A stretch of 64,000 nucleotides of DNA from Clavaria fumosa (Eukaryota; Basidiomycota; Agaricomycetes; Agaricales; Clavariaceae), in assembly GCA_951802425.1 (NCBI GenBank), contig OX637805.1:1178001-1242000 (forward strand), written 5' to 3'. Position numbers and translations under genes: made by a program. The notes under the pieces were generated by a model, which was not told the origin of the DNA, did not search any database, and saw nothing but the letters and a program-made list of their open reading frames with translations. This document shows, in pieces, positions 1 through 64,000 of the stretch. Position 1 is the stretch's first letter. Each line of letters begins with the position of its first letter.

Positions 1-803
1 AAGACCACCGTGCTCGCGACAGCGTCCAGCTTGAAAAGAACGTTGCGGCAGCCAAAGACCAGGAGGTCCGAGTCTTCAGTGATGATTCCGTCTACAAGAC
101 CAGTCTTCTCGAGATAGGCGAGCTGTGCGTCTGCCTCGTAGGGCGCAACGACGTACGGAATGGACTCCGCGCGAAGAGCCTCAAGAAGATCACACTTGTG
201 TTACTCCTTCGCCTCCATTGAAAGATGGTATATAAACACACACCTTGATGAGCCTGTAAACGTTGGCGACGTGGAGGGTAAGGCCGCTCGACCACAAGAC
301 TCGAAAAAACACTCACTGATATGCCATCTGTGGTGTCACATCCACACACTTGGAGTAATACTCTCTCGCTTGTTTCGTTTTCCCTTGGGCAGCCAGGTCA
401 TTGGCGCGAGCGAGGTTCCCTTCCCGCGTCCGCTTGCGTTGGTTCTCCGTACCTTTCTTCGCCGGTAAGGGACCACCATCGAAGACAACATAGGGCTGAA
501 TATGATGATACTGCAGAAGCCGCAGGCGGTGCAATACGTATTCGACATATCTGTAACGTTGCCTCGTTTAGCCTCGCGCTTTCGATATCAAGTCCGGACT
601 CCTTCACGAGGACTTCTCCGATAATATACAGACGGGACTCACCTCGTAGTTTTCTTACCAGTCGCTAGCTCTGGCGCGCACGTAAATACCCCACGATGTA
701 ACCAGACGTACGCGTCGACAGCGAGGGTTTGACCAGAGAATTCCGAAAGATGTTTGTTGCTCTGGATAGACTTCAAAAGCGTCAAAAGACCGGATATGCC
801 CAT
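1..803 (-). CDS. EXO1: Exonuclease 1, N-terminal half (window edge)
   Basis: 5'-3' exonuclease and flap endonuclease of the XPG/Rad2 family, acting in mismatch repair and DNA end resection in the nucleus. Exons read as 643-803, 317-550, 244-253 and 1-179; the gene runs off the left edge. The start (A at 803) gives [14 protein letters not shown], the usual Exo1 opening. Then come the N-terminal nuclease motifs [10 protein letters not shown] and [14 protein letters not shown], and the internal nuclease motif [12 protein letters not shown] followed by [12 protein letters not shown] with its acidic metal ligands. Joining the 10-nt exon 3 restores the phase (161+234+10 = 405 nt) and gives LIK-ALRAES, which aligns residue for residue with the family, so the microexon is well supported. 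The C-terminal part is not visible. Confidence 0.9.
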
Positions 804-1812
804 ACCGCAGATGTGGGACGGCGTCCGCAACGAATCACATTCGCGCGCTAGTGAGTCTCACGGCTGTGTCCTACTTACACCCACGATCTTGTGGCCGATG
901 ACAACGTAACGGCTAAGCACGTGACATTCGACACGTCCCATCACACCGTGACGAGTCGCACCGGAACGCGAGAGCAGCTCCGATGTCTCGACCATGGGTA
1001 ACCATCCGCGATCTGCTCAATTATGCGCCCTTCTTTTGTTCGACGTGATCGCCTAGCCAAGAAATAACCGAGCACAGGCGTGGTGTGGGCGTTCAAACTA
1101 TCAAACCGTGCTGAATGATCACATCATGACACACAAATGTACCGAAAGTCGCCCTTCGATGTCCTGTCTTCCATATTCTGATTGATGGTTGGGCTGCACG
1201 CCAGGAGTGTGAGTGGTGGCATGCAAGTGTGCCGCGGAAACCGCGCCCAGGCGGATCTGGACTCGACCAACGGGGCCAGCACATGTACAATCTGTCAGCA
1301 GCGAAAAAAGAGGCAGAAAACGTACCGCTTACCGATTGTTTTAGGACCTATGAAGACGCCCTGTACTCCCATTCTAGCCGAATGGGTCACCGTCGTGCAG
1401 CTTCATCTTCCCGCATACTGGCAAGCTGTAACGAGGCGCGCTTGTCGGCGCGACAAGGTCGATTGTGTTTGTCGGAAAGGCTAACACAACTACTGCATCA
1501 AACTCGTCCGAGTACACCAACGACCTCTGTCCATATGGGCGACGTGTCTACCACCAGCACTACCCATTCCCATACTTGAAGCAGTTTTGCAAGCCCGCAA
1601 GCGAACGCCGCGATACGCATGGCCTCGGTGTACCTCTCGTCTTGGCATTGGAGTCGATTTTTGCGCCAGTGGCTGCATCCATAGCAATAATATATGAGGA
1701 GCCGATTCGGGGTGTGAGAGTCCACTACATTCGATGCATTCCCTTCGTGGGTACAAGTACAACTACTACAATGCCGCAGTCTTGAGGTGAAATTGCCCTT
1801 TGGGCGCATGCT
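804..1812. other. Intergenic stretch, no gene recognised
   Basis: About 1 kb between the EXO1 start and the stop codon of the hydroxyquinol dioxygenase gene. Several short frames are open on both strands. One minus-strand frame around 1400-1540 reads like protein, but it is flanked by stops and I could not join it to other exons or to a family. I see no RNA gene or repeat here. Confidence 0.4.
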
Positions 1813-3231
1813 TTATTTTTGCAGCTGTGCTTTAGCTGCATCCGCCTCCTCGTCACTCACCAACACAATGTCAAACTCCAAGAGCTTGAACTGCGTGCCT
1901 TTGGCAAAACCGCGCTTTTCCGCCTCAGCTGGGTCATCGACGTGTTTCAAGTCCTGCAACAAGGGCGAAAAGTTCACACGACGCAAAGTCAAAAGTCATC
2001 GTCAGCGACGATTCTCTCCATGCCATCGTGCATGAATCAGCCTCACCACGACGAGGCTCTTCTTTACCCCGAATACGACGTCACTCGTCAGCCACGGATC
2101 TCCGCGCGGATAAAGCGCCGTAATGAGCTTCCGAAACCCTGGCGCCTGCACCATCAGATGCAAATGGCTGGGGCGCATATTATGACGGCCAGTGAGCTTC
2201 AGCAAGTCGCCGACAGGACCCTACGAAAAAAATCTGTCATTGACTGGAAAAGTCATGAGATGCGACTCAACGTCACCCGGAATTGGGTAAGCCACGGGCA
2301 CGACCGCGCGGTACGCGTAACGGCCTTGTGCGTCGGAGCGCAGACGACCCCTACAATCAGGTCTGCCGCGTTCTGCATACTGCGTGTCATAGAATCCTGC
2401 GGACAAAGAGTGAACGTGATTATGCCACACAAACACGAAGTGAAGAATACCCCGCACCATCCGCGTCCGCTTCCCATGTGTCAATGACCGCGTCCGCAAT
2501 CGGGCGTCCATCGGTACTGAGTACTCTACCCTCGACGTACATGATTTCGCCCTTGCCTTCAGAAGCGATGGAACCCCCTTGCACCACTTTCCCGTCCATC
2601 CATCAGAAAGGGAGAAGATACCAATTCCAGGCGAAATAACGGACCATCTGGGGCATCTTCAGTGAAGAATGGGCCCAACACGCTGCTCTCTGTCGCTTGG
2701 CCTAGGACTGGGTTGTTGAGCGCATCTACAAGCGCGGACACGCCAAGCACGTCCGACAACAGGATGAACTCCTGCCGGATGTCCGTGCAAGTCTGCCCGA
2801 CACGCGTGAGGAACTGAATCGCCTGTATCCACTCCTCCGTAGTGAGGCTTTATGGGTTTGCTGTTAGTGTTTCTTTCACACCGCGGGGGAGAAAAAAAAA
2901 GAATTTGAATTTGTGCTCACTTGGTCTCTCCAGCGAATTGGTGCAGGTGTTTGATGAGCTTCCCAAAAAGGAACTTCGTTCGACTAGCCGAAGCCGAGTT
3001 CCTGTGAGACCTCTCAAGCATCAAGTCACAGACTCACGGAGTCGGATCCAGCTCGTGCAGTTTCAATGTGTTAGCGGTGATGATCTCCGGCTTATCAGGA
3101 TACTATGACAGGACACAAGTCAAGTCTCGAGCGACCACAGTGACCTTTGCACACACCGGGAGATCGAAGTCCGGAGGTGGGATGCCATTGGAGGCGGTAG
3201 CGCGCTGAGCAGACGGTTTCTCATCAGGCAT
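1813..3231 (-). CDS. Hydroxyquinol 1,2-dioxygenase (intradiol)
   Basis: Non-haem Fe(III) intradiol dioxygenase that opens the ring of hydroxyquinol to maleylacetate, the last aromatic step in fungal breakdown of lignin-derived phenols; catechol 1,2-dioxygenase is the alternative. Eight exons: 3157-3231, 3038-3102, 2921-3001, 2645-2847, 2458-2586, 2272-2396, 2047-2220 and 1813-1953, 993 nt in total, 330 aa. The N-terminal dioxygenase domain covers roughly residues 25-140 (ESSVLGPFFTEDAPD at its end). The catalytic domain follows with VIDTWEADADG, PDCRGR and RAVVPVAYPIPGD. The four iron ligands are visible: Tyr in GFYDTQY, Tyr in VAYPIPG, and both His in RPSHLHLM. GVKKSLV near the end favours hydroxyquinol over catechol enzymes. 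Intron 6 uses an unusual GTTGAG donor. No signal peptide, so probably cytosolic. Confidence 0.9.
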
Positions 3232-3665
3232 GGCAGAGACAATGCTGAGAATCGGATGGGCAAGATATCTTGTGTAAATCGATCATCCGCGATGGCTTGA
3301 ACGGCTCGGAACTCGCAACTGTTTGCAAATGTTTGCGGTGCGGTTATTTAGGCCTCTGGGGCTGGGGCAAAGCGTGACAGGGAATTGAACAACGGGCTGT
3401 TGTGGAATGGCTTTATTGTATCCAGACAATGCCCTGGCGCAGAACGGACAGAAAAGAAATCGTTACGAGAAAAGGGACAATGCTAACTGCTCATGGTGGT
3501 GTCACTGACAAACAACCTATGACGAAAAAATGCGACACAACAAAAAATCAAAGGGAAAAAAACTACATGGAAAGGAACCAAACATCCTCTCCGGTCTATA
3601 CACATCTTCTGTTTGCAATGTTGCTGGGTGGTTTCTTTTCGAACGATGACTTTCATGGAAGGGGA
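3232..3665. other. Intergenic, promoter side of the dioxygenase gene
   Basis: About 430 bp between the dioxygenase start and the stop codon of the next minus-strand gene. It should hold the dioxygenase promoter and the 3' UTR of the membrane protein gene. A 120-aa plus-strand frame (3402-3764) overlaps the neighbour's last exon and has no recognisable content. Confidence 0.4.
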
Positions 3666-5318
3666 TCAATATGGTGGACGTTTGAAATCGTCGCTGATTA
3701 TCTGTGCTTCCGGGTCGACCACCTCGCCTTTGGGTTTACCCGCCGCGTCGAACTCGACGAATGAGCGCTGAGGGGACGCTTGCTCAAATGTCTGCATCTG
3801 GAGCAGTAGCCCAGGCGAACAGATCCGTCAGTAGCCAAACACCGAAAGCAAGAGTGACGGAGAGGCACCTGCACATGTACACCGTCCTTTGTCTGAGGAC
3901 CTGTCGATCGGAAGGCGAGTGTCGACCCGCGTGATGTGCGCCTTTTCCATTCATTGTCAGCAACGCGCCACTAGTTTCTACATAGGGAAACGCACGGGTA
4001 AACATCAGGCCCATCATTCTTGTAGTTAGCGAGCCTGCGGACAACGCGACATGAGACGATCTGTAATGGCCAGTGTCTAGGTTAAGCACAGCAGATCGGC
4101 AGCGGAATAATGGACTTTACGGAGGCGGCTATGCAGGCGGGGACATTGGCGATGATGGACATGACCGGGTTCAGATTGAGTAACATGAAAACCTGCCTAA
4201 CACTTGAGAAGGGAAAAAATCGGTATGCTTGAAACAAGTACTCACCGTCGCCACCAGGTTAGCTAGGAATCTACAAGACAAAAACGATGTCCCCTTTAGC
4301 ATCACATGTATGCGCAAGAAGCCGACCGCCCAGACAAGCGAAACATCTAGTCACTCACGCAATGACAAAATAGATCAACCCATCTCCAAATATGAGTGTG
4401 ACGAGCCGAGAGCGCCCCGCTACGCTCGGGAAGGCGAGTTTCCAGCCGGTAAGGCAAAGAACGACGAAGTCGAAACACATGCTGTATATGAAAGTTGCAG
4501 CGAGTATGGTTGTGTCCGTACTCGTGATGACGCAGCCGATGTTAGGAACCCACGCCGCGCGCAGCACAACGCCGTGTAGGAGGAGCGACCAGTGACCCAG
4601 GATGATGAGCACCAGCGGTACGATGATGAAATACGACTGGCTCCATACAGCAATGCTGTGAATAAAAAGGCATGAGGAGACTTCAGTACACTGCTCCGGA
4701 AGATAGAGTCTTGATGAAAGCTTACGTGCGGAAACAAAGATTAATACTGGCCGTGCCGATGGCTATGTTCCCCAGAATGGCATTAAACGTGTACAGGACT
4801 TGACAGTTGACTGGGCTGGGAAATGGGGCTTGTAAGAGTTGGCAATTGAAGCACATAGATTGAACGTACGCCGTGACATTGAGGGCGACAAGACTATAAC
4901 AAGTATATGAGTCATATATACTTGACCGATGGAGAGGACGCTTACATTCCAATCAGGGCGAACAGGAGGGCGTAGCGATTGGCCCAATACACAATCTTGG
5001 AAATTCGATGTAAGGAAGAGAAGAAGCAAGATGGAGTTGATCTTGACATACCAGCGGCCAGCGAAAGGGTCTTTTGCCAGAGAAGTGTTGCCAGTCGAAG
5101 GAGAACGAGATGAAGAACTCCCAACTGCAAAAAGCTCATCATGTGAATCAAAGTATACGAACAGGGAACGTACCAGTACAGTCCGAACAGGACATGCAAG
5201 ATTTTCGAGAAGCTTTCTATCTATCATGTCAGACTGCGTACTCGCGATGCATACGCGACGAGGATAAAAACGAACCTGCGTCGCGCGCGATCTCTTGGGG
5301 TGAATGCCAGTCGACCAT
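3666..5318 (-). CDS. Seven-span integral membrane protein of unknown function
   Basis: Multi-pass membrane protein of a family expanded in agaricomycetes; I know no function for it. Twelve exons join in phase to 1002 nt (333 aa): 5276-5318, 5159-5216, 5052-5124, 4946-4995, 4870-4893, 4726-4815, 4359-4655, 4246-4270, 4121-4192, 3996-4060, 3869-3941 and 3666-3797. The start MVDWHSPQEIARDAE is short and cytosolic in character. Hydrophobic spans follow around ILHVLFGLYWY, YALLFALIGILVAL, LYTFNAILGNIAIG, YFIIVPLVLIILGHWSLLL, FIYSMCFDFVVLCLTG, LIYFVIAFLANLVATVFMLL and IIANVPACIAASIVSC. A polar C-tail of about 75 residues ends in ISDDFKRPPY. Exons of 24, 25 and 43 nt make the model easy to miss. A receptor role would fit the topology but is only a guess. 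Confidence 0.85.
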
Positions 5319-6298
5319 GATATGAGGATTACTGGTGAAGATGAACGGGGTGAACGAAAGAATTATTAGTGTCTGTTTGTATATTTTCAACAAGTTAAGA
5401 TTGGGTAAATGAGCCAAAGTCCGAAGTTTTTTTTCATCAACCTCGCACCGTTATGAGATATATTGCAATCCCGAGATATTAGCGTTTTACACACGGCCAA
5501 GTTTGCGGGTTGACAACCAGGGAGTACGGAGCAGGAACACCAGATCGGTTCTCTCGGCGCTCATAAGAAGTCAGTTGTCCCCGTCACTTCACTTGCAACG
5601 CGGCGGAGAGCTTACTGGACTCGCCGTGATGCACCCATCCGACCCCCGCCGTGGAAGTATGAAATGAAGCCGTTCAGGGCTCGTGTGCCGTTTCTGGACA
5701 TCCCATCTTTCCAAATTTGTGCTAAGGGTATTGCGGTCTCCGCCGTCCCTCATTTCTCCTTAGCACCATATGAATTATTGCAGGAAACGGAGTGTGCACT
5801 TACAGAAATATCTGTACCAGAACGGCGAGTAAAAAAGAGTAAGAAGTGGTCTAACTTTTACATCGCTGCATCGCTGCATCACTGTCATTGATCCTAGATT
5901 CACGTTCCCACCTTCTTTTTCAGTATCCTCCAGCAACCGACTGCGTGTTCTACTAGTAACAGCATCCGTGACGCGCAGAATGAAGCAAGAGTCTTCTGTT
6001 CTGACAGAAGAGTAGGCATTTGCAATCGATTTTCCCCTTCCAGGACACGCTTTTTTTTCTTCTTTCAGTCCCATGTTGCTCATGTGATCCCCGATCATGG
6101 AGCATAATCCTCCGACCGGCTGCAAGTTCTTCCCCCGTTATGCCCAGGACGCATTCGATATACTAGTACAGGAAACGAATAAATGAGGTTCACGGGATAA
6201 ATTCAGTCCGGAAATCCATCCACATAGCCTGTGAGAACTTGAACACACTCGGAGCCAAGACAGGGGTGAGGATACCATTTCCCGCCGTCATCGTACAA
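5319..6298. other. Intergenic, no gene recognised
   Basis: Nearly 1 kb between the start of the membrane protein gene and the stop of the GMC oxidoreductase gene. Frames of 75 aa (plus, 5664-5891) and 116 aa (minus, 5775-6125) are open but overlap each other on opposite strands, and neither shows a family motif. It probably carries the membrane gene promoter and the GMC 3' UTR. Confidence 0.4.
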
Positions 6299-8876
6299 CT
6301 AGTCGGCCTGGCCATTCGCAATCATTTCTGCTGCCTTCTCACCTATAGCAATGAGAGGAGCAGTCTAACATCAAGCGAGAGTCCTCCGTCAGTGCCTGCT
6401 GACTCTCGCACACATATCAATCCAAAACCAAAACAACTACCCACCGGGTGCCCAGATAATTGACGCGGAAAAATGGACGCGTCCACAATCCTCAGCCGAC
6501 GCACACCATGCACGCGCAGTTCGGGATCGACCACGCTATCTTTCTCGTCGCGTCCAATTCGCGCGGTCCCAACGGGGTGATACATCGTCTGCGCCGTCGC
6601 TCGTATCCTTGCCTCCAAATCCGCGTCTTCCACCTCTTCCGGGACCACGTCTCCCGGCCAGAAGGGGTCTGCTTTGTCCGTCGTACGGTTTGCCAGCATA
6701 AGGACAGGCTGGAACGCCGCAGCTCGTGCGATCCGCAGCGTGATCCTCATTCCACGCACTAGTACTTTTATGTCGTTCGGATGCGCCAAAAAGTTGGGGT
6801 CGATCTTCGGCGGACAGAACGGATTGGAGGATGAGAGGTACACGCTGCCCGTAGAGAGGGGCCGAAGGAGGACGGGGCTCTGGGTCAGCGCAGATAGATA
6901 AGCCATACATTCCTGAGTCTATCTAAGGAGAAATGCATACAATGACAAATGTGTCGGTACCGGGGGGAGGCTTGGTCCTGCCATGGTCTCTAAACCCAAG
7001 TGGTACCCCAATGAGTTCAAGGTCGGGTGCATTGGGCCCCGAAGTTGTATCAACAACATCTTCCGCAGAAGGCAATAATGTCGCATCTGTGGATCTGATG
7101 AAAACAGCGCTTTCGGCCGACTAGTACAATCGGTCAGAATGAGTAACCGACTCCCGCGTAAGAAAATGAATTGACGAACATTAGACGTGGCCGTGCCTTT
7201 CCCCGTCACTTTCCAGTACAGGATCGTGCACAGGAGCAGAAATTTGTTAGCAAGCCAATTCAAGGACGTGTTCTTTTTGGCACGAAGGTCGATCCTACTT
7301 GAGAGGTGCTAGGCGTGCCAAAGCAACAAAAAAGAGAGAAAGAAAGAGTTAGGACATGATCCGCTGGAGCTGCACTGAAAAACCGACTTCAGACAGATTC
7401 TTGCCAACTGCCGGAAGTTCCTTGACGAGCGGGATGTTGAACTTGTCTAACTCCTCTTTCGCGCCAATGCCAGAGAGATTTAGGATCTGGGGCGTGTTGA
7501 TCGCACCAGCGCACAGAATAACTTCCTTCGCCGCGAACGCACGGAAGCGTCGTTCTGAGTCTTGCTTCGCCACCTCAATCCCGATCGCAGTAGGCTCGGT
7601 ACCTTTAGTGCAGAGAATCCGGGTAGTCTGAAACAAAGTTTAGAAGACTTGTTATAGGCTTTCGCTCGCGACAAAAATGACGGACTGTAGTCTCAATGGC
7701 GATCGTGAGATTTGGCCTCGCTTGGACGTCTCTGGACAAGTACGCCGTGGCCGATGAACTTCGTTGACCTTTGTTGTCAATGAAACAAGTTATCCTGGCG
7801 GCACCAATGCTGCCCCGTGGGGTGTTGAGGTCGCTGGCAAGCTCATTCATGTGACGTCACAGCAATAAGGAGAGCCTGAGGCGCACGGGTTATAAGGTAT
7901 CCCAATCTCGCGGCACGCCTCTAAAAAGTACGCGCCAATAGGCGCAAAATGGCTGAACCTCGTCCGCCACGGCCCGTTGGTCCCTCGGTCTTCCAGCTTC
8001 ACGCCGGGGCAACAGGGATCTGGAGTGAACTTTTCGGCCTTACGGAAGTACCTGTGGCCCATGAGAGGCGATAAATGATATAAATAATCCCCACCCATAA
8101 ATAGAGGTTACGCGGGAAACGAGAGATTGGTGGGTGAGAACTCACGACTCACGGGACAAGGTCTTTGTAGCTCCACCCGATGGCGCCCAAGCGCTCCCAC
8201 TCATCGAAGTCTGAGGGGCTGCAGTGATGGTACATCATGGCATTGATGGAGGTGCAGCCGCCCAACATCTTTCCGCGGGGCATGAACACCTCGCGGTTGT
8301 TGAGACTGCGTTGCGGGCTGCGGATGCATGTTAAACTTGGGGGTAATTTCGATGTGAAATTGGCGAAGGGCGACGGCTCACGTTGAGTGATAGCCCCAAA
8401 CGAACTTGGTCCTGTGTCAATGCGTTCAGTTGGGGCTCGACACAGCACAAGCGCGTCATCATTCGGGGAGGCTGGCTCACCCGAAATGCTTCGCCCATGC
8501 GAGGGGCATGCTCGCCCACGGACTGGCCTCGTGACTGGATACATCCTTTCGACATGGGAGGAAATGGAACGTGAAGAAGGACACGCACTTTGTCCCTGCT
8601 TCGACAAGCAAAACTGTCACGTTCCGGTTCTCTGAGAGTCTGCTGGCGAGTACCGCTCCACACGCGCCTAAGCCACCAATGTTCGTGGCCAGGTCAGCAC
8701 AACCAGCGGCCGGTCGATTCGGTTATCCTGGAAAGAAGCTTACCCGCGCCAACGATGATGTAGTCGTAGGACTTGCCATTGGCCCTGCCTCCTGCCTCGG
8801 GCAGCTCTGACGAGGCTTCGGTTGCGAATTGGGTGGGGTTGGAGAGGTAGTACCGCTGAGAGAAGATGATGCCCAT
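6299..8876 (-). CDS. GMC oxidoreductase (aryl-alcohol oxidase / choline dehydrogenase type)
   Basis: FAD-dependent glucose-methanol-choline oxidoreductase that oxidises an alcohol, likely with H2O2 or quinone as the partner product; the substrate cannot be told from sequence. Twelve exons give 1824 nt, 607 aa: 8744-8876, 8589-8667, 8481-8534, 8382-8411, 8153-8317, 7887-8051, 7686-7833, 7388-7627, 7180-7308, 6941-7120, 6445-6879 and 6299-6364. FAD-binding motif SYDYIIVGAG is at residues about 35-44 and its glycine motif spans the first splice junction. GMC signature 1 reads PRGKMLGGCTSINAMMYHH and signature 2 reads GAINTPQILNLSGIG. Both C-terminal catalytic His are present (MYHPVGTARIG and SGHPTAPLIAIGEKAA). 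The length is usual for the family. I see no signal peptide after the chosen start (MGIIFSQRYY), so it is probably intracellular. Exon 4 is only 30 nt. Confidence 0.92.
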
Positions 8877-9352
8877 AGAAGGCAAGGCAGGTCAGCCTGG
8901 GTGTAAGTGGTTTGAGTGCAGGGAAGCAGACCGCGACGGAATGGATGTTACAGCATGCGCACAACCTTGTCACTGCTACTCATGTGCCTCAAAAATTAAC
9001 ATTCTTATCCTGTGATAATTATAATATCTTGATACCCCAAGGAGGGTCAGTTGTTGGTAAATCTGAGAAGATCCCACTGATTGACCCAGAATTGAGAGAG
9101 ATAAGTACACATAAATGCCAAAAGTTGTGAGGATCATACTATACAACCAAGACAAGAACTGTCCCACATCTGTTTCAGTACTTGTACTGGCTGGTACTGA
9201 CAGTGTCTTGTCTGTCACTCTGTGCATTTGTGGTGGCACAAAATTCATGGCAAAACCAACATTGCATTGTATGCCAACCACAACAAGGTTGTAATCAAAT
9301 AAAATGGCTTTACTAGAAGGCAGTCTCTGCTCATGAGTGCACGCTGACCCGG
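8877..9352. other. Intergenic, GMC promoter side
   Basis: About 480 bp with no recognisable gene; AT content rises toward 9000-9320. It holds the GMC promoter and the 3' UTR of the next minus-strand gene. Confidence 0.4.
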
Positions 9353-10795
9353 TCAGACGGTACCAGTGTCTCGAGTTCCGATCCATGCTCGATGTCTCTT
9401 GAGAAGCTCCTGTATGATGACAGCCTCAATCTCCTCGTTGTTGTCCTGGGAGACGCGCAGCCACGTTTCAGTGAACAGCTGCTCGGGTGTGCTATCCGCA
9501 AGATTGGCGTCCCGCGCTTCTGCGGTCGATCGTCGCTCGACAAACACCACTTCCAACTTCCTCTTTTGGAGGTCGTTCCCGATGACGACCTGGTGCCCGT
9601 AGCGCTCGAGCGCCGCACGCGCTTTGGGGATGAGCAGTGCTGGGTCAGTTTCGAGCTGGAAGGGGAACCCGAGAGTGAGCACAAAGATGCAGGGGGGATG
9701 AGTCCCTCATAGAACGAGCGCACTTTAAATGATACGACGTATCCGTCCCGTGTCCACTCGTCCACCATCGTCTTAAGTATCTTCGGTACTTGATCCATCT
9801 CGATGTGAAGGCTACCTTTGCCTGATTGTATCTTATGCTCGGACTGTAACAGCAATGAGATAATGTACCATGTTCAGAATGTGGACGTGACGTGAAGCCG
9901 TTGATTGTTGCCCAGAGCATGTGGAAAATTGACCACCCACCAGTTTCTGCCTGGGCAGGAAGAAATCACTGACGGCTGCGGCAAGGTAGTACATAGCCCT
10001 GCGTCTTAATCGTCCTAGGACCTGGCTCACTGCCCTCAGCAACCACAGATAGTCATTGACTGTGACAAATGTAAGCGTGTGCAGGAGTCCCTCCTTCTGG
10101 ACGCGTTTATACTCGGAGAGCACGGAGAGCAGGTTGGCACGTTCCGAAGGGGTCACGCGAATTACCTGACTAGAGGACGACGCGGCTTCATCACGATCAA
10201 GACAATTAGACACGCCAGAAGTAGCAGTCTCAGTGGAGATATCGAGGAAGTCAAGGAAGGGGTTGGTCGAGTGTGAGTAGTGTCGCGAGAAGGGCTGCAG
10301 ACTGAACTGCCGGTGCATGAAGATCACGGCGTAGCCCGCTTTCAAGAAATATTCCGCGGAGGTAGAACCGCGCGTGCCTTGCTCGCTCTAGCGTCAGTGT
10401 AAAGAAAGTGGTACTTGTGTAAGAGGGAAAGAATCCACAGCACGGACTGACCTGCACTGAAATTGTCGAGAAACCGGACGCTGCAAGGGGAAGACAGACA
10501 TTCATTACTTCCGACGAGCGAGCTCACATCAAACCACTCACACGTTGAGCTCTAGCGGCACAGTAGTACCACCGCTCTAAAGTGTCGGACGGGGTGTAGA
10601 TCAGTCGTGTTCACTCAATTGACAAGCGAACTACTCAACGGTAACGAGAACGACATTCCTCCCTTGCTCCGCCTGTCGATTGGCAAACGCACGTACGCCC
10701 GAAACAAGGGTGTCCAGATTAGCCGGAGGCGGTTGGGTCGCGAAGTAGGACTCCGCAGAGAAGCCTGGGTCGGACGCGACAGCGTCAACCTTCAT
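9353..10795 (-). CDS. CAB2: Phosphopantothenate-cysteine ligase (CoA synthesis)
   Basis: Joins cysteine to 4'-phosphopantothenate in coenzyme A synthesis (cytosol). Six exons: 10640-10795, 10542-10576, 10452-10480, 9941-10377, 9724-9843 and 9353-9655, in total 1080 nt, 359 aa. Diagnostic pieces in order: VVLVTSGGTTVPLE (residues about 48-61) at the nucleotide loop, VRFLDNFSAGTRGSTSAEYF, AMYYLAAAVSDFF, EHKIQSGKGSLHI, VVSFKLETDP, and HQVVIGNDL near the C-terminus. Order and length fit the eukaryotic enzyme, which takes ATP (animals) or CTP; which nucleotide is used here cannot be read off. The start at 10795 (MKVDAVASDPGFSAES) gives an acidic lead of the expected size. The second and third exons are short (35 and 29 nt), so the FLDNFS motif sits on an exon of its own. 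Confidence 0.93.
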
Positions 10796-11088
10796 GGCTC
10801 TATGCAGCGAACTAATCGTTTTCTTTGCTTGGGTGCTGCAGCGTCTAAGGTTGACGAAAGCTCCCTCTCTTGGACATACACCCCATCTGTTCGGCGTTTC
10901 AGCATCCGAGCGCAGCCGCCGAGCTTGGTTCAGTACTGTGCTGCACCAGGCTTCAACAAAATCTGTGTCGATTGCGTAATAGAATAGTCCTAAGGTACTG
11001 ACTGCGTTGTAAATAATGTTTCCATGCAGGGGCCCCTCCAGCGATCATCGCACATTCCCAGTCATCTCACAGCACGCACGCAGTGGAA
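10796..11088. other. Short intergenic stretch
   Basis: Under 300 bp between the CAB2 start and the stop of the SEC2-like gene. Nothing recognised beyond presumed promoter and 3' UTR sequence. Confidence 0.4.
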
Positions 11089-13763
11089 TTATCTCTCACC
11101 CCCAACTCTAGCAAGGAACATGTTCTCCTTCAGCCTCACCAACTCCTTCCATGTGCGTTCCTCCCACGTCATGTCGCCGACATACGCATCGCTCGTGGGG
11201 ACTTCTGTCACAGGATCAGGGGCTCGAGGCTGGCTGGTGCGACCTGCCACCGCCCGAGCCGCTGCGCGTTGTGGTAGTGGCGGCGGTGCTGCTGCCACAG
11301 GCTTTAGATTGTTGGATGAGGTCGATTCAGCGTCTAACGTCAGAGGCGGTGGAACGACGCGCGGCGCGGTTGTCCCCAAATCCTCGGATGCGCTATGGCT
11401 CGTCGACTGCAGCCCCTTGGGCGTAGTGGACTTGGAGTCAGGCAACACGGTCGTATCAGATGGCTGTGGATCTGTCTCCGCCTTGCTTCCTGCCGACAGG
11501 CGCCGGACTGGCTCCGCGGACGAAGTTGACGATGACTCTCGCCTCGAATTCTCTTCGCCCATCGCCATAGTTGTTTCCGACGTTGCCACAGTCACGATTT
11601 CTTCTGACGACACCGGATCGAGGTGATATGCAGGTGGGGGCTTCCGAGAGATCTTGGACTTCGTGGGCGAAGATGTGGGCGAAAGTGGGGGCGCAGGGGC
11701 GGTTGCATCGACAGCCACCCTCAGTGGCTGAACAGCCGCCTCGCTCGGCGGCACATCCTGCGTCGATCCGTTCTCCTTCGGAGCCTCTCCCTCCTCGAGC
11801 AGGCTGGATTGAACGTCCTGGATGTTCGGCGGAATCGGACCAGTCAGCATTCGGTCGTGCGAGTCTACTCTCGTCGGAATGGGAAGAGGTAAGGGCGCAG
11901 AAGACGAAGGACTCGACCTAGTGCTTGACGGTCGAGAAGATGGGGTGGACGAAGGTGGTTGCTGAGGGGAGATCTTCTTTGCCTTCTCTTTCGCGGCCTT
12001 GTCTCCTTCGCCCCAACTGGCGGCTCTCTCGCTTAGAGCTGAAGCCATCCCCCACAGGCCGCGTCGTCGAGGCGGTAATGGCGGCGCTCCGGTCTCCTGG
12101 TCCGGTTCCCGTTGGGGTGGAGAAGGCAGCACAACGATCTCCTCTTCCCAGACTCTCTCGATGATGCTGGTGCGTACGAAAGCCCACAGAGTGCCCGTAG
12201 ATCGCAGGCGAGTAAGACACCACCCTGAGGTGCACAGCGGATACAGCGTTGACGAGGAAGCAGAGCTACGGTTTTTGTCCTGGCTTTGGGTAAAGTGTGG
12301 CGACGGATATGAACTCATACTTGGTGAGGCGGAGGATAGCGGTAAAGCTGACGGCAGAGTGATACCCAAGGAGGCCGCCATCGGCGTCATAGGCGAGCTG
12401 ATGCGGAATATGTGTATTTGTTGAGAAGTGGAAGGTAGTTGCGGGACTGGAGTGCGGGCGGCAGACCTTGGAGGTGTCGGAGGTGGAGATTCATAAGCAG
12501 TACCTGATTGTGAATAATTCAAAGGATTTCTGAATAGACTGGCAGACCATGAGCTCATCCCGTTCGTGCCATTCGAGTTGCTTCGTGACGGTGTGCGCGA
12601 CTTGTCGGACAGAGGGAAAATAGAAGTGCCGCAGAGGGCGCAGCTGACAGTAGCACTGCTGGTGGTAGTCCCGGATATTAATGGAGTAGCTGTGGTAGAT
12701 GAAATGGGATCGAAGAGAGTTGACGCAGAAACCGGTTCGATCGTCAACTGGCCACTGTACAATGCAGATAACACAGAACGCCTTGAAAGCCAGTTCAATG
12801 AAGGAGCAATATCAAGTCTGATGGTGGGTTCACTTTTGGGCAGAAGGTGACATGAATTTCAAGAAAATAAACTGAGCGCGTTTACACGTACGTGTCTTCC
12901 GCCAACAGGCGAGCAAGGAACGGAAGAGGCAGCAGGGTTGACATAGCAGGCGGATGTGGAGACGAAGGATGGATGGCGCGCAGATGAGCAACAAAGAGAA
13001 GGAATTCTTGGTATGGCAGATGCGAACTAAGGAGCTTGATGGGCTTGGGTAACGCGGTATTGGACGACGTCCGCTCAACAAATGCGTCCTTGCCAATGAG
13101 CGCACGAAATGTGTCTGCGCTTCGCTCCGCGGCCTCTTTCTCCGATTCGAGGACTTGCATCTGCTGCTGCATGCCTCGCACCGCCTCTTCGGCGTCCTTG
13201 AGAGCAGCTTCGGCCTCTTCAACCTTGCGTTCGCTTAACGCACGGGCCAGCCTAGCTTCTGCGACCATGGTGTTCGCCTGTTGAAAGAGGCTGGCACTGA
13301 GGTCATCGAGTTCCTTCTCGATATTGGCGCGCGCACTCTCGGCTTGGCCCCGCTGCGCCGATTCCTCCGCGACCTTCTCCATGAGCCGGGTGAGTTCCGC
13401 CGCCACATGAGACGTCTCCACAAGCAACCCGGTATTAAGTGCAGCCAGATGCTGCGTTCGCTCCAGCTCCAACTGTGAAATCTTGAGCGAGGAGGTGCGC
13501 AAGCTGGCAGACGCGACGTGAAGGCCATCCTCCAGGTCTGACACCCTGTCATATGACTTGACAAGTTTCATGTTGAGTTGGGTCACCTGAGAGTATAAAT
13601 CTTGAATTTGCGAGCGTAAGGAGTCAATGAGCATGTTCTGGGCGTCGGGGTCGTTGACCTGGTCCGTCGGCGTGGCTTCAGATGCATTTGGTGTTGAGAG
13701 GACCGCCATTGAGGGATCGATACCGCTGGCGATAGCAGGAAATGCAGATTCCTCGTCGGCCAT
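11089..13763 (-). CDS. SEC2: SEC2-like Rab guanine nucleotide exchange factor
   Basis: Predicted exchange factor for a Sec4/Rab8-type GTPase in polarised exocytosis, on secretory vesicles. Two exons, 12892-13763 and 11089-12817, join across a 74-bp intron with a strong GTACGT donor to 2601 nt, 866 aa. Residues about 45-225 form a long coiled coil; within it LDDLSASLFQQANTMVAEAR is the Sec2/Rabin GEF signature. Around residue 290 the junction gives EDTLDIAPSLNWLSRRSVL. Then come a CxxC pair (CALCGTSIF) and a conserved patch WCLTRLRSTGTLWAFVRTSI. The last third is low-complexity Ser/Pro-rich, presumably disordered. Yeast Sec2 is of similar size (759 aa). The GEF activity is inferred from the coiled-coil motif. 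Confidence 0.85.
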
Positions 13764-14344
13764 GAGTTGTGGCTGAACGGGAATAAGTGAGTGAGCTGGA
13801 GTCGTGGAGTGTTGTGAATGAGTGAGCTGGAGCTGTGGACTGTTGAGCTGGAGCCGCTACTAACCAAATATAGTCAACCTAGCCACTGCCGTTAGGACAA
13901 CGACAAAGGGAACGGAATTATTATTACGACACGACGGGTTTCCTTTCTTCCACTCTAAACGACCTGCCTCGCGTTCAGAACCAAGCGAATGTATTCGTTC
14001 AAGTTGTGCCATCTCCTGTTTTCGCAATCTCCCAAAGCTCGCGGGTCTTGAAGTGGACTGTAAATCGTCGAAAAATGCCTCTGCAAAGAACCCTCACTCA
14101 CTCAACTCAAGAAGCTCGCTCTTTTACCGTCACGCAACCCCTCGAGGCCTCAACCTGTCCTAGCGTTGATTGTGTCATGTGCTGATTGCTTAGTACTGCA
14201 CGCTCTAACTCGCATACATGTAAGGTTGCTTGGTTGTAAAAGTGCAGTTGCCATTCTGGCGAAAAGAAGTCCATAAATACAAGCCGCCTAGGCTAGTTTC
14301 CAATTTGATTTTCCTATGCTGGAATCTGCGGGTTGTTTCGTAAC
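13764..14344. other. Intergenic between SEC2-like gene and GFA1
   Basis: About 580 bp. It holds the promoter of the SEC2-like gene and the 3' UTR of GFA1. Short pyrimidine-rich stretches near 13770-13860 are the only visible structure; there is no gene. Confidence 0.4.
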
Positions 14345-16827
<2,483 letters not shown>

Positions 16828-18233
16828 TTGAAGATGGATCTGTTGAGAAGGATGAATATGGAGGAAATCGTTTCGCGGACTGGGCGGTGTACAAGCACCT
16901 ATGGAGTGCGCCTAGCTAAGGTTCCCACGGCCCACCTCAAGAGTTAATTTGGGCGTGACTGGATACATGTCACACCTAACTTGAGCCATCCCCGCGGTTA
17001 ATTCAGGTTTGGAACTCTATCACCACAGTGTACTCTGTAAGAATTGTAAGTGTGAGAGCATTGCTCTGCTGGCCCCATTGGAGGAGTGTTACTGACTCCA
17101 GACATAGCTTTCCACAGTCCCTGAACTGCTGTGCTCATCGTTGTTGTTGACAATGAGCATGCATCCTGGCCTCCAATTTTAATTAAAATATTTATTACTG
17201 TAATAATTCTAGTAATACATGCTGGGATTGTCCAAGCGTGCCATCTGGGATGTGTACACCCTCGTTGCCACCTCTTTGCCACCAACTGGGCTGTGCGTGC
17301 CCTCGTTGGCCTGCGCTGTGTGCGCCCTCGTCACTGCTGCCATCAAGGCGAAGCGCAAGGTGGATCAGCAGCCCACGGCGGGAGTGGCGTGCATCGTGTT
17401 GTTGTCATACATACATGTGCATGAGCAGGAATGGAGAATGTCAGTGCCAATGAGAGCTCGAAACCGGCCGAGGAGGGGGGAAGAGTCATTCACTGGGGAG
17501 ATTCTGGAACATACTCGTAGGAAGGAGATGTTTCCTGCACACTGTAGCAGGTGGATCCGGACTTGTAGAAGTATGTAATGGCGGACATCGCCAATGCTGG
17601 TCAGCTTGTCTTGCGCCTCGGGTGTGCGTGGATTTACAAACTTTTCAATGTAATTAATTGTGATCCCATATCAGCCACAAAGTGTTAGAACCGATACATG
17701 GAACGTTCACCTTGAACCTTTTCGAATGAGATATTATGGGTGCCTTCTAAAGGATCGTGTTGATGCTCGCTCTGGTGAATCTGCATACCCCACCATCACA
17801 TTCACGAATGCTCTATGTCGGGGTCGGCCATTGAGAGGTACGACGGCACTCATGCAGCCTTGTGTCTTGATTCCATCCAGATCGGCAGGATGATAACCAG
17901 CGTCATCAACGTCTGATTACCCGTTGGCATGATACCCTGAGGAGTGGCTGACCTGTAATACAATAGAATTCATGCAGCAGGCAGCAGGAACATTGGCATC
18001 GTAATTCGCCTCGTTTTCTTGCAGATGCAGTCTTCCGAATTGAGTGCGATGTAGCAGCCATTTAAGGGGCCTGGTGGACATTCGAGTAACATTTGAGATA
18101 GGAATTTCGAGCGGCTGCCAGATGGTAAACAGAGTATCAGATGACTGCAGCCATTTCGATCTGTGGCTGTGAGGGATATTGCTCCCTAGGCCACAGGGCC
18201 AACACGTTCAAGGCTCAACCGCAGGCCCACTCC
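16828..18233. other. Divergent intergenic region GFA1 / STN1-like
   Basis: 1.4 kb between two divergent starts. Open frames of 95-120 aa in 17000-17580 lie on both strands over the same bases and show no motifs; I take them as chance. No repeat or RNA gene seen. Confidence 0.4.
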
Positions 18234-19877
18234 ATGCCGCCGAAATCAGCCCACTCACTTCAGGATATCTGGAAATGGACTCTGACACCTGCCGCGATTG
18301 CACCCTGTTTCATCTCAGACGTACTCACGATGCCAGAAAACGGAGGAAAAGGTTCTGTCCGAATATGTATTCGTTACGAAGAATCATTGACCAGGTATTG
18401 CAGATGAGTTCTATTGGCTTGGGAGTATCCCTTGTCGATCTGTGCTTTTGGTAGCCATGGTGATTGGTGTTCGAGTTTTTGAAAGTCGTATTTTATATAC
18501 CTGTCAGTCATTCCCTCCGATCAATCTACAGCCTCCCTGACTCTGTCACGGAAGAGCAGTGGACGACGGAACTGCAGTGATGGAGGTTTTGCATAAGCCG
18601 CCTCGTGCCCTTCCGGCGGTGACATCTTCAAACCATACTCATCAATGGGAATCCCGCCCTTCGTGGTCCGAGCAAACCTTACCTCCCGAACTTACTCCCG
18701 CAGCCACGGTAGGCGAGTCCGTGCGCGTGGTCGGGAAGGTTCTTCCTTGGTGTGGCACGAGAAATGTCATGGTTGACACGATCGGTATGTTGCGAGTACA
18801 ATTATTACTCATCAGTGTTGATAGTGCGAACCAGAACGATGTACCCCTGGTGTCGATGACGCCAGGCATGTACGTCGCGTCATCACGCTATGGAGAGAGC
18901 GATACGATCTCCCTGGACCCTTCATCATACCCGAATGCCCATCTGTTCCCTGTGTCGCTTCCTCGAGTGTGACTCCGCAGCTTTCACCCGTGAAACTCCG
19001 CCATCCAGCGCGACTGCGTTCACGCGACCTTACAGACAACACATTCCGTATTTACGTCAAACACTACCTGGATTGCGTCGCCGAAAGCGTGGCTGTGGAC
19101 ACGCAACAGCCGGAAGGCACTCAGGTCAGGGCACCTCGTGCTACACGAGCGGTTGCCTTGACGCTAACCCAACTTCGACGTGTGCCGGAGTTATCAATGC
19201 TTGCGAGGATGGTTGTCGCCTCTGACGAAAAGAGAAGAACTAAGCCAGACGTCCCTGCCGCAGTCGCGAAGGATCAGACAAACTCACCGAAGTCTTTAAG
19301 CAGGAATGGTAAACCTGTATCGAGAAACACTAAGCGGGAGAAACCGAAAGTGGAAGACGAGTACGACCGCGCGAAGAGGAAGCACAAGATGAAGCAGCTG
19401 TTCAGATGGGTTGTGGTGGAGCTATACAGGGCAGGGAGCATAGTCCTATCCGATCCGGAGTCGGGCGACGAGATATACGACCCTGCGCTCGGTGGCGTCA
19501 TCGCCTTATGGAAGCCGTCCTCGACGACGGCGTCAAGCAGCTTGGCGAGCCCAGGGTCGCAGTCGCTCTCCAGAGAGGGCCACTGCCCTGGGCTCGAGTC
19601 TGATGTCTCAGACGCGCCTCCTGGCGAGGAAGCCTACGTACCGCTGACGCCGTGCTACCTTGCGGGACCCGTGCGGTGGGCATTGAGCACACTGGCGAGC
19701 ATGAGAGTGGCCAAAGAGGGAGCGACGACGGACGAAATCACCCGCTTCCTGAGGCGGCGTGACGGGCGGTGGGAGAGGGTCGGAGAGTGGGCCGTCAAGG
19801 ATGCTTTGAAATGGCTAGGAGAGAAGGGGCTGGCATCGCACATGAGCGACGGAACATGGAAGTTGACCAACGCGTGA
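18234..19877 (+). CDS. STN1: STN1-like subunit of the CST telomere-capping complex
   Basis: Predicted single-strand DNA-binding partner of Ten1 that caps telomeres and helps fill in the C-strand (nucleus). Four exons: 18234-18351, 18395-18502, 18560-18784 and 18835-19877; 1494 nt, 497 aa. The OB-fold is assembled across exons 1-3: IWKWTLTPAAIAPCFISDV, FYWLGSIPCRSV, ESRILYTLDDGTAVMEV, then GESVRVVGKV and VMVDTIE at the end of exon 3. NTFRIYVKHYLD follows early in exon 4, then LTQLRRVPELSMLA. A basic, Ser-rich linker leads to a C-terminal winged-helix-like region (KQLFRWVVVELYRAGSIVLS and EWAVKDALKWLGEKGLASHM). The in-phase joins restore the OB-fold strands, which supports the model. The name rests on domain order and motif resemblance, so it is a little less certain than the enzymes here. 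Confidence 0.75.
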
Positions 19878-21057
19878 GATCGTGCCCAAAACCGAGCGAA
19901 TGGAACATGCGGAGATCATACATTAGTGAGTCTGCTTCTGCATGTTGCATGCGATATTAACAATGTGGGTCCTTGTATTCAGGCATGAGCGCAATTTCTC
20001 CTTTGCTACGTCAATGCGACGGTGTCTCGCTGTACGGGCTCAGGCGTGGAAGTCGAAATCCATGACGCTGAAACCAAGGGAAACGAGATGTGTGTTGCTT
20101 CCGACACGACCCCCCTCCCCGTCAAGGCGGCTATCTGCTACCGAATGGTGGACTGAGGCATCATATAATTCTAATGGTAGAATTAATTTCCAATCCACAC
20201 GTCCCTTCACCGTATATTCGAGTGAGGGTATTGGCAGTGCTCAGTGTGCAGACCAGTGCGCAGACTTGATTTTTATCATGGCGCAGTTGACAGATGACAT
20301 TGACAAGTACCCGCGTGAATGCCGATGAGTGCATTCCAGGCTAAACACCGACAGAGGGAGGTCGTGTCCTAGGCATTTTATGACCGTATGACAAACCATT
20401 TCCTGTAGAACTGTATCGCTTTAGCGCCAGAGCGAATTGTTCCTCGGCTGAAATCATACACCGAGGGAATTCTCTGCCTTTTCCGAGAGCAAGCTCCAAA
20501 GCATCGCGACAAGCGTGAGATGTGAGTACATGTGAGTCGTACCACCATCAAAATGTGCGGCCCTGGCCTCATGCAAGGTGTCTCAGTATGGCAAACCGCA
20601 CATCAGCGCATCATAGCCTCTTTGACATGTTCGGCGCTAGATTAAGACCATGATCAGTCAGCCCCAAAATTCGGCAATACGCATTGCTTGCACAGGATGG
20701 TTTGCATCGAAGCACGATTTATTTTCTGCGGAACATATATGTGCGGGACCGAGAGGCCCGCTGTGCCTAACTGACATCGCTCGCGATGCTGCTCGTGCCG
20801 TTGTAGTTGCGTGACTGACTGAATGTCGATTACGTAGCGCCTATGTCAACTACGCAGCGCCTATACTGCATCGGTCTTGTAGTGGCCGTTGTGCTCTATC
20901 GAATCGAATCACGAGACCTTTAGCGCTTCCTGATATGTCGCCCATTGACAAGGGCCGTACGGTACTCGGAAGTCACCGCCGCTAAATCATGTCTCAACAG
21001 CTCAATCATACCTCCTTATCTTGAGCAACTTTGAGTTGAAGCCAACTAGTCAACTTC
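19878..21057. other. Intergenic, no gene recognised
   Basis: 1.18 kb between the STN1-like stop and the first of three tandem paralogues. Only short unsupported frames are open (longest 128 aa, no motif). A short direct repeat TACG(T/C)AGCGCCTAT lies at 20832-20865. Confidence 0.4.
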
Positions 21058-21944
21058 ATGATGCAGCTCAAAAGAATTGGTACGTGCTTTGTGAACACTT
21101 AGAGCGCCATTTGTAGCTGATCTGCTTCCTAGACAGCAGAGGGAGCCTGAGACCCGGGGGTAAGTCTGCTCAAACCCGATCTGCTTTGTAGCGTAGGCCC
21201 TGATAATCTTTACTCAGACAATTTGCCTTCTGATTCTCGCTCTCGCTCTCGCTCTCCCTCTCCCTCTCGCTCTCCCTCCCCGGATCACCGGAGTAGCTAT
21301 TCTGTAGACAGTGCTCAGGGCAGATGTAAGCTACTTGCCTTTGAGCACTTCATTGACGTTCTCTCTGACCCAGTCTCTGTAAAGCTATCCCTGATCCAAC
21401 GGAGCCATGGGAAGATTTCAGGTCCTCCTTCACTCACCCCATGGCGAACGAGTCTGTGTGGTACCAACCATACACACGGCTACTCTACACACTCTTCTCT
21501 GTCAACGGCCCGTACAATGTGGTTCGCAAGTTCCCAGATCTTAAACGAGTCTCGCCAGAGGGAAAGTATGTTGGCACGGCTTTGGTCGTCGAGGTCCGTC
21601 ACCGGGCGGTCTTCCTTCTGGATACCGAGCCATTCCACGGATCCGTCAGCTACTCTAAGACCAGGGGGGAGCAGATGAAGAGCAAATTCAAGCAGCTAGG
21701 TCAAGATACATACCTCCCTGTCCTTTATGGAGCCAGCGCATACGGGCCTCGCCTTCATTTCTACAGGTACAACCCGAAGACGGATGTTATGAACATGGAG
21801 CCCAATGAAAATAATTACGGGGAACTTTTGAACGACTCTGGGATGGGGTTGAAGTACCTAAAGGGCATTATCGAGAAAATCAAGGATTTGGTGGACAAGA
21901 AGCCGGGTGGAAGTGGGGGGATAGTTGTTTCTCATAGTCTCTGA
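21058..21944 (+). CDS. Tandem paralogue 1 (unknown family, RS-rich leader)
   Basis: Not recognised as a named family. Exons 21058-21079, 21133-21159, 21218-21325 and 21385-21944 join, all in phase 1, to 717 nt, 238 aa. The first three tiny exons encode a polar leader with an Arg/Ser-Pro run (SRSRSRSPSPSRSPSP). The last exon carries the domain shared with the next two genes: WYQPYTRLLYTLF, NVVRKFP, GTALVVEVRHRAVFLLDTEP, KSKFKQLGQDTYLPVLYGAS and LHFYRYNPKTDVMNMEP. The pattern of a strand ending in (V/L)(D/L)xEP, a basic helix, then LYG(A/V)SA and a FYxY strand could be a degenerate nuclease-like alpha/beta fold, but that is speculation. About half of the domain residues match paralogues 2 and 3. 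Confidence 0.75.
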
Positions 21945-22469
21945 TTTTTCGAATAACTGCTACTTGCTCACCCACGCATGTATCTAGCTTGTAGCATTCA
22001 GCATTGCGTTTCACATATTGACTTGGGCGGTGCAGATAAAATTTCCTTTACGTCTGGAAGGCACTGCCGTCTCAGAAGAAAAATTATGTGCCTCTCAGAG
22101 GGCATGAGGCATACCTCCCGTGCGGAGCCTTGGATTGTACAACAAAGCGAGGCAGTATCAAACCTAGAAAAGTAATGCCTAACGAGCGGTGCAGCGACGT
22201 CTGAAATGCAGTATGTCGGGTGCGGTGACTGCGGCGACTATATATGGTAGTTTACCCTGCACCTAATCATCACCGCCGCTGTCAGTCTCAGGTCAGGTTT
22301 CGAAGATGGGTGACATTGGACTCAAGCGCTCGAGCTCAAGCAGTAATCGGCAGAGCTGCACCGCCGAAACGCGAATGCAGTCACAAGCAGTAAACCGTCA
22401 GTATATCAAGCAAGCCTCAACCGTCTGGAAGTCTTCATACTTTGCACTTTGGAGCGACTTGACCTCGAT

Positions 22470-23274
22470 ATGCCCGCACCACTTGGTAAGCCTCCTGATG
22501 CATGTACTATTTCAACTGCGCCTCACATCTACACTAACAGGAAGTTGGGTTGAGCCTGGTGTTTTGTCTCGTGAGTTGCGTGCCGTTCCAAAAGCAACGC
22601 ATCTAACTGTCAAAATGCGGTTTTTTTATTGCAGGGCCAGACGTAGAACCATTCCGCCCTCCCGCCCGTGAAGGCCGACGTCCAGCGCACAAATGTGAGT
22701 ACGTTTTTGTATCAGTGTGCTGCCTTTGTTGACTATTGCGTCCCCACACAAAGATGACGCAGAACCGCCATGGCCTGACTACAGGCATTACTTTGAATAT
22801 CCACGCGATAACGAGGATTTGTTCTATCCGTCGTACACCCGGCTTCTCTACGCCTTGTTCTGCGCGTGCAGCCACTACAATGTTGTGCGGGGATTCCCCA
22901 GTAAGGCGACCACCGCCTCCGAGGGGAGCAAACGATTCGGAACAGCCCTCGTCGTGGAAGTACAAGATCGACCTGTTTTCTTCGTGGATATCGAGCCCTC
23001 TCATCCTCGCGGGTACACTGCGACTAGGACGAAGCTGATGAAAAGCAAATTCCAGCATCTCAGTCGCAATCGGTTCATGGATGTCCTTTATGGAGTCAGC
23101 GCACACGGCTCTGGTCTCTACTTTTACAGATACGACCCAAAGACAGATGTCATGTCCATGGACCCCGACGAGAACGGCAATTACGGCGATCTCCTAGATG
23201 GGCGTGGGCTTGGATACTTGAGGGCGACTACCGAAAAGATTAAGAAGATGGTGAATATCAAGCTGCAGCAGTGA
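22470..23274 (+). CDS. Tandem paralogue 2 (unknown family)
   Basis: Exons 22470-22485, 22541-22570, 22635-22694 and 22754-23274 give 627 nt, 208 aa, with the same four-exon, all-phase-1 layout as its neighbours. A leader opening MPAPLGSWVEPGVLS is followed by a Pro/Arg-rich stretch. The shared domain follows: PPWPDYRHYFEYPRDNEDLF, SYTRLLYALF, RFGTALVVEVQDRPVFFVDI, KSKFQHLSRNRFMDVLYGVS and LYFYRYDPKTDVMSMDPDE. The last exon is almost identical to that of paralogue 3, 1165 bp downstream, and parts of the upstream region also match, so the unit was copied together with its promoter. Function unknown. Confidence 0.75.
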
Positions 23275-23665
23275 GGCGATTATTGTCGCTTCAAATATAC
23301 CACAAACGGATACATTATCATTGAATACTATATCACTGGCATATACACCCGCTTATTCAGCGTTCGGAATTGATGCGCGCGATACATAGAGAGTGCCACT
23401 CAGCCCATGCGAATCGTGACTTTTATAAGGGCGTTCGGTGCAAGTCTGGTAGTTTACCCCGCGACACTGCCACAATTATGTAATCGCCGCTATCCGCCGC
23501 TGTCAGGACGTTCCCCACGTTCGTCAAACGCTCAAGCGCTCAAGCTCTTGAAGTGTAATCGGCAGGATCACATCACCGATCAAATGTAGTCGCGTGTTAT
23601 TGCAGGGCAGCAGACCGCCAGTATTTCAAGCAAGTCTGAAGCGTCCGAAGCGATTTGACCTCGAA

Positions 23666-24439
23666 ATGCCCACACCACTCGGTAAGTCTCTTGACGCGTT
23701 TGCCCCATTCCAACTCCTCACGCCCATGCTACCAGGAAGTCGTGTCGGACCTGGCGTCTTGTCTCGTGAGTTGCGTGCCAATCCAAAGGTCACACACCTG
23801 ACCGTCGAAATGCGTTTTATATATACACACATGTAGAACCCTCCCGCGTCACCAGCAACTGTAAGCTCCTTTTATACCAGTGTGCAGCCTCTGTTGACTA
23901 TTGTGTTCTCACACAAAGATGACGCAGAACCGCCATGGCCTGACTACAGGCATTACTTTGAATATCCACGCGATAACGAGGATTTGTTCTATCCATCGTA
24001 CACCCGGCTTCTCTACGCCTTGTTCTCTGCGTGCAGCCATTACAATGTTGTGCGGAGATTCCCCAGTAAGGCGACCACCGCCTCCGAGGGGAGCAAACGA
24101 TTCGGAACAGCCCTTGTCGTGGAAGTACAAGATCGACCTGTCTTCTTCGTGGATATAGAGCCCTCTCATCCTCGCGGGTACACTGCGACTAGGACGAAGC
24201 TGATGAAAAGCAAATTCCAGCATCTCAGTCGCAATCGGTTCATGGATGTCCTTTATGGAGTCAGCGCACACGGCTCTGGTCTCTACTTTTACAAATACAA
24301 CCCAAAGACAGATGCCATGTCCATGGACCCCGACGAGAACGGCAATTATGGCGATCTCCTAGACGGGCGTGGGCTAGGATATTTGAGGGCAACTACCGAA
24401 AAGATTAAGAAGCTGGTGGATATTAAGCTGCAGCACTGA
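23666..24439 (+). CDS. Tandem paralogue 3 (unknown family)
   Basis: Exons 23666-23681, 23736-23765, 23837-23860 and 23919-24439 give 591 nt, 196 aa. It is the youngest-looking duplicate: the 521-nt last exon differs from that of paralogue 2 at only a handful of bases, including RYDP to KYNP. Exon 3 has shrunk from 60 to 24 nt because the region around its acceptor has diverged, so the Pro/Arg-rich linker is mostly lost while the frame is kept. That the frame survives this change, and that substitutions leave the domain intact, suggests the copy is still a functional gene. Product and role unknown. Confidence 0.75.
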
Positions 24440-24698
24440 AGCGATCATCGTCGCTTCATACATACCAATAGCTGGTACACTGTCGTTGAATATTATCGTT
24501 TCTTCGTCCATACGTGACGCGTGACGTCTGTCCATTGTTCTTCGTAATTTAATTTACAGTATACGCACGGCACGGTTGGGAACGCTTCAGGTGCATGACT
24601 TTAAAGAGTGTACAGTCGCCTTCCTACCTTCGACACCGTTAGCCATCGGCCAACATGCGTTTCAGACCCAGAAGAGATTTATAACCTATTGACACAGG

Positions 24699-26324
24699 TT
24701 ACCTTACCCATACCCTTTCACCTTTCCACATGCCATTCTTCACTGCTGTCGCCAGTGCCCAGGCCGCATCGCCTGCTGGGTCATCTACAACTTCAATGTT
24801 CATGAAAATATGGCCTCTACTTCGCAACTCATCCAATACCATTTGTCTGTAATTTTTGATCCCGAAGAGTGATCCGCCTAAGCAGAGCAGGCTCTCGCTC
24901 GCCCGTATCGCACGGGTGCTTGAGGAGCGATTCTCTGGCGACAAGAGAAGTGTAGTTGCCTGCGAGGCGAGCGCTCGTGCGCACGTTTGCAGCACAGACA
25001 ATGCGAGAGGATCGCCGTCCTCAAATGCAGCCTTAAAGACGAATGGACAGAGTTTGGAAAGACGCTCCTCGCGCGACAAACGATGGTATGACAGTTCATG
25101 CCTGGAGTACGTCTGCGTGTAATCGTATGCGTAGGATCGATTGAACTCGGGCGCATGTAGAGCAGCGGGCAGCTCGAGCGGACGTTGGACTCTGAAGAAG
25201 CGGAGCACCTTCTCCTTGAGTGATCCAACGGTCCTCTTACTCGTTCCCGGCATATGAGGACTCTTCTCCTTGAGTGATCCAACGGTCCTCTTACTCGTTC
25301 CCGGCACATGAGGACTCTTCTCCTTGAGTGATCCAACGGTCCTCTTCCTCGTTCCCGACACATGAGGACTCTCCTCCTTGTTGCCATCGGCACTGTCCTC
25401 CTCGCCGCCATCGACACTGTCCTCCTCGCCGCCATCGACACTGTCCTCGTCGCCGTCGACACTGTCCTCCTCCTCGTCATCGACACTGTCCTCCTTGTCG
25501 TCATCGACACTGTCCTCCTCGTCGCCATCAGCACTATCCTCCCCGTCGCCATCGACACTGTCCTCCCCGTCGCCATCGACACCGTCCTCCTCGTCGCCAT
25601 CGACATTGTCCTCCTCGTCGCCATCGACATGTTTAGCGTCATCCTCGCCTGTGAAACCCGTGACGGACATCTGATCATGCTCAAGCATGATACGGCGGAC
25701 AGCCTCGCGGCCAACATCGCGGCCACTGCCCTCGTCCCCTAGCATCCAACCCCACCCGCCGACTCTACCCCGTTCCTCAATCCAGTGACCGACTGCCTCA
25801 AATGCATAGCAGACCGACCCAGTTCCAGCGATTAGCACGAGCGCAGTGGGGGGGGGAGAGTTCAATACACGAGTAGGACGGGGCAGCGCGTTTGAGGCCT
25901 TGCGCAAGCTACTACGAAAACGGAGGAACGATAGCGCCAGCAAGTGTGCGTCATTTGTGATGGCGATGCGTTCACTGGAAGGTTGTGGAAGACCCAGGAG
26001 GCGCTCTACGGGCCCGATGAGCGCAGCCACAACTGCAGGTGAGCCGCCACCTGCGATGCCGAGCCACGCAGCTGCGATCGGCCGAGACGACAAGGCTGAC
26101 GAAAGATCGTCCGGATCAATGATATGCGGTTCAGAATCATCAGAGATGCAAGATTCTAGTGCTGATGCGACGGCTTTTCGGACGGACGTCAAGAAGGCGT
26201 CTGTACCTAGATACGCGTAGTTGCTAGCTCCAGAATACCCACGACCGACGATCTTCCCTGAAGCGTCAGCGATGACGCATGTTGTCTTAGTGCCACCGCA
26301 ATCGACACCGAGGAAGAAGGACAT
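24699..26324 (-). CDS. N-acetylglucosamine kinase (BadF/BadG family) with acidic repeat insert
   Basis: Phosphorylates GlcNAc, feeding salvaged chitin sugar into the hexosamine pathway. Single exon, 541 aa from the start MSFFLGVDCGGTKT at 26324 (an upstream in-frame ATG at 26366 would add 14 basic residues). The sugar-kinase fold is clear: phosphate-1 loop FLGVDCGGTKTTCVIADASG, AWLGIAGGGSP, the phosphate-2 loop VLIAGTGSVCYAFE, WGWMLGDEGSGRDVGREAV, and the adenosine motif CLGGSLFG near the C-terminus. Between about residues 230 and 371 the enzyme is interrupted by two tandem-repeat blocks: about eleven acidic 8-residue units (DGDEEDSV type), then three 18-residue basic units. Human NAGK has 344 residues, so the insert explains most of the extra length. 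It lies in a loop between the two lobes and the frame is intact, so activity is plausible. Confidence 0.85.
   Translation of the reverse strand: MSFFLGVDCGGTKTTCVIADASGKIVGRGYSGASNYAYLGTDAFLTSVRKAVASALESCISDDSEPHIIDPDDLSSALSSRPIAAAWLGIAGGGSPAVVAALIGPVERLLGLPQPSSERIAITNDAHLLALSFLRFRSSLRKASNALPRPTRVLNSPPPTALVLIAGTGSVCYAFEAVGHWIEERGRVGGWGWMLGDEGSGRDVGREAVRRIMLEHDQMSVTGFTGEDDAKHVDGDEEDNVDGDEEDGVDGDGEDSVDGDGEDSADGDEEDSVDDDKEDSVDDEEEDSVDGDEDSVDGGEEDSVDGGEEDSADGNKEESPHVSGTRKRTVGSLKEKSPHVPGTSKRTVGSLKEKSPHMPGTSKRTVGSLKEKVLRFFRVQRPLELPAALHAPEFNRSYAYDYTQTYSRHELSYHRLSREERLSKLCPFVFKAAFEDGDPLALSVLQTCARALASQATTLLLSPENRSSSTRAIRASESLLCLGGSLFGIKNYRQMVLDELRSRGHIFMNIEVVDDPAGDAAWALATAVKNGMWKGERVWVR
25212..25373. 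repeat. 54-bp coding minisatellite, three copies
   Basis: Three nearly perfect units of exactly 54 bp starting at 25212, 25266 and 25320 inside the GlcNAc kinase gene. Each encodes 18 residues containing SPH(M/V)PGTSKRTVGSLKEK on the minus strand. The period is a multiple of three, so copy-number change keeps the frame. Confidence 0.95.
25374..25634. repeat. 24-bp coding minisatellite, about eleven copies
   Basis: Tandem units of about 24 bp encoding Asp/Glu-rich octapeptides (DGDEEDSV and variants) in the GlcNAc kinase on the minus strand. The plus strand of the repeat is open in all three frames, which produces misleading antisense ORFs at 25328-25742. Confidence 0.95.
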
Positions 26325-27051
26325 CTTCACCTTGCTCTTGCGACGTCTCCAACTGAACGCTGACACATTATGTAATTATGAATCTGCATTCAACAAGCGG
26401 TCGTCGCTGATGGCGCCTCCAAACACCTTGCTCTACTACTTATAGTGTCCTTATGACTTATGTGCTCTCGTACCATCTGCATTTACTGCACAGTATGGTG
26501 TATTACAAATAATAAAATCCAGACTAATCTGGAGTGTTCTCGCTCTACCCACACCACGAACTCAAGCGTTCCCCCCCTCGCCCGACGCACTCTCCATTCC
26601 GTTGTTACCTTCCGTCTGCGAACCATTCCCACTCAATTTACCGTTCTTCCTTTCCCTCAATTTCGATCCCGAGGCACGCTGGTTGCTGTTTCCGTTACCT
26701 GAGGGAGATGCTTTTGTACGACCAGGGGCTGGTTTGGGAATGAATGGTCACAAGCACAGCCACTTCAAACCTCGGTAAATAATGGTTAAAGCACTCGACA
26801 GGGAATGCTACGGGAGGGTACAGAAAGGTGAATAGTGGGAACTAGTTAATCATACAGCTAAACAACAGTGACGACTTATGCGGACAATGAGATTAACAGT
26901 ATGAACAGCATAAGCTCAAGCAAATTTCCACCAATGATTGATTGGGACTGAGAACCAAAGAGTTACAAGCAACGCGGATTGCTGACAAATATGAGCGTTG
27001 GAGACCTTGCTAGAGCAAGGTAATTTGGTCACACAACTACCAACTTGACTC
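26325..27051. other. Divergent intergenic region GlcNAc kinase / RPC19
   Basis: About 730 bp between two divergent starts, presumably a shared promoter region. No gene or repeat seen; plus-strand frames near 26460-26740 lack motifs. Confidence 0.4.
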
Positions 27052-27661
27052 ATGAGTAACGATACTCCGAAAATCAGAATAGTAAGACGTCTTGTCATGT
27101 CGTTCATGGAACGGCAACGGGGGGTTGAAAAACTCTGCTTCCAGATGAAGGGCGCGGAGCCCGACCTATCCGCCGCGACGTACCAGATCTTCGACGAGTC
27201 GCACACCTTGGGGAACGCCCTGCGTTGGATGCTCATGAAAAAGTGTGTCGTGTAGTTCCAGGCCTCCCGCTGTCGAATCCAAGCTTAGATTCTTTTTCCC
27301 TCGTGCCTGCTGCAACGAACTAAGCCCTAAGGTCGAGTTTTGCGGTTACAGGCATGTGCACACCATCTCTAATGTCGCTGCTGACTCCCTATGCCCGTTT
27401 CCAGCGTCCCGCATCCTTCAGACAACTTAATCCAAGTGCGAATCCAGATGTACGGTGCGCCTTGCCCCCCCCCCCCCCCGTTCTCGGAGACGAGACAACG
27501 AAAACTGGTGTGAATCACGGACTGCAACAGACCATCTGTCGTCGCTGACTGCGCTCCTGACCGCGCTCGACAACCTGGAGTCACTATTCCAGGTTATAGA
27601 TGAACAGTACAACGAAAGCCTGAACATGGGTGCCTATGAGATATGGGAAGAGAAGAGCTGA
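27052..27661 (+). CDS. RPC19: RNA polymerase I/III subunit AC19
   Basis: Alpha-like subunit shared by RNA polymerases I and III, pairing with AC40 (nucleus). Five exons: 27052-27081, 27145-27242, 27325-27351, 27405-27454 and 27531-27661; 336 nt, 111 aa. Reading: MSNDTPKIRI, then FDESHTLGNALRWMLMKNPK (the alpha-motif helix), VEFCGYSVPHPSDNLIQVRI, and a C-terminal helix SLTALLTALDNLESLF. Intron 1 (GTAAGA donor) must be removed to give the compact N-terminus; leaving it in keeps a longer open frame, which is a trap for ORF callers. Intron 3 appears to start with GC rather than GT (AG|GCATGT). Intron 4 holds a run of about 17 C. Confidence 0.9.
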
Positions 27662-28030
27662 TGTTGTGATCGCCGTTCTGAATCTTCACGATGGCGAGTC
27701 GGCGACTGTCGTCCGTGGTGGCTGTCACCCGCGTTTCCTTCATTATAGCTGACTGTCGGCCGCTAGCTGCTCTAGTGACCTTCCATGACTGCTAACCCCT
27801 TTTACAATTGCTTGCAATTTGTTTTCTGCTGTCTTGCCAAGGTATGGCACACAAATGGCTGTAAAATCAGTCAGCCACATGTCTTAGAGTGTGTTCGGCA
27901 CAAGTTTTTTGTGTGAAAATGTCAGCCAAGAAAAAAATTGAGATCCCAAAATCCCAAATGAAGAGAGTGTGTCTTTGGTGTCTCTACTACAATCTGAGAT
28001 TGAGATACAAGATAGAAATTCTCCTGCCAA
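27662..28030. other. Intergenic flank of the transposon cluster
   Basis: About 370 bp of AT-rich sequence between RPC19 and the truncated left end of element K. No gene recognised. Confidence 0.4.
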
Positions 28031-28114
28031 AAAATGTATAGAAGTCATGCCCAAGGATGGCCTTGTGGGATTGGATCTTTCCTAGCAGGAAATGGATCCA
28101 CTCACAATGGTCAC
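28031..28114 (-). mobile_element. Element K, left fragment (protease end)
   Basis: On the minus strand this short stretch reads on from the protease of element K (56703-56911): the reading ..ELLVRIGDHCEWIHFLLG.. spans the junction once F and one copy of the CAATC duplication are removed, and it is followed by KAILGHD. This matches the protease tail of element D. K is truncated near 28031; no RT is left. Confidence 0.85.
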
Positions 28115-28119
28115 CAATC

Positions 28120-29439
28120 TGTCAGGACCCATCCATTTTTCTTCAACCTAACAACTCTATCACCACTCATGGACCTCCCAACATTCCCCTACCACCTCGC
28201 GAACCCCCCTACACTCTTCCGAAACCCGCTACCAACTTCCGAACACCTCTTGGGCCTCCATCATCTCCTCACGACACTCGCGACCATACTGCCATACTCG
28301 CATCACCTCCCACCACCTCACCTTATGCATACCCACCGCCGAACCCACTATTAGATGCTCAACACGCTCTTACACGACTTCTGCAGTGGCACGTGACTTG
28401 CCGCACGGCACACCGGCACTACTTGCGTTACTCGCATTACCAGCATTACTCATGTGACACACCGCCCAAGGACTGCCCAAGGTCACCTGCCTCACCAGCG
28501 CTGTCCACGTGACTGCTTGCCTGACCTCGCAACCTTAACGATGAAACGCGCCACTGGCGGTCAAGCTGTGTATCCTTTCAAATTATGTTCTCCCTTCTTC
28601 TTCTCAGTCATCTATAACTGCATTAGCCTTGGACCAAGCACCTCTGCTCAGTCGTAGTTACACATATGCTTATTTAGTTAGGTTGCGACCCATGACCGGT
28701 CATGTCCGCGACCTTACCTATGCTTAGTTTACCCCTTGCGACCTTAGTAGAACACGTGCACGGTCACTCTACGACTAGTTATACCCTGTACTAGTCACCT
28801 GGCACTTTCTGTACTTTCCCTTTCTTGTCATACTCTCTGTACATACATATATATAAGTCTCGCATGTACTTACTGTACTCCAGACTTGATATTGATGCAT
28901 TATTGGTTTAAGCTTGAGGCCCGACACCTTCTGAGCTTCGAACCAAGTGCGATTGATAGTGCTTGTCTCACTTGGTGACCAGATCACACCAAGACCCACT
29001 CTGCTTTTCTTCTACTTCATTCTTGGCACTTGTGCGACTCGCACCACCTAAATATTCTCTCCTATTCATCTTGGTATTGATCTTTGGAACCCAACAGGTT
29101 CTCTTATCAATCGGCAAAGTCATCACCTTCAGCCGACCCATTCTTGACATCGTCGCGACCTCACGCGACTCCTCTCTATCGTCTATTTCTCCCATTTTGT
29201 CTGTTTCTCTCTCATGCTTCGTTGATCAACATCACGACCTCCTCAGCAACCTCCTCACTTGCCTTTTCTCTTTTATGCTCTGTCTTCCGATGTCGCGACC
29301 TTCCTAACGTATCAATGACCTTCTGGGACTGAGTATTTTCGACTGTACTCGACAGTTGATTGGTTTTAGCGAGTTTGCAAGACCAGTCACCAATGAGTTG
29401 ATATTTGGTATTACTTGCGAGATGGGACAGGCCCTAACA
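28120..29439 (+). repeat. F 5' LTR
   Basis: 1320 bp, TG...CA. A TATA-like stretch (ATACATATATATAAGTCTCG) lies near 28842-28861, and pyrimidine-rich sequence with repeated CGCGACCT motifs fills the downstream half. Near-identical to the LTR at 55377 (1321 bp) and related to those at 49122 and 60258. Confidence 0.95.
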
Positions 29440-29493
29440 TAATATCAAGTCTCCCCCTTGCCCCACCACTCAACACCCGGATAGCACCCTATT

Positions 29494-29850
29494 ATGTCTT
29501 CCAGTCATACTCCTCCCCAACCAACCACTCATCACTTCCAGACATGCACAGGTAGCCGCGCGATCACTCCAATGATTTTGGAGACTACTCGCGAGCCGCC
29601 TACCACTGTTCAAGAGCGACCCGCGTCCATCGTTCAATCACAGCCTGAAGAATCTGCCCAAATCGCACCTAGTCACGCCTCGTCCCCGCGTGAAGAGGCC
29701 GAGTCCCTTGTGGAGCAGCTCGGCTACCTGCGCTTCGACTGCCCTCACCACCGCACCTACCAAATCCTTAACAATACTCGCCGCCAATATGAAACCGGAA
29801 CTCTCAATGAAGAACTAGCATATCTCATTGAGACGATGAATCTCTATGAG
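29494..29850 (+). pseudogene. F gag, N-terminal part (cut by element E)
   Basis: Opens MSSSHTPPQPTTHHF about 55 bp after the 5' LTR and includes LVEQLGYLRFDCPHHRTYQI. It breaks at MNLYE where E begins; the reading frame resumes at 46358 (ALV*LTDGF) on the other side of E. Confidence 0.85.
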
Positions 29851-32796
29851 TGTCAACAACAGTCGAATTGACTCTCGGCTGTTTGAGGAACTCGGGTGAG
29901 GGTCAGTCGAACGAGAGCAAGAATGTCGCGGCGACATCACGTGACCCTCAAAAGTCGTGGACACATGAGCTGTCACATGATCAGTATGTCACGAGAATTC
30001 ACGTGACCACCACCGACAGTACGGCCCAAATATGTGATGGCACATCAAGCAGGATGCCATCACCCTGTCAATGGGCTGACACCTGACATCGCTGTTATGG
30101 ATCTGGTACTGGGTGCAGTCAGAAATGAGTCACTGAGAGTCATAATGACTCAGACAGGTCCTCAATTCCTCATGCAGTTGGTCTACAGGATTAGTAGATC
30201 ATCCAGTTCCATACCTTCCTGCTAACAGTATTGGAACCAACACTGCTAGCAAGGCATTGCTTTGGGCAGATATTATTATTATTAGTAACCTAAGTCACAA
30301 CATCCCATGGGCTTAGCCATTGACCCCCATAGTCTGCCTCAACCTGGTATCACTCCACAGGCTGACACTATGGCTCAATGACTGACCACTCCATAGGTAT
30401 TGTACACTTAAGCCAAATCAACATAGATAGGTCAAAAATCGAATGGTGAATAACTAGCTAACCAGTGAAGGGAGAATTAAGCTAAAGAGTTCATGAGACT
30501 CTCCTGGCTTTGTAGACCATTCTAGCTCTATAAACCTTCTCTCAATTCTCAATACTTGGCTAGTTATTCACTACTTACTCTGATGAATACATTGATACAT
30601 TGTACAGTAGAGTACCTTGTACCCTATACCAAAATATTCATATCTCGTTCAATACTTACCACGCCGAGGGGAGCCGGCACAGGGCGGCTCGTCCGAAGTC
30701 TGGGTACCTTTGGGTACCCAGATCATTTGACTAGACTAAGTCCTTAGTCGGTAGATACTACATTTAGCTTAACTAGACCCTGTCCTTAGTTTAGCTAAAT
30801 ATGTCCTTAGCTCCATGGGGAGCTAGACTCAGACTTAGTCCTCTTAGAGGATAGTGTAATCGATGTATGGGTAGGTAATGATGCCTAGAACGCGAGGTTC
30901 TGTCGGCTACTTATACTCAAATTTGCATATCTACTACATTTGGAAAGATTCAACATAGCTCCTTAACTAGTAATTCTAACATACCGTTTAAGGACTCTAA
31001 ATTAAGGAAAATTCACTGGCTTTACATATCAGGCAAAATCATAATTATATCTCATGTCTTCATTGAGATATTCCTTCTCGAAGGTTCTACATATAATCAA
31101 AATGAGTCATGATGACTCATTTCTTGGGTTCCGGTCATCGGGGATTGTGGGAAGGACCCCACGATTACCCCCGATCGCTTCTACGACGTTCCGCGACTTT
31201 CCGCAACTTTCTGCGACGTTCCTGGCCTTGATCGCGTCATTATCTCATCTATACTTCCTCTGTTTCCTCTTATCTCCCCCAGACTAGTCATAATTAAGCG
31301 TACTAACCCTATTTAGCATGTGCTTCAGCTGTATTCTATGCCAAATACATGCTAGTAACACCCTAGTACAAAGGAAGACAAGGGGAGGGCTGAGGGACTG
31401 CGCACAAAGGTTGCGAGTGCACAGTCTGCTTGTGAGGATGACTAGTCCATATCTGGAAGAGCGGCAGCATCGGCCATCACTGCTGATCGCTGCCCTCACC
31501 ACCGTGAGAACTGGGCCGAACTGTTGGTCCTCGATCACTCAATCGAGGTCCAATCATGATCGGGACAATGCCAGAGTGGTGCCAAACTCGCACCAGCGAG
31601 TTCGCAACCCTGTAGCTCAGCCGCAAGTGCTCCACGTCTCTTGTAAACTCGCGGGTATGACCTTACAGACCTTCCCGACATTCCTGTCTGTTCAGACCTT
31701 CCATTTAAAACCTCCCTTTAGCGCTATTTTAGTAATACTAGAGTATGGCCTAAACAGCAGTAGAACCAGCCTGAGCGAGTGAACAACGGTTACTTCCTTT
31801 TGCTTTTATGCATATAGGGGTAAACGAGCAGTGGGAATTCAATGGTAAAAACCGTTTGTTTGTGCGGTTCTTCGTCCCTGCTGTAGAACCATTTCTTTCC
31901 GTCCTAGTACCACTTTCCATAGCTTATGCCATACTGGGAGTAAGTTTACATGGGTGAGTAGTACAGTATGGGTAAAGGACCTAGAAAGAGCATAGGAATG
32001 TATTGAAGAGACACATAACTGCCTGGATCATCTGTTCAAGGGGCTAAGTACTACAGGTACTCAAGTACCCTAACAATCGCCCATCAAGCGACCATCCCTA
32101 ACACAACCTTGTTCTCTCCTGCGCCCCACCTCTACCGCTATCCCGTCCCCTTGGTGTCCCCATCTCCTTCCCACGATGGCTTCCTGTTCCCCTGGTGCCC
32201 TTATACTGCTATCCCGTTCCCCCACCGACTGACGCTTCCCTTCTTGGGATCATGACGACTTCGCAATCGTTGCCCGGATACTTTCATTTCCTCCCTACCA
32301 TCGCTCCCATTGTATGTCTTCTCTAACTACCTTGTACTAATATCGTTCCTATGGTCTTGGACTCCAGTATATATATGAGTAGACACTTAGCATGTATTCC
32401 CTAGACTTTGATATTCTCCAGAAATCGCCTCTTTCTACCTCCTTGTTGAGCCTTTACATCAGCTATCCATGTGACCCTCGCGATCTTGCTGCGACCTCAC
32501 TGCGACCTTTGAGCTCCAGATTTAGGATCGACCGTGACAAAGAAGAATATGTGATAGAGAGTAACAACCTAAGGAGGGGTTGTTACTTGCATGGCTACTT
32601 TATATACGTACAAAGGTATGAGTCATGGTGAGTCACAATAAGAGAGAACCGACACGTGTGGACAGCAAGGCGCAGCATGAGTCATAGTGATAGGATAGAA
32701 GGGGGGAGAGCATGTGGCATGTGATAGGTGAGGGGGAAGGGCGTATGCATGGTGTGAAGAGTGGAAAAAGGGGGGTGATGTGGTGAAAATCTAACA
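29851..32796 (-). repeat. E 3' LTR, split by insert X
   Basis: The parts 29851-29923 and 32545-32796 together match the E 5' LTR at 46028-46352. The join is seamless once X and one AAGAA duplication are removed. It contains an inverted pair GTAACAACC...GGTTGTTAC (32560-32586) that could form a hairpin. Confidence 0.88.
29924..32539. mobile_element. Insert X: 2.6-kb non-coding element in the E LTR
   Basis: Begins TGTCGCGGCG and ends ACCGTGACA, with a perfect 5-bp duplication AAGAA (29919-29923 and 32540-32544); the empty site is seen in the other E LTR at 46095-46105. No ORF with recognisable content. The last 200 bp (TATATATATGAG near 32365, then CGCGACCT-like motifs) look like an LTR 3' half, so X may be a very large solo LTR or a non-coding LTR element. 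The TAGACT/AGTCCTTAG-rich stretch at 30720-30850 is locally palindromic. Confidence 0.8.
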
Positions 32797-32834
32797 TAAT
32801 CCCCTCCCAGTGGTCCGGCGTCTCGACAGGCCCG

Positions 32835-33602
32835 CTAGGCCTCCAGGCTCTCTTGGTGTTTGCGCGGTTGCGGTTCGGTTGGTGGCTCGAGTTCGGTGGG
32901 GGGGTTGATACTCGTGTCACGTGTATTGGGCACAAGAGGGTGTTCGTAGGCATCGGTGGGGACAATCCATGGGGCCATCACGTCGGTGGTGATGGGTATG
33001 ACCCAGGGAGGGCCTGTGCGGCTATGGTGTATGGCCCACTCTTCTTGCAAGATGGGTTCGGGTGGTAATGGAATCTCGAATCGTAATCTTGTGCTCTGGG
33101 AATTGAGCCATATTTCAACGAGGACAGGGGAAGCGCAGAGGATGCGCCGTTGTTGTTCGAACTGCAGTCCCCGCAGTTCGGTCCACATTGCGCGGCTGAA
33201 ACTCACACTGAGCTGCTCAGCCATCCTACGGAGCCAGACGTCGTCTTTGGGCTCCCGAAGTTCTCTGTTTTGTCAAAATTGCGGCATCCGCATAGGGGGG
33301 TCGTCAGTCATAAGCGGTGGGGGGTCCAATCCCAGCACTTGTCATGCATGGGGGATTCGTACTGCATCCAAGATGTGGTGCATACGGGCAGTTGTGCCGG
33401 GGGACGATGGTGGGCCTTTGAGTCTCGGTGGCGTGCCTCGTGGGTCAGGCCTGGGTTGCAGGTCAAGTGCGGGTCGTTGGCAGGTGGTCTCGGCAGGTGG
33501 CGGGTGCGGTAGGCGGTTCGGCCATCCCGCTGCTCGGCAGGCATAGTAGGGCGGTCCTGGGGTCCCGCAGTGTGGGGTCTGAGGAGTATGGTCGGGTGGC
33601 AT
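32835..33602 (-). pseudogene. E ORF3, third ORF downstream of pol
   Basis: On the sense strand of E, after the chromodomain stop. Starts MPPDHTPQTPHCGTPG; continues with PPSSPGTTARMHHILDAVRI, PPLMTDDPP, EPKDDVWLRRMAEQLSVSF and LRGLQFEQQRRILCASPVL; ends EPQPRKHQESLEA. Two in-frame TGA codons interrupt about 255 codons. Element H (63511-64000, plus) carries the same reading at the same place, so this is a conserved gene of the family and not a chance frame. No membrane span or signal peptide, so not an envelope protein. Function unknown. Confidence 0.75.
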
Positions 33603-34876
33603 GGTAGAGAGAAGGGAGGTGTTTACAAAAGAGGGGGAAAGGCATTCGGTGGGTGAAGTCGTTTGCAGTTTTTCTTTTTAAGTGCTCAACCCTGAATGTG
33701 TGATCATTCAGGCAAAAGACACCGTGAGAGAATGTGCCACCTCAGGGTGTTTTCGGTGAAAGTCCACAACGGCCTCAGCTGCGTCCTTCAGGTTTGTCCT
33801 CAGTTCCCATGTGTTGTCTTCATGGGGGTAGCTGGCCCATTTCACTAGGTATTGCAGTTTGCGCCTGTGCCTCCGGCTCTTTAGAACCTCTTCTACCTCA
33901 TGCTGTAGGTGGTCATCGATTAACTTGGGCAGTGGGCGCTCGTCTGGAGTTTGGTTAGGGAACTTTCCTTCCTTATACAGCGTGAGTAGTGCCTCGTTGA
34001 ATACCGGGTGGATCTTCCATGTGGCCAGTAGGTTGAGTCGGTAGGCGGCCGGTCCTACTTTCTCCATTACCACGAAGGGACCAACTCTTCTATCAGTGAG
34101 TTTCTCTGATGGTCGCTTGGTGTTCAGGTTAGTAGCATCCAACCAGACCAAGTTTCCCTTTTTGTAGTTGAGTGTTTTTTTGTTTTTATGTTTATCATAG
34201 GTGGTTTTCATGTATTGTGCGGCTTTCTCCATGGCCTTTTTGGCATTCTCTCTGGCTTTCTGTAATTTTGTGGCGAAGTCAGAGGCTTCCGGGGTGTGCG
34301 GCACATCAGGCAGGCTAATGTCACCCATACAAGGGTGAAAGCCATAGTTTAGAAAGAAAGGGCTGTACTTGGTGGCAGAGTGTTGTCGGTTGTTCAGGGC
34401 GAATTCCGTGGTGGGCAACCAGTCTGACCAATCGTCTTGCATGAAGTCGACATATGAGCACAGGTATATCTCTATTTCCTGGTTCATTCTTTCTGTTTGT
34501 CTGTCAGTTTGCGGGTGGTAGGCTGTACTCGGGTTTCCTTTTATGCCAATGATCTTATAGAACTCCTCCATGAAGTTCGAGACGAATTGGGATCCTCGGT
34601 CGCTTATCACCTTGCAGGGTACTCCATGGCTGTGAAGTACTCGGTCCCGTAGGATTTTTGCTGCCCCCAGTGCCGTGAGCTTCATGTCCGTGGCTTCCAG
34701 TAGGGTCATCTTTGTGAGTTTGTCGCATATCACAAGGATGGCATTATGTGTAGTGGATTTTGATAGCAGCCCGATAAGGTCCCAAGTGATGGTGTGCCAC
34801 GGGCAGGGCGGTATTGCATGCAGATGTAGGGGTGCGTGTCGCTTCATCCAGTCAGGTTTTGTCCTTTGACATTTCT

Positions 34877-35411
34877 TGTCAGGATCCATTACGTAAGCCA
34901 CCCTCACTGAACTCCATAACGCGCGAGGAACCCATCACCAGGAATCCGAACAGATTCCGCAGCGAGGAATCCGAATGGATTCTGTGGCCAGTGATAAGCG
35001 CCCATCATGTGCCCCACACCCACATTCCTCACGACTTCCCACGCTTTGCAATTCGTGATGGAGGCGGATCAGCAATGATCACTCTGACAGCTCCCATCAA
35101 ACAATCCACTCTAATCGGGACTAATCCAGACCCCTCCACAGTCAGCCAAGCCCATGCTAAGCATTTCTCTTGTCATTCTCCCCTTATCCGTACCTCACTG
35201 CTACCTTCCCTAATTGGCATCCCCTTTTCCCTATACTGCCTCCCCTATCCCGTGCGACTCAGTGCGTGTAGCCTCGTTCCCCATTTTATGACTCGTCCCC
35301 TACACAGCCCCTTCCCCTAGTATATATAGTGCTCTTGTAATGAGTGTAGTTCCCCACGTTGAAATCGAGTTACTTTCCCCCTTCCGCTATTGCTAGGGAC
35401 CTGGACTGACA
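34877..35411 (+). repeat. D 5' LTR
   Basis: 535 bp, TGTCAGGATCC...GGACTGACA, with a TATA-like box (CTAGTATATATAGTGCTC) at 35317-35334. It is 26 bp longer than the 3' copy, mainly because of a segment at about 34950-34980 flanked by short repeats of GGAATCCGAA. Confidence 0.95.
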
Positions 35412-35500
35412 CAATTTCAACGTCCACCCCTTGCTACCCTGACCCTGTCAACCCCCAGTCAGCCTAGCTTTCTCCTTTCTCCCTACCCCCTGCCCGTCGT

Positions 35501-36022
35501 GTGCAACAGAATGACGAGAGAACTATCCTGGTGTATCCGACACATAACAAAGACATAACAGATGAGTGGCTCACCACGGTCCTAGATTTTGGTGAGGACG
35601 AATATTGGGCCCGATACTTTGACACCCACGTAAGAACAGAATTCTACCTGGACACCCCGATGGAATCCGACGTATCTGAGACGGAAACTGTGGTACTGAG
35701 ACCGTGAGAGCTGCACCCTTTCGAACTGTGGATTATTGAGGAGAGATGACTTGCTCCTTATTTCGCAAGGTTGTATGCACAGGAACAAAGCCGACGAGAA
35801 GAGAGACTGAGAGAGGCACTGAGAGCCGCCCTACCGGATTCCGCGACCTCAGGCACGAGATCGCCTGCACACAGCACCATCGACATTAACCTTGACAACC
35901 TCGAGGACTACGTAAACAGCGACAACGATGAGTTGACGAACGAACCCACGCACGTTTCCGTGGCGATCCAGACAGAGCTTAGCCTCATCAGAATTGAACA
36001 ACTCATCGTCCACGAGTACTGA
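35501..36022 (+). pseudogene. D ORF1 (gag-leader ORF)
   Basis: One frame from MQQNDERTILVYPTH through EYWARYFDTHVRTEFYLD, with TGA at 35705 and 35747, to SVAIQTELSLIRIEQLIVHEY and TAG-free end at 36022. E has an equivalent ORF (45390-45776, ending SVVTQTDEIPP...CIDIFQDPP), so a separate N-terminal ORF is typical of this lineage. Function unknown, probably part of Gag. It overlaps the following gag frame by about 29 nt. Confidence 0.7.
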
Positions 36023-37322
36023 CCCCTCACCTTCATCTGTTGTCCCATCAACCCTGTCCCCCCCAGCACCACCAGTTCATACCGAGCCCTCTGTAGACTT
36101 CGCGAGTTTAGACAAGCACCTAGCCCGGCAAGCACCGTCGCCACCACCACCACCACAGTCACCTGCGACTCCAGAGCCGGAACCGCGACCCCAACCCACG
36201 AGTCCATTGCCGCCAGAACCCTCGCCACCGCCCTTGCCCATACCCAAAATGGCAGACACCATCCCCGCAGCCCCAATGCCAAGGCTGGACCTAGCCGTTC
36301 CATCCTTTGATGGAAACAAGAAGAATTTCCGGACCTTCCTTAGGTCCCTCCGACTACAGTTCCTGGCCAACCAGGGGCTCTATACCAATGACCTGAACAA
36401 GATTCTGTTTGCGCTGAGTAAGATTACCAGAGAGGGGTTCGCAGCGGAATGGGCGAACATGCAGAGTGACGAGATTTTGAATGCTGGAGTGGCCGGGACT
36501 TGGGAAGATTTTGTTGTGGGTCTGCGAAGGGCCTTCGACAACCCAAACATTACCGCGACTGCCCTGAACGACATAGCAAAGTTGAAACAGGGAGTGCTGG
36601 AAGCCACGGAATTCTTCGCACTATTCGAGATGCTGATGCGCAAGGCAGAGTTGGACCCGGTCGACGACTCGGACGTACTAATCCACTGGCTGGAAACAAA
36701 CCTCAACCGGAGGCTGACTACGCAGGTCTACAACGTCAACCCCATGCCAGTCACCTATGCCCAGTGGAAGCAACTGGTCGAAACATTGGACGCCCAACAA
36801 AGGAGGCTCGATGCCATCATACACGAGCAAAACGCCAACTGCCCCGCCCCTACCCAGTTCCAGCAGTTGCGACCACTCCCCACACCCCCCCGCTACCCGA
36901 ATCCGAATCCCCCGCAACCCGCGCCTCGCTTCCCCTCCGCCCCGCAGCAGCAGCAACGCGCTCCTGCTCCACAGATCATGCCCCATCCTGCTGGTGCCGG
37001 TGACCGGATGATCGTAGACCAGACGTGAGCTCCTGCAGTCGAGCGTCGATGCTTCCGTTGTGGCCAGGTAGGACACCTCGCCCGCAACTGCCACCTCCCG
37101 GACATGCGACCCTATGTCCTGAGGCCACAAGTTCGCGCGATGGTCCCTGGCTCAGTGGAAGTGGAAGAGTACGAGAATGAGCTGGCTCTACTCCACAACA
37201 GGCTCACGATATACGAGAGAGAAAGACAGATGGTTGGCACCCCACAGGCCCAACAACAACAACAACAACAACTTCTATCGGCTCCTACCCAGGAGCAGGG
37301 TTTTGGAGACGAGGCGCAGTAA
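35994..37322 (+). pseudogene. D gag (capsid, zinc knuckle)
   Basis: Structural protein of the particle. Pro-rich N-terminus; capsid region from PRLDLAVPSFDGNKKNFRTF to LIHWLETNLNRRLTTQVYN. After a Pro/Gln-rich stretch a TGA at 37026 interrupts the frame just before the CCHC knuckle CFRCGQVGHLARNC; the same frame runs on to 37322, with a Gln run near the end. The frame has no ATG at its beginning (opens at TTG), consistent with expression by frameshifting from ORF1 or with decay. Confidence 0.85.
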
Positions 37323-37402
37323 GTCCGAACTGGCGTCTCTGTAATAGTACGAGTCCTGTCCCCGCCCCCACCCCTGTAACCATAGCAAGTATACCCCAAT
37401 AT

Positions 37403-40400
37403 ATGATCTTGCAACGGAAACATGCCTGGAGCACGAACAGACTCAAGGACAACACCACAGTGAAGGTCACAGAAGAGAAGCCAAAGAAACAGAAGAGAGA
37501 GTTGACCCTACTGGCTCACTTTGAAACTCTGACCATGGCTGAATGGGGAGGTGTTAAGGTCCTAATCGACTCGGGCTGTACCAATTGTTTTATGGACCTA
37601 ACCTGGTGCAAGGAACTGGGACTGGAACCTGTCCCACTGCAGAACCCGATCAAGGTGTACAATGTGGATGGATCAGCGAACAAGAGTGGACCCATCCGCT
37701 ATGGCATCGACCTCCTGTTAACAATAGGAGACCACCAAGAGCGGATACACTTCTTACTTGGAATGGCCAAGTTGCACAAAATCATCTTGGGGCATGACTG
37801 GCTGTCCAAACACAACCCCGAGATTGATTGGCCACTAGGCAAGGTCTCCTTCAAGCGCTGCCCCACGAGTTGCCACTTTGACCCACACCTCGCGAGTCCT
37901 TGGGCCTATCCTAAAGGCAGTATATGGGACAATGCGCTACAAACGACTATGGACATTCGTTTTTTGGACTCTGGAGATATGCCCGACTGGCTGTTGCTAT
38001 ACCCAATGGTTTTTAGTGAGGCGAAGTGGGATGAGTTGCCCAAGCTGCGACCCAATTTCGACATCAAGATCGAGTTCCGTGAGGACCCAGGGCACTTATC
38101 CTCCAAGCTCTACTCGCTGACTAGAGAGGAAATAACAGAAATGAACAGGTGGATCGATGAGCAGCTGGCTTCAGGAAGGATAAGGCCCTCCAAATCCCCC
38201 TACGCCAGCCCGTTCTTCTTCAAGTGAGAAAAGGACAAGCTCCGGCCCATCATCGATTACTCACACCTCAACTCGTTTTTGATTAAGGACAAGTTCCCAT
38301 TGCCGCGCATCCGTGACTGTGTAGACAAACTGCGTGGAGCCAGGATCTTTTCCAAGATTGACGCGAAGGGAGGGTTTCCATCAATGAGGTTGTGGGAAGG
38401 GCATCAGGAGAGATGTGCCTTCTTGACGTTGCGAGGTTTGTTCGAGCCTACGGTAATGTGGTTTGGGCTCCAGAATGCTCCTGCAACCTTTCAGAGATTT
38501 ATGAACCATATTTTGAGAGAAGAAATTGCCGGCAGAAATGTACTCGCATATATCAATGACGTCATTATCTTCGCGGACGACCTCGCGACCCACCGTTACT
38601 GGATGGACCGAGTCTTGCAGAGGTTCCGTGACAATGGACTGTGCCTCCAACTGAGCAAGTGTGAGTTTGAGAAGGCTGAGGTGTTCTACCTTGGGCTCAG
38701 GCTCTCGCACAATCGACTCGAGCACAACCCGGCCAAGGCGGAAGCAATCCGAAACTGGCCAGAGCCCCGAAATGTCAAAGAACTCCAACGGTTCTTGGGA
38801 ATGGTCAACCACCTACGGAGGTTTATCCCTAATCTGTCCTCACGAGCCAAACCCCTGTTTAAGCTCACCGGTAACGTCCCCTGGTGCTGGCAGAGCGAAC
38901 AGATCGCGGCTTTCCTGGACGTGAAAGGAGCGCTCGTTTCAGCCCCAGTCCTCACTCTACCCCAGGATACAGGTAAATGGAAGGTAGAAACAGACGCTAG
39001 TAACCTCGCGATGGGTGGAGTTCTTTCCCAACAGCAGCCCAACGGGACCTGGAGACCAGTCGACTACATCTCCAAGGCCCTCACGGCGGCTGAAAAGAAC
39101 TATGATGTCTATGACAAGGAGCTCCTCACGGTTATCAGAGCGCTGAGAGAGTGGAGAGCATATCTCATAGGAGTGGATGAAACCTTCGAGATATGGACCG
39201 ACCATGCAAACTTGCAATACTTCAGAAAGCCCCAAAAACTGAAGCCACGGCAAATACGCTGGTATGGAGAACTCCAGAGTTTCGACTTCGCAATCAAGTA
39301 TTGGACCGGTAAGAGCAACACCAAGGCCGATACCCTCTCGTGAAGGCCTGACTATGGAGAGGCAGCCGAAGAAGATGCTCCTGTCCAGATGCTCCCCTCC
39401 GACATGGACGTACGCACCAGCTTCACCTTGGAAATGGAGACACTCCTCCAGAAAAAGAGCGCGGAACACATCACTAAGCCCGCGGAAATCGACGACAGTT
39501 GGACGTGAGACCGCCTGGGATTGTGGTGGAGAAGAAACACTGTGTGGATACCCCCGGCTGTCCGCGAGGTGGTACTCAACTATGAACATGACCTTCCCAT
39601 TGCAGGACACCCCAGAATAAAGAAGATGAAGGCCGCGATGCTCAAAGCCTACTGGTGGCCCGAGATGGTAAAGGATGTGGAGAAGTACATGTCTGGATGT
39701 GAAGGCTGTCAGAGAACCAAGCCCGACCGAACCAAACGAGCCGTGCCCCTACATCCACACCCAGTCCCGAATGGTCCATGGTGGGTGATCAGCTGGGACA
39801 TAGTAGGCCCGTTGCCACAGTCCCGTGGTTTCGACTCCATCCTTGTAATTGTCGACAAGTTCACCAAGCACACACTCATCGAAGCAATCGGTTTCGACTT
39901 GACGAGTCTGGGAGCAGCAAGAATCCTCCGCGACCGAGTATTCCGGAACCACAGAATCCCCCAGAAGGTCGTCAGCGATCGTGGCCCACAGTTTGTCTCT
40001 CGATTCATGAAGGAGTTCTACTGGATGATTGGGATAAAAGCTAATCCGAGCACTGCTTTCCATCCCCAAACTGATGGACAAACAGAATGGGTGAATCAGG
40101 AGATTGAGACCTACCTGCGGGAATACGTCGACCATCTCCAGGACGATTGGGCAGAATGGCTGAGCACTGCAGAATTCGCACTTAATAATCGGGAGCACTC
40201 CGCAACTGGCTACACACCCTTCTTCCTGGACTATGGCCGACACCCCTGGAATGGAGGTGCCCATCCCCGGATGGAGGTGAACCCCGCCGCTGACGAATGG
40301 ATGGCGAAGTTGGAGGAGTCGTGATGTGCTGCCAAAGAGGCTATGGAGAAAGCCGCACTGGCAATGAAGAAAAGCTATGACAGTGGAAAACGACCCAGTC

Positions 40401-40841
40401 GTGAGTATGGGAAGGGAGATTTGGTGTGGCTCGACACACGAAACTTGAAAATGGACTGCCCAAATAAGAAACTTGACAATAAACGGGCTGGACCTTTTGC
40501 CATTATTGAGAAAGTAGGACCAGCAGGATATTGCCTCAAGCTACCTCCTGCTTGGTGCATCCACAATGTATTCAATGAACTTCTCCTAACCCTGTTCGTC
40601 CCCCCTTTCTTTCACCTCCCAGGCCCGACCCCCCCCACCTCCTCCAACCATCGATGATGATCATTTGGAATACGAAGTTGAAGAAATCCTGGATGTAAAG
40701 AAAATAGGAAGGGGAGTGAAATACCTGGTGAAGTGGTTAGGCTACCCCGTCGAAGAAAACACCTGGGAACCCCGCCAAAACCTTACCAACACCGCGATTC
40801 TCCTCCGCGACTTCTTCCTCAAACACCCAGACAAGGCATGA
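37403..40841 (+). pseudogene. D pol polyprotein
   Basis: A single frame to about 40600 interrupted only by TGA at 38225, 39341, 39506 and 40322. Protease VKVLIDSGCTNCFMD; RT YASPFFFK then KLRPIIDYSHLNSF, with the catalytic box YIND in place of YxDD; RNase H WKVETDASNLAMGGVLSQQQ and IWTDHANLQYF; integrase GHPRIKKMKAAMLKAYWWP, CEGCQRTKPDRTK, SWDIVGPLPQS, SDRGPQFVSRFM, AFHPQTDGQTEWVNQEIETY (D, D and E all present). After a frameshift in a C-rich run near 40610-40640 comes the chromodomain [20 protein letters not shown]. Chromodomains of this type usually direct integration to heterochromatin. Confidence 0.93.
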
Positions 40842-40879
40842 CTGGCCGGTTGAGACGCCCAGCCTTGAGGAGGGGGCCA

Positions 40880-41388
40880 TGTCAGGATCCATTACATAAG
40901 CCACCCTCACTGAACTCCATAATGCGTGAGGAACCTGTCACCAGGAATCCGAACGGATTGTGTGGCCAGTGATAAGCGCCCATCACGTGCCCCACACCCA
41001 CGTTCCTTGCGACTTCCCATGCTTTGCAATTCGTGATGGAGGCGGATCAGCAATGATCACTCTGACGGCTCCCATCAAACAATCCACTCTAATCGGGACT
41101 AATCCAGACCCCTCCACGGTCAGCCAAGCCCATGCTAAGCATTTCTCTTGTCATTCTCCCCTTATCCGTACCTCGCGCTACCTTCCCTAATTGGCATCCC
41201 CTTTTCCCTATACTGCCTCCCCTATCCCGTGCAACTCAGTGCGCGTAGCCTCGTTCCCCATTTTATGACTCGTCCCCTACACAGCCCCTTCCCCTAGTAT
41301 ATATAGTGCTCATGTAATGAGTGTAGTTCCCCAAGTTGAAATCGAGTTACTTTCCCCCTTCCGCTTTTGCTAGGGACCTGGACTGACA
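40880..41388 (+). repeat. D 3' LTR
   Basis: 509 bp, near-identical to the 5' LTR apart from a 24-26 bp deletion and scattered substitutions, several at CpG. Ends CTGGACTGACA directly before the TTTCT duplication. Confidence 0.95.
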
Positions 41389-43687
41389 TTTCTCGCAGCC
41401 GGCCACATACTCCGTTACATCTTCCTTCACTCCTGGCCATGTAAATTGTCGGGTGACACTTTCCAAGGTCTTTTCGGGTCCAGGATGTCCTCCAAGTGGG
41501 GAGTCGTGTAGTTCCATCAGGATTTTGTGTACCAGGTCTTGGGGTACCCAGATCTTTCCTTCATGTCTGAAGAGTCCGTCCACTCCTTTTTCGTAGGGTA
41601 TTGCTTTGGGTGGTATAGTGTTTGCATGTGCCTCTAGAAGCAATTGGTCAATTGTCAGCTTGGGGATCAGCAGTGTGGCAAGACAGTGGGCAGGGAAAAC
41701 CTGTACTGTGGGTTTTTCATATTTGTCTGTTCCCTCCCAGTGGTCTGGTCGTTGGGAGAGTGCATCCGCTTTCATGTTTGTCTTTCCTGGTTTGTACTTT
41801 ACTTCGAAGTTGAAGCACTGTAGCTTCGAACGCCATTGCGTTTGTCTAGGGTTGAGTTTTTGACTTTTCTGGAAATATTGAAGGTTTGCATGATCAGTGT
41901 GGATTTCAAAGGGGTCCTTGGCGCCCAATAGGTAATGGTGCCACTCCTCTAGTCCTCAGATGATCGCCAAGAATTCTTTGTCATATGTTGCATAATTCAT
42001 CTCTGCCGGGGAGAAGGTTTTTGAAATAAAGTCTATCAGTCGCCAGACACCGTCAGGCTGTTGTTGGGACAATACTCCCCTGGTTGCATAATTGCTCGCA
42101 TCCACTTCCATTTTCCACTTGCCATTATCTTGTGGGATTGCCAGCACTACATCACTCTGTAGTATGTCGATTAGGCACCTCCAGGCACGTTCTTGTTGGT
42201 CCATCCAGATATATGGCGTGTTGTCACTCAGTAATTCGTAGAGTGGCTTGGCGATAGTGGTGAATCCCTGTATAAATCTTCGGAAGTAATTTAATAGTCC
42301 GATCCCTTTCTGAAGAGCATGTTTGTTCTTTGGTGTAGGCCAGTCTGCTATTCCCCTGCATTTTTTTGGCGAGTGTCGGATGTTTCCTTTTGAGATTAAT
42401 AACCCCAGGAACATAACTTCTGACTGTTCCAGTTTGCATTTCGACTCTCGCATGCAGAGGTCGTTGTTCGAAAGTACTTTGAATACCTTGTGTAGTAGGT
42501 GTCAGTGTTCCTCAAGGGTTTCTGTTGCAATAAGGATGTTGTCAATGTATATGAATACCTTTCTGGTGGCTAACAGTGTGCGCAGGATGTAGTTCATTCG
42601 CCGTTGGAAGACCAACAGGGCATTCATTAGTCCGAACTGCATAATGGTGGGCCATACTGTTCCGTACTTCGTAATTATGGCAGCGAGTTTCTGCACCCAT
42701 TTGGCCATTGCAACGTTCCAGTAGCCACACTCTACATCGAGGCTCGTGAATACCTTAGTGTTCTTCAGGCTTGCTACAGTTTCATCAATCCTGGGTAGCG
42801 GGTATATGTCCTTCATGCAGAAGGAATTGAGCCATTTATAATCGATGATAGGTCGCAGTTTGTCTCCTTTGTCCTTGAAGAAGATGGGGCTGATGTAGTC
42901 CGATTCTCCCCACACTAACCGACCATTTTCCAAATTTTCTTTGAACCATGCTCTTAGGGCCTCGTCCTCCCTGTTGGTAAGCAGGTATACTTTCGAGTGC
43001 AAAAACCCAGGATCGTTTTTGAATTTGATTTCGTAGTCGATCCCCAGTAGAGATTTGGGTAGCTTCTGGCCAGTCTTCCCAGCAAACACTTGGGGGTATA
43101 GGGTCTTCCAGTCGGATCTGGTTGTCGTATTGTATAGGTTTCGGAAAGCATAGCCATAGTCCACAATGTGACAGTCTTTCTTTTTGCATTTGTTGAAGTG
43201 TATGTACTTCTCAAACCACGGGATACTGGGGTTATGGTATCGAAGCCAATCGTGTCCCAGAATCGCCGGGTGGCCGGTAACTCGTCCCAATAGAAACTGT
43301 TTGATTTCGATGTGACCCCCAATGTTCAGTTGTAGGGTCACCGAATGTTTGAAGGCTCCTGATACATTCATGGTTCCATCAATATTCTTGAATATTATAG
43401 GAGTTTCAAGTTTCGTGAGGTTTATTTTCCTAGCGGTGGCCCATTCCAGGTCCATAACACACATTGTGCAGCCAGAGTCAATTAACAGTTTGATGTCGTA
43501 GGTCTCTTTGGTGTCCAGCGTAGTTATAAATCCTGGCATATCCAGTTGTCGTTCTCCTCCTTTCCCATATGTGGTCCTGGGATCAGTGTCCCAGTCCACA
43601 TCATTGTTATATCCTGGGAGCTTTTTAGAGGTGAGGTCCTTGAGGGCATGCTTAGCCCTCTTAGCCTCCTTTGACAATGGAAATAGC

Positions 43688-43992
43688 TGTCAGACTTAGT
43701 CTCACGGTTCACACAACTTAACGTAAGGTCGATGATGATGATACTAACATAAGGGGAAAAGGGTACAAGTAAGAAAGCGACGTAGTATATATAGCGAGCG
43801 GTTCGGGAGTTGCCGGCATTCCCACGCTCGGACCCCGTGCGTCACGTGATGCGTCCAGGCCCGGGTCACGTGATTTTCCCATTATGTAAGCCACCACCCG
43901 TTCGGGTCACGTGACTTGTCCGCAAACTTCCCGCAACTCTTTTGCGATCCTTTCTTGGCCTTTCCAACCTGCTTATGTAAGCGATCCTGACA
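43688..43992. mobile_element. Solo LTR, 305 bp, in E
   Basis: TGTCAGACTTAG...GATCCTGACA with perfect duplication ATAGC at 43683-43687 and 43993-43997. It sits in E just upstream of the protease. Contains a TATA-like stretch (GTAGTATATATAGCGAGC) and three CACGTGA boxes. The piece CCCATTATGTAAGCCACC resembles the start of the D LTR, suggesting a related family. Confidence 0.9.
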
Positions 43993-43997
43993 ATAGC

Positions 43998-45900
43998 GGT
44001 ATGTCATTTGCGAACTGTTTTACATGGTGTCGACGGGCGGGGACAACGTATACGGATCCTACTTTAGCACTTAAGTGGATCTGTCCTGAAAATCCTGTTG
44101 TCCGTTGTTCATCACTGCTTCAGTCGAAGGCCCTGGGCCCGGAGTCTGGGGGCGCCTTGCGATTTCCAACTCGTCGCGTAACTGTGCAATTCGGTTCTCC
44201 ATCTCGTCATAGTCGTTTTGCCCGACGCTCGTAGCTGCGTATGAGGGGTTGAATGATGTGAGGGAGGTCAGATGCAAAGCGGGATATGTGGGGACAGGAA
44301 AGGGGGAGAACGGAGGCAGCGTGTAATACCCAGGAGGGGAACATAATTCGTAGGCATTCCCCGCTCTGGCTTGTTGATGTGGGGCAGCACGGTGTTGGGG
44401 TGGTTCTGGGCATAATCATGCTGGGTGGCCTACTTGACTGCAGTTGTAACAGATGAGGGGGCATCAGGGCCCCGCTCCTCGGCTCATGTCCATTGGGGTG
44501 CCTTGCCTGGTACCAGGTGGGGCTTGTCTGTTCCATTGTCCAGGGGGCGGCGCCTGCTGTTGCTGCTGTTGCTGTTGCTGTTGTGGGTGCAGTTGCCACT
44601 GCACTCGTTGTGGTTGCCTGGGTGGTGGGTTCCACTGTGCAGGTCCTTGCCATACTGTCTGTGGCTGCCACTGAGGCAATCTCCAAAAGCGATTCTGTGG
44701 GGGCTGGCATTGTGCGGGTCGGTTCCATGCGGGCTGGACTCCCATCTGTGTGTGCATTTCTCTCTGAACTGCTGTATACAGTTGGTGTTGCCTGTCCAGG
44801 CATATGGTCAATACTCAGAAGGCCTGGTAGTCTGCAGGTTGTTCTGCGCAAGCGAGCACCTTCTCTAGCAACTTGGGGTGTACAGCTCTCATCAGCAGAG
44901 CATGTATCACATTCCAGTGTGTGTCTTCGTCGTAGCCGGCTTGGCTCATGAGTGTTTCGAATTTTTGGAAGAACTGTGCCACATCCACTTGTATTTGCCT
45001 GAAAGTATTCAGCTTATGCACCGCAAGCACTTGATCTTCAATGGGGGCGAAAGCCTCCCTCATTCTTGCTTCAAATGTCGGCCAGATGATGTTTTCGCCT
45101 CCATCCTCCAATAGCACTGTAGCGGCTTGGTTGGCCCACTCAGCAGTGTAGTATTCTGTCATATTGCTTAGGGTGAACACCACTTTGAGGAAATTGGTTG
45201 GGTACTTGTGGGCATTTACTCGGAATTCCAGTTGTAAGCTTCTGAGAAAGGTCTGGAAGCCTCTTTCCATTGTAGGGGGCAATCTTCAAAGTGAGTGTAA
45301 TGGGTGCTGCTATGGGCGCGGCAGGGGGTTCGGGAACGGCATCGGGAGCTACGTTGGCCATTTCTTCAGTCTAGCTCTTCGAGGTAGATTCACGGAGGAT
45401 CTTGGAAAATGTCTATGCATAGTCGGTCTTGGAGTCTGGCAAATGTGAGGTCGGTTTGGGCCTCGGTAGATTGGTGCGTGGGGGGTATTTCGTCGGTCTG
45501 TGTCACAACAGACAAGTGTATGGGGTCTTCGAGTTCTTCTAGAGCACTATGGTAGTCGCTTTCACTAGCGAAGTCCACAAAGTCTTCAGTTCCTTGTAGG
45601 TACTTGGTCTCCTTGTTGGTTTGTCTCTGTTCGTCAGCTACAAGTTGTAGCTTCACTGTAAGTGTGTTTTGGAATGCTCGCCACTCGGGGGCGTGTTTGA
45701 TGGTCAAGGGATTGTTCCGCGCAAAATCCTGTGGTATGAAGATTCTTTTTGTGGCAAAATGGTAACGGGGCGCCAACTGGGCAGCCTCGGAGTGTCTTGG
45801 ATACTGAAAGTTCTCGTAGGTTCGATATGGGGTGCTCGGCGGTGTCAGTTGTTCAAAATCGGTTTCTTGGTCTAGTCCAAGGAGGGCTCTCCTCCTGACG
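43998..45900 (-). pseudogene. E gag region (ORF1 and capsid/zinc knuckle)
   Basis: Minus strand: ORF1-like frame from about 45900 (LDQETDFEQLTPPSTPYRTY) through KRIFIPQDFARNNPLTIKH to 45390; capsid frame 44815-45282 (RGFQTFLRSLQLEFRVNAHK, AEWANQAATVLLEDG, NTFRQIQVDVAQFFQKFETL). A Gln-rich stretch (CAG run, 44560-44582) is followed by the knuckle CYNCSQVGHPA*LC near 44430, with TGA inside. Several TGA stops and frame changes; not functional. Confidence 0.8.
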
Positions 45901-46027
45901 GATCATTCATACGCTGTCCAAAAGCGTGCCAGGGTGTCTTCTCCGAATACGCAAGCCTTGCTTCGGCTCGGGCAGGGGTGTGGGTGCCTAGGTCCGTGAG
46001 GAGGTAGGCAGGGGAGAGGTTGTTACT

Positions 46028-46352
46028 TGTCAACAAGAGTCGAATTGACTCTTGGCTGTTCGAGGAACTCGGGTGAGGGTCAGTTGAACGAGAGCAAGAA
46101 GAATATGTGATAGAGAGTAACAACCTAAGGAGGGGTTGTTACTTGCGTGGCTACTTTATATACGTACAAAGGTATGAGTCATGGTGAGTCACAATAAGAG
46201 AGAACCGACACGTGTGGACAGCGAGGTGCGGCATGAGTCATAGTGATAGGATAGAAGGGGGGAGAGCATGCGGCATGTGATAGGTGAGGGGGAAGGGCAT
46301 ATGCATGGTGTGAAGAGTGGAAAAAGGGGGGTGATGTGGTGAAAATCTAACA
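46028..46352 (-). repeat. E 5' LTR
   Basis: 325 bp, uninterrupted copy of the LTR split by X on the left. It contains the same GTAACAACC/GGTTGTTAC inverted pair and ends on the plus strand with GTGAAAATCTAACA before the ACGAG duplication. Confidence 0.9.
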
Positions 46353-47822
46353 ACGAGGCATTGGTATGATTGACGGATGGATTCCGCACTAACCCACAAA
46401 ACCGGTTATACAAGAGTCAGTGTCAGTATCCAGGGACTACTGATCGTGGAGTTCCCACTCCCCCTGACCTGGATACTCCCTCGTGACCTCCAAGACAGGT
46501 TCAACCTTTTAGAGGACCTCGAGATATGGCCCCACTTTTCCAGGTTGCGAATCCTGCCGTGCCTGATGAACGACCCGCCATAGTCTCTAGGATCCCTAGG
46601 TACACCGCCCCTCGTGGCAGCTGGCCCACTTGGACGCAGCCAACCACTACTCCGAGTAGGGCGCTCCCTCGCAACCCTATAGGGACCGAAGCAACTCTCC
46701 AGCCTGCCCCCCACCTTGAGATACCTGTCGAACCCTTCTGTATTCCTCAACCGGAAGTGCGACCATTACCCCCGATGGAGATGCGACCAGCATCTCGTCC
46801 CCCATCTCAGGCTGAAGCTCTGCAGGTCTCTCTGGTCCCCCCTATGCCTCCACACCTCGCCGCTGTGCTTCGAGATGAGGTGCCTGGAACCCATCATCAC
46901 CACTACTATTATCAGGCCCCTCCCTCCAAAGGACCATCAGCCCGAGATGCCTTCGCTCGAGAATCCAAGCTCGATACTAGGCACCTCGAGCCGTTCAATG
47001 GTCGCAATCGATGCAAGTGGAAGCCCTTTGTCACAGAATGCCTAATGACTTTCTTTGCAAAACCCGTAACCTTCCAGGGAGACCACGAGAGGGTTACTTT
47101 CACCACCTCTTACCTCATGGACACCGCACAGAGCCACTACACCTCCCTCCTTCAATTCAATGCCAAACACCCAGCTCTACATTCCTGGGAAGGATTCATC
47201 TGTGAGTTTGGAGGGATGTTTGGAGTGGTTAACACGCAGATTGAAGCCAACCAAAACCTCTGTATGTTGCAGATGGGCGAAAACGAACGGTTCTCGAACC
47301 ATATTATATGCTTCAAGTCCTTCACTTTCGAGTCCAACTGGAATTCGGCCACCTTGCAATCGGAACTCTACCACTCACTGTCCACACATATTAAAGAGGC
47401 CATGAAAGTCATTCCATGACCTACAACATACCAAGAACTTCGCGATTTGGCCATGCAGATTGACCAGTGGCATTGGGAGTACAAAAGCGAAACTTGTCGA
47501 ACTCAGTTCTGTGCCAACCCTCCTGCTCCTCGTTCCCCTGTTCAACAAGGCGGAAATTGCCCCCTTCCTCAACAAGGTGGAAATCGCAACTTCGCAAACA
47601 CGTCACGACCTTATCCTGCCACTGGCAATAACCCTACAATGCCCCGACCAGCCACAGGAAACCCCACGACTTCACCGCGACCCGCCAATTCGCCCCGCCA
47701 GCCGAATCCGAATCCGCCCTACGTCCCCCTTAGCGATGAGGAATGAGAATGTCGTCATCAGGGAAACCTCTGCATGAGATGTGGGAAGCCGGGACATTAT
47801 AGCACTGCCTGTCCCGACTGAT
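46353..47822 (+). pseudogene. F gag, main part
   Basis: Continues the F gag frame after E. Frame 2 readings: LTDGFRTNPQNRLYKSQCQY, then from 46526 a Pro-rich region and a capsid region (FNGRNRCKWKPFVTECLMTF, AQSHYTSLLQFN, WEGFICEFGGMFGVVNTQIE). TGA at 46367, 46484, 47417 and 47744 lie in otherwise continuous coding sequence. The zinc knuckle CMRCGKPGHYSTAC is at about 47772-47813. Confidence 0.85.
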
Positions 47823-48117
47823 GAGTAGCAGGATGAGCCATGTTTACGCTTGAGGAAGGAGAGGAAGACTTCCAGGAAGTGTATGAAGTCGAGGAAGAAG
47901 TGGAAGAAGATGTCGATGATCCACATGAAGAGTTAAACAAGGAAGCAACTCAGGAGCTTCCAGGGGAACTCTGAGTCATGATGAACCAACCCCCATACTC
48001 GCATGGGCCGCGACTAGTTCCTCCTCTCCTCAGTTTCTTCGCAACTTTTCTAATACTCCTATTGCCTCCCAGTCCTCCCAATCCTTCCTCATAAAGACAC
48101 AAATCCCAGATTTCGGC

Positions 48118-51100
48118 TTGACTCCCCTAAATACTCTTGTTGACTGCAGCGCATCCATGAATTTTATTGACTCTGTACTTGCAAACACCCATCCGAACCT
48201 CCTAATACCACTCCCGCAACCCCTACCTCTCCAATACTTCGATGGAAGTTCCTCCAGCTCCAATATAACCCACTACATCCTCGCTAACACGAAGTTTCCT
48301 GATGATACTATCCAATCCATTAAGTTCCTCGTCACTAGGACTCATCCTCTCACCCCTGTGGTTCTAGGACTCGATTGGTTGTGAACCTGGAACCCCAAGA
48401 TCGATTGGACCAACCTCACTTTTAGTTTCGGACAGACAGCCCGCTCTGTGACTATCCCTCTCACCCTTCTGGATGCGAAACTCCCAAATAAACCTCCTCC
48501 TGACCTCGCGAACTCAACACCAAAACCTTCTAAACCCCCGCAAGTTCAATTGGTCAAAGCCACCACGCTTCGTTGCTTGGAGCAACAAGGAGAATTTATA
48601 GGTCTCCTATACTTCCAACCCGTGAACAACCCCTACAATGACGAATCCATACTTGCAAGTTCTGTGACCACTCAACCCCCTCTGAAACCCAAAGAAACAG
48701 TCCTGCACGAGTACCACGACTTCCTGGATGTCTTTTCTGAAGATCTAGCCCAGGAACTACCTCCACACCGCGACTATGACCACCGAATTGAACTTGAAGA
48801 AGGTGAAACACCTCCTCACGGGAAGCTATATAACATGTCAGAAGTGGAGTTAAAGATGTTGAAAGATTATTTGGACGACATGTTAGATAAAGGCTTCATT
48901 CGGCCATCAAAATCCCCCACAGGTGCACTGGTACTGCAAAGAAGAAAGATGGAGGTCTTCACCTCTGCGTCGACTATCGAGGTCTCAACAAGATCACCTG
49001 CAAAAACCGCTACCCTATCCCCTGAATCGAGACCCTTGTCGACCAGTTACGTTTGGCCAAAATCTACTCGAAGATTGACCTCTGTGTTGGGTATAACAAC
49101 GTGAGGATAGCTGAAGGAGACTGTCAGGACCCATCCATTTTTCCTCAACCTAACAACTCTATCACCACTCATGGACCTCCCGACGTTCCCCTACCACCTT
49201 GCGAACCCCCCTACACTCTTCCGAAACCCGCTATCAACTTCCAAACACCTCTCAGGCCTCCATCATCTCCTCACGACACTTGCGATCATACCACCATACT
49301 CGCGTCACCTCCTGCCACCTCACCTTACATGTACTCACCGCCGAACCCACTATTCGATGCTCAACATGCTCTTACACGACTCCTGCAGTGACACGTGACT
49401 TGCCGCACGGCACACTGGCGTTACTGGCGTTACTGGCGTTACCAGCGTTACTCACGTGACATACCGCCCAAAGACCGCCCAAGGTCACCTGCCTCACCAG
49501 TGCTGTCCACGTGACCGCTCGCCTGACCACGCGACCTTAACGATGAAATGCGCCACCAGTGGTCAAGCTGTGTATCCTTTCAAATTATGTTCTCCCTTCT
49601 TCTTCTCAGTCGTCTATAACTGCATTAGCCCTGGACCAAGCCCCTCTGCCCAGTCGTAGTTACACATACACTTATTTAGTTAGGTCGCGACCCATGACCA
49701 GTCACGTCTGCGACCTTACCTATGCTTAGTTTACCCCTCGCAATCTTAGTAGAACACGCGCACGGTCACTCTACGACTAGTTATACCCCATACTACTATA
49801 GTCTTGTCGCCTGGCGCTCTCTGTACTTTCCCTTTCTTGTCATACTCCCTGCATGTACGTATATATAAGGTCTCGCATGTACTTATGGTACTCTAGACTT
49901 GATATTGATGCACATTGGTTTAAGCTTGAGGCTAGTATGCCCTTTGAGCTTGGAACCATCGCGATTGATAGGTCTTGTCTCTCTTGGTGACCACAAGATT
50001 GCCAAGACACACTCTACTCTGTTCTAACTCACCCTCTGCGCTCGTACAACTCGCGCGATCTAAGTATTCTTTATTATTCATCTTGGTACTGATCTTGGAA
50101 CCCTACAGGTTCACCCGTCGGTTGGCAAAGTCATCGCCTTCACCAACACATTTCTCAACACCGTCGCGACCACTGCGACCCTTCTAACATTGTCTATTTC
50201 TTTCACCTCGTCTTTTTCCTTCTCTACGCTTCGTTGGTCGACCTCGCGACCTTCTCAGCGTTGTCACTTTCTCCCACCTCGTCTATTTCTTTCTTCACGC
50301 TTCGTTGGTCAACTTCGCGACCCTCTCAGCATCACCCATTTCCCCCCTCCTTGTCAATTTCCTCCTTTATGCTTTGTCTACCGACTTCACGACCTTCCTA
50401 ACGACGTCTTCCTCCTTTATACTTGTCTTTCTTCACTCTTACATCTTCTCAGATGTCTTCGTGACCTTCCGGGACCAAGCATTCTCGACTGTGCTCTACA
50501 GTTGATTGGTCTTAGCGAGTTTCCAGCATAGGTCACCAACAAGTCGATCTCCGGCACTACTATCGAGACGGGACAGGCCCTAACAGAGACAAGTGGAAAA
50601 CTGCATTCCGCACCTGCTATGGTGCGTTTGAATATCTTGTTATGCCATTTGGACTCACGAACGCACCCACGACCTTTCAGCACCTCATGAACGATATCTT
50701 CCATGATTTGGTTGATGTCAACGTAGTAGTTTACCTTGATGACATCCTAATCTACTCGGACAACCTCGAACAACATCGTGACCACGTCTGAGAAGTCCTA
50801 CAATTTCTATGCAAGGCAGACCTACACGTGCAACCTGAGAAATGTGATTTCCACACCACAACGGTTGAATACCTCGGTGTTATAGTGTCTCCTGATGGAA
50901 TCGCCATGGACCCTTCGAAGATTCAGGCCATTCTGAGTTGGCCTGCACCCACGAAAATCCGCGACCTTCAGAGTTTCTTGGGCTTTTCCAATTTTTACCG
51001 AAGATTTATTGACAACTATTCAGGCATCGTCATCCCACTTACATGACTCCTCCGCAAGGATATGCCATGGAAATGGAGCCCGCAATGTCAACAAATCTTC

Positions 51101-53087
51101 GAAACACTCAAGCAGGCCTTCACTGAAGCTCCTGTCCTCTGACACTATGACCCCGACCATCCTATCACCCTCGAATGCGACGCTTCTGACTATGCCATAG
51201 CGACCATCCTCTCCCAGACCGACCCCGCAACTAACGAGCTACACCCCATCGCCTTCCACGCATGTATGATGATCGCCGCAGAGCTCAACTACAACATATA
51301 CAACAAAGAGCTTCTTGTGATCCATGAAGCCTTCAAGCAATGGTGAGCGTATCTCGAAGGCGTGCGATACCAAGTACAGGTCTTCTCCAACCACAATAAT
51401 TTACGATATTTTACCACCATGAAGCAATTAAGCCACTGACAAGCCCGCTGGGCTGAGTATCTTTCCAGCTTCGATTATGTTATTCATTATCGAGCAGGAA
51501 AGTTAGGCACGAAGCCAGATGCCCTCACGTGACGACCCGACGTCTACCCGAAGAAGGCCAACCAACCCGTGACCAACACCCTCAACAACAAGGTCACAAT
51601 ACCACCAGAACTCCTTCGAGCAGCTGTCATACTCAACAAAGAGACCCTATTCTCGCAAATTCGACATGCTCCTCGCGACCCGTACTTCACCAAGAAGTCC
51701 CAGGGCGTTTCACAAGGTCATGAGAAGGCTTTTTTGCTCTCACCCAATGGTTTACTACTACTTCGCAACAGTAAAATATATGTTCCTGACCACGACTCCC
51801 TCCAGTTCGATATCCTACACTCAAACCACGACCACAAACTACATGGACATCCAGGTATAAGAAAAACAACTCAACTAATAAATAGGTTGTTCTTCTGGCC
51901 AGGACTTCACAAGGATGTAACTGCCTACGTCCGTGGTTGTCACACCTGCGCAAGGGCAAAACCAGTCCGACACAAACCTTATGGACTCCTCAAGCCCTTG
52001 CCCATAGGCGAGTGACCTTGGTCTTCGATCTCGATGGACCATATCGAAGCCCTCCCTCTCCGCGACCTTTGACTCGATCCTTGTTGTTGTCTGCCGACTT
52101 ACGAAACAAGCAATTTTCATCTCTACCAATACTACCGACACCACGAAAGAAATCGCCCAGCATTTCGTCACCCACATCTTCTTGAAACATGGGTTACCTG
52201 CAGACATAGTGTTGGACAGAGGAAGATTATTCATTTCTAAGTTTTGGTCTTCATTATGTCAAGCTTTGGACATTACTTCAAATCTTTCCACAGCTTACCA
52301 CCCGGAGACCGACGGACAAACAGAGCAAGTCAACCAGGTCCTGGAACAATATATACGAATCTATACGAACTACCAACAGGACGACTGGACTTACCAACTC
52401 CCGCTCGCTGAGTTTGTATACAACAACACCCCCCACAGCGCTACTGGTGTCTCCCCATTCTTCGCGAATAAGGGATACAACCCCCGACTTACGATTTCTC
52501 TCGAGGACATACCCACACATGAAGTCCACATGGTCGCGACTGATCTCAAGATGCTCCATCAGCATCTACGAGATCAACTCAAGGTCGCGAACGAAGCCTA
52601 CTCGCACTTTGTGGACAGGAAGAGAGAGATTACACCGGATTGGAAGGAAGGGACAAAGGGGTGGTTAGATTTGCGAAACGTGAAGATGAAGAGGCCAATG
52701 AAGAAGCTGGATTCGAAATGAGCTGGACCTTTCTCTATACTCACGAAAGTTTTGACTCACACTTATCACCTCCAGTTACCAAAATTGATGCAAGGAATAC
52801 ACAATGTGTTCCATGTTTCATTACTAGAGAAGGTCTACAACGATGCCTTCCCCCAGCGACAACAACAACCCCCGCCCCCTATCGAAATCGACGGCGAACA
52901 ACACTATGAAGTTGCTGACATACTAGATTCTCGAAGGAGGGGTAGCAAAGTGCTTTACCTCGTATGTTGGGAAGGTTACGGACCTGAGGACGACACCTGG
53001 GAACCTATCAAATCACTTTCCAGGTTGAAGGAACTCCTCGAGGACTTCCACACGACCTACCCGGAAAAACCTCGTGCAACTCAATGA
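48118..53087 (+). pseudogene. F pol: protease, RT, RNase H, integrase, chromodomain
   Basis: Protease-like core LVDCSASMNFIDS (in place of D-S/T-G) and VVLGLDWL; RT from LYNMSEVELKMLKDYLDDML through IYSKIDLCVGYNNVRIAEGD, split there by a solo LTR, resuming [20 protein letters not shown] with an intact catalytic box [14 protein letters not shown]; RNase H LECDASDYAIATILSQTDP; integrase HGHPGIRKTTQLINRLFFWP, CHTCARAKPV, LPADIVLDRGRLFISKF, LSTAYHPETDGQTEQVNQVL; chromodomain VLYLVCWEGYGPEDDTWEPI. TGA stops at 48382, 50789, 51044, 51140, 51344, 51437, 51530, 52013 and 52719; frameshifts near 48940 and 52065. Non-functional. Confidence 0.92.
49122..50585 (+). mobile_element. Solo LTR of the F family in F RT
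   Basis: 1464 bp, TGTCAGGACCC...GGCCCTAACA, perfect duplication GAGAC (49117-49121 and 50586-50590). About 140 bp longer than F's own LTRs because of extra pyrimidine-rich CGCGACC-type repeats at 50160-50420. Removing it restores the RT reading AEGD-KWKTAF. Confidence 0.95.
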
Positions 53088-53180
53088 ATTTCCTCACCTC
53101 CCTTTCGTTTTTCTTCACTTTCTCACTTCAGACTTCACAGCAATTTATACATGATAATCAAAAAAACAAAGAAAAAATTA

Positions 53181-55259
53181 TTATCTACTGGTCGCGAGCT
53201 TTTTCTTTCCTTTTTGTGACCCTTCTGCCCCTTCCTCACCTTCCATACTCGTGACTTTTTCTTCTCCTTCCTTCTCCTCCTCTCCAGCCTCGGGAGCCTT
53301 CAACTCCAAACCCCAATGGTCCACCCTTGGAATATCTAACAACTCCCTCCTCACGCAATGCTGTTCCTGCTCTGCCCATTTCTCTACCCATGATGGGAGT
53401 TCCTTTGGTGACTTCATCAAGAGGTCTTCATAGGCAAAGAAGACCATCTCGAGGCCTCGCCATCCTCGAAATCGAGCTTCACGGAGTTCGCTGACCATTG
53501 ACACGCATTGGCCGCACAATTCTAGAGACAAATCGTCAGCCCATCATTAAGAATACAAAACTTGCGACCACTTACCTTGCGACTGCTCCCTCGACATCGA
53601 CAACTCCTCCTCCATCTTCCCCACAGTTGCAATTAATCCTATAAAACGCGGAATTAGTTCATTTCATACCCACGAAACTTGGACTTACCCTCCCTCTCCT
53701 TCTTCATCTCCTTCAACTTGCAACGCACTTCTCTCAACTTAGCCTCCTGGTCTGAAAGAGGAAAGAAATTAGTTTACAATGCGGTAAAACCAGGCTATTA
53801 CTTACCTTCCCACTCCTCATGGAGAGCCTCTAATTCGCTTTCCGCCCCCTCAGCCCGTGCCGTTAGTTCCATGACTTCCGCATCCACGATTTTGGACGTG
53901 GGCACCTTCGACGATGTCCCCTGCGTCCTCTCCACCTCTTTGCCCTTCCCTACAGATTCGCAAGTTCAGTAAAAATCACTGAACACTGTGAAAAACTTAC
54001 CTTGTACACTTCTCTGTGCCTCCTCCAGCTCGCGCCTTACCATCGCCAACTCCTTTTCCAACTCCACCTCCCTATCGGATCTCTTCACCCATAACGTCTT
54101 CTTCGAGGGTTCCGCAACCTGTTGTTTCAACGTCATGAGTTCCCTCTCCATCTCCTCCCTTGTTCCGGACTCTTGTGACAAGGTCGTCACCTTCATCCGC
54201 ACCGTCATGGCGACCTGCTTCAATCTCTTGACCTCCTCCTCACTCTTCTTCAGCCTCCCTTCCAACCAGCGCTCCTTCGTCGCCCTTACGTCCAACCGCC
54301 CTTGAAGGATCTTGACTTCTTCCTCACAGTCCATCACCTTCTGAAGCAACTGCCCCTTCTCTCCCGGGGTTTCCAGAATCCGCACCTTCTCCCCATGAAC
54401 CTTCACGACGTTTGTCAGACACACCGGCGCATCTTCCTCCACCTCTGTCTCTGTTTCCAGTACATCTGCAACTCGCCTCCTCGACGTTGAAGGACCTGGT
54501 GTCAGCGACCGCGACCTTACCCTCACTCGTTTTCCACGCCCTGCTTGCGTCGGGGTCTCCGGAACTGGTAGGGTGGGAAGCTTTCCCCCCACTCGGCTCG
54601 CAACCTTGGGCGTTGCCGTGCCCACCGTTTCCAATCCTTCCGCACGCCTCAACGCTTCGTCGACACGCACATCGTCCCACCCGAACGCGTTCTTCACCCG
54701 CCATCGTCAAAACTCTTGGACCCACAAGCACTTCCCGTGGTCCTCCATGCACTGACAACATTTACTGGCAGCGCAGCGCTCGCACTGCCGGCCCTTTGCA
54801 ATGCAATTGTTGCAATCCTATAATTCAACGATCAGAAAGGAGGAGTAAAATGAGAAATTTTGTTACGCACCTCTCGCACCATCTCGTTCCACTCCTTATT
54901 CTCCTTCGCTGACCCGATTTTCTTCCATGCTTTCAGGAATTCTGTGGGCGACGGGTCAGCCCCGCCCGCGACTTCTCCCCCCAGTTTGCTGGGGCCCGCG
55001 ACATTTTCTTCCACCTGACTTGGGCCCGCGACGTTGCTCCTCGTTTCGTTAGAGCCCACAACCTTGCCCTTCCTCTTTTCATGCCCCGTGGTTTCTTCGC
55101 AAAGACACGCGCATCGCTCTTGCTCGGCCTTTTGGCGGGCCAACATCTCGGCCAGCGCCTCTTTGTTGCAGCTAGCCTCACCCCTTTCAAACTCCTCGTA
55201 TTCACGCATTTTGTGTTCGAGTTGGGTTCCAGTGCATTTGAGGATGTTGGAGGAGACAA
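53181..55259 (-). pseudogene. Antisense spliced gene inside F (Cys-rich, coiled coil)
   Basis: Lies between the F chromodomain and the F 3' LTR, on the opposite strand. First exon about 54870-55259: KCTGTQLEHKMREYEEFERG, ARQKAEQERCACLCEETTGH, FLKAWKKIGSAKENKEWNEM. After an intron, a Cys-rich block DCNNCIAKGRQCERC...KCCQCMEDHGKC (about 54730-54820), then WDDVRVDEALRRAEGLETVG, a Ser/Arg-Pro stretch (KRVRVRSRSLTPGPSTSRRR), a long coiled coil to about 54000, several short exons and a last exon 53181-53531 (ARFRGWRGLEMVFFAYEDLL ... KGKKKLATSR). The expected ATG at 55259 reads ATT, and a TGA breaks the frame after WVQEF. A second copy exists in G2. Function unknown; the Cys spacing suggests zinc binding. 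Confidence 0.7.
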
Positions 55260-55376
55260 TGGTGGTTGGACTTAGAGAAAAATTTCGGGTGTCGTGACCT
55301 GATCAATGAACATTGCACTGACTAACAGTCACATGACCTCCACTCTTGCAGGGCTCAAGGCTTGAAGGGGGGGTAA

Positions 55377-56697
55377 TGTCAGGACCCATCCATTTTTCTT
55401 CAACCTAACAACTCTATCACCACTCATGGACCTCCCAACATTCCCCTACCACCTCATGAACCCCCCTACACTCTTCCAAAACCCGCTACCAACTTCCGAA
55501 CACCTCTCGGGCCTCCATCATCTCCTCATGACACTCGCGACCATACTGCCATACTTGCGTCACCTCCCGCCACCTCACCTTATGCATACCCACTGCCGAA
55601 CCCACTATTCGATGCTCAACATGCTCTTACATGACTTCCGCAGCGGCACGTGACTTGCCGCATGGCACACCAGCACTACTCGCATTACCAGTGTTACTCA
55701 CATGACACACTGCCCAAGGACTGCCCAAGGTCACCTGCCTCACCAGCACCATCCACGTGACCACTCGCCTGACCTCGTGACCTTAACGATGAAACGTGCC
55801 ACCAGCGGTCAAGCTGTGTATCCTTTCAAATTATGTTCTCCCTTCTTCTTCTCAGTTGTCTATAACTGCGTTAGCCTTGGACCAAGCACCTCTGCTCAGT
55901 CGTAGTTACACATATGCTTATTTAGTTAGGTTGCGACCCATGACCGGTCATGTCCACGACCTTACCTATGCTCCGTTTACCCATCGCAACCTTAGTACAA
56001 CATGCGCACAGTCACTCTACGACTAGTTATACCCCGTACTACTATAGTCTTGTCACCTGGCACTTTCTGTACTTTCCCTTTCTTGTCATACTCTCTGTAT
56101 GTATGTATATATAAGTCTCACATGTACTTACTGTACTCCAGACTTGATATTGACACATTATTGGTTTAAGCTTGAGGCCCAATGCCTTCTGAGCTTCGAA
56201 CCAAGTGCGATTGATAGTGCTTGTCTCACTTGGTGACCAGATCACACCAAGACCCACTCTGCTTTTCTTCTACTTCGTTCTCGGCACTCGTGCGACTCGC
56301 GCCACCTGAATATTCTCTCCTATTCGTCTTGGTATTGATCTTTGGAACCCAACAGGTTCTCTTATCGATCGGCAAAGTCATCACCTTCAGCCAACCCATT
56401 CTCGACATTGTCGCGACCTCACGCAACTCCTCTCTATCGTCTATTTCTCCCATTTTGTCTGTTTCTCTCTCACGCTTCGTTGATCAACATCGCGACCTCC
56501 TCAGCGACCTCCTCACTTGCCTTTTCTCTTTTACGCTCTGTCTTCCGACATCGCGACCTTCCTAATGTATCGACAACCTTCCAGGACCGAGTATTTTCGA
56601 CTGTACTCGACAGTTGATTGGTTTTAGCAAGTTTGCAAGACCAGTCACCAACGAGTCAATATTTGGTATTACTTGCGAGACAGGACAGGCCCTAACA
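55377..56697 (+). repeat. F 3' LTR
   Basis: 1321 bp, preceded by the polypurine tract GCTTGAAGGGGGGGTAA (55360-55376) and followed by the CAATC duplication. Confidence 0.95.
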
Positions 56698-57991
56698 CAA
56701 TCCTCACCAGCAGCTCAATTCCAAACCAGATTTTACTCTCTCTGTTCTGTGACCCATCCACATTGTACATTGTGATTGGGTTCTGCAGGGGAGATGGCTC
56801 TAGTCCTACTCTTTTTTCCCACTCCAAGTCCATGAAACAGTTGGTGCATCCTGAGTTGACAAGGGCCTTTGTCATAGCCAACTTGCCAGTGCTGAGAGCC
56901 TCCAAGTGCACCTGGATGGCTAGCTCTCATGGCACATGTTTTCCCACTTCTGGCCACACTGTGGTTAGGTGCTCTGCTGGTCTCACTTCTTCCTTCTCCT
57001 CAGCCCTGGTTTGGGTATGTCTCTGCTGCAAGATAGTATACTTGTGGTGGGCACAAGGACAGAATTGGGGCTGGGACAACTTTTCTCCCCAGCAGGAGCC
57101 CTTCTCTCTCTCTTGTATGGCCCCAGTTGGGCTCAGAGCAGTGCAATCCCCTTCTTATACTCCTCTGCCATTTGGGGGGCACTTGACACTGCACAGGTTT
57201 GGGCCCTTGGGACCTGCAGATGCATATTGGGCAGGGGACAGAAATGGACAGCATGGCCAGTCTGGTGGCATTGGAAACAACATCTCTCAGCAGCAGGGCC
57301 CATCCTTGGCCCATGGCCACATCCAGAGTATGCTGCAAAGGGGTCACAAAAAGGTTGTGGAAGGTCACAGTAGGTTGCAGCAGATTGCAGGTATCATTCT
57401 GCATCAAGTTGCCTATGCTGGGCATCAAGTCTTTCTGCCAGCACTTTCCATCCTCCATATGTCTCTGGCATTGGGGAGACACCATAGATCTTCCCACTAA
57501 CCTCCTACTCAGGTTCAACTCCAGCCAATGGACTAGGATTCCTGAGTCCTTCTCATCACACATCTCTGCCTGTTGGAACAGTGTCTCAAACTTCACAAAG
57601 AACTCCAGTGCTGTCATGGCACCCTGTTTCAACCCTGCAATGTCTGCAAGGGCTGTTGCACAGTCATTTGGGTCATCAAATGCCTGCTTCATTTCCTCCA
57701 CAAACTCTGCCCAGGTTCTGGCCTTGCCATTACCCAGGATCTCTTCTGCCTTCATATTTGCCCATTCTGTGGCAAATCCTTCTCCAGTAATTTTTCTCAG
57801 AGCTGTTGGGGCCTGTCCTGTCTTGTTGTTAAGATCTGATTCTTTGCTCCAAGGAGGGAGGAGGGGTAGTATAGAGGAGACCAAAGAAGGAGGGGTGTTA
57901 GGGCCTGTCCTGTCTCATAAGTAATGCTGAACGTCGACTTGTTGGTGACCAATCCTGGAAACTCACTAAGACCAATCAACTGTTGAGCACA
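56698..57991 (-). mobile_element. Element K, right part: LTR end, gag, protease start
   Basis: Minus-strand gypsy remnant related to D. From right to left: an F-type LTR end in inverse orientation (57896-57991, TGTTAGGGCCTGTCCTGTCT), gag 57000-57884 with RKITGEGFATEWANMKAEEI, AFDDPNDCATALADIAGLKQ and VHWLELNLSRRL, then protease 56703-56911 with ALVNSGCTNCFMDLEW (Asn in place of the usual Asp before SGC). It stops at the F insertion and continues at 28114. The oldest layer of the nest. Confidence 0.88.
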
Positions 57992-59049
57992 CAGTGGTCC
58001 CTGTTAATTTAGTATACTAAATATCAGTTAATGTACCAAAATGCTTTGAACTCAAGCCAGCTACAGCTGATCCTACTAATGTCAGCAAATGCTGTAAAGG
58101 TAGTATACTTACATCCAGCTACTGCTGACTATACTAGTATACTTACATCCAGCTACTGCTGACTATACTAGTATAGCATGACATCACGCTTAATTAACTT
58201 GAGCTGTGAACTTAGTGCAGTAGTTGCTATCAAATAGTTAACTAGACATAATAGCTGTGTATTTATTGACATGAAATAAATAAGCCCAAATACAGACAAA
58301 TATTTATCAAATGCCTCTATATTGAAATTCAGCTTATATAAACATCAAAATATGGCCTCAAATTAAAACATTATATAAAATTGAATGAACTTCCTGAAGC
58401 TGTGGCAGTACATTGCCATGTTTATATTATCATAATTACAAGTGCTGTGCTCAAATTAATGATTCAATTCACAAGTACTACAACTGAGTTAATTAAACCT
58501 GCTTGTAACTACTGCACTCACAAATAGTAGACTCAAGTTGTGCATAGTGTGCAGAAATTACTGTGTAAAAGTGCACTATGGACCAAGTTAACTGGCAATA
58601 TTTTATGACTGCTATTACTGTTGAATAGTATACTACATCAATCAGAAGTTGCTGGATCAAGTTAACTGGAATATTTTTACCACTGCTTTTGCTGTAGAAT
58701 AGTATACTATACTAACCAGCAGCTACTGGACCAAGTTAACTGGTGTTATTTTATGACTGCTATTACTGTTGAATAGTATACTACAACAATCAGCAGCTGC
58801 TGGATCAAGTTAACTGGAAATACCCTGTAGCTGTTATTACTGTAGATTAGTATACTATGTTCACCAGCAGCTGCTGGATTAAGTTGACTTCTACTGTACT
58901 GTAATAGTATAGTCAGCATTAGCTGGACATAAGTATACTGCCTTCACAGCATTTGCTGACATTAGTAGGATCAGCTGTAGCTGGCTTGAGTTCAAAGAAT
59001 TTTGGTACATTAACTGATATTTAGTATACTAAACTAGCTGGGACTATTG
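57992..59049. mobile_element. Foldback / MITE-like element, 1058 bp
   Basis: Long imperfect inverted repeats: the first about 150 bp (CAGTGGTCCC, TTTAGTATACTAAATATCAG, CAAGCCAGCTACAGCTGATC) recur inverted in the last about 150 bp. A possible 3-bp duplication ACA flanks it (57989-57991, 59050-59052). The centre (about 58580-58890) has four tandem units of about 74 bp sharing AAGTTAACTGG and AATAGTATACTA. AT-rich, no ORF; a non-autonomous DNA element of unknown superfamily. Confidence 0.8.
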
Positions 59050-59085
59050 ACAAAATTTAAATCAACATGGTAACATAAAAAGCAA

Positions 59086-60142
59086 TTACTTACTCCAGTA
59101 ATCCCTCTGGAGGATTTCAAAATTCCTTTTGAATTCCTTGAATGCATCCCTTACCGCAGCCAACTCCACCTCCAGCTCCACCTCCCTCGAGGACTTTGGC
59201 ACCCACACTATCTTCTGCATGGGCTCCACGACTTGCTGTCGGAGCATCGCAAGCTCCCTCTCGAGATCGGCCTTTGGGACCAAAGTCCCTGCGACCTTCT
59301 CCTGTTCCTCCACCAACTCCCTCGACAATGCTGGTTTCGCAACTCGCCTCCTTGTCGACGGACCAGGCATCGGCGACCACAACCTTGTCCTCACCCGTTT
59401 TCTGCATCCTGCTTGTGTCGGGGTCCTCAGAATCGGTAGGGTGGGAAGCCTTCCCCCTACTCGGCTCGCGACCTTGGGCATCGCTGTGCCCATCGCTTCC
59501 GATCCTTCGGCGCACTTCAACGCCTCATCGACCTGCGCATCATCCCACCCGTATTCGTTTTTGATGCGCCATTGACGAGCATTTCCTGTGATCCTCCACA
59601 CACTGATGACATTTGCCAGCAGTGCTGCACTCGCACTGCCGGCCCTTTGCGACACAGTTGTCGCAATCCTGTGATTCAGCAATTAGAAACAAGATGGAGG
59701 AATGAGAAATAATTGCTATGCACCTCTCGCTCCATCCCATTCCACTCTTTATTTTCCTTTGCTGATCCAATTTCTTCCATGCTTTTAAAAATTCCATGGG
59801 CGACAGATCTGTTACACCTGCAGAGTTACCCCCCATCTCGCTGGAGTTCGCGATGCTACCCGCCACCTCGTTCGTAACCGCAATGTCGCCCATCGACCCG
59901 CTTGGGCCTGCAACGTCGTCCCTCGCCTTGCTGGGACCCGCGACCTTACTCTTCTTCCCCTCGTGCTTCGCAACTTCCTTGTGAAGGCACGCACAATGCG
60001 CCTGTTCCTCCTTTTGCCGAGTTAGTAACTGGGCCAGGGCTTCTTTGTCGCAGCCAGGCTTGGCCCTTTCATATTCTTTGTACATGCATGTCTTGTGCTC
60101 AAGCTGAGTTTTGGTGTGTTTGAGGACATTGGAAGAGACCAT
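59086..60142 (-). pseudogene. Antisense spliced gene, second copy (in G2)
   Basis: Same gene as in F, here with its ATG at 60142 (MVSSNVLKHTKTQLEHK). First exon to about 59724 with CDKEALAQLLTRQKEEQAHC, Ala/Gly/Pro-rich repeats and SPMEFLKAWKK; one frameshift near 59775. After the intron, DCDNCVAKGRQCECSTAGKC and CHQCVEDHRKC; then YGWDDAQVDEALKCAEGSEA, Pro/Arg-rich sequence, coiled coil, and a stop at 59086 that truncates the protein relative to the F copy, where the foldback element adjoins. Confidence 0.65.
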
Positions 60143-61399
60143 GGTGGTTGGACTCAGAAAATTTTTTGGGTGTTGTGACCTGATCAACAAACATCGCACT
60201 GACTAATCATCATGTGACTTCCACTCTCGCAGGGCTCAAGGCTTGAAGGGGGGGTAATGTCAGGACCCATTCATTTTTCTCTTGCCCAAACCAACTTTAC
60301 CGGCACCTACAAGCCTCCCGACTTCCCTCTACAACCTCGCGAGCTCCTCTACACACTTCCGGGACCCGCCATCCCCTTCCAGAAGCCTCCCCGACCTCTC
60401 CCACATTCACACAACACTCGCAACCATCATACTATACTCGTGTCACTTCCTGCCATCTCACTCTATGTGTGTCTACCACCCAAACCTGCCAAATCGAAGC
60501 ACGACACGCGGTTATGCAATCTTCTTCAGCCAGCACATGACTTGCCACATGGCACCACCAATGCCACTAGCATTACCCATGTTACCAGCATTACCCATGT
60601 GACTTCCCACCCAAGCGTCACCTGCATCACTACCACCATCCATGTGATTGCATGCATGGACCTCGTGACCTTAATGATGAAACACACCACTGGTGGCCAG
60701 TTGAGCACTACTTCAAATTATGCTTCCTTTCTTCTTCCTTGTCATTTATAACTATGAAACTTATGACCAAAGCATCTGTTCATGGTTATAGTTACCCATA
60801 TGATTATTTAACTAAGTCGTGACCCATGACTGGTCAGGTTCGCGACCTTACTTATGTTTCCCTTACCCCTCGCGACCTTAGTAGAACATGTCCATAGTCA
60901 CCTTATGACTGACCATACCCCGTACTACTATAGTTCTGTCACTTGGCGACCTCTGTACTTTTCCTCTTCTGTTATACTCTCTGTATGTACGTATATAAAG
61001 CCCCACATGTACTTATGGTACTCCAGACTTGATATTGACACACTTTGGTTTAAGCTTGAGGCTATTATGCCCTTTGAGCTTGGAACCACCGTGATTGATA
61101 GGTCTTGTCTCACTTGGTGACCTCAACAACACCAAGACACACTCTGCTTTATTCTAACTCATTCTCCATGCTCGTATAAACTCACACACCTAAGTATTCT
61201 CTTTCACTCATCTTGGTACTGATCCTTTGAACCCTATAGGTTCTCTCGTCAGTTGGCAAAGTCATTGCCTTCACTGACACACTTCTCAGCACTGTCGCGA
61301 CTACTTGCGACTCTCTCAATATCGTCTATTTCTCCCTCCTCGTCTATTTCTTCCTTCACGCTTCATCGGTCAACTTCACGACCTTCTCAGCATTACCTA

Positions 61400-61611
61400 C
61401 AGTGACTCACAAAACTGTTCCAACGTTTGGAACATTTCAATTAATTAGAGTGTAACTCATGAAGAAATTTAGATAAAATTATGAAAATATTTATCCAAAT
61501 GGGACACTATATAGGCCATAATCGTACCAATTTTCAAAATGCTTCAGTAACCCTTCACTGACATATGTGCATTTCTCTTAAGGGGTGACATTGGAACAGT
61601 TTTGTTGCAGG
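61400..61611 (+). repeat. Left terminal inverted repeat of the Tc1/mariner element
   Basis: 212 bp, from CAGTGACTCAC to CAGTTTTGTTGCAGG, matching the right end inverted with a modest number of mismatches. The inner end repeats the GTTCCAA motif also found close to the tip, as in elements with paired transposase-binding sites. Confidence 0.92.
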
Positions 61612-61758
61612 TGAAACTAACATGATAAAATAGACAGAATCATATGACTTTGTTGATTGTTTGGGCATATTTATGTTGTTTCAACAGTGTCACATGATCA
61701 GACCATGCTGGTGTATATATACAAGGCTTCTGGTACAGTTGACACCCCACACTTGGTC

Positions 61759-62775
61759 ATGCACCCACTTACACCATCTGACCAAAACCAAATACTTTCT
61801 ATGCTGGATGCTGGCCACTCTACTAGGTCTATAGCATCCTCCACTGGCCATGGCCTTTCCAGCATCTCTAGGCTTCACTCTAAACATCGTCCTCACCTCT
61901 CTAAGTCTCTTGGAGGTCGCCCTGCTAAGCTTTCCAGCACCAATATTCGCCATGCTGTCCATCTTATTGGCTCTGGGAGGGCTAGTACTGCTGTGGATGT
62001 GGCCAAAACCCTTACCAACATCACCAACCAGCCTCTCTCTGCCCAGACTGTGTGTCGTAGCCTGAAGAAAGCAGGTATGAAGGCTGTGGTGAAGAAGGAT
62101 AAGCCCCTTCTCTCCAAGAGGCACAGAAAGGAGAGGTTAGATTTTGCCTTGGCACACCAGTACTGGACTTTGGAGGACTGGAAGAGAGTTGTATGGTCTG
62201 ATGAGACCAAAATAAATTGTCTGGGCTCAGATGGGAAGAAGTGGGCTTGGAAAAGGGCTGGGGAGGGCTTGAGTGATAGGCTTATTGAGGGAACACTCAA
62301 GTTTGGTGGAGGGTCTGTGATGGTGTGGGGGTGCATGCTGTGGGAGGGAGTTGGATTTGCATGCAGGATTGATGGGAGGATGGATGGGGAGCTTTACTGC
62401 AAGATTTTGGAAGAAGACCTCCAAGCCAGCATCAGGTATTATGACAAATTGCCAGCTGACATCATCTTTCAGCAGGATAATGATCCTAAGCACAAATGCA
62501 AAAAGGCACAAACATGGATCCAGGAGAATGGCCTGAAGGTTCTTGCATGGCCAGCACAGTCTCCTGACCTTAATCCAATTGAACATTTGTGGGGTCACCT
62601 GAAGAGAAAGCTGGGAGAGTATGAGAGGGCACCTGGGGGGATGTTGGAGTTGTGGGAGAGGGTAGAGGAGGAGTGGAACAAGATTGACACAGTAGAGTGT
62701 CAAAGACTCATTGAGAGCATGCCTAGGAGGATTCAGGCAGTGCTCAAAGCAAAAGGGGGCTACACTAAATACTAG
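61759..62775 (+). CDS. Tc1/mariner transposase, DD34E
   Basis: 338 aa from MHPLTPSDQNQILSMLDAG at 61759; an upstream in-frame ATG at 61657 would add 34 residues without domain content. The N-terminus has two helix-turn-helix segments (HSTRSIASSTGHGLSSISRL and NQPLSAQTVCRSLKKAGMK). The catalytic domain has VVWSDETKIN (first Asp), GGGSVMVWGCMLW, FQQDNDPKHKCKKAQTWI (second Asp) and SPDLNPIEHLWGHLK (Glu). The spacing from the second Asp to Glu is exactly 34 residues. Length and all catalytic residues are as in active Tc1 members. It cuts and pastes the element by binding the 212-bp ends. Confidence 0.95.
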   Translation: MHPLTPSDQNQILSMLDAGHSTRSIASSTGHGLSSISRLHSKHRPHLSKSLGGRPAKLSSTNIRHAVHLIGSGRASTAVDVAKTLTNITNQPLSAQTVCRSLKKAGMKAVVKKDKPLLSKRHRKERLDFALAHQYWTLEDWKRVVWSDETKINCLGSDGKKWAWKRAGEGLSDRLIEGTLKFGGGSVMVWGCMLWEGVGFACRIDGRMDGELYCKILEEDLQASIRYYDKLPADIIFQQDNDPKHKCKKAQTWIQENGLKVLAWPAQSPDLNPIEHLWGHLKRKLGEYERAPGGMLELWERVEEEWNKIDTVECQRLIESMPRRIQAVLKAKGGYTKY

Positions 62776-62802
62776 ATTTTATGCTTTGGTAGCCAAAGTC
62801 CA

Positions 62803-63014
62803 CCTGCAACAAAACTGTTCCAATGATACCCCTGAAGAAAAATGTTCATATGTCAGGCAAACATGGATGAGGTATTTTGAAAATTGGTATTATTATGGCC
62901 TATATAGTGTCCCATTTTGATAAATATTTTGATAATTTTATCTAAATTTCTTCATGAGCTACACTCTAATTAATTGAAAAGTTCCAAACATTGGAACGGT
63001 TTTGTGAGTCACTG
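62803..63014 (-). repeat. Right terminal inverted repeat of the Tc1/mariner element
   Basis: 212-bp inverted partner of 61400-61611, beginning right after the transposase stop and ending at the TA duplication. Confidence 0.92.
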
Positions 63015-63261
63015 TATTTCTCTCAACTCGTCCTTTTCCCTCTCTATACTTTGTCTACCAACCTTGCGACCTTCTCAGTGACACTTCCCTCCTCTTTACT
63101 TGTCTCTCCTCATTCTCACATCTTCTCAGATGCCCTCGCGACCTTCTGGGACCGAGCATTATCGACTGTGCTCAACAGTTGATTGGTCTTAGTGAGTTTC
63201 CAGAACTGGTCACCAACAAGTCAACTTTCGGCATTACTTATGAGATGGGACAGGCCCTAAC

Positions 63262-64000
63262 AGTGAAGTGGGCAGGCTATCCCCATGAAGACAACATGTG
63301 GGAACCGAAGGCGAACCTGAAAGACGTGGCCGAGGCCATCACAAGCTTCCACCACAAATACCCACAGGCAGCCCATCCTCTCATGGTATCTTTTGCCTGA
63401 ACTGTCACACGCTCATCGACCCTGGAAGAAGAAAAACACATAAAACTGCAAATGACACCATTCACCCAACACCCTCTTTCTCCCCCTGCAAACCCCTCTA
63501 CTCGTCCCACTACCATGCCACCTGACCGCACGCCCACAATGCTGCGCTGAGGAACGCCTGGTCCCCCGTACTTCGCCTGCTGATCTGGTGGATGGCCACG
63601 GAACCTACCCTGCCCACCGCCTGCCAAAACTACCCACATACGGCCCGCATCCGACTTCCGACCTGCACCACCCATACTTGAAGGCCCACCTTCCTCGCCG
63701 GGTACGACCGCATGCATATGCCACATTCTAAATGCGGTTCGTATTCCCCAGGCCCACCACAACCTGGGACTAAATCCTCCCCCACTTATGACAGATGACC
63801 CCCCTGCATGCATGCCGCAGTTCTGCCAAAACCGGGAGCTCCTAGAGCCAGAAGACGATGTCTGGCTACAACGAATGGCCGAATGAATATGCAGGAGCCT
63901 CAGCTGCGCAATGTGGTGTGAACTTCGAGGCCTCGATTTTGAACAACAACGATATATCTTATGCACCTCCCCCATACTTGGTGAGCTCTGGGTAAACTCC
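63262..64000 (+). mobile_element. Element H: end of an E-like gypsy element (chromodomain and ORF3)
   Basis: The reading starts inside a chromodomain (VKWAGYPHEDNMWEPKANLK) and ends HPLMVSFA, stop at 63398, as E does (HSLTVSFA). After a short gap ORF3 begins at 63511 (MPPDRTPTMLR) and runs to the window edge with PPSSPGTTACICHILNAVRI, PPLMTDDPP and EPEDDVWLQRMAE, parallel to E ORF3; TGA codons at about 63549, 63581 and 63883. The upstream pol is not in the window because G2 lies there. Confidence 0.85.

Follow-up and report, generated by a model that had tools for sequence, protein, structure and literature searches.

A probable nest of LTR retrotransposons, five elements deep in its longest chain, at one locus of Clavaria fumosa

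Interleaved repeats at a single locus raise the question of whether each was inserted separately and, if so, in which order. We analysed a window of 64,000 nucleotides, the whole stretch of Clavaria fumosa DNA under study, in which a first-pass annotation had described a retrotransposon nest at least four layers deep with every join resolved. As evident from the structure given below, the locus is very probably a nest of LTR retrotransposons that were stacked by successive independent insertions. The boundaries, target duplications, empty sites in relatives and LTR pairs were read directly. The features of the left and central parts are as follows, by coordinates, strand, description and basis.

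28043..28114, minus: left remnant of K, protease region (in all 4 matching loci, homology to relatives of K begins at 28043-28045)
28115..28119, no strand: left copy of the F target duplication CAATC (flank comparison)
28120..29439, plus: F 5' LTR (a), 93.4% identical to 55377-56697
29440..29850, plus: F internal region left of the E insertion, ending in ATGAG (duplication, empty sites)
29851..29923, minus: E 3' LTR left of X, ending in AAGAA (duplication)
29924..30092, plus: X solo LTR, left part, ending in ATCGC (duplications, empty sites)
30093..32075, plus: Y solo LTR inside X (at least 16 copies, 97% identical and matching this stretch alone; ten copies read at their ends)
32076..32539, plus: X solo LTR, right part, beginning with ATCGC (at least 39 other places at 88-94%)
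32540..32796, minus: E 3' LTR right of X, beginning with AAGAA (duplication)
32797..34876, minus: E internal region left of D, with chromodomain and part of the integrase, ending in TTTCT (Pfam, duplication)
34877..41388, plus: D, predicted Ty3/Gypsy element with LTRs 34877-35411 and 40880-41388 (TTTCT on both sides; LTR pair 96.3% identical)
41389..43687, minus: E internal region from D to S, with RNase H and RT, TTTCT on the left and ATAGC on the right (Pfam, duplications)
43688..43992, minus: S solo LTR in E, TATA on the minus strand (ATAGC on both sides)
43993..46027, minus: E internal region right of S, beginning with ATAGC (duplication)
46028..46352, minus: E 5' LTR, the element reading on the minus strand (96.9% identical to the other LTR)
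46353..49121, plus: F internal region between the E and b insertions, ACGAG on the left and GAGAC on the right (duplications, empty sites)
49122..50585, plus: solo LTR b in the RT of F (GAGAC on both sides; 84% to the LTRs of F; 96.0% to locus L020)
50586..55376, plus: F internal region from GAGAC, with the rest of the RT, RNase H, integrase, chromodomain (52722-53087) and antisense frames (Pfam)
53966..55302, minus: F antisense open frames 53966-54706 and 54832-55302 (ORFs)
55377..56697, plus: F 3' LTR (c), paired with a
56698..56702, no strand: right copy of CAATC (flank comparison)
56703..57803, minus: right remnant of K, gag and start of protease (Retrotrans_gag in ORF 57000-57914; relatives 79-89%)

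By their domain content, F, E and D are predicted to be chromodomain-bearing Ty3/Gypsy elements. All three possessed an LTR pair with TG...CA ends and a short target duplication, RT and RNase H upstream of the integrase, and a chromodomain (PF00385) at the integrase end. The D element contained gag, protease, RT, RNase H, integrase and chromodomain matches in Pfam, with RT/RNase H at 38228-39343 followed by integrase at 39509-40324. The corresponding regions of E, on the minus strand, were RT at 42502-43689, RNase H at 41956-42501 and integrase at 33708-34934, and those of F were RT at 50516-50791 and integrase at 51533-52721 (Pfam), with RNase H seen in the translation. Additionally, the sequence after the 5' LTR was complementary to the LTR 30-36 nt behind a TATA over 12 nt in F, 10 nt in D and 11 nt in E, and a match as good was found in 1, 2 and 0 of 500 shuffles, respectively; an X-family copy showed 13 nt of such complementarity, the shuffles having covered F, D and E. 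This pattern suggests that F, D, E and the X family may start reverse transcription by Tf1-like self-priming. It resembles Tf1/Tj1, as described in the available part of PMC4600332, in that the stretch following the 5' LTR can base-pair with what is presumably the transcript's 5' end, whereas function has been demonstrated for Tf1 and the elements of the nest display the sequence pattern alone.

Seven LTR-type insertions with 5-bp target duplications were found, and one pair of duplications differed by one base. A Ty3/Gypsy element, today the fragment K, would have taken in F (28120-56697, CAATC on both sides); F would have taken in E near its gag start (29851-46352, ATGAG/ACGAG) and, in a separate event within its RT, b (49122-50585, GAGAC on both sides); and E would have taken in D in its integrase region (34877-41388, TTTCT on both sides) and S (43688-43992, ATAGC on both sides). 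The joins agreed with those named in the first-pass annotation. The insertion of X into the left (3') LTR of E (29924-32539, AAGAA on both sides) had also been placed correctly, but X is composite and would itself have taken in Y (30093-32075, duplication ATCGC). We considered X as a single 2.6-kb element and rejected this, since the matches listed across the genome fall into two sets, one for an outer LTR of approximately 630 bp and one for the 1983-bp Y. Because X holds Y, the longest chain has five members, K > F > E > X > Y, and the earlier account, right about the nest and its order, had understated the depth by this one layer. On this account K would be the oldest, F would have come second, E and b would have followed, D, S and X would have been next, and Y would have arrived last; the nesting leaves free how D, S and X rank among themselves and which of b and E came first. 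The 5-bp staggered cuts were presumably made by Ty3-type integrases.

The joins were compared with chance and with relatives. Random pairs of a TG start and a CA end within the nest shared a flanking 5-mer in 243 of 200,000 draws. For each of the seven insertions, at least one relative, elsewhere in the same genome rather than at the same locus of another strain, had an empty site with flanks overlapping by 5 bp, and the outer element was contiguous in relatives at all seven sites. Such sites were found at both loci tested for D in E and for S in E, at the one locus tested for b in F (L080), F in K (L081) and Y in X, and at 4 of 28 loci tested for E in F. For X in E, 22 of 30 loci showed an overlap of 4-6 bp; this count leaves out three double rows, one locus is the other LTR of E itself, and in some rows the last flank bases, up to 31, were projected instead of aligned. 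Among the loci read, the 5-mers at the empty sites were identical to the duplication or one base off, save one of five X-in-E loci with two differences. As to the earlier statement that removal of each insert restores a reading frame, the flanks were in phase across D in E and b in F, and in phase and open, by arithmetic on the frames, for F in K and S in E. The flanks of E in F were also in phase but ran into a stop a few codons on, which makes the statement only half true for this insertion.

X, Y, S and b, each of which has its own target duplication, are most likely solo LTRs that remained when full-length insertions lost their interior by LTR-LTR recombination. Their TG...CA ends and duplications would also suit small nonautonomous elements moving as such units, and none of the sixteen 97% copies of Y had a partner within approximately 12 kb (by coordinates; 40 of 431 candidates scored). 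We consider that reading unlikely. Among the matches listed, several relatives of X stood in pairs approximately 5.75 kb apart, and relatives of S occurred as LTR pairs spaced 5591 bp, which supports the view that both families occur as LTR pairs of probable full elements; diverged relatives of Y were paired approximately 10.6 kb apart, b is of the same kind as the LTRs of F, and, like an LTR, X has both a TATA and a self-primer sequence. Among the matches listed for S, 38 of 39 other copies matched all 305 bp and one all but one base, at 98-99%.

The copies of Y also bear on a further explanation. One flank is common to five of the ten copies read, which therefore resemble duplicates of a single insertion, and no duplication was seen at the copies on contigs C10 and C12. 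Targeting of subtelomeric regions by Y was rejected as a candidate, since these five copies, 19 to approximately 190 kb from contig ends, share that flank. The shared flank indicates that blocks with these elements get copied in the genome, and part of the layering could accordingly be a segmental duplication or gene conversion of a block nested beforehand, instead of separate insertions at this locus; conversion could also cause the reversal of E and D described below. This is very improbable, as the F, E and X relatives examined have empty sites, each with its own flanks, and no second copy of a nested pair was present among the matches listed. Least probable of all is an assembly artefact in which mis-joined repeats merely look nested: the locus is made of families with dozens of copies and its structure was read from the assembly alone, but a mis-join would hardly produce matching 5-bp duplications at all seven insertions, the flanks meet in relatives with exactly the overlap of the duplication, and the assembly is near chromosome scale (17 contigs). 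The duplications and empty sites led us to reject it as the main reading.

Successive insertion was further compared with LTR divergence, which had been predicted to give the age order K > F > E > D. The K2P distances of the LTR pairs were 0.070 for F, 0.032 (0.0317) for E and 0.039 (0.0385) for D, with identities of 93.4%, 96.9% and 96.3%, respectively. The F pair was more diverged than those of E (Fisher p = 0.017) and D (Fisher p = 0.019), and LTR divergence would thus put F before both, as predicted. E and D were not separable (p = 0.70), and D, the inner element, was nominally the more diverged; K, which lacks an LTR pair within the window, could not be dated in this way. Many of the differences were probably made by CpG deamination. 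When transitions in CpG context were left out, D showed 8 differences in 509 positions vs 1 in 325 for E (p = 0.17), and the excess of F over D lost significance (p = 0.13). The nearest relatives of b (96.0%), Y (97%) and S (99%) were closer than the two LTRs of F are to each other (93.4%). The nominal reversal of D and E does not refute the nesting, because in fifteen plant species, according to the accessible part of PMC7251063, 1042 of 4126 nested pairs (25%) also had the divergence order reversed. As in those plants, nesting here gives an absolute order with which the LTR clock can disagree, although that source covers many pairs in plant hosts and the present case is one fungal locus.

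The right-hand part of the locus contained the following features.

57804..57991, minus: 92 bp, then a 96-bp LTR end at 57896-57991 (sequence comparison)
57992..59049, no strand: inverted-repeat element with repeats of approximately 148 bp, nonautonomous by appearance (repeats)
59050..60257, plus: internal remnant of G2; antisense open frames at 59086-60202 (ORFs)
60258..63262, plus: G2 3' LTR, split by a mariner element (74-76% to a and b)
61400..63014, plus: predicted Tc1/mariner element, transposase ORF 61657-62775 (DDE_3, HTH_Tnp_Tc3_2; TA at 61398-61399 and 63015-63016)
63263..64000, plus: H, an E-like element with its chromodomain cut by G2, running past the window (half chromodomain; locus L103)

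With its predicted DDE transposase, inverted repeats (89% over 216 bp) and TA target, the element at 61400-63014 is classed as Tc1/mariner, as previously proposed, and relatives showed sites without it. The earlier wording that every join was resolved proved too strong. K is a fragment whose ends are placed only approximately, near 28043 and 57803, its homology stopping at 28043 instead of the proposed nest start of 28031; the left end and target duplication of G2 are absent from the window; and no clear target duplication was seen around the inverted-repeat element at 57992-59049. Rfam and tRNA scans of the window found nothing. For a GlcNAc-kinase-like ORF, the best hits were 42-47% identical over approximately 40% of the query, and those with a name came from fungi belonging to the Agaricomycetes.

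The least ordinary feature of the locus is an antisense open frame that F and G2 carry before the 3' LTR. The chances are about even that these frames are a true element-borne accessory gene, located after the chromodomain and ahead of the 3' LTR but encoded on the other strand, spread at least partly by LTR elements and comparable, in a fungus, to the antisense genes of plant LTR elements; the reading includes a family at approximately 100 or more places in the genome and a putative long protein, largely helical in a low-confidence model, with a cysteine-rich middle. A comparison of four full-length copies showed the frame open in all of them and gave a modest coding signal, and the orientation was antisense in 9 of 11 close pairs. 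Protein searches with the frame found only two relatives, a search in phage records gave no match, and we found no description of the protein family. The single-sequence model of one relative, P0103 (mean pLDDT 52, pTM 0.20), was too poor for a fold search, and no convincing match to this relative emerged from PDB sequences (best E 0.52) or Pfam (best E 0.026). The position and orientation seen in F and G2 recur in plant LTR elements that have an additional antisense ORF after pol and ahead of the 3' LTR (PMC7264820); the likeness is in these two respects alone, whereas the hosts are plants and the words fungi and fungal are absent from the text of that paper as available. For fungal LTR elements, the titles and abstract openings searched, mostly outside the subscription literature, named no antisense gene; in the accessible part of the Tcn1 paper (PMC2864245), a map legend marks an additional ORF of unknown function.

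Retrotransposon nests are well known, and the present one is ordinary in kind and unusually clear. Among plants, nested LTR retrotransposons of maize were reportedly described by SanMiguel and colleagues. In Laccaria bicolor, likewise an agaricomycete with tightly nested or clustered transposons among which LTR elements are prominent, 382 nests or clusters are given in the available part of PMC3411680, which describes them in bulk, whereas here each LTR-type join was read at single-base resolution and compared with empty sites.

The nest leaves existing knowledge of nests unchanged. Four apparent solo LTRs stand within this one locus, and the nesting gives an order of events that is independent of the molecular clock, so that LTR dating in a fungus can be checked; here the clock recovered F before E and D and did not separate E from D. 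The antisense gene, if true, would be a retrotransposon accessory protein with almost no relatives found, and would be of wider use than the nest itself.

A scripted check of the termini and flanking bases of every proposed element revealed a TG start, a CA end and a 5-bp duplication at all seven LTR-type insertions, whereas the same flanking 5-mer occurred in 243 of 200,000 random TG/CA pairings from the same stretch. The duplications were as follows:

F, chromodomain Ty3/Gypsy element in the outermost fragment K: CAATC
E, chromodomain Ty3/Gypsy element in F: ATGAG/ACGAG
D, chromodomain Ty3/Gypsy element in E: TTTCT
X, probable solo LTR in E: AAGAA
Y, probable solo LTR in X: ATCGC
S, probable solo LTR in E: ATAGC
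b, probable solo LTR in F: GAGAC

The Tc1/mariner insertion was located at a TA inside the LTR of G2, an element remnant to the right of K. Empty sites were sought by taking each flank of an insertion as its own query against relatives elsewhere in this genome (assembly of 48.76 Mb, 17 contigs). The flanks met with a 5-bp overlap for D in E and S in E (2/2 loci each) and for b in F, F in K and Y in X (1/1 locus each). For E in F, a 5-bp overlap was found in 4 of 28 loci, many of the 28 being without that stretch. For X in E, the overlap was 4-6 bp in 22 of 30 loci (25 rows before three double rows were removed), one being the right LTR of E itself, and the last flank bases were projected rather than aligned in some rows. 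The empty-site 5-mer equaled the duplication or was one base off in the loci read, except that L049, one of the five loci read for X in E, showed two differences. When TA was omitted on both sides of the mariner site, 22 of 30 loci yielded 24 rows, whose overlaps were scattered; with TA kept on the left, a match ran across the site in 21 of 21 loci tested (L010-L030), where several matching rows stemmed from repeats within the LTR. TA was present in the best row of five loci (L011 and L013-L016). As evident from the duplications, ends and empty sites, the retrotransposon nest claimed by the first-pass annotation is real, of a well-known kind, and was slightly understated. Its statement that removing an insert restores a reading frame held for D in E and b in F, where the flanks were in phase, and for F in K and S in E, which by calculation were in phase and open; E in F was in phase, but a stop followed within a few codons.

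The understatement concerns X, which had been drawn as a single layer of 2616 bp. In the genome listing (best 40 of 431 candidates), positions 170-2152 of X had sixteen other copies at 97% and further, less identical ones, and no listed copy but X itself contained the outer parts in full. Searched alone, the right outer part matched 39 other listed places at 88-94% (best 40 of 161 candidates), several of them paired with a spacing of about 5.75 kb. X therefore reads as an outer solo LTR, about 630 bp long, that contains a second solo LTR, Y. Upon reading the ends of ten further Y copies, we found an own duplication with unique flanks in three (C1a, CCTCC; C3b, GCCGG; C8, GCACC), a common flank in five (duplication GTACG, which differs by one base in two of the five), and no duplication in two (C10 and C12). 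The five look like copies of one insertion, and their shared flank points to block exchange between chromosome ends. These copies lie near the ends of contigs C4, C3, C2, C11 and C1; Y itself lies at 30093-32075.

The proposed age order of K > F > E > D was borne out in part. The K2P divergence of the LTR pairs was 0.0701 ± 0.0078 for F (86 differences in 1311), 0.0317 ± 0.0101 for E (10 in 325) and 0.0385 ± 0.0090 for D (19 in 509). F thus exceeded E (p = 0.017) and D (p = 0.019, two-sided Fisher), whereas D and E, nominally reversed, did not differ (p = 0.70). With CpG-context transitions removed, F still exceeded E (p = 0.003), and no significant difference was found for F versus D (p = 0.13) or D versus E (p = 0.17). 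The nominal reversal would not be surprising given nested pairs in plants, for which PMC7251063 gives an outer/inner age reversal in 1042 of 4126. At the rate of 1.3e-8 applied to Laccaria in PMC3411680, the ages would be about 2.7 (F), 1.2 (E) and 1.5 (D) million years, but such clock ages are unsafe because most differences are transitions (82/86, 9/10 and 15/19), many in CpG context (48, 9 and 11, respectively). Solo LTRs have no pair to date, and their nearest relative sets an upper age bound. The nearest relatives of b (96.0%, best of 28 loci), Y (97%, best 40 of 431 candidates) and S (99%, best 40 of 1247) were all closer than the two LTRs of F (93.4%); that of X (94%, best 40 of 161) gave no useful bound.

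The claim that every join was resolved did not hold at the ends of K, for the duplication of an inverted-repeat element, or for the left part of G2. K is a fragment: homology to relatives starts at 28043-28045 on the left (4/4 loci with a match) and ends at about 57803 on the right. To its right lie the following:

92 bp without assigned origin
an LTR end
57992-59049: inverted-repeat element

Many copies in the genome match this element at 93-100% along most of its extent, so it probably moved recently; no clear target duplication was seen around it at this locus. It contains an inner tandem repeat with a unit of about 74 bp. Only the 3' part of G2 is in the window, and its LTR lies within the chromodomain of H (63263-63397, profile positions 22-52), the other half of which was not seen within the 64-kb window. 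H (63263-64000) is an E-like element cut by G2; repeats extend rightward beyond the window, where L103 holds another G-like element with an antisense frame. To the left of the nest, Sec2p, SIS and glutamine amidotransferase domains are encoded, which together with protein hits indicate a basidiomycete host, probably an agaricomycete; a 627-bp direct repeat (93%, copies 1165 bp apart) occupies 22705-24496, and a 24-bp tandem array (25344-25667) lies within a minus-strand ORF (24699-26375).

F, E and D each contain a chromodomain and Ty3/Gypsy pol domains. Directly after the 5' LTR, 12 (F), 10 (D) and 11 (E) nt are complementary to the element's own LTR, the partner lying 30-36 nt behind TATA; this complementarity was equaled in 1, 2 and 0 of 500 shuffles, respectively. 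A copy of the X family (L082) likewise has 13 complementary nt, the shuffle control covering F, D and E. The signatures are:

29440-29464: F
35412-35436: D
46003-46027: E
L082: X family

The sequence pattern resembles Tf1/Tj1 self-priming as described in PMC4600332. The S family (S at 43688-43992) is very uniform: among the best 40 of 1247 candidates, the 39 copies besides S itself match at 98-99%, and several form pairs 5591 bp apart.

F and G2 also have opposite-strand open frames between the chromodomain and the 3' LTR that are conserved between the two and in other copies:

53966-55302, minus strand: F
59086-60202, minus strand: G2
L103:5053-5517, minus strand: G-like element

The first F stretch matched 8 of 28 loci and the G2 region; L008, L023 and L024 had stops or frame breaks, and L010 and L012 were partial. 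Four copies that are full-length and free of gaps were compared, namely F, L006, L013 and L028; in these the frame contained no stop, and its dN/dS was 0.29-0.54 (six pairs). On the same strand, dN/dS was 0.42-1.09 in the two remaining frames; on the sense strand it was 0.45-0.92, 0.28-0.55 and 0.83-1.31 (three pairs each), and all of these frames had stops. Because one sense frame was equally low, the signal taken alone is modest. The second F stretch had two protein relatives among 1501 candidates, P0102 and P0103, from JGI and ENA contigs; P0103 (385 aa) spans both stretches with a cysteine-rich part in between. A search with P0103, limited to 7996 candidates, found P0102 alone besides itself, and distant relatives may be missed because the searches require shared 5-residue words. 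In this genome, P0103 had at least 164 matches (best 107 of 374 candidates). Of 100 protein places on twelve contigs, 16 lay no more than 120 kb from the end of their contig, versus 6.5% expected. When 106 places were compared with the best 40 of 786 candidate F-type LTRs, 11 pairs no more than 2.5 kb apart emerged. In nine of these, which involve eight LTRs including that of F, the protein place was antisense to the LTR and upstream of it; in two it was sense. Most places were away from these 40 LTRs. LTR elements may carry the protein places, at least in part.
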